Source: Cochliopodium minus
Taxonomy: Eukaryota > Discosea > Himatismenida > Cochliopodiidae
Length of the DNA: 35,683 nucleotides
Direction of reading: 5' to 3'
Assembly: GCA_024220525.1 (NCBI GenBank)
Contig: JAMYWO010000027.1
Location: forward strand, 9,783 to 45,465
Part shown: piece by piece, positions 1 to 35,683 of the stretch
Layout: the number at the start of each line of letters is the position of its first letter
How positions within the stretch are numbered: the stretch's first letter is position 1
Position numbers and translations under genes: made by a program
The notes under the pieces: generated by a model
What the model was told of the DNA's origin: nothing
What the model saw: the letters and a program-made list of their open reading frames with translations, nothing else
The model's database searches: none

Positions 1-76
1 AAAATAAAAATAAAAATAAAAATAAAAATAAAAATAAAAATAAAAATAAAAATAAAAATAAAAATAAAAATAAAAT
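1..76. repeat. (AAAAAT)n microsatellite at left edge
   Basis: About twelve copies of a hexanucleotide AAAAAT run from the first base. On the minus strand this is (TTTTTA)n directly after a GTATTT splice donor, so it is the start of an intron of the F-box/SPRY gene. It is not a free chromosome end. The right edge of the window ends in the same repeat, also in the sense orientation of an intron. Confidence 0.9.
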
Positions 77-78
77 AC

Positions 79-1333
79 AAAGAACCCAAGTCTAGGAGCT
101 TTTAAAGACTGTAAATCAAAGATGAAAGAGACTTTATCACCTTCTGACCATCTTGGGTTTTCTAATGACTCATTTAATCCTGGACCTCTCGAGTCTGTTT
201 AGGTTGAAATAATAATTTAAATTTTTAAAAAGAAGAAAACTTTTTTTAAAAAAATACCATAACCAGATACCCAACTTTATTTTTAATTATAAAATTAAAA
301 AATTAAAATTATAAAAATAATAAAATGTTAAAAAAAAAATAAAAAAATAACCTATCATTATTGGTATCGAAGCAACACATATTCTTATTTACGCTTGCTA
401 ATCCAACTCCCTTTTTTATTAAAATAATTAACATAATAATCCAATCATCATTTTTTACAATAATTTTACGTAAAAAATATAGTGTGATGTTTCCTACAAA
501 AGAAAAATTAATTTAATTAAAAATTAATTTAATTAAAAATTAAAAATTAAAAATTAAAAATTAATACCATTTTCAAAATATCCAATTCAACATAATGAAC
601 TCCACTCACAAACTTTTTGTCACACATTGCTCTTTTTTTAATTTTAGATTATTTTCAAGGAAAAAAAAAAAAAAAGTTTAACACATTCCAACTGTTTGTA
701 ACATTGCTTCTCGATTTGATAAATAAAAATAAAATCAGATTAAATAATTGATTTATTTTGGATTTACCCTGTTGACAAAACCAAATCTCCTTCTTAATAT
801 TTTTTAAAAACGGAGATTTCCTTTATTTTATTCAATAAAATTTTTTATATTTGATTTTTTACCACTCAATAGGATGGAATCTCCCATTTTTTTTTTATCC
901 CATTTCAATAATGTACCATACTATTTAGAGGAATGTTAAATTTTAACATGAAAAAAAAATTTTAATTTATATTCACCTTAAAATAGAGGCTGTACTTATT
1001 GATTCTGCATTCGTAGGGATTCCTTTGAATATTTACGAGATATTCATCAATTTCTATCTCCCCAATATTCTCGTTTCCTTCCTCCAAAAAGGATTTCCAG
1101 ATGATATTGCTTGTATTTTTATTATCAACCAACAGCTTGAGGAGATATTTGTTCATGATATGGATTTTGGAGATATCTGCTGGTTTAAGATAGCATAATA
1201 TCTTTGCGAGGATGAATTTTGGCAAATTTTCAAAATCAGAGCTGGGAGTAACATTCTCCAGTTTTTCAAATAATCTATTGACAGATAATTTATCCATATA
1301 AGGAGATAATTTGATTGCAGCAAATTCAGCCAT
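79..1333 (-). CDS. F-box/SPRY domain protein, 3' end missing
   Basis: Likely substrate receptor of an SCF-type ubiquitin ligase. Exons, in transcript order, at 977-1333, 863-920, 768-789, 683-706, 568-631, 470-493, 352-410, 258-274 and 79-194. All junctions are GT-AG and in phase, giving 247 residues before the window edge. Residues about 36-80 form an F-box (LPKFILAKILCYL followed by an Ile/Leu helix and IIWKSFLEE). From about residue 120 the later exons spell a B30.2/SPRY domain: LLKWDKKK, LSTGNVTNSWN, FVSGVHYVELDILKM, GVGLASVNKN, DSWVSGYDSRGPG and WSEGDKVSFIFDL. Four of these exons are 17-24 bp, and the introns are 51-77 bp. The final SPRY strands lie beyond the edge. F-box plus SPRY is the FBXO45/FSN-1 layout; whether it is an orthologue is not shown. 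It is divergent from the ankyrin gene, with 164 bp between the starts. Confidence 0.82.
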
Positions 1334-1497
1334 TGAGGAATTATTTCTATACTCAATTTTATATATTTTTTTTTTTTATAAAGGTGAAAATGGAAACTAA
1401 ATTTATGAAATGATCAATACAATTATCCACTCCTTTCTCCTTTCAACTTTAAATCAAAATTTTCATTCTTTCATTTTGAATATTGAAAAAAAAAAAA

Positions 1498-4248
1498 ATG
1501 AAGAAAGATGATGAGAGGATTGATAATGATGATTTTAGAATTGTTTTATTGAGAAAAAATGATGAAATATCCTTCAAAGAATCTTTAAAAAAAAGAGACG
1601 ATTACAATTTTACTACTATTGATGAGAAAAATGCACTTCATATCTTTTGTTGGAACAAATATCCCAATCATGAGATGTTGAATATCTTGATGACGAAAAA
1701 AATAGATGTAAATCAAAGAGATAAAAACAAGCAAACACCATTACATATTCTAATGATAAATAAATTCATAGATGAGGAAGTCATAGATACATTATTAAGA
1801 CATAAATGCAATCCAAATCGATTAGATGATGATTATAATAGCCCCATACATTATCTGTGCAAAAATAAGCTATTAAAATCGAATATGATAGAAAAAATAT
1901 TCAAATACGATGTAGATTTACAAGCATTGAATTTGAAGAAAAAGACACCTCTCCATTATTTATGTCAAAATTTAAATTTGAAAGAGGATATGTTCAAAAC
2001 AATAGTTGAAAACAAATCTGATGTCAATCAACTAGATAATAAAGGTAAAGTTTTTAAAGAGGAATATATCAGGAAATTTTAATTGTTAAAAAGGAAATTT
2101 GGCCATACATTATCTATCCCAAAATAAGAATGTGAACTATGAAATGATTAAACTGTTAGTAGAAAATAAATCTAATTTGAATGATAGAAACAAAGCGGGA
2201 AAACATGTTTTACATTATTTTTGCGAAAACGAGAATATGAAATATGAAATGCTCAACTATCTTGTCGATAAAAAATGTGAAATAAATGAATTGGATAACA
2301 CCAACAAGCTTCCTTTGCATTGTGCTTCTATGAATGAAAAAATCAATTTTGAAATATTCAAACTCTTGTTTTCTCTAAACGAAGTAAATGCAATCGATAA
2401 AAATAAAAAAACATTTCTCCATTATTTATTGATCCAAGAGAAAGATAACAAAGAAATTGTTGAACATTTGTTGAAAAATAAATCTGATGTAAAGTTGAAA
2501 GATAACAACGGAAGAACTCCCCTCCACTTTGCCGTTCTCAAAAATTCAAATTCTGAAATAATAAAGCTTTTAGTTCGATATAAATCTGATGTTAACGAAA
2601 CTGACAAAGATGGAAAGACTGGCCTTCATTTCTGTTCATTGAATGAGAGCCAAAATACTGATATTTTGAAATTATTGATAGAAAGCAAATCTGATCTAAA
2701 TGTAAAGGACAAAAATAAAAAAATCCCAATCAATTATTCCACCTTCAACGAAAATTTGAGTTTTGAAAACTTGAAAATACTTGTTGAAAATAAATCAGAT
2801 ATCAACCTCACCGAATACAATAATAAAACTTCTCTCCACTCTGTTTGCTCCAACAAAAAAATTTCAGTTGAGATTGTAACTCTGTTCTTGGAAAATAAAT
2901 CTGATCCTAATGCGCAAGATAACTCTTTTAAAACTCCTCTTCATTACCTTTGTTCTAATCCAAGTGTATTATTTTATTTTCAATTTTATTTTTATTTTTT
3001 TAATATTATTTTTTCTAGATGAGAAGTGGTATGATTGATGTGATGATCAAACACAAATGCAAAGTGAATGTGATCGACAATAAATATATTACTCCTTTGC
3101 ATTTAGCGTGTAAAAACAAAGAAATTGAGCATTTCACTTTACAAATCATGTTGGAGAACAATGCAGAACCAAATCTCATTGATGGGAATGGTAATTGAAT
3201 ACCTTTGAAAAAAATTAATTTTTTTTTTAAAATTTTTATTTCTTAGAAACAACTCCCTTTCATTATGGGTGTTTAAACGTAAATCTTTTTTTAAAAAAAA
3301 TTAATCATTTTTTTTTTGTTAATTTTTTTTTTTCTAACAAGACTGCTTTCTCAAAAAGATACTTTAAATTGTTTTTACAATACAAAGCAGACTTGAACCT
3401 CAAATACTTCAATAAAACACCTCTCCACTTGTACACAATAAATAAAAACATATTCACAAATGTAATTAAATATCTCGTTGAAAACAATCAAGATCCATGT
3501 GAAACAGAAGAAACATTGAAAACACCTCTACATTTTGCTTCATCAAACAAAAGGTAAATAATTTATTTATTTTTTAGTTTTTTATTTCTTTAATTTTATA
3601 TGTTTAGAATAACAAGAGAAACTATCAAATTCTTAATCAATAAAAAAGCAAGTGTGCAAGCATTAGATATTAATAAAAATACTCCATTTGACTTTGCTCT
3701 CTCGAATAGAAACATGTCTCTAGAAATAATCCAGATCATGCACCCTTATATTGATAAACACACCAATGGAATCTCCTTGTTTGAAACAGCTATCCTAATC
3801 AAAAAACCTTTGATTCTTTTTTTTTTAATGTCTAATCACCCAAACACAATCTTCAAATACTCTAATGTAACAAAAAAAAATTTAATATTTTTTTAAATTC
3901 TTTTTTTAATTTTGATCTTTTTTAATTTATTATTTATTCTTTAATTTTTACATAAAAAATTAGAATATATTGAATAGTTTTTCTTGTCCTGAGGGATACA
4001 ACAATTTCGAATGTATCAAAATTGTTGATAGTTTCAACAAAATGAAATTATGGTGCCAAGAGTATCATTACTTGTTCCCTCCTTTTATTAAAGACACGAT
4101 TTTCAATTTCATTTTGATTAACAAGAGTTTTGGATCCAACAAAGTGCCCAAGTTCATTTTATTTTCATTGATACAACGTTTTGTATCTTTTTATGTTTTT
4201 GAACGAGACTACAATAACGATATTTATTTAAACTATAAACAAAAGTAA
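1498..4248 (+). CDS. Ankyrin-repeat protein with C-terminal W-H-LPK module
   Basis: Exons 1498-2044, 2094-2965, 3019-3190, 3247-3278, 3342-3553, 3608-3866 and 3964-4248 total 2379 nt, encoding 792 residues; every phase agrees. The start is the first ATG after an A tract. After a short acidic/basic N-terminus come about 18 ankyrin repeats (about residues 50-690) of the type TPLHYLCxN ... EMIKLLVENKSDVN, so it is a scaffold or binding protein. The repeats are unusually uniform at the ENKSD turn, which suggests recent tandem expansion. The last exon adds a non-ankyrin tail with W728, a following H, FPPF, and then VPKFILFSLIQRFV. That tail resembles ends of the RCC1-like and second ankyrin proteins in this window. 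Partner and pathway cannot be read from the sequence. It may be a ubiquitin-ligase adaptor, by analogy to ankyrin-SOCS or ankyrin-F-box proteins (inference). Confidence 0.93.
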
Positions 4249-4413
4249 TTTTTTATAATTATATTTCTTTTTTAAAAAATTAATTTAATTCATGAAAAAA
4301 AAAAAAATAATACAAAATGTGATTAAATAAGACCCAAATCGTTTGTGAATTGATTTGTATTGATTTCAAATTATATAAAAATAAATAAAAAAAAAATTGA
4401 AGGAGGAGAAAAG

Positions 4414-7400
4414 ATGAACAAGATATTCCCAAAATTCAATAAAAACATTTTCAAGGCCAAATTAAATCCATCCAAATCTTCAAGATATTTGAATAGCAAC
4501 ATCCCAAAGATCAAAATTGAGAAACATAAAGTAAAAATATAAAAAATGTGATTTTATAATATTTGATAGTGATTTTATAGAATGGAATAAATTTAAAGCA
4601 TTGATATTTGATCAAAAAATATTATTCTTTCATTCTTGTTTGAATATTTCAAAAAAAAAAAAAAGAAAAAGAAAAAGAAAAAGAGAAAATTATATCAAAT
4701 AATGATTCAATGATTGTAAATCAAATTCTAATTCTTTGAATGATTATAGAATGCACTCAGATATTTTTCAACGGATAATAATAAAATCAAAGAAGAGAAA
4801 AAAGAGGGAATATTGAAAGAAGATATCACAACAAGAACATCATCATATGAAATCAATTCCAAAGAAAACATAATCAACAACAAAGATCAATCAAAGAAAC
4901 AAAAACCCAAAGCTTCCTCCAAAGAAGAGGAGAAAAAAGAAGCGAACTGGAAGATTTTAAAGACATTCGTAGGGTATTTGTGGCCAACTGCGGAACCAAA
5001 GTTGAAAGTACGGGTTGTTTTGGCTCTCACATTTTTAATAGGAGCAAAAGTAAAACAAAAAATTGTTTTTTTTTTCTTTATTATTTGATTATGTTTAAAT
5101 TTTAAAATTTAATTATTTAATTTCAATTTATTTTCATTTTTTTAAAACTAATTAATTTTTATTTTAAAAAAAGCTTATCAATGTGGAAATTCCATATCTA
5201 TTTAAACAAATAATAGATACATTGAATGAAACTGCTACAGTAACAGGAGCTACTATTCCTATGGCCTTACTTCTTGGGTGTAAAATAATTTTTCAATATT
5301 AACTATATATTTAATTTTATTTTAATAAATTTATTTTAAAAAATTTATTTTTTACTTTTTAACTAGACGGAGCTGCTAGAATAGGAAGTTCTGTATTCAA
5401 TGAATTGAGAAATGTAGTTTTCACAGAAGTTGTGCAGACTGCCATCAGACAGTTGTCAAGAAAAACCTTTCATCATCTACTAAATTTGGATCTCAAATTC
5501 CACCTTGGAAGGTAAACAAATTAATAATTAACCTTTTTTAAATCAAATAACAAATCGCCATACCCTTTAATGAAAGTATTCTTTTATTTTTATGGAAAAT
5601 TTTAATAAAATAATAATTAAATTTATAAAAATGCAAAATTAATAAAACAAAATTTTTAAAAGTAAATTTTAATTATATTTGAATTTTTGAACAATTTTTA
5701 TTAAAAAAATAAAATAGGGAAACAGGAGGTAAAAATCACCTTTATTTTTAAATTATTTTATAGTAATTTAATTAATTAATAAATTTTTATTGAAGCGCTT
5801 TCGAGAGCTTTGGAAAGAGGTACGAAAGGGATCAATTTTGTGATGAATGCGATGTTGTTCCATGTTTTGCCCACCATCCTCGAAATCTCTTTGGTTTCTG
5901 GTATTTTTGCTTATAATTATGGACCTAGTTTCGCTGCTGTTACTATGACAACTCTCGCTACCTATTCTGTTTTCACTTTTTCAATAACCAAATGGAGGTA
6001 AATAAAATTAAAAAATTGAATTAAATTAAATTTTAATTAATTAAAAATAATAAAAATAATAAAATAAAAAAATAAAAAAATAATAAAAATGTAAAAATAT
6101 AAAAATAAAATAATAAAAAAATAAATAATAAAAATAATAAAATCATTAATTAAAATTAATTCAATTTTATTATAGAACACAGTTTAGAAAAGAGCAAAAC
6201 AAAATCGAAAATGAATCAGCAGCCAAGGTGGTTGATTCCCTCATCAATTATGAAACAGTCAAGTACTTCGGAAATGAAAAATTGGAGGCAGACAAGTATG
6301 ATAGTCTTTTGATAAGAGCAAATGAAGTTGGTCTCAAAACTAATGTAACAAAAAATTATTTAAATTTTTAATTTTTTAATTTTAAATTTTTTAATTTTTT
6401 ATAACGTTAAAAATTTATTTTTTATAATATTTCTTTTGATTTTTTTAGACAAGTTTAGCTCTTTTGAATGCAGGACAACAAATCATTTTCAGTGCCGTAA
6501 AAAACTTTTTAAAAATAAAATGAAATGAAAAAAGAAATTAATAAATTAAATATAAAAAAATAATAATTAATTAAATATACAAAAATGAAATAAAAAATAA
6601 AATAAAAAATAAAATAAAATTAATTAAATTTAAATAAAAAAAACAAAAAAAATTATTTTAACAAAGGCATTGACTGCTGTTATGGTTATGGGTACCAATG
6701 GGATTTTGGGAGGAGGGTTGACAATAGGAGATTTGGTGATGATAAATGGTCTTCTCTTCCAACTTTCTTTGCCTCTCAACTTTTTAGGTAGTGTTTATCG
6801 TGAGTTGAAACAATCTCTCATCGACATGGATACAATGTTTAGTCTCTTAAACAAAAAATCTACAATGATTGAAGAAGAAAAAGTAATTTTTTATAATTTT
6901 TTTTTTATTAAACATCATTTTTATTTTTATTTTAAAACATTTTTTATTTTTAAATATTTTCATTTTTCTTTTTTATTAATTTATAGTTAAATTATAATTT
7001 TAGTCAAATTAAATTTTAATTTAAAATTTTAATTTAAAATTTTTTTTTTCATCAGATTTTTATTTTAAAACCAGATTTATTTTTATTTATTTTTTTATTT
7101 TTTCAATTTTCATTTTTCATTTTTCATTTTTAACATTTTAATTTATTTATTTTTTTTTTCCTTCATTATTAGGCTTTGGAAATCAAGGGAGGAGCAATAG
7201 AATTCAAGAATGTTGCGTTCAAGTACGAAGATAGACAAATTTTCAAAAACCTCTCTTTTTCCATCTCCCCTGGCCAAACTGTCGCATTTGTAGGTTCATC
7301 TGGATCTGGGTAATTCAAAAATATGATATACAAAAAAATAATTAAAAATAAATGAAAATAAATAATAAAAAAAGAAAAAATTAGCAAAATGAAATAAATT

Positions 7401-9039
7401 TAAATAAAAGATAAATAATCAGAAAAATCTAAATAAAAAATAATCAGAAAAATCTAAAAATAACAAAATAAAAATAAAAAATAAAACATTTAAAAACATT
7501 TAAAATAAAATAATAAAATAATAAAATAATAAAATAATAAAATAAATAAAATAGAAAAAAATAAAAAATAAGAAAAATTAAAATTAGAAATTAGAAAATA
7601 ATAAAAATAAATAGATTTAAATCATTTAAAATAAAAATAAAAATGAAAATAAATTTAAATCTAAATAACAAAATAAAGTTAATAAATAAATATAAATCTA
7701 AAAATCTAAAAATAAATATAAATCATTAAAAATAAAAAATAAAAAAATAATAAAAATAATAAAAAAAAGGAAAAAAAATAAAAATTAGAAATTTAAAAAA
7801 TAATAAAAACTAAAAAAAAATTTTCAAAAAAGAAAATCAACAATATTGAGATTATTGTTCAGATTTTATGACCCAGAAAAAGGAGAAATAACGATAGATG
7901 GTCAAAACTTGAACTCAGTTAGTTTGGAAAGTGTTAGAAAAAACATCTCCGTCATCCCCCAAGACAATATTCTTTTCAATGATTCTATTTACTACAATAT
8001 TTTGTATGGTAACACCTCCTCTTCAAAAGAGCAAGTTATTCAAGCAGCTAAAAGAGCTCATATCGTAAAAAAATTAATTTAAAATTTTAAATGTTTCAAA
8101 TTAATTTAATATTTTTTATTAATTTATTAATTTATTAATATAAATTTATTAATTTATTAATATAAATTTATTAATTTATTAATTTATTAATTTTAAATTC
8201 AATTTTAATTTTTAATTTTTATTTTAAAGATTTTAATTTTTAATTTTTATTTTTAAAGATTTTAGTTTCAACTTTTTAATTTTTAAATAAGTTTAACTGT
8301 AATATTTTAATTTTTAATTTTTAATTTTTTAATTTTTTAATTTTTTAATTTTTATTTATTAAAAATAGCATGAATCTATTGTAACTTGGCCTCATGAGTA
8401 TGAAACAAAAGTGGGAGAAAGAGGACTTAAAATTTCTGGAGGAGAAAAACAAAGAATTTCCATCGCCAGAGCTATTCTTAAAGACTCTCCTATTTTGCTT
8501 TGTGATGAAGGTAAAAAAAACAAAAACAACATTAAAAGATTTAAAATAAAAAAATGAAAAAATATCAATTTTTTAAAAAAACAAAAAAATAAAATAAAAA
8601 AAAAATGAAATAAAATAAAATAAAAAATAAAAATAAAAACAAAAAAAAAAATAAAAACATAAAAACATAACAATTTAAATAAATATCAATTTAAAATAAA
8701 TAAAAAAAAAAAGAACAAAAATAAAAATAAAATTAGAAAAATAATAAATTTTTATAGAAAAATTTCAGAACTATAATATTAATTCCAATTAAAAAAAAAT
8801 TAGCGACTAGCATGGTTGATTCAAACACTGAAAGTAAGATTGTAGACTCTTTAAAAGAAAACTTCAAGAACAGAACCAACATCATCATCGCACACAGACT
8901 CTCTTCCATCATACATGCCGACAACATTCTCGTTTTAAGAGAAGGTACTGTTGTAGAGCAGGGTACTCACAATGAGTTGTTGGAAGTTGGAGGTTATTAC
9001 TATGATTTGTGGACTTCTCAAGCAAATTTGAGAAATTAA
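4414..9039 (+). CDS. ATM1: Mitochondrial ABC half-transporter Atm1/ABCB7
   Basis: Exporter of the mitochondrial inner membrane that supplies a sulfur/glutathione compound for cytosolic iron-sulfur assembly (family knowledge). Thirteen exons: 4414-4530, 4750-5049, 5174-5279, 5367-5511, 5718-5728, 5796-5997, 6176-6344, 6449-6496, 6667-6882, 7173-7309, 7833-8064, 8369-8510 and 8804-9039. They sum to 2061 nt and 686 residues, the normal family length. The N-terminus is basic and ends in a classic presequence site, LRYFST (residues 42-47). The membrane domain shows [29 protein letters not shown] and [18 protein letters not shown], all Atm1 hallmarks. The ATPase has Walker A GSSGSGKST (479-487, split by an intron), Q-loop VIPQD, signature ISGGEKQR (583), Walker B ILLCDE and H-loop His639. 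All catalytic residues are intact. Exon 5 is an 11-nt microexon. Introns reach 523 bp of A-rich or T-rich simple sequence. Intron 1 (219 bp) carries an A14 tract and (AAAAAG)n. Confidence 0.97.
8121..8190 (+). repeat. 22-bp AT tandem repeat in an Atm1 intron
   Basis: Two exact tandem copies of a 22-bp unit built from AATTTATT blocks (8121-8142 and 8143-8164), followed by a third, partly diverged copy. It sits in the intron between the Q-loop and signature exons of Atm1. No coding or RNA signal is visible in it. Confidence 0.8.
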
Positions 9040-9084
9040 AAAATAAAAGAAATAATTATTAAAAAAACTTACGAAATTTTTTAT

Positions 9085-9574
9085 TTACAAATTTTTCAAT
9101 TTAGTTTTCTTCGCTGAAATACTGTTTGTTTCATTTGCATCTCTTTTCTCCTTGCTTTTCTTGAGCAGATCAATTTCTTCTTGGAGTTTACCCATTATGG
9201 AGATCAACTCTTGGTTTGTTTTTGATTTGATCTTTCTTCTTTTGAAGAGAAAGAACTTTTTTGTTTCTAGTAAAATAAGAAGTAGATGTTGGATTCGTCT
9301 CCTTGGAAATCAAACTTTTTTTCTTTAAGTTCCCCCACTTTAAATCAATCTTTTCTTTTGATGTTTTCTTTTTTAGTGTCCTCAATGAAATTTCTTCCAA
9401 GTTTATCTCTTTTATTCCCATCAATCTCTCCACACATACCTCGAAACATTTTATCTTCAAGAAAGGTAAAGTGAAATCTTGTGAGAAAGTGGAATCGAAT
9501 TTATTGTAAAATATGTCTTCTACAGTGTAAGTTAAAACAGAAAATGAAATTTCTTGTTTAAAATTCAGAATCAT
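9085..9574 (-). CDS. Small basic coiled-coil protein, unrecognised
   Basis: Two exons, 9316-9574 and 9085-9266, joined over a 49-bp intron (GTTTGA ... ACTAG), give 441 nt and 146 residues. The intron is needed because without it the reading frame stops before a clearly continuing Lys/Glu-rich helix (LISIMGKLQEEIDLLKK). The protein is Lys-rich, has no transmembrane segment, and ends in a short coiled coil and a basic tail, which suggests a nuclear or structural role (inference). The start is uncertain. The frame stays open about 80 bp upstream of the chosen ATG (a further helix with NKLKRWEKR) but holds no ATG there, so a 5' exon may be missing. It converges on Atm1 with 45 bp between the stops. 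I recognise no family. Confidence 0.5.
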
Positions 9575-10021
9575 TTCTTTGTAGTTCTGCACAATTATTC
9601 TTTTTTCCCATCTTTTCAACTTATTTTCAATTCTTTCTATTGCATTTTGAATTCTTTATCCTTATCTATCATAGTAGTAAATTTTTTTCTTATTTGAACT
9701 CTATCTATTTTCATTTTTATTTTTTTATTCTAGGTTTTTTTCGGTTATTTTTGTGTTAAATTAATTAATAATAAAAATTACTAAATTGGTTGAAATAGTA
9801 ATAAAAAGTTTGTTAAGATAAACTTTAGAGATTAAATTTTCTTTTCAATTAATTTTCATACTTCTCATATTTCTTTATCTTTGAAGTAGTAACTCCTCCA
9901 AAAAAATTCAAAAAATAAAGACTAAAATTTTAAAATCTATTAATGACTGTTTTAATAAATGGTTTTGATTTAAGAAGCCTTCTTTATTATAAATAAAATA
10001 AAAAAAAAAATTGTTAAAAAA
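9575..10021. other. Divergent intergenic region, no gene seen
   Basis: AT-rich spacer between the coiled-coil gene (-) and the RCC1-like gene (+). On the minus strand it may hold a missing 5' exon of the former: an ATG at about 9715 starts a short open stretch, but no splice phase I tried joins it. The last 90 bp (about 9930-10021) recur downstream of the RCC1-like gene as part of a partial duplication. Confidence 0.6.
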
Positions 10022-12046
10022 ATGGAAAATTATTCTTCAAGCTCTCATGGATACACCAGTTTTTTTTATGATGGTATAAAATTTCTTTTTAAAAAACAGA
10101 ATATCAACAAATTTTAAATTGAATCAATAATTGTGGAATTTGAAAATAAAAAATAAAGAAAAGGAAAAGATAGTTCATGGATGTGGATATAATAATCATG
10201 GTAAAAAATTTGAAAGGACATAAATTCTTTTTTTCAAATATTCTTCAAATCAAAATTAATTTCAATAAAAATTAAAAATAGGGCAATTGGGAAATGGAAA
10301 AACAAATGAAAATAGCAAGATAGTGGAAATTATGAGAGGAATAGATGTGCTATCAATAAGCTGTGGTTTGAACTTTTCCCTCATTTATTGTTCAAACGGA
10401 GAATTATTTGGGATGGGAACCATTTCAATCTTGCAAAAAAAAAAACTAAATGTAAACAAACCAACACTGATAATGAGAGATGGCGAAATAAAATCTATTT
10501 GTTGTGGTAGTAATTTTTCTGTAATTTTGAGAAATGATGGGAAGGTATTGAGAAATTTTGACGAAGAAATTGAAAGCAAAATTAAGATTATTTCTTGTGG
10601 TAACTAAAAATAAAATAACAAAACAATAAAAAAATATGAAAATAAAAATTTGATTCATACAATCTAAAAAAAATTTTAAAAAAAAATTAAAGAATTAACC
10701 TATCAAATTGTTTTCAAAGTAAAAAAATGATCATAAATTAATAAATACTTTTAAAATTTTATTTTTATAAAAAAAAAAAATAAAATATAAAAATACTTTA
10801 ATTTAAAGTTTAATTCTCAATATTCATTTTGAACAATTATAAAGAATATTTTTAAGAAAAATATTGAAATATTTTATATTTTTAAATTAAGGATACAACT
10901 TTTTTTTGATGTATTCAAATGACGAAAAAATGTTTGGGTATGGATCTAATAGTGTTAAACAACTCGATAAAAATTCCATTGAGAACTGTGACAAATCCAC
11001 ATTTATTTTTGAAATTCCTCAAGTAGAACTAATGGAATGTGGCGCTTATCATTCTTTGATTTACAAAAAAAATGATGATTTGATAGGATGGGGAGATAAC
11101 AGTACAATTTTTAAATTTTTAAATTTTTTCTTAATTTTATTTTTTAAATCTTTTATTTTTTATCTTAATTTTTTTGTGTTTTTTGATGATTTTATTTTTT
11201 ATGTTATTTTTATTATTTGTTTTTTTGTTTTACTTTGTTTTTGTGAAAATTTTTTATTTCAATCTTGAAATCATTTTTTTTAGATTCTGGTCAATTAGGA
11301 TTGGGAGAAATGAAAGGATCAATAGGAACCCCAACTTTGATTTTGAACGACAAAACCATCAAACAAATAAGTTGTGGGTATTACCACAGTATGTTTTTAA
11401 CTTTTGCCAGTGAGTTGTTTGTTTTTGGACTTATTGAGAGTGGAAAAGTAAAAATCATAATTTTTTAAATTTTTCTTTTTTCACTTTTCATCAAAATTTT
11501 TTTCAATTTATAAATAGATTGGAACAGGAAACAACTATGTCTCATATTCTCCAAAAAAACTGGAAACTAATAAAGAAGAAATTAGATATATTTCTGCTTG
11601 TTCACTTCAATCCTTTTATTACACCGAAAAGGGAGATATTTTTTCATTCGGATTTAACTCGTAAAAAAAATTTTTTATTTTATCTTTTATTAAAACTTTT
11701 CATTTTAACGTTTATTTATTTTTATTCAAAAGTTAAAAATGAATTTTTTTAAAAATTTTTAATAAGATATGGTCAACTTGGTCTTGGAAATTTATGTGCA
11801 AATGTAATAAATCCACAAAAAGCTTTCAACAATCCAAACCTCTCAATTTTTGTTTCAAGATCAACCAGTAACAAGAGGGTGTGGACTCCTGAAAAACACA
11901 TTAACTTTTCAACGGTTTTTAAAGAAAATACTTCAGCTTTTGTTAAATGTTTGAAATGCAAACAAATTGTTTGGAATTTAAAACTTCCCAAATTCATTTT
12001 GTTTGAGATAATCAAGTTTTATTCTTCTCCTCCAAACAAATTCTAG
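10022..12046 (+). CDS. RCC1-like repeat protein with C-terminal W-H-LPK module
   Basis: Seven exons (10022-10073, 10159-10200, 10282-10599, 10892-11101, 11284-11447, 11518-11660, 11767-12046) total 1209 nt and 402 residues, all in phase. The body is a divergent RCC1 beta-propeller. Repeat cores include HGCGYNNHGQLGNG, ISCGLNFSLIY, MECGAYHSLIY, GWGDNNSGQLGLG, ISCGYYHSMF and FGFNSYGQLGLG. Several exon ends fall inside the CG-G turns. The propeller ends near residue 330. The tail carries WTPEKHINF (W349), a Cys-x2-Cys pair, and LPKFILFEIIKFY, matching the tails of the two ankyrin proteins here. RCC1 propellers can be guanine-exchange or protein-binding platforms. With so divergent a propeller, exchange activity on Ran is unlikely (inference). 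A partial copy of its promoter and first codons follows the gene. Confidence 0.88.
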
Positions 12047-12057
12047 AAAATAATGAT

Positions 12058-12200
12058 TAAAATCTAAAATCAAGTATGGCTGTTTTAATAAATTGTTTTA
12101 TTGATCAAAAGTGCTTTCCTTTTTTTAAAAAGAAAAAAAATTGTTTAAAAAATGGAAAAATCTTCTTCATTTCGCTATGGATATTCAAAAAAAAATTAAA
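12058..12200 (+). pseudogene. Truncated 5' copy of the RCC1-like gene
   Basis: About 130 bp directly after the RCC1-like gene repeat that gene's own promoter and start. Shared landmarks are CTGTTTTAATAAA, a long A tract, TTGTT, and an ATG at 12152 whose product begins MEKSSSFRYGY, against MENYSSSSHGY in the intact gene. Homology stops after about twelve codons and the frame then ends in A/T sequence, so this is a remnant. It implies that this locus once held tandem copies, or that a copy event was incomplete. Confidence 0.7.
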
Positions 12201-12259
12201 ATTTTTAAATTAAAAATTTAAAAAATTTTTTAATTAATATTTTACAAAAAAAAAACAAA

Positions 12260-13258
12260 TTATTTATCTTTTCCGTAATCCTTCAACTCTTCCTCCAACA
12301 ACCTGACTTCACTTGGACTATAATTAAACTGCTGTATTCTCTTGTTGATTTTGTCATGTAAATGAAAAGCCTTTCTAACTTGTTCATTGGCGACTTGGGT
12401 CTCATTAAAAAGCATCTCTTCAGCTTGCTGAGGAGAAATCTCATTTTCATTCATCAGATTTTTTCCATTACTTTTTTCATTTTCATCAAAATTATCATAA
12501 TTTTCCATTTTCTCTGAATCATATTCACTGAATGAGCTAGAATCTTCTATATTCTTCACATTCTCGATATATCTCATTATTTCTTCTTCCTCTATCTTTT
12601 CCCTATCTCCTTTTTTGATCTTATCTTTCTTTTCATCTAAAATTTCTTTTCTAATCTTTTTTTCGGATTTCATCATTTTTGGCTCTTTGATTTCAGCTTT
12701 ATTATTTTTGTTTTTGGAGTTATTTAAGAGTTTATTTATTTCTTTATCTTCATTATGTTTATGAAGATTATTTGTTGTGTTTATATTCTTGTCATGATCG
12801 TTTTTATTTTCATTCTGAGGAATGATTTCATTATTATTCGATTTGATATTCGATTGATTGAAATCTATCCCTTCCAATTTCCTTGTTATAGTTTGATAAT
12901 TATTATGGTTGCTCATATTGTATCCATTATTGATTTGTTGAACATTATATGATTGTATATTGTGGTTATTGTTGCTATTGTTGCTATTTAAATTCAATAA
13001 AAGCCTTGTCCTTTTGAGATACTCATCTATTTTGACCCTAGTGACAGATCTAAGGTTTATATCTTCTGTCTGCTCTACCAAAGTTTCAAATAAGAGGATA
13101 GCTTTCTGATATGATTGAATGGCATTCAGATAATTACCCTTCTTATCTTCTTCGATGGCGTATTTAACAGTAGAAAGTCCCTCATTCAACAAAACTCCAT
13201 CATCAATCGGATTATTCTTTTTCTCCATTTTAGACCACCATTTCTTCTCTTTGTCCAT
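12260..13258 (-). CDS. MIT-domain protein with Asn/Lys-rich linker
   Basis: Single-exon gene of 332 residues starting at an ATG in A/T-rich context. Residues about 28-90 look like an MIT (microtubule interacting and trafficking) three-helix domain: AIEEDKKGNYLNAIQSYQKA followed by a second and third helix ending IDEYLKRTRLLL. MIT domains bind C-terminal motifs of ESCRT-III subunits, so a role in endosomal sorting or abscission is likely (family knowledge). The middle is low complexity: Asn-rich, then Lys/Glu-rich. The last 60 residues are again helical (QAEEMLFNETQVANEQVRKA ... SEVRLLEEELKDY). No AAA ATPase or protease domain follows, so it is neither Vps4 nor an AMSH/USP8 type. The C-terminal helices are not recognised. 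It is convergent with the RCC1-like gene. Confidence 0.8.
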   Translation of the reverse strand: MDKEKKWWSKMEKKNNPIDDGVLLNEGLSTVKYAIEEDKKGNYLNAIQSYQKAILLFETLVEQTEDINLRSVTRVKIDEYLKRTRLLLNLNSNNSNNNHNIQSYNVQQINNGYNMSNHNNYQTITRKLEGIDFNQSNIKSNNNEIIPQNENKNDHDKNINTTNNLHKHNEDKEINKLLNNSKNKNNKAEIKEPKMMKSEKKIRKEILDEKKDKIKKGDREKIEEEEIMRYIENVKNIEDSSSFSEYDSEKMENYDNFDENEKSNGKNLMNENEISPQQAEEMLFNETQVANEQVRKAFHLHDKINKRIQQFNYSPSEVRLLEEELKDYGKDK

Positions 13259-13529
13259 CTATTTAAAATTTGACCAATTTTATTTAATTTATTTCAATTT
13301 CAGAGATAAAAAACAAAAAAAGGCGAAAAAAAAAAGAGAAAACTTTCTTCAAGAAGAAATTTAAATGAAGGTAAAGTGAATGAAAAAGGATGTGAAAAGA
13401 GATGGTGTATTATTATATTTTACTGAAAACAATTTAATTTATAAAAAAATTCAAAAATAATATATTTTCCCTTTGAATGTCAAAAAAAAAAGATCAAAGA
13501 GGGGTTGTGGGTTGTTCAAAGAATATATA

Positions 13530-15370
13530 TTAATTCTGAATCTTGAGAAGCACATTTACATCAAAACCCTCCTGATAAACGGAATAGCCATAATCCTCCT
13601 TGAGATATTGGAATTCAAGGCCACAAACGTTGCCGAGACCCTTCTGGATCTTTTCGAGATCATTGGAAGCAAATAACTTGACGATGTCCTCTTTAGGATC
13701 AGGGATAATAACAGATATACGTACAAATTCCTCCTCAGTGATATTGATGGTGAGATTGAGGCTTTGAGCTTGTTTGAGGACTTTGATGGCTTCTTCTGGT
13801 GGATGGGGAAAGCCGCACATATCATAGGCATCCAAGACAACATCCAATTGATTGCCATTTTTGTTGGGCACGTGTATTCTCACCTCTGTTTGTCGAGGAG
13901 GCTCTGCACCCATATCTCTTGCTAAATAATAACATTCCACTACGCTGTGTTTTTCACACCAAGCCAATAGTGTATCGACAGATTGACCCTCCTCAACAGA
14001 AGTTAATGCTATAAATAGATTTTGAATAAATTTAAGTATATAGAAGGAATAGTGTTTAATGAATCAAATAATGATTTGATAGATTGAATATCTATCAAAA
14101 ATAAATTGATATTTTGTATTTTTTTTTTTTGAAATATGGAATAAATTTGATATTTTTCCATTTATAAAAATATATTGATTTTTCTTTTTGTCAAAGAAGA
14201 TTTTTTTTAAATTAAAATATAAAAATTTTAATTTCTCTTACCCAATTTTATATCTACAGGAAATGTAAAACACCAACCTCCATCTATTCCACCAAGTTCA
14301 CTAACGTTGATCCATGATCCAATTCTGTCTGGATTAATCTTTTCTCCCACTATATTTAATTTTTCAATTTCTTCTTCAGGTGCCCCAACTATATAAAAGA
14401 AATCAACTAATTGTTGAATCATGAGATATTGTGGTCCAGCTATTTTGAGAAAAAAAGAAATTAAGAGTTCAAAAAAAGAAAAATAATTGAGGGAGGTGGT
14501 TTAAGGTTGAATAATGATATTAATTGGAGTAAAATGAAGATATAAAAGAAAAGAAGTATTCTTCATTCCTATTCTTTTGTTATATTTGGTTTATATTTGA
14601 ATTAAGATGAATGAGTAAAAAATTTTTGTTTTTTGTCACCATATAATTTTAAATTAAAATGATATATTTGTTTATATTTTTATTTTTGGTTAATATTTTG
14701 GTCGATATTGGTAAATTATGGATATGATCAATTGATATTCTATATTCTTATAAATGGTTTTTATTTTCTTACCTGAATTCCAAAATAATTTGTTGAAGTT
14801 TGATGAATAAGCAAAATTAAATTGAATATCACATTCTCCATCTTCTTTTAATTGTTGGTTGACAGTATTATACCAAAGATTCCAAAATTCACACATTTGA
14901 TTATCTGCACCACCTCTTAAAAATTGTACGATCTCCTTTGAGAATTGAAGTCTATCAACCAATGTCTTGGTTTCTCCTCCTTTTGGTGTCTTTGGTGTTG
15001 TTTCATTAACAGGTCTATCCTCATTTTTATTATTATTAGTATTATTTTCTTCTCCTTTGGGAAAGTCAGATGGAGAAATAGCTTGGCTGATTTTTTGTTC
15101 CCATGATACGCAATCTTCTTTGGATTTGCTTTCAGGATACATTATATATGCTCTTCCCTCTGTTTCTACTGAAAATGCAACAGGTGATCTTTTGCATGTT
15201 GCATCTTTGACTTTCATTCCAGAATGTAATTCAATTGTTCCTTTTGGTTTTTTATCTCCTTGTCTTGCATAATAATACAGTGTATTTCCTTTCAGTACCA
15301 ACCATCTTTTTTTCCAGGTTTTGATAGATCCTCCACATTTGAATATCCATCCTTCTTTTGCTGTGCTCAT
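13530..15370 (-). CDS. PH-domain protein with unrecognised C-terminal region
   Basis: Three exons (14773-15370, 14242-14439, 13530-14008) sum to 1275 nt and 424 residues, in phase. Residues 3-100 are a clear pleckstrin-homology domain: KEGWIFKCGGSIKTWKKRWL, then LYYYARQGDKKPKGTIEL, and the closing helix with Trp (CVSWEQKISQAI). The Lys/Arg pattern of strands 1-2 suggests phosphoinositide binding at a membrane (inference). A Thr/Asn/Lys linker is followed by about 300 residues of folded-looking sequence without low complexity, including MCEFWNLWYNTVNQQL, GSWINVSELGGIDGGWCF, HSVVECYYLARDMG and DYGYSVYQEGFDVNVLL. I do not recognise this part. Codon use there is ordinary and the frame is open across two introns of 333 and 233 bp, so it is real coding sequence. 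Confidence 0.86.
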
Positions 15371-15989
15371 TTAATAATCTAAAATATTTTATTCAATTTA
15401 TTGTTATTTTGGAAAAAAAATTAAAATATTCAATTTTATTCTATAATTGTTTAAAACAATTAGATGGGAAATGAATATTGCAACAATATATATATTTACT
15501 CTCTTTTCAAAAATAAAAATATAAATAAATAAATTTTTTTATATTTTTTGATATTATTGCGATGGAAAATATGAAAGAAAAGTAAGATATTCAATTTTTT
15601 TAATACCTATTTTTGATTTTAATGTATTGAATAGAATCTATTTTTTTTTTTTATTTCGTTCTTTAAAATTTTTTTTATATTTTTTTATTTGAACAAAACA
15701 AAAAATGTTGGAAATGAACATAAAATTGTTTACAAAAAAGGGAATGATTTAAAAGAGGATTGAGATATTCAATAATTGTTATTATTAAACCAAAAATAAT
15801 TTTTATCTGAAAAAAAATATTCAAAATATTGATAAAGTGATTATGAAGATATTGATTAAGATTCATTTTGAAAGTTAGATATTTGATGAAATAAACTAAT
15901 ATTTTACTTTGGATCATATGTATTTGTTAAACCAGAAAAGATTGGTATCAAATTTTTAAATTATTAAAAAAGGAGAGTTGATTTCAACA
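15371..15989. other. 619-bp divergent intergenic region
   Basis: Separates the PH-domain gene (-) from the EngA gene (+). Composition is A/T simple sequence with T tracts at about 15640-15690. A minus-strand open frame of about 80 codons lies inside (15675-15917). It is a run of Ile/Phe/Leu/Asn codons as expected of A/T-rich spacer, so I do not call it a gene. Both promoters must lie here, but I see no defined motif. Confidence 0.6.
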
Positions 15990-18900
15990 ATGAAAAGTTT
16001 AATAGGGAATATAAATGGAAAATTTAATTTCATTTCATTCAAGAATACAATCAAATATTCCTTCAAATTAACTCCCATCAATCTATTCAACAAAGAGATG
16101 TATCTCTATTCAACAAGAATAAAGAAAACAATGAAGATAAAGCCAATATCCAAAATCGAAAAGATGGAAGAGGATGAAGAAATAAAGATAAACAGGAAGG
16201 ATAGGAAGAAAACCAAACTTGAGGGGAAAAATAAAACAATAATAAAACAAAAAGATAGGGATGGAGAAATAGATGAGAATGATGAGAATGAAATAGGGTT
16301 AGGAGATATAATGGAGAGGACATTCGACAACGAAGAAGAGGAAGAAGAATTTGTAAGCAAATTGAGGATGAGAAAAGAAGAGAAGAATGCACTGTTAAAA
16401 CCATCAGAAGATTTTCAAAACATAGAGAAGCTTAATTTCAGCAAAAAATACGATTATGATTTTTCGAATCTTGACATTGAAAAAGTTACCAACAAATGGA
16501 AAGGAAGGATCTTGGAGCACAAAAAACCAGTGATCGCTATTGTGGGAAAACCGAACGTCGGGAAGTCAAGTTTGTTCAACAGTATCATTAGGGAGAACAA
16601 GTCTTTGATCACTGACATACCCGGGACCACCAGGGACAGAATTTACGGGAACTTTGAGTGGAGAGGGCATCACTATGTTGTAACAATAATTTTTTTAATA
16701 TTTTTAAAAAGATCCATTATTTTTTATAAACTTTTGGAATATTTTTTATTTTTATATATTTAACTAAACTTTTGGATTATTTTTGAATTATTTAGTATAT
16801 TTTTATTCTCTTGTCTTTAAAAATTAATTTATAATTTTGTTTATCAATAAATAATTATTACTTTCTTTTCTCTTGTTTTAGTAAATAAATAAATAGTATT
16901 TAATAAAATTATATCCAAAAATTTCATTTAAAATAATAATTATTTTTTTAAAATCTTTTTATTAGTTGGTTGATACAGGTGGAATGATGAACGATGAAGA
17001 CTTTTTTTCATCGAGCATTACCGAACAAGCAAAAATCGCAATAGACGAAGCGGACATAATCATTGCTATGATCGACTACAAACAGGGGATCGACAATTCT
17101 GACCAAAAAATATTGAGGATATTGAGGTCCAACAAGAAGAAAACTCCTACTTTATTAGCTGTTAACAAAGTAGATAACGACAGTAGATTAGCAGAAGCTC
17201 AAGAATCAAATTTAGAAAGGTATAAAATCAATTTTTTTTTTGATTATTTTTTAAAAATATTGCAAAATTTTTCACATTCAATATATTTTTGTTTATTTTC
17301 AAAAATTTTTATAAATTATTGATTATCTAATAATTACAAAATTTTTTTACATTCAATTTATTTTTTGTTTATTTTTAAAATTTAAATTCTTTTATTAAAT
17401 TTTACTTGATTATTTTTTATAAACTTTAAATTTTTTTTTGAAAGATTGGGATTTGGAGAACCATACTACATTTCTGTTTCCCATTCTTTGGGAGTCATGG
17501 ATTTGTTAGACAAATGTACCGAGTTGAAACCTTTTTTCAAGGAAGAAGAAGATCAAGAACTCAGCAAATCTTCCAAAAAATGTGAATTCACTTTCCTTCT
17601 TTTACTATATTTTTTTAAATTTTTTTTTTAAATTTTCTTTAAAATATTTAGCAAGTAAAGATTTAAGGGAAGAGGATAATTACATTAAAAACAAAAGCAT
17701 AAAGATCTCTGTTGTAGGAAGTCCCAACGTAATCCTTTTTTTTTTGATCATTTAATTTTAATTATTTATTTTTAATTTTTAATTTTTTTTTTCAATTTAA
17801 TATCACAGACAGAATATTTTTATATTTTCGAAATAATTATCTAATTTGATTTTTTGTAGTAATATTCATATAAAAAACGAGCATTTCTTAATATTTAAAA
17901 ATCTGAAAATTTTTTTTTATTAAATTGCCATTTTTATCACTTTTTATCATTAATTTTAAATTTAATTCATGAAAAAATCCTTAATTGTTTTGTTTATTTC
18001 TTTGTAAAATAAATAAAATAAAATAAAATGAAATAAAATAAATAAATAAATAAATAGAAATATAATAATAAAAATAAAAATAAATAAGTAACATTTTTAT
18101 TTAGGTTGGGAAATCAAGCATTCTTAACAGAATTTTGGAGAGGAAAGATGTATTGTAAGCGAAGTAGCAGGCACAACCCACGACGTAATAGATACCCCAA
18201 TTGTTTGAAAGAAGAAACTCCCATCACTCTCATTGACACCGCCGGAATTACTAAAGAGCAAAGAGAATCAGGGGTTTGGACAGATCTTGTTTTGTGGTCT
18301 ATGAAAGCTGTTGAGAGATCCGACATTTGTGTGTTAGTAGTGGATGCACAATTAGGTATTATTTTTTCTATTTTTTTCTATTATTTTGATTTTTATATTT
18401 TAATTTAATTACTTTTTAAAATTTTTGATTTGATTTTTCATTTTTCATCAGATTTATTTTATTTTTTTCTATTTGATTTATTTGCTTTTTAAATTTTGAT
18501 TTGATTTGATTTTTCATCAGATTTGTTTTAATATTTATTTTTTTATTTTCCATTTTTATTATTTTTTGATTTTATTATTTTAATTTAGTTATTTATTATT
18601 GATTTTTAAATTTTTATTTTATTCATTTAAATTAATATCAATTTCTAATTTTTATTTTAATCAATTTAAATTTTAATTTATTAAATCAGTTGTTTTTGAC
18701 TATTATAAAATTTTTTTCATTTTTTAAAAAGGAATCCATAATATCGAACAAAAGATCTCAAACATTGTCTCAAGTATGAGATCCACCATCGTCGCAATCA
18801 ACAAGTGTGACTTGCTCATCAACCAAAGAGAAGAAACCAAAGAAGAGTATGAAGAACTAGTAAGAAAGGAGCTAAAGTTTATGTCTTGGGTTCCCATTAT

Positions 18901-19740
18901 CTTTGTTTCAGCTAAGACCGGTCAAAAATTTTTTTATTTATTTATTCATTTAATTATTTAATTATTTATTACTTATTTATTATTCTTTTTTTATCAATTT
19001 TATATTCATTTGATTTTTATTTTTTTATTTATTTTTTATTGATTTTTTAAATTTATTTTTTATGTTTTATTTTTTTGTTAATTTTTATTTTATCAATTTT
19101 TATTTATTCATTTGGTTTTTATTTTTTGTTTATTTTTTTTGTTTGATTTTTTTGTTTATAAGTTTTCATGTTTTTATTTATTAGGTTTTTATTTTTTTTT
19201 TATTTATTTTTATGTTTATTTTATTTTAATTTATTTTTTATTTTATTTTTTTATTATTTTTTATTTATTTCAGGATTTCAAATCTCAAAGTTGATAGATT
19301 TATCTTTGGACGTTTATTACAAGAGATTCGAGAGAATTCCCACCCACAAATTAAACGAGCTTATCAACAGAGCAACCCAAATCAGGCCTCCTCCAAGTAA
19401 AAAATTATTTTTTTATTTATTTTTTATTTTTTATTTTTTATTTCAAATTTTTTATTTCAATTTTTTATTTCAAATTTTTTTTATCAAAAAAAAAGCCAAA
19501 GGACATATTCGTCTTTCAATAGATTTTGTGACACAGACCAAAACAAGAAGACCAACCTTTGTTTTCTTCGTCAACTATCCCGAACTCGTTCACTTTTCTT
19601 ACAACAGGTTCCTCGAGAACTTTATCAGGGAGCACTACGAGTTCCCTGGTACTCCAATCAAACTCATTTTCAAAAAGAAAACTGGCAGCAAAAAAAAGAT
19701 AGACAAAAAAGATGCTCCAAAGAAAAAAAGACTTTATTAA
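15990..19740 (+). CDS. EngA/Der double GTPase, organelle-type leader, two frameshifts
   Basis: Ribosome-assembly GTPase of the bacterial EngA/Der family with two tandem G domains and a KH-like end, probably acting on the mitochondrial large ribosomal subunit (inference). Exons: 15990-16679, 16966-17219, 17445-17581, 17652-17728, 18105-18355, 18732-18920, 19274-19396 and 19496-19740. The N-terminal 180 residues are extra compared with bacterial EngA: a Lys/Asn/Phe leader ([14 protein letters not shown]) followed by an acidic/basic linker. G domain 1 has GKPNVGKSS (about 186), [12 protein letters not shown] and NKVD. G domain 2 has GSPNVGKSS, GTTHD, DTAG, NKCD and SAKTG. The KH-like end has [20 protein letters not shown] and a Lys-rich tail. 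Exon 5 needs one extra base near 18153-18156 and another near 18203-18206 to keep the frame. The exon sum is 1966 nt, exactly two short of 656 codons. Probably sequence error; a decaying gene cannot be excluded. Confidence 0.94.
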
Positions 19741-19976
19741 AAATTTTATTTATTTTTTTTTGAATTTTTTCATATTTTTTTTAATTTTTTTTTATATAGA
19801 TAAATACATATGTTTTAACGAATTTAACTAAAATTTTTGTTGTTGGTTAGAATTAATGCAAAGAAGTGGTAATTTTATAATTTCTATCCTAAAAAAAAAA
19901 TTTAAATTCGTTTAATTTTTAATTAATTTTTTTGATTAAACGAAAATAAAAATAAAATTCAAAAATAAAAAAAATA

Positions 19977-21086
19977 ATGAACATATTTCTGTTCATTATT
20001 TTGCCAATTATTTTGGGTGTTTTTTCTTTTATCTTCATTATCATTTGCTTGCTGATTATGTGTAAATGAAATTTCTTTTTTCTTTTTTAATTATTAATTT
20101 TTTTAATGTTTTTTAAAAAGCAATTATTTTGTTGAAAAAATATCATGTTGAAAAAACAAATTATATTTTAAACCATGATGAAGAATTACAACCAATTAAC
20201 TCAATAGTTAAACTGAGGTGTAACGAGGAAGTAGTTACTACTATTATGAATTTCCTAAAACAATGGTTGATACAAGGAACCATTTTCGCTGTATTTTTAA
20301 TTTTAGTGATTTTATTCTCCAACAGCAGTTATATTGGATTAAATGACGGAGAAACATTAACAAAAATGGATACAGGAAAGTTTACAAGTTACTCATTTAA
20401 TCGAGTTTTGGGTAAAATTTTCAAAATGTATGGGTTTGATGAGAAATCTTGCTTGTTGAATACAAACAAAATCTCAATTTCAATTACACAAACACTGTTT
20501 TGGGTATTTTTACTTGTCCGTTAATCCCGGCTCAACTGTTAATGTCAATTTTAATAATGCGAGTCTGGATGTAAATGTATGTATTACAAAATTTACCAAA
20601 TTCAAGAACACTTATGAACAAAATTGTGCATCTTTCTATGGTGGTGTAAAATTCTTTTTTTTTTTTTTTAAGCATATATATTTTAAAAAAAATTAAATTT
20701 TTATTTTGAAAGTTTGATCTTTTTTATGATGAACCTAAAATGATTTATTTTTCTTGGTTTTCGGATATCTTAACCACCTTTTCTTTCAATTTGAAACTTT
20801 CGCAATACAACACTTCTACTTCCAATTACGTTTGTGAAAATGATGTTTGTGAATTCTCCAAAAAATTTTATTAATAACGAAAAGTGATACTTCTCTTTTA
20901 GAAATAGACATCATAACTAAACGTTACAATACTAATTTTTACTGGTTTGCTCCTCTCATTGCAGTTGTAGTTGGAGCTTTTACTTTTCTTATCTTTTCGA
21001 TCATTCAAAAGATAATTACTGTTTACTATCTTTCTAAAAAAGAGATTTATGATTTCAAGAAAAATATGATTGGAACAAGAAATTAA
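19977..21086 (+). CDS. Three-TM membrane protein, unrecognised, two frameshifts
   Basis: Exons 19977-20061, 20121-20645 and 20713-21086. Residues 1-33 are a hydrophobic segment (FIILPIILGVFSFIFIIICL). A short basic stretch with HDEELQPINS follows. A second hydrophobic helix (TIFAVFLILVILF) comes next, then about 150 residues of beta-rich, Asn/Ser-rich sequence with four or more Cys (DVNVCITKF, QNCASFYGG, YVCENDVCEF), and then a third helix (FAPLIAVVVGAFTFLIF) with a short basic tail. The Cys-rich block between helices 2 and 3 is probably lumenal or extracellular (inference). The frame needs one base fewer in the T4 run at 20498-20501 and one base more in the A6 run at 20860-20865. With those the model closes at 327 residues. 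No family recognised. Confidence 0.72.
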
Positions 21087-21263
21087 AAACTATATTTAAA
21101 AAATTAATTTCAAATTTTCATTCAAATTTCTGTTTGTTCAAAAAAAAAAAAAAAAAAATTTGTAAAAAGCTCAGATAAATAGAGATAGTACCTATCTTCT
21201 ATATATCCAATAAAAAAGGATCTTTTCAAAATAGATTAAAACCATTATATTATTTTTTTAAAA

Positions 21264-24200
21264 ATGGAAAATATCAATAAAGATAGTGACACATTTCCTG
21301 GTGTGAGATTGAGAGGTACATCCATCTTCAAAGCCAAGAATAAAAGCTTTGAATCCTTCGATAATCAGTTTTGGAAGGACAAATTCTTCGAGAAGGATAC
21401 ATCCTTCTTCCTATCTACCAATCTCACAGAGTATATTAATGAGCGCATCGACAAATACGATGAATATACCGATGAATATGTTTTGGGTGAAGAGTTTAAT
21501 GAGGATCCAAGGAATGAAGCGATTAAGAATGATAGATTGGATGATATTGATGATATTGATAATTTTGAATTGCATAATGTTGATCTGATTGAAGATGAAG
21601 GAAATTTACGTTATAACGAAGAAAATATTCAAAAAAATAATAAATCAAGTTTTGATGGAGATGTTCTTTGCAGGGATAAAATAGATGTCCTTAATAATGG
21701 AATAAAGAAAAAGAAAAAGCCTATCATCAATCCCAAGGAGAAGAATGATACTCTCAATAAGAATATCATCGATAAATATACAAGAAGCAACATCAAGGAT
21801 AATGGGGGGGATAAAGATCAAGGAAAAAGGAATAAAGAAAATGANNNNNNNNNNNNNNNNNNNNNNNNNNNNNNNNNNNNNNNNNNNNNNNNNNNNNNNN
21901 NNNNNNNNNNNNNNNNNNNNNNNNNNNNNNNNNNNNNNNNNNNNATCGATAAATATACAAGAAGCAACATCAAGGATAATGGGGGGGATAAAGATCAAGG
22001 AAAAAGGAATAAAGAAAATGATAATAACAAAGAAATGAATGGTGATAATAAAGTGGAAAACAAATCAGATAAAGATTTCGTCAAAAATAATAAACTCAAA
22101 ATGATAAATGAAAAAAATGAAAATAATATCAATAAACAAGAAGATAAAGATAAAGAAGATAAAAAAGATTTGGAAGAAAATGACTCGGATTTGAAAGATA
22201 ACTCTGAAAATTATCTTTCTAAAAAAACATCGAATAGAATCAACTACATTCATAACAAGGAAGTTTTCAACAGCAAAGATAACACCCCTGTCCTAAGGAA
22301 GATGTCCAGCAGCGTCAACGACAGCGTCATTTTCTCCAGCACATCTTTTCAAGATGAGGAATCCATTTACCTGGAGAATCAGAATATCATCAAAATCATT
22401 AGTGATATGACCCAAAAAGAAGAAGTAGATCTCGACAGTACAACCAATTTGGCACAAGTTAAATTTTTTTTACAATTTTTTATTTTTTATTTTTAATTTA
22501 AAATTTTTAATATTTTTTTTAATCTTTCTTTATTTTGAATTATTTTAATTTCTTGAATATTCGTTAGATTGTGGAAATATCAAAAGAAAAGAAAAATAAG
22601 TCAGACACGTATTTAAATGCAGTGGAAGAGTTTTTGTCTTCAGAAAGAAGGTACGTTGCGAGTTTAGTCACCTTTGTAGTTTTTTACAAAAGAGTCCTAG
22701 AACAAAATTCTCACAGTAAAATTTAAAAAATTAAAATTACTCCAATAAGAATTAAAATTATAAAAAAAGAAAATAAAAATAAAAAAAGAATAAATTTAAA
22801 TTTAAAAATTAAATTAAAAATAAATTTAAATTTTAAATATTTTTTATTAAATAATTATCAAAATTTTTTCAATTTAATTTTTAACAATAAAAGTTGTACT
22901 GAGGAAAGATCAGTTAAAAGGTTTGTTTTGTAACATAGCGGATATTACAAGGCATCACGGAGATATCATCCACAAAATCTTCGAAGAACAGAAAATCAAC
23001 AATGGAGAACTCAACATGTCTTCTGTTTTGAAAATCATCCCCAGGTTGCTCGTCACTGAGGAGGCTTATAAAGAGTACATTATCAAGCAAGAAGAATGTG
23101 AAAATGTTTTGCAAAGGCTTTTGAAAAATAAAAAATTTGCTGCATTTTTTGGTAATTATTTTAATTATTTTTTAATTATTTATTTATATTATTTTTTTTT
23201 ACAAAATTTTTTTTTAATTTTAATTTTTTTTAATTAATTTATTTTTACAAAATTTTTTTTGTAGAAAGATATTGTGGTAGCACTGTTAGTAAGGGAAAAG
23301 GGTTGAATGTAATCACTTTGGAATTTAGAAGTTTATCAATATCCCCTGTTCAAAGATTTCCGTAAAAATTTTTTATTTTTTTTAAAAATATTTTTTGAGA
23401 TTATTTATTTTATTCTTTTATTATTTCAATATTTAATATATTTTTTTTGCAGGAGATATGTCCTTTTGATGGAAACTATACTCTCGAGAATGAATAAAGA
23501 TGATCCATTGTACCCTGAAGTACAAAAAGCAAGGGAAAAAGTGGATGTATTTTGTAAAACAATCAATTCTCATCGAGCAAATGTAAAAATGAAAAATATT
23601 GAAAAAAAAAATAAAATGAAAAAAATAAAATGAAAAAAAAAAAAAACAAAAATATAAAAAGAAAATTAATTGAAAAAATATTAAAAAAAGAAATAAAATA
23701 ATAAAAATAATTAATTTTTTCAAAAGCAACAATTAGATGGCTTGGAAAAAATAAAGAAAGGAAAGGTTAATCTTTTAAGGGATTCTGTTCAAGACGTGAG
23801 AAGTACAATTAAAGGGAGCCCTCCTCACGAATTCAAACAAAGTAAAAAACTAAATATAATTTAAATTAAAAATCCAAAATTAATTTTTTAAAAAAGATTT
23901 TGATTTAATTTAATTATTATTTTATTTTAAAAACAACAAAAATTAAAATAATTTTTCAAAAGTAAAAATGAACGAAGCGGAGTATTGTTATTCTTGCAAA
24001 AATGTGATAACCACCAAAAGGGAGTTGAAGTGCAAAGTTTGTGGAATTTTTTGTCACATCAGTTGCAGCAAGATAAACAACTGCGTTGGAAAATCTCCCA
24101 CTCCACAACCCATATTTCAAGCAAGAAATTTAATCAGGTAGTTATTTTTAAATTTTGATTTTTATTATTTTTATTTTTATTTAATTTTTATTTTTGTTTA

Positions 24201-24493
24201 AAATTTTTAATTCTTATTTAAAATTTAATTTTAATTTAAAATTTTTTATTTTTATTTTTATTTTTTATTTAGTTTTATTTTATTTAAAATTTTTTATTTT
24301 TATTTTTAGAATTGAAGACGATGTCATGCATTATATCAAAACGATGACTAAAAATCGGGAGAACAAAGTCTCTATCTACCTCTTCAACGATCTCATCTGC
24401 ATCACCAAAGTAGAAGAAAACTCCTTCAACATTCTCCACGTTATAAAGTGGTACTCAACTGCCACTGACAAGTTTTGTATATTAACTAAAATG
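21264..24493 (+). CDS. Rho guanine-exchange factor, DH-C1-PH, 3' end missing
   Basis: Activates Rho/Rac GTPases at membranes (family knowledge). Exons: 21264-22457, 22568-22715, 22894-23151, 23265-23361, 23453-23582, 23727-23841, 23963-24137 and 24310-24493; all phases agree over 767 codons. Exon 1 is long, acidic and Asn/Lys-rich, and contains the 100-N gap. The DH domain starts at DTYLNAVEEFLSSERRYVAS and includes the hallmark ISPVQRFPRYVLLMETILSRM region. A C1-like zinc finger follows, with spacing C-x2-C-x11-C-x2-C-x4-H-x2-C-x5-C (YCYSCKNV ... KCKVCGIFCHISC), and then the first half of a PH domain (NKVSIYLFNDLICITKVEEN). A zinc finger between DH and PH is unusual. Exon 8 ends in a GTAAAG donor. 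Without splicing, a stop follows five codons later (24511), leaving the PH domain without its last strands and helix. Downstream sequence belongs to Sec8 on the other strand. Confidence 0.92.
21768..22021. other. 100-N assembly gap between identical 77-bp flanks
   Basis: N bases fill 21845-21944 (exactly 100, the usual code for a gap of unknown size). The 77 bp before it (21768-21844) and the 77 bp after it (21945-22021) are identical, including a G7 run. The interval from one copy to the other is 177 bp, a multiple of three, so the Rho GEF frame is kept with or without it. The simplest reading is that two contigs overlapping by 77 bp were scaffolded instead of merged. A true tandem repeat is the alternative. 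Confidence 0.95.
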
Positions 24494-24699
24494 GTAAAGA
24501 GTTTTTACTAAAATTCTTTTTATTTTTTATAATTTTGATTTTTTTAATTTTTTATTTAATTTAGATATTTTTTTAATTTTATAATTTTTTATTTCAAATT
24601 TATTGATTTTTTATTTTTTATTAATTTTGTATTACGTTACATTTAAAATTCATTTTATTATTTTTTTAACATTTTTTATTTTTAAAAAAAAGAGATTAC
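24494..24699. other. AT-rich junction where two convergent genes lose their 3' exons
   Basis: The Rho GEF (+) enters this 206-bp stretch with a GTAAAG donor, and Sec8 (-) enters it from the other side with a GTAATC donor. No acceptor or exon for either gene follows on its own strand. The sequence is ordinary low-complexity intron-like A/T. It looks like a join of two unrelated introns, by misassembly or by rearrangement. Confidence 0.6.
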
Positions 24700-26729
24700 A
24701 GATTCAGAAGTCAAAGGATTGAAAGCAGCAGAAGAGTTGCTAAACTTGAAAAGAGGACGATTAACCTTGGAAATCTCCGAAAGAGAATTGGTAGACTTTT
24801 CATCAATGAGATGACTAGTGATCAACCTCTCTATCTCCGACTCGAGAGATCTCCAGAAGAACTGAATGGAAAAGTTCTCCATTCCAATGGAAGTTTCCTT
24901 CTCCGAGTTTTTGAGGCTTTCTTCGGTCATTCGGGAGATTTGAAGGTGGTTTCTAAGGATGTTTTGGGAGTGGTTGAAGAGATGGCAAAAAAACCTTGAA
25001 AGAAGGTTTGTTTGTTCTCCTAATTTTTTTTATTTTTATTTTTGTGAATTAAAATTTTTTTAAAATAAATACATTTTAATTAATTATATTTTTATAAAGA
25101 AAAATGAAAGTATTCTATATTAATTAATTGATAGATAAAGAAATAAATTTAAAAGTATTTTTTTAAAAAAATTTTCTTAAAGAAATTTTAATTCATAAAT
25201 CAATAAACAAAAGAATTCATTTTTTATTTATTTTGTGAATTTAAAAAAAATAATTAAAAACTTTTTTCAAAATTAAATTCAAAAAGCTTTAAAAATTTTT
25301 TTACCAATGAGAGGTTCAGAAGTAGGATCAACATCCCTTTTCTTGGAAACAGAAGAACGAGAATGACTCTTATGAAACTCCAACAAACGAGTGACCTGCT
25401 GCTTATAATTGTAATCAAAAGAATCCTGAATTTCAGTGGTGACATAACGTATGCTCCCTAACAAGTTGAGAGCAGCAACAACACTTTGCATCTTCTGAAT
25501 TTTCTGCTCCTCCTTTAGTTTGGCTTGGATGAGCTCGGAGACGACTTCTTTGCTTTGGAACATCTTGATTGGCTCCACTTCTTCGTAGGAGATGTTTTCT
25601 TCGGGTGTGTAGATTATTTCGTTAAGGTATTTTACTATCATATCTGGGAATTTCTAGTTTTAAAATGTTAAAATAAAAAAAATAAAAATAAAAAAATTAA
25701 AAAATGTGAAAACAATAAAAATTTAAAAAAGAAAAACAAAATACTAAAAATATTAAATATTAAAAATAATAAATTTATAAATAAGAAAAAATGAAATTTT
25801 AAAAAATAAAAAAAATAAAAATAAAAAAATTTCTTACGTTTTTTAGTTCCCAAATTGTGTTTATTGTTTTTTTAACTGCAGGTAAACTGTCAATATCTTC
25901 GTCAAGACTCAACTCTATGGCATTGTTGATGAGTATTGCTGCTTCTTTCCATTCTGTTTTGTTCACATGCTCCATAAATTTGTCAGGAACTTGTGAAATT
26001 GTTTCTCTTTTTTAGAAACAAAAAGATTGATATTAAATTAATCTTTTATGAAATTTCTTTGAATGAAAATTTTTGAAATCTGTTTATAAAAGTATGATGT
26101 ATTGAAATTCAAAGAATAATTGATATCACATTATCTTTATAATTCAAATAATTCTCCAAAAAAAAAAAAATTTGTTTGGGGATGCTGATTGTTCCCTTAA
26201 TAACATTATCTTTTGTAGTTTTGATTGATAAAGTTTTTTGTAAAAAAATTTCATCTCATATTAAAACAGAATATGATCTTTGAAGGATCTAATTGCAAAT
26301 AATTTGTTGAATTTATTTTTACATTTTATCCAATGTGTCCAACATATAATCCATGGTTTCTTTAGTGGTTGCCAATTCAATGAATTCCTTGGAATGATTT
26401 GCCATCAATCTCTGAGTATTCTTCAAATTGGAACGAAGGGTATGAATGCTGCTCTGGGTTTGTTGGATCTGCTCAATAATTGCACCAAATGAACTAATAC
26501 TGGTATTGAAACCTGTTTTATGGCAATCTACGATGATCTCCAGCCATTTATCCAATTTCTTCTTATGCTCGTTCAATTTCTCCAATTCCCTCTCTGGATT
26601 GGACTGCTGCAATACCTTTAAGATATATTCCAGCGAATTGAATCCACCAGAAGTGAATTCAGATGGGAATCTATCCATCTCCTCCTTGATCCTCTTCAAT
26701 TCTTTGTTAATATTAATCTCATCTTCCAT
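24700..26729 (-). CDS. SEC8: Exocyst subunit Sec8/EXOC4, N-terminal part only
   Basis: Subunit of the exocyst, which tethers secretory vesicles to the plasma membrane (family knowledge). Exons 26323-26729, 25838-26006, 25305-25653 and 24700-25019 give 415 residues in phase. Sec8 features in order: an N-terminal coiled coil (LEKLNEHKKKLDKWLEIIV, then IEQIQQTQSSIHTLRSNL), the DTLDKIETISQVPDKF turn, EWKEAAILINNAIELS, IWELKNKFPDMIVKYLNEI, and LFKFSNSSAAFNPL, which matches the LFKF segment in the middle of animal EXOC4. Family members are usually about 950-1200 residues, so the C-terminal half is missing. The last exon ends in a GTAATC donor at 24699 that points into the Rho GEF gene. Intron 1 is 316 bp and holds an A13 tract. 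Confidence 0.9.
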
Positions 26730-26896
26730 ATTTCTTTTCTGTAAATAATAAATCCAATGTAAAAGACTTTGATGAAATAAATATGTCTTATTCCTTCAAC
26801 ACAGAATCAAATAAATAAATACAATTTTTTTTTTTTGAATAATTTAAATAATTTAAATAATTTTGAAAGATCATGAAACAATCATAACAACAAAGC

Positions 26897-28411
26897 TTAA
26901 AGTTCACCACAGTCAGTAATGACGATTTTTCCACGTGGTTTCCCGCTTTGAGAACCTTGTGCTTCAATAAGTTTGACGACATTCATTCCATCAATAACTT
27001 CTCCAAAAACACAATGGGCTCCCTAATGTTTTTAATTTGACAAAAAATAAATAAGTATTCGTTCAAAAAAAAAGTAAGAATTTGAAAAAAAAAAAAGAAA
27101 ATTTTACATTCAAATGAGGAGTAGGAACAGTGGTGATGAAAAATTGAGATCCATTAGTATTTTTCCCAGAGTTAGCCATGGACAACACTTTTAAAAAAAA
27201 TTTTAACAAATTGTTTAAAAAAAAATAATAAAGAAAAAAATAATAAAGAAAAATAAAAAAAAATTTTACTTCCAGGTTTGCTGTGTTTAACTTTGAAGTT
27301 TTCGTCTTTAAACTTTTCTCCGTAGATACTTTCTCCTCCGGTTCCGTCTCCTCTTGTAAAGTCACCTCCTTGTAACATGAACTTTGGAATAACTCTGTGG
27401 AAAGCGCAACCCTTGTAGTGAAGAGGTTTTCCAGATTTACCTTTCTGTCGAAAAAAAATTACGATTAAAATATTAAAAAAAAAAAAATCAAAGAAAAATT
27501 TTTTACTCCTTTTTCTCCAGTACACAATGCACGGAAATTGTGGGCAGTTTTAGGTACAATGTCATAGTAGAGTTTCATTGACTAAAACCCCAATAAATTA
27601 TCAAAATAAATCAAAAAATTATTAAAAATGTTTACAATTCTTCCTAAACTTTTGTTTCCCAAAGAAACATCAAAAAATACATTTGGATTTTCTTTCTTTT
27701 CTACGACCTTTGTTTTTTTGTTAGATTCAGTGGTTTCTTCTTCTTTATTTTGTTGATTGTTTTGGTTATTTTGTTGGTTGGATTTTTGGAGCAAGTAAAT
27801 TTTATTTCCGTACAAATCCTTGAGGATGATTCCTTCTCCTTCTTCCTTTTTTTCTAACGTACCTTCAAATTCGATTTTCTAAAATAATGATTTAAATGTT
27901 TTAATATTTAAATAATTATATTATAAAAATAAATAATAATCATAATTACTCTTGAAAGATATTCGTTGTAGGTGTTTTTGATATCAGTTGATGTAATCAC
28001 AAACAATGGAAAATCTCCTGCTTGTTTTCCGATGATTGGATATGATTCATCTCCTTGCTTACACAATCCCAAAGACAAAACGATATCTTGTCTTGGTAAT
28101 TTGATGGTTACCTAAGAAAATCAAAATGGGAAATTAAATATAATGAAAAATTAATTTTCTTTCTTTTTTTTTACAAATCTTTTCTCAGATTTTTCTCCAT
28201 ATTTTTGATCATCTTTTACTTCGAAATTCAATTTTTTGTAGAAAGTTATTGCTTCATCATAATCTTTCACTGTGTTTTGTTAAGGGGAATTAAATTGGTT
28301 TGTTATTTAATTTGGAATTTTGTTACCCAATAAGCAAATAGATCTGATATGAACGTTAATTTTTCTTTTGTTATTGTTATTGTTATTATTGTTATTGTTA
28401 TTTTTACTCAT
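26897..28411 (-). CDS. VOC (glyoxalase-fold)-cyclophilin fusion protein
   Basis: Eight exons (28327-28411, 28175-28269, 27950-28111, 27636-27878, 27507-27581, 27270-27444, 27108-27187, 26897-27022) sum to 1041 nt and 346 residues. After a poly-Asn start, residues about 18-145 are a VOC-superfamily unit: [17 protein letters not shown], then [18 protein letters not shown] and [14 protein letters not shown]. The positions usually holding metal ligands (His in strand 1, Glu in the last strand) are Ser and Tyr, so metal-dependent glyoxalase activity is unlikely. A Gln/Asn/Lys/Glu linker leads to a full cyclophilin (178-346), a peptidyl-prolyl isomerase with FHRVIPKFM (Arg237), Gln245 and QFF (Phe295) intact and a divergent-loop insertion ([11 protein letters not shown]). 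The usual cyclosporin Trp is His303. There is no signal peptide, so it is probably cytosolic or nuclear. The fusion is supported by continuous phase across every intron. Confidence 0.95.
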
Positions 28412-28874
28412 TGTGAGAATATCTTCAATAATTGATTTTTTATTTTATTTATAATTTTTGATTTGAGAAAAAATTAAAAAAAGAGTGAGATAAATACTTT
28501 TAAATTTGATTGATGAAAGATGAACAAATTTGGAATTCCTTGAACATGTTATTGATTGAAATATTTTAATTTCAAATCATTTGTATTCAAAAAAAAAAAA
28601 ACATCACAAAGTTTAAACCATATATATGATATTTTGGACGCTCCGATGAATAATTGCTTTTAATTTTCTAATAAAAGAATTATCCTTCAATGAAATTATT
28701 TTTTCTTTTTTCAAAATTTATTTTGTTGAATAATTGATTCTATTCAAAATCATTGAAGAGAATCATCTGTTTTGCTTTATTACCTAAATTTTTTTGATGA
28801 TGATAATGCAAAATTTTATATAAAAATAAATATTTTAAAATAAAAAAAATTTGTTTGTTACTTAGAGAATAAAA
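28412..28874. other. Divergent intergenic region with TTC-A13 tract
   Basis: Lies between the VOC-cyclophilin gene (-) and the subunit e-like gene (+). It contains a TTC followed by A13 at about 28586-28601, a motif also seen before the Rho GEF and Sec8 genes. The remainder is A/T spacer. A short minus-strand open frame at 28740-28946 overlaps the next gene's first exon and lacks coding character. I see no RNA gene. Confidence 0.55.
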
Positions 28875-29636
28875 ATGACCTCTACATATTGCAATAGATC
28901 TGGATTGATTAGTGTAATTAAATAGAAAATAATAATTATTTGACAAAAGAGCATAATATAAATATTATAAAATTAATAACACATATATTTTTTGATTGTT
29001 AAAAAAATTTAAACAATCAAAAAATATTTTCTAAAATGTGATCCTCTTTTATAAATCTAATAAATCTTGATAATATAATTAATCTTTAAGCAATATATTC
29101 AATTAATTATATTTTACTCTTCATAGAAATATATCTTGAAATATCTTATAGACTTTAAGAGATTATGATTACTTTATAACTTTATTGAACATTATTTTAT
29201 ATAGTTTTTGAGATGGACAGTACCAATAGCTGGATTTTGGTATGGTAAAGAGAAATTACAATTTCTCCGCGAAAAAGAAGGAGAATATCATTGGAATAAA
29301 GAATTAAGATTACAAGCAAAGATCAAACAAGTTGAAGCAGTCAAAAACAAAGAAATAGATGAAATTAATAAAAAACATCAAGACGTAATTGCAAATTATG
29401 AACTCGAATTGTTGAAAGCTTCTGGCAAATGGACTCCTCCTTCTACCTCCTCTTCTGATAAGACTGATTCTTTAAGATTTGTGGAATCCTTGCTCGATGG
29501 TAAATGGGAAGGATGGATGGATGATTATGTATCCAACAAACTCTTCCAGGATATTGCCACCGCATTCGAGAAGAACGATGAATCTTTCTTTTTGAATTCA
29601 TCTCAAGCTATCCTCGACAAAATGAACCAACTATAA
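28875..29636 (+). CDS. Putative mitochondrial ATP synthase subunit e
   Basis: Two exons: 28875-28913 (13 codons, MTSTYCNRSGLIS) and 29205-29636, joined in phase over a 292-bp intron, 156 residues. The second exon is certain by codon content. The first is inferred because exon 2 has no usable ATG and opens right after a TATATAG acceptor. The N-terminus has a short hydrophobic helix with Arg before it and G-x3-G inside it (RWTVPIAGFWYG), followed by a charged helix (KLQFLREKEGEYHWNKELR). This is the layout of subunit e, a small inner-membrane protein that helps F1Fo dimers form. The match is by pattern, not strong identity. The C-terminal 75 residues (KWTPPSTSSS ... WEGWMDDYVSNKLFQDI) exceed the usual length and are not recognised. 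Confidence 0.5.
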
Positions 29637-29706
29637 ATTAATTTGCTTTATAAGAAGAAAATAATATAAACAAAAATAACAAAAAAAAATATATATATTT
29701 TATAAT

Positions 29707-32142
29707 TTGAAAAAAATTGAGGATCATGCTTGTGAAAATAACAACATCCCATTTTCTATTATCAAATATCTGATTGAAAATAAGAGTGAGATCAATTCTA
29801 AATATTCTATTATAGAAACACCACTGAATTTGCTTTGTAGAAATAGGGGTATTCTCTCATTAGATAAAATCAAGTATATGATAGATAAAAAGAGTGAAAT
29901 TGGAAATAATCTTCAAATAATATGTTACAATCCATTGGTGACGATGGATATAATAAAATTTTTCGTTGAAAGTGATGGATTGGAAAAAGCAAAAAATTAT
30001 GATTCGATATTGAATTTGATGAGGAATAGAAATGGGAATTATGAAATGATAAAATATCTCATTTCAAAGAGATTTCAATTAAATTTTTATTATAAAAAAT
30101 ATAATTTGATGAATTATGTTTGCAATAATGAACAAGTAGATTTGGAAACAATAAAAACATTGATTGAAAATAATTGTGATTATAACAACAAAAATGATAG
30201 ATTATTCCCTATCCATTATCTTTGTAAAAATGAAAACGTGAAAGTAGAAATGTTGGAGTATCTCATCGAAAAGAGAGCATTTTTGAATTATTCGAACGAA
30301 TTATGTAAATCTCCACTTATTTTACTTTGTGAAAACAAAAAGGTGACAGTGGAGATGCTACAACTCATGATAGAAAACAAAAGTAATTTGAATGTTTTAG
30401 AAGGTGAAGAATATCTTGGGGTAGAACCTCCCGAAGAAGAATCCAGTGAAAGTGATTCTGAATACGAAGTTCATTTTTGGGGAGATCATAGTCTATTGCT
30501 GGATTATTTTTTCGATTATCCTATTTCAATTAAAGGGAACATTCCTTATAAAAACCTTTTTTTCAATGAAAATATCAATGTAGAGAATATTGTAAAGTTC
30601 ACAATCCCTTTTCTTTGTGCTGGATTTGATGTTAGAAGGAGTTTATTTGATCTAGGGATTTATAAAAATTTCAATCCATTGTGCGAAGAAGTGAATAAAT
30701 TCCTTGAAAATGGAGATGTGTGGAATTTTGAGACACATATTTATTTTTCTAAGCAAATCAAAGAAAAAATAACAACATATTTGATTGCCTTCAAAATATA
30801 TTCGAAAAAGAAAAAGTTGGGTATATTTCCAAAACCTCTCAAAGGAATCATAATGAGACATTTTGTGAATTCTTATTTGGTTGAAATTTTTCGCAAAAAT
30901 AGTCATCTTTATTATAGGGAGAGTTGGAGTAACAAAGAAGATGAACTGAGTGATAGTAATTTAAATTTTTTATTTCAAGATGATCTCAAAGAAGAAGATT
31001 TGATTAGTTTTTTAGAAGATGATGGATACCTAATTTTTTTTTTGAATTCTGAAGGAGAAACACTATTTCATCGGGCTTGCACAGATTCCCAATCATCAAT
31101 AGTTGTTAAGTATTTTTTTGAAAATAAATGTGATATTAATGCAAAAAATTGTGAAGGCAATTTCCCATTATTATTAGCGTTAAAGAATTACAACAAAAGA
31201 GCATCAATGGATATTTTTGAATTTTTAATTCATTCAAAGTGTGACATTAATCAAGTTGGTAATAATGGTAGGTCTGTTTTACACCAAATTTGCCTTTCAA
31301 ATGTTTTTGAACAATCTAAAAACAATAATTATTCGATTGAATTGAAATTAATACGATTATTGATCGAAAATAAATGTAATTTGAATTTGAAAGACAATCG
31401 TGGTCGCACTCCTTTACATTATCTTTGCAGAAACTACTTTTATTTGTGCGAAAAAATTAAAAGTTTGGTCGAAAACAAAAGTCATTTAAATATCATTGAT
31501 GAAAAGAATTTGAATCCTTTCCTCTTACTACTTAAAAAAAGCAATAAATACGACGCTGGAGCCAAAATAACTCCTGAAATAATTAGATATATGATCAACA
31601 TTAAATCCAACATCAATTATGAAAATAAAGGAGAAATGTCACCTTATATTCATTTTATTTTGAAAGAGTTCAAGAAAGATAGCATTAATGAACTTCAACA
31701 ATATTTCATCCCCTTTCTTTGTTTGGGAATAGACTTTGATTTTTTCAACGATTATTTTATTTTTAGCTCAAAGGAAGAATCTGAAGTCTTTTTGAAACAA
31801 AAAGACAATTATTTGAAAATTTTTGTCAAATTTGAAAAGGGTTTGCTTTGGAATCCTTTGAATCATAAATATTTTTTGGAGGAAATTAACTCTTTGGTTC
31901 TTTGTTTTTTTCTTTGTACCAAAGTATTTTCTAAAAGTAGAAGGATTGTAATCACTAAATCTGCTAAGATTAAAGTCATAAAAATGTTTGTTGATAAATA
32001 TTTGAAAGAAAAGAATTCTCAACAATGGGATGTTGTCGAAAATGACAAAAATAATGAAAATAAAAGAAAGGGTGTTGATTTGAGTGATGAAGTTGGAGAT
32101 TACAAATCAAAATCTATTTCAAATAAAAAAATCAAAAAATAA
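29707..32142 (+). CDS. Ankyrin-repeat protein with duplicated W-H module, start unclear
   Basis: One uninterrupted frame of about 811 codons, unlike the seven-exon ankyrin gene at 1.5 kb. It is built as two similar halves. Ankyrin-like repeats (ENKSEIN, FPIHYLCKNENVKVEMLEYL) are followed by an IPFLCAGFD segment and a W-x4-H...FPK block (W codon at 30721). A second ankyrin run (RTPLHYLCRN, LIENKCNLN) is followed by IPFLCLGIDF and a second block (W codon at 31849). It ends in a basic tail with KRKGVDL and KSISNKKIKK, possibly nuclear. The frame is open from 29680 but has no ATG until 29878, which would skip the first repeat. No upstream exon is visible in the 70 bp after the previous gene. It may be 5'-truncated or may start at 29878. 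Function is probably protein binding. Confidence 0.88.
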   Translation: MKKIEDHACENNNIPFSIIKYLIENKSEINSKYSIIETPLNLLCRNRGILSLDKIKYMIDKKSEIGNNLQIICYNPLVTMDIIKFFVESDGLEKAKNYDSILNLMRNRNGNYEMIKYLISKRFQLNFYYKKYNLMNYVCNNEQVDLETIKTLIENNCDYNNKNDRLFPIHYLCKNENVKVEMLEYLIEKRAFLNYSNELCKSPLILLCENKKVTVEMLQLMIENKSNLNVLEGEEYLGVEPPEEESSESDSEYEVHFWGDHSLLLDYFFDYPISIKGNIPYKNLFFNENINVENIVKFTIPFLCAGFDVRRSLFDLGIYKNFNPLCEEVNKFLENGDVWNFETHIYFSKQIKEKITTYLIAFKIYSKKKKLGIFPKPLKGIIMRHFVNSYLVEIFRKNSHLYYRESWSNKEDELSDSNLNFLFQDDLKEEDLISFLEDDGYLIFFLNSEGETLFHRACTDSQSSIVVKYFFENKCDINAKNCEGNFPLLLALKNYNKRASMDIFEFLIHSKCDINQVGNNGRSVLHQICLSNVFEQSKNNNYSIELKLIRLLIENKCNLNLKDNRGRTPLHYLCRNYFYLCEKIKSLVENKSHLNIIDEKNLNPFLLLLKKSNKYDAGAKITPEIIRYMINIKSNINYENKGEMSPYIHFILKEFKKDSINELQQYFIPFLCLGIDFDFFNDYFIFSSKEESEVFLKQKDNYLKIFVKFEKGLLWNPLNHKYFLEEINSLVLCFFLCTKVFSKSRRIVITKSAKIKVIKMFVDKYLKEKNSQQWDVVENDKNNENKRKGVDLSDEVGDYKSKSISNKKIKK

Positions 32143-32243
32143 ATGATTTTATAAAAATAAATAAATAAATTAAAAAAAAGGGATAGTTTAATTGTTTCAC
32201 ATATACATATACCTTAATCATTTCAAAAATCAAAACATATAAA

Positions 32244-32666
32244 ATGAAACAATTAACATTATCACTGATTAAACAAGATGTATATGCGAATAAAGATAAA
32301 GTACTGAAAGAGATTAAGGATAATTTCAAGGTATTGGCCTACAAGGAGATCAAAATGAAGAGGATACAAGCAGAAGATTTCTACAAAGAACACAAAGGCA
32401 AATTTTTTTACCCTAGATTGGTTAATTTCATGTCCAGAGGTACCACCATTGCTTTGATATTAGAAGGAGAAGATAGCATATCTAGATGGAGAAAAATGAT
32501 GGGTCCAACTCATTTGGCCACCGCCAAAATGAATGCTCCTGAGAGCATCAGGGCGAAATATGCATTTAGTGATACTCGAAATGCTGTGCATGGATCTGAT
32601 AGTCAAGAATCTGCTTCAAGAGAGATTCAATTTTTCTTTCCTGAGATAAAAATCGAGAGCATTTGA
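32244..32666 (+). CDS. Nucleoside diphosphate kinase, NME6-like
   Basis: Single-exon gene of 140 residues, the length of an NDK domain. It transfers gamma-phosphate from ATP to nucleoside diphosphates through a phospho-His intermediate (family knowledge). Visible motifs are LIKQD near the start, FYKEHKGKFFYPRLVNFM, WRKMMGPTHLATAKMNAPES, and the active-site block RNAVHGSDSQESASREI with His116. The phrasing FFYPRLVNFMSRG ... WRKMMGPT ... DTRNAVHGSDS ... SASREIQFFFPE is closer to group II NME6 than to the abundant NME1/2 type. Human NME6 is mitochondrial and barely active as a kinase, so activity here should not be assumed. The N-terminus has no obvious presequence. The start is the first ATG, 101 bp after the previous stop. 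Confidence 0.92.
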   Translation: MKQLTLSLIKQDVYANKDKVLKEIKDNFKVLAYKEIKMKRIQAEDFYKEHKGKFFYPRLVNFMSRGTTIALILEGEDSISRWRKMMGPTHLATAKMNAPESIRAKYAFSDTRNAVHGSDSQESASREIQFFFPEIKIESI

Positions 32667-32772
32667 AATATTTATTAAACATTGTATAATCCATTATCTT
32701 TATATATATTGCTTTGTTGATGTTGTTTATGTGTTTAATGAAACCTATAAAATTTTCTTTCAAATAAAAAAA

Positions 32773-35601
32773 ATGAAGAAGAATCTCACCAATCCATCCC
32801 AAATAAAACAATATTATAAATCATTGATCAAAGGATCCTATCCTATTGTATTGGCAGGAAAACATGTTGAATCCAAATCTAAATTGGAGGTTTTCGATAA
32901 GGAAGATTACCAAGTAAAGAAAAAAAATTTTTTGCAATAAATCTATCAAATTCCAAATGTTTTTAATGATAAATATAATTCCAAATCTTTGATGACAACT
33001 ATCCATTCCATATTCAAATAAATTTAATATTTTTTGCTCAACATTTTATTGCTTGAAGAAAATTACAGATGTTTCTGTTGCTAATAAAGATCTTTTCAAT
33101 GAGGCAATCACCAAGGCACATTCTTCTCGTAAGGAATTGTCCAGAATGCCAAATTGGGAGAGAAAGAAAATATTGTTGCATGTAGCGAAGAGATTGGAAG
33201 AGAATAAAGATGAAATTGCAGGTGCCATTGCATTTGAAGCAGGTAATAATAATAATAAATTCCTCTAATGATCAACTTGATCAAAGTATTTCATACTCAC
33301 TTTGATATTAAATAAATATTAGAATAATCAATATTAAAACACCCGCCACCTTCATATATTTTTTGAAAATATAATTTAACTTCATTTTCACATTTTAATT
33401 TTCACATTAACAAATTATCTTGTCCTTTTAAAATAATAATTTATGATTTAATCTTTTTTTTTTGTGAGGAATTTTCCAATCTATTTACTCTACAAAAATT
33501 TATTTCCTCTGACCAAAAACTTAATTAAAAATTTTTAAAAATCAAAAAGATTACATTTGTACAAATGATAAAATTATCAAAAGAAAACAATTTAATTTTT
33601 TTAAATAATTTTAATAAAAAATAATTTCAAACAAAAAATAAATAATTTTTATTTAAAACGAATATAAAAAAAAATAAAATTAAAAAAAAAACAATTTTTT
33701 TAAAATTTTAAAAAAAAATAATTCCAAACAAAAAACAATTTTTTCAAAAATAATAAAAAAAAATTTCAAACAAAAAATATCAATTTATTTTTTTTAAAAA
33801 AAAATGAATCAAAACAAAAAATATTAATTTATTTTATTTCAATGAATTTTTTTTAGGAAAAATTTTGTCGCATGCAGAGGTGGAAGTTTCGCGTGCAATA
33901 GATACATTCACCGTCGCAGCAGAAGAATCAGTGAGAAGAAGTGGAGAATTCAACTTTTTGGACATTTCCCCTTCGCACAAGGAGATCTCTTCTTTGTCCA
34001 CCCGTTTCCCCATTGGTTTGTTGGGTTTCATCACTCCTTTCAACTTTCCTTTGAACTTGGTAGCTCACAAAATTGGTAAAAAAAAATTTTAAAAAAAAAT
34101 TTTAAAATTCTTTAAAAAAATAAATAAAAATAATTTTAAATAATTTTGGAATAATTTTAAATAATTTTTTAAAAATAATTTTTTTGATTAAATTTTATTT
34201 TCTGAAACAATATTTTAGCTCCTGCTATTGGTACTTTTTTTTTTTGTCAAAAGATTATTTTTTTTTTTGAATGAAACATTTAAACTTTTAAAAGCTGTTG
34301 GATGCCCATTTGTATTGAAGGTAAAAATACATCTTTATTTTTTTTTTCTTTTTGATTTTATTTTATTTTATTTTTTTATTTTTGTTTTTATTTTTACATA
34401 TTTTAAATTCTTAATTATTTATTTTATTTTATTTTATTTTCAATTTTATCCATTTTTGTTTATTTTTATTTTTTATTTTTGATTTTTTTACGATTTTTTT
34501 TTGTTATTATTTTTTTTGATTTTTAATATTTTTTTTTGATTTTTGATTTATTTTATTTTTTTCATTTTTATTTTTTTTTTGATATTTTAAATATTTTTTG
34601 TGATTTTTACGATTTTTTTCATTTATTATTTTTTGATTTTTCATATTTTTTTGATTCATTTTATTTTATTTTTTTGATTTTTATTTATTGATTTTTTGAT
34701 TTTTTTTATTTTTTATTTTTTATTTTTTTAGCCAGCACCAACCACACCACTTTCATCATTGTACATCGGAAACTATCTGATGGAGACAAGCTTGCCCAAA
34801 GACTCCTTCTCCATCCTCCCCACCCTGACTATCGAGGACGCCTCCCCCATGCAAACCAGAGACGAGGTGAGAGTCATTAGTTTCACAGGAAGTGATAAAG
34901 TTGGTTGGCAGATTTTTCACAACAACAAAAACAAAAAAGTTGTTTTGGAATTAGGAGGAAGTAAAATTCATTTTTTTTGTTTTTAATTTTTATTTTTATT
35001 TTTATTTTTTTTCATTGTTCTTTTTCATTTTTTTTTCATTTTTTTTTTTTCATTTTTTTTTCTTAGTTCTTAATTTGATTATTTATTAATTATTCATTAA
35101 ATTTATTCATTTAATTTATTTTGATTTTATTAATTTTATTTTCTGTTTATTTTTTTTGTTTAAAGGTATTTAACTGTTTAATTTTTTTTCATTATTAATA
35201 ATTTCTTAAATATTCATTTTTATTGAATATTCTTTTTCCTTTTTATTTGTTTTTATTAATAAAATTTACTTTATTCGTCAAAATAATAAATTTTTTATTT
35301 TTTATTTTTATTATTCATTTTTAATTTATAAAATTTTTGTTTTTATTTTAAAAGATGCACCATGTATCATTGATGAAACAATGGGAGACAAATTGCCATA
35401 CATAGCAGAAAGAGTGAAGGCAGGAGGATACGGGAACAACGGAGAAAGTTGCATCTCCGTTCAAAACGTCTACGTACACGAATCTCTTTACGAAAAGTTC
35501 AGATCTTTTTTTTCTGAATCCGTTAAATCTATCAAGTATGGTTCTCAATTCGACCCCTCTGTTTTAGTTGGTCCTTTGATCAACCCTAATGAACCTAAAA
35601 A
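32773..35601 (+). CDS. Aldehyde dehydrogenase, 3' end beyond window
   Basis: NAD(P)-dependent oxidation of an aldehyde to an acid (family knowledge; substrate not readable). Exons: 32773-32913, 33059-33242, 33857-34075, 34219-34230, 34295-34320, 34732-34960 and 35355-35601; all in phase over 352 codons. Exon 4 is 12 nt and exon 5 is 26 nt; together they complete APAIAVGCPFVLKPAPTTP. Other motifs are FPIGLLGFITPFNFPLNL, FTGSDKVGW (cofactor site), VVLELGG (general base Glu267), NNGESCISVQNVYV (catalytic Cys303) and LVGPLINP. A normal enzyme has about 480 residues, so roughly 130 C-terminal residues lie past the edge. The last exon ends in a GTAAAT donor and the intron then becomes (TTTTTA)n. 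There is no leader peptide, so it is probably cytosolic. Introns of 614, 411 and 394 bp hold only A/T simple sequence. Confidence 0.95.
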
Positions 35602-35683
35602 GTAAATTTATTTTTTATTTTTATTTTTATTTTTATTTTTATTTTTATTTTTATTTTTATTTTTATTTTTATTTTTATTTTTA
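35602..35683 (+). repeat. (TTTTTA)n microsatellite in last intron, right edge
   Basis: Begins with the GTAAAT splice donor of the aldehyde dehydrogenase gene and turns into about eleven copies of TTTTTA up to the last base. It marks an assembly stop inside an intron, mirroring the left edge. Confidence 0.9.

What the first reader, a model, noticed from the sequence alone, without database searches (positions are those of the whole stretch)
4050..32012. One C-terminal module (W-x4-H ... LPKxIL) shared by ankyrin and RCC1-like proteins
Four blocks in three proteins have the same layout: a Trp, four residues later a His, then hydrophobic/Phe-Pro and a helix, then a basic gap and a (V/L/F)PK-x-I/L-x-I helix. 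They lie at 4050-4195 (LWCQEYHYLF ... VPKFILFSLIQRF), 11879-12022 (VWTPEKHINF ... LPKFILFEIIKFY), 30718-30885 (VWNFETHIYF ... FPKPLKGIIMRHF) and 31846-32010 (LWNPLNHKYF ... AKIKVIKMF). The front ends differ (ankyrin repeats or an RCC1 propeller), as expected of a portable adaptor tail. The closing helix resembles an F-box or SOCS-type helix, and the F-box gene in the same window has LPKFILAKILCYL. I know of no named family for it. A ubiquitin-ligase adaptor role is inference.
Basis: partly seen in the sequence, partly recalled or inferred. Interest (0 to 1): 0.75.

Follow-up and report, generated by a model that had tools for sequence, protein, structure and literature searches.

The report
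Portable C-terminal tail on recognition proteins
A roughly 50-residue protein tail that matches no family in the libraries searched sits, in hundreds of copies in one protist-like genome, behind very different recognition domains (ankyrin, RCC1, leucine-rich repeats, a lectin, a membrane protein, even copies of a ribosomal stalk protein), which suggests one shared docking plug, perhaps for protein-destruction machinery.

Summary
A profile built without the window copies finds just the four blocks in the window (i-E 2.5e-17 to 5.6e-12; next 0.079). In the 44.65-Mb genome holding the window the block occurs at 294 or more places; a reversed query finds none. It is a mostly C-terminal module of about 50 residues: W-x4-H-x2-F-P, a hydrophobic helix ending C-x-K, a basic loop, then [FIL]-P-K-[PFY]-[LIV]-x3-I-I. 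Fronts of 73 labelled blocks: ankyrin 47, RCC1 17, P0 paralogues 3, LRR 1, lectin 1, transmembrane 1, unassigned 3. In 15 of 15 RCC1-type pairs the tail is better conserved than the front. No coherent Pfam, NCBIfam, PHROGs or PDB sequence match. The SOCS reading fails (BC box 0 of 64). F-box and PRANC models do not match, but 61 of 64 carry the published poxviral C-terminal F-box signature at one fixed place. Best reading: a constant docking tail, a Skp1-type ligase linker being the likeliest partner I can name. Partner identity is inference; structure models were too weak to decide.

The parts
4045..4206 (+). block A, C-terminal tail of the first ankyrin gene (LWCQEYHYLFPPFIKDTIFNFILINKSFGSNKVPKFILFSLIQRF)
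   Evidence: open frame 3964-4245; leave-window-out HMM i-E 9.9e-15
11876..12043 (+). block B, extreme C-terminus of an RCC1-like gene; the stop codon follows at once
   Evidence: open frame 11753-12043; HMM i-E 2.5e-17; RCC1 repeats upstream in the same stretch, L036
30715..30891 (+). block C, internal copy between two ankyrin arrays
   Evidence: HMM i-E 4.7e-16
31846..32016 (+). block D, near the C-terminus of the same protein; P-K pair lost
   Evidence: HMM i-E 5.6e-12
1483..4248 (+). ankyrin gene 1 with AT-rich introns, carries block A (gene model by eye)
   Evidence: Ank_2 E 1.9e-14 and 1.9e-53 in two open frames
10023..12046 (+). RCC1-like gene with introns, carries block B (gene model by eye)
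   Evidence: RCC1-like exons
29680..32142 (+). ankyrin gene 2: ankyrin - block C - ankyrin - block D in one open frame
   Evidence: Ank_2 E 4.6e-25; two HMM domains
962..1333 (-). neighbouring F-box-like ORF (LPKFILAKILCYL), not counted as a member of the module
   Evidence: PF12937 E 0.063, below cut-off; not among the block HMM's matches

Best explanation
The block is an amplified, mostly C-terminal docking module: a short helix-loop-helix element, preceded by a W-x4-H-x2-F-P cap, that plugs many different recognition domains into one common partner. Of the partners I can name, a Skp1-type linker of cullin-RING ubiquitin ligases is the most likely, which would make these proteins substrate receptors built back to front compared with ordinary F-box proteins (recognition domain first, ligase plug last), as in poxviral ankyrin/PRANC proteins. 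Shown here: the module, its copy number, its mostly C-terminal place, its varied partners, fewer protein-changing than silent differences between close copies, and tail-over-front conservation in the RCC1 group. Inferred: that it folds as predicted, that it binds one partner, and that the partner is Skp1-like. I give about 0.75 to 'constant docking tail' in all, of which about 0.4 to 'ubiquitin-ligase linker'.
For: 294 distinct places (E <= 1e-3; E <= 3e-5 for the consensus query) from three queries (merged); reversed query 0; 5 of 5 fetched weak places real. Six kinds of front end. Residues from block to the end of its open frame: median 7, <=15 in 42 and <=50 in 59 of 67. In 15 of 15 pairs of six RCC1-type loci (six of the 17 blocks labelled RCC1) the block (57-79% identity) is more alike than the alignable RCC1 part (41-60%). 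38 of 39 pairs with pN < 0.30 have pN < pS (pairs not independent). W in 63, K at column 32 in 59, P in 61, K in 61 of 64; H in 52, N in 11. Poxviral C-terminal F-box signature (from passages of PMC6232478) at fixed columns in 61 of 64; 63 of 64 anywhere against 17.9 on average (largest 27) in 200 shuffles. The genome has five Skp1_POZ matches at 4 places, 29 cullin matches on 8 contigs and at least 150 F-box matches over cut-off, so the machinery is there.
Against: No scored Pfam F-box, F-box-like or PRANC match on a block place and no SOCS match at all; profile-profile with F-boxes 2.3%, aligned to the first rather than the second helix. The most conserved residues (W, H, C-x-K, P-K) are not F-box hallmarks (recalled) and F-box helices 2-3 have no counterpart. 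AlphaFold2 on the four window blocks: pLDDT 68, pTM 0.44, no Foldseek match better than E 4.9. Block C is internal. The transmembrane and P0 fusions are not typical ligase receptors. The hydrophobic, acid-poor core (71 acidic of 2281 residues) could fit a membrane or another partner. In one close pair pN is not below pS, and two further close pairs have ratios of 0.83 and 0.48.
Confidence: 0.4

Rival explanations
1. A constant docking tail for one shared partner that is not a ubiquitin-ligase linker (a cytoskeletal, trafficking or translation scaffold).
For: Same anatomy as above; the W-x4-H-x2-F-P cap and the P-K motif match no ligase box tested; fusion to P0 paralogues of the ribosomal stalk and to a transmembrane protein.
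Against: 61 of 64 carry the C-terminal F-box signature at a fixed place; ankyrin array plus C-terminal plug is the known layout of PRANC and ANK/BC (passages) and of ASB proteins (recalled).
Confidence: 0.35
2. A short membrane-associating tail: two lysine-bounded hydrophobic helices that dip into a membrane.
For: Columns 24-34 and 47-56 are mostly hydrophobic, acid is almost absent, K at the borders; one copy follows a membrane-span-like segment (L068, by eye).
Against: Hydrophobic runs are only about 10 residues; W, H, C-x-K and P-K are fixed as in a specific interface; it is fused to P0, RCC1 and LRR fronts and occurs twice in one protein.
Confidence: 0.12
3. A structural cap or dimerisation element that only closes repeat arrays.
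For: It usually sits behind ankyrin or RCC1 arrays, once behind an LRR array.
Against: It also follows P0, a lectin and a membrane linker, which need no repeat cap; block C is followed by a second ankyrin array; the sequence is kept across different partners.
Confidence: 0.1
4. A true SOCS box, as in ankyrin-and-SOCS-box proteins.
For: Similar length and ankyrin linkage; a C followed some 13-15 residues later by a P-x-P helix.
Against: BC box 0 of 64 (shuffles mean 2.7); PF07525 0 candidates; profile-profile 0.1%.
Confidence: 0.03

Closest known systems
PRANC / poxviral ankyrin-F-box proteins (PF09372)
   Same: Recognition repeats first, a short plug last; signature hydrophobic-P-x2-hydrophobic-x3-hydrophobic near the C-terminus (consensus from passages of PMC6232478, layout from passages of PMC3185573).
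   Different: No HMM match (8 sub-threshold genome hits, 0 on 294 block places); has a W-x4-H-x2-F-P cap; fronts beyond ankyrin; in a cellular genome in hundreds of copies.
F-box (PF00646, PF12937)
   Same: A Pro-led helix that looks like F-box helix 1; this genome has at least 150 F-box matches.
   Different: 0 of 150 scored matches of either model overlap a block; the block ends where F-box helices 2-3 would begin; mostly at the C-terminus.
SOCS box / ASB proteins and ANK/BC proteins
   Same: Ankyrin array plus a short C-terminal ligase plug.
   Different: BC box 0 of 64; no PF07525 match.
RCC1-BTB and other cullin-3 receptors (recalled)
   Same: RCC1 propellers used as recognition domains of ligase receptors.
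   Different: The block is about half the length of a BTB domain (recalled). BTB was not searched for as such; only the Skp1_POZ relative was.

Membership tests
The module itself (four blocks one family) | each window block found by a profile built without window copies | tested here: met
   4 of 4, i-E 2.5e-17 to 5.6e-12; next 0.079
The module itself (four blocks one family) | linked to varied binding domains | tested here: met
   ankyrin, RCC1, LRR, legume lectin, P0, transmembrane
The module itself (four blocks one family) | predicted structures superimpose | tested here: inconclusive
   B: helices 2-10, 25-45 and 51-62, pLDDT 68; C and D only from one unreliable model, pLDDT 36, with the same two-helix order; A not folded on its own; no superposition made
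F-box | match to PF00646 or PF12937 | tested here: not met
   0 of 150 scored matches of each model overlap 294 block places (lists capped at 150 of 481 and 469 candidates); 1 of 64 blocks at E 0.074
F-box | helix 1 Pro-led signature | tested here: met
   61 of 64 at fixed columns; the signature alone is weak
F-box | binds Skp1 | not testable with these tools
   needs experiment or a complex model
PRANC | match to PF09372 | tested here: not met
   8 genome hits, none over cut-off, 0 of 8 on block places; 0 of 64 members at E <= 1
PRANC | C-terminal place after ankyrin repeats, truncated F-box | tested here: met
   median 7 residues to the end of the frame, 67 copies; ankyrin within 2 kb upstream in 44 of 69; whether it is a truncated F-box is the open question
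SOCS box / ANK-BC | BC box [TSP]-L-x3-[CSA]-x3-hydrophobic | tested here: not met
   0 of 64
SOCS box / ANK-BC | match to PF07525 | tested here: not met
   0 candidates in the genome

The most novel reading that the evidence does not exclude
A further kind of ligase plug, next to F-box, SOCS box and BTB, evolved or was amplified in this organism: several hundred receptors with varied front ends (repeats, lectin, transmembrane, even the ribosomal stalk protein P0 with its acidic tip partly kept) feed one cullin-type machine through the same W-H/P-K tail, giving a cell-autonomous recognition repertoire.
Probability: 0.3. Interest if true: 0.85.

Novelty: new variant of a known kind. Interest (0 to 1): 0.62.

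Why it matters
It would name a domain that labels hundreds of proteins of one eukaryote and make their shared partner testable with one pull-down. If the partner is Skp1-like, the back-to-front ankyrin plus ligase-plug design known from poxviruses also exists, on a far larger scale and with more kinds of front end, in a cellular genome; if the partner is something else, a new hub is found. The P0 fusions put the tail on paralogues of a ribosomal stalk protein; I know of no description of such a fusion, but did not search the literature for it.

Tried and rejected
SOCS box: PF07525 in the genome, BC-box pattern, hhalign: rejected. F-box and PRANC as family members: hhalign 73: not members by profile. 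An F-box placed behind the block in the same gene (C4, C146): the fetched DNA shows a stop codon after the block and then a separate F-box frame. Under the block profile the best of these 41 stretches reaches i-E 2.4e-4, over the first half only, which the pattern itself selects; one (L109) looked more complete by eye but scores i-E 5.2 and lies antisense inside a long phage-like frame. Phage records: E 4-5 only; plasmids: none at E <= 1. Apart from the PDB and this genome no eukaryotic sequence collection was at hand, so absence elsewhere is not shown; I recall similar W-x4-H ... FP ... LP-x-E-L tails in ankyrin proteins of algae and other amoebae, which no call tests. Structure: four-block model pLDDT 68, no Foldseek match better than E 4.9; 811-residue single-sequence model pLDDT 36; pdb_via not available. 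A DNA search for W-x4-H codons in the window was uninformative (25 matches). Rfam on the window: 0. NCBIfam (64 members) and PHROGs (12 members): weak single hits only. Print: searches listed no paper whose title or abstract describes this module; PMC11550330 was seen in passages and section 10, PMC3185573 and PMC6232478 in passages, the rest as search listings.

Full report
What is in the window. The window is part (contig C27, 9783-45465) of a 44.65-Mb genome in 598 contigs. It is AT-rich (GC 17-30% per 2 kb), has intron-bearing genes of eukaryotic kind (MIT, PH, Sec8_N, cyclophilin and NDK over their Pfam cut-offs, RhoGEF below) and no tRNA or Rfam match. No tool names the organism. An Anaeramoeba-like protist is my guess from recall; the published A. 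ignava genome is 80.65% A+T (PMC11550330 section 10) and the window about 75-76%, so this is not shown.

The observation. The four blocks lie at 4045-4206, 11876-12043, 30715-30891 and 31846-32016 (+). A profile built from 66 blocks of other loci finds these four and nothing else of note in six frames of the window (i-E 9.9e-15, 2.5e-17, 4.7e-16, 5.6e-12 in that order; next 0.079). The 66 were collected with a first profile of 11 copies that included the window's, so the test is of mutual kinship, not of blind discovery; the reversed-query control below covers chance. Two of the four sit in one protein, ankyrin-block-ankyrin-block.

How many. Rows with E <= 1e-3 (all 150 rows, which end at 3e-5; 108 of 150 rows; 65 of 148) merge to 294 distinct places. 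The consensus read backwards gives 0 candidates; the tool notes that an empty answer by itself shows little, but it is the right control for composition. Five places taken from the weak end (E 3.7e-4 to 1e-3) and not used in the profile are all real blocks (5 of 5, i-E 1e-10 to 1.3e-18). A few places have stop codons inside and a few are near-identical neighbours, so the number of intact genes is lower than 294 places, while the caps make the place count a lower bound.

The module. From 80 held sequences (79 loci and the window) 69 distinct block frames were taken (one block per open frame, so block C was not counted again). Alignment A2 holds 64 copies: the four window blocks and 60 others; dropped were two with masked letters, four near-identical ones and the three loci that repeat window copies. 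Columns: [L]-W(63 of 64)-[NS]-x-x-x-H(52, N in 11)-x-[YF]-F(53)-[PS]-x-x-hydrophobic-K-x-x-[IV]-F-x-F-L-L-C(46)-x-K(59)-x-F-S-K, a basic loop of variable length, [FIL]-P(61)-K(61)-[PFY]-[LIV]-L-F-x-I(52)-I. Columns 16-52 hold 71 acidic and 401 basic among 2281 residues, while the upstream parts of long frames have 13.0% acidic and 13.7% basic. Of 39 pairs with pN below 0.30, 38 have pN below pS. Of 67 placed copies the block ends a median of 7 residues before the end of its open frame; 42 within 15 and 59 within 50 (splicing behind the block is not excluded).

The partners. Local ankyrin and RCC1 profiles put ankyrin repeats within 2 kb upstream of 44 and RCC1 repeats within 2 kb of 12 of 69 blocks; 13 had neither. 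A label at long distance can belong to a neighbour (for one, L077:484-858, the RCC1 hits lie 1.6 kb off, behind another block). Reading the 13 by eye and adding four later loci gave the labels of 73 blocks: ankyrin 47, RCC1 17, P0 3, transmembrane 1, LRR 1, lectin 1, unassigned 3. The LRR protein (L046) has LRR_6 at E 4.7e-36 in the same open frame as the block. L124 joins a legume-lectin domain (PF00139, E 1e-8, two exons joined by me) to the block. L068 has, by eye, a membrane-spanning segment followed in the same frame by the block; its upstream repeats match no Pfam family. Three paralogues of ribosomal protein P0 (C233, C156, C285; PF17777 over cut-off) carry the block in one exon between the P0 C-terminal part and a short acidic end such as ESDDGIFDLFN, while the canonical-looking P0 (C31, 328-codon frame ending GLFGDDD) has none.

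Front and tail. In 15 of 15 pairs of six RCC1-type loci the tail is more alike (57-79%) than the alignable RCC1 part (41-60%), as expected if the tail meets a constant partner and the fronts meet varied ones. I did not make this comparison for ankyrin-type genes. On a tree of 73 blocks (58 columns, 4 of 70 inner branches starred) partner kinds are clustered: 10 changes, least possible 6, shuffled mean 24.1, as low in 0 of 200. So, as far as so short an alignment tells, fusions were few and then amplified; the tail is portable but not freely shuffled.

What family. Sixty-four members against Pfam at E <= 1: 21 families hit by one member each, best E 0.0078 to an unrelated one, F-box-like once at 0.074. 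NCBIfam (64 members) and PHROGs (12 members) gave nothing coherent. Profiles A1 and A2 against the PDB: 0 at E <= 10. Pfam F-box and F-box-like models each give 150 scored matches in the genome and PRANC 8 sub-threshold ones; none overlaps any of the 294 places. SOCS_box gives none. Profile-profile probability with six SOCS boxes is 0.1% and with five F-boxes (one of them the window's own ORF) 2.3%, the latter aligning the first, not the second, helix of the block; these small yardstick alignments were mostly typed from recall, and SOCS against F-box itself scores 0.1%, so this test has little power. Published patterns say more: the BC box is in 0 of 64 (shuffles mean 2.7), the poxviral C-terminal F-box pattern is in 63 of 64 (shuffles mean 17.9, largest 27 of 64) and at one fixed place in 61 of 64. 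In 33 of 64 the same pattern also occurs at the first F-P (31 have both), so the block may be built of two similar Pro-led helices.

Structure. AlphaFold2 with the four window blocks gave, for block B, helices 2-10, 25-45 and 51-62 of 68 residues, pLDDT 68.4, pTM 0.44; Foldseek found no PDB match better than E 4.9. The second ankyrin protein folded alone gave pLDDT 35.9; it shows two helices in blocks C and D too (349-365 and 376-397; 721-740 and 755-766), which I count as a hint only.

Mechanism. Shown: a conserved, mostly C-terminal tail on varied recognition domains. Inferred: it docks one partner. The choice of a Skp1-type linker rests on the fixed Pro-led helix signature, on the same layout in poxviral ankyrin proteins (passages of PMC3185573 and PMC6232478), and on the presence of Skp1-like and cullin genes. 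Against it stand the missing profile matches and the W, H, K and C residues that no ligase box tested here has. I give 0.4 to the ligase reading, 0.35 to another shared partner, 0.12 to a membrane tail, 0.1 to a structural cap, 0.03 to a true SOCS box.

Novelty. As a sequence family it has no name in the libraries searched; as a kind of thing (portable C-terminal docking plug) it is known. Six literature searches listed no paper whose title or abstract describes it; the library holds open-licence papers only, and a domain cannot be searched there by its letters.

Noticed in passing
L081/L032 (C233), L082 (C156), L126 (C285); canonical-looking copy L080 (C31): Three diverged paralogues of ribosomal stalk protein P0 carry the block where the flexible linker should be and keep a short acidic, F-containing end; the canonical-looking P0 has no block.
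   Followed up: partly
L125 (C4) and L124 (C146): In two places a separate F-box gene starts within about 250 bases downstream of a block-bearing gene on the same strand; the window too has an F-box-like ORF next to ankyrin gene 1, on the opposite strand.
   Followed up: partly
window 15978-18408, +: An apparently intron-bearing gene with two GTPase stretches (MMR_HSR1 E 1.7e-15, and 0.0014 below cut-off) that looks like a bacterial or organellar Der/EngA-type protein (name recalled).
   Followed up: no
whole genome G000: At least 150 F-box matches over cut-off (lists capped at 150 of 469 and 481 candidates) beside Skp1_POZ matches at only 4 places: a very large F-box repertoire.
   Followed up: no
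window about 21800-22000: A run of masked letters (N) inside an open frame, flanked on both sides by the same repeated peptide.
   Followed up: no
L068 1762-4183, +: Gene that by eye has a secretory-looking start, glycine-containing repeats and one membrane span whose following tail is the block: a possible receptor.
   Followed up: partly
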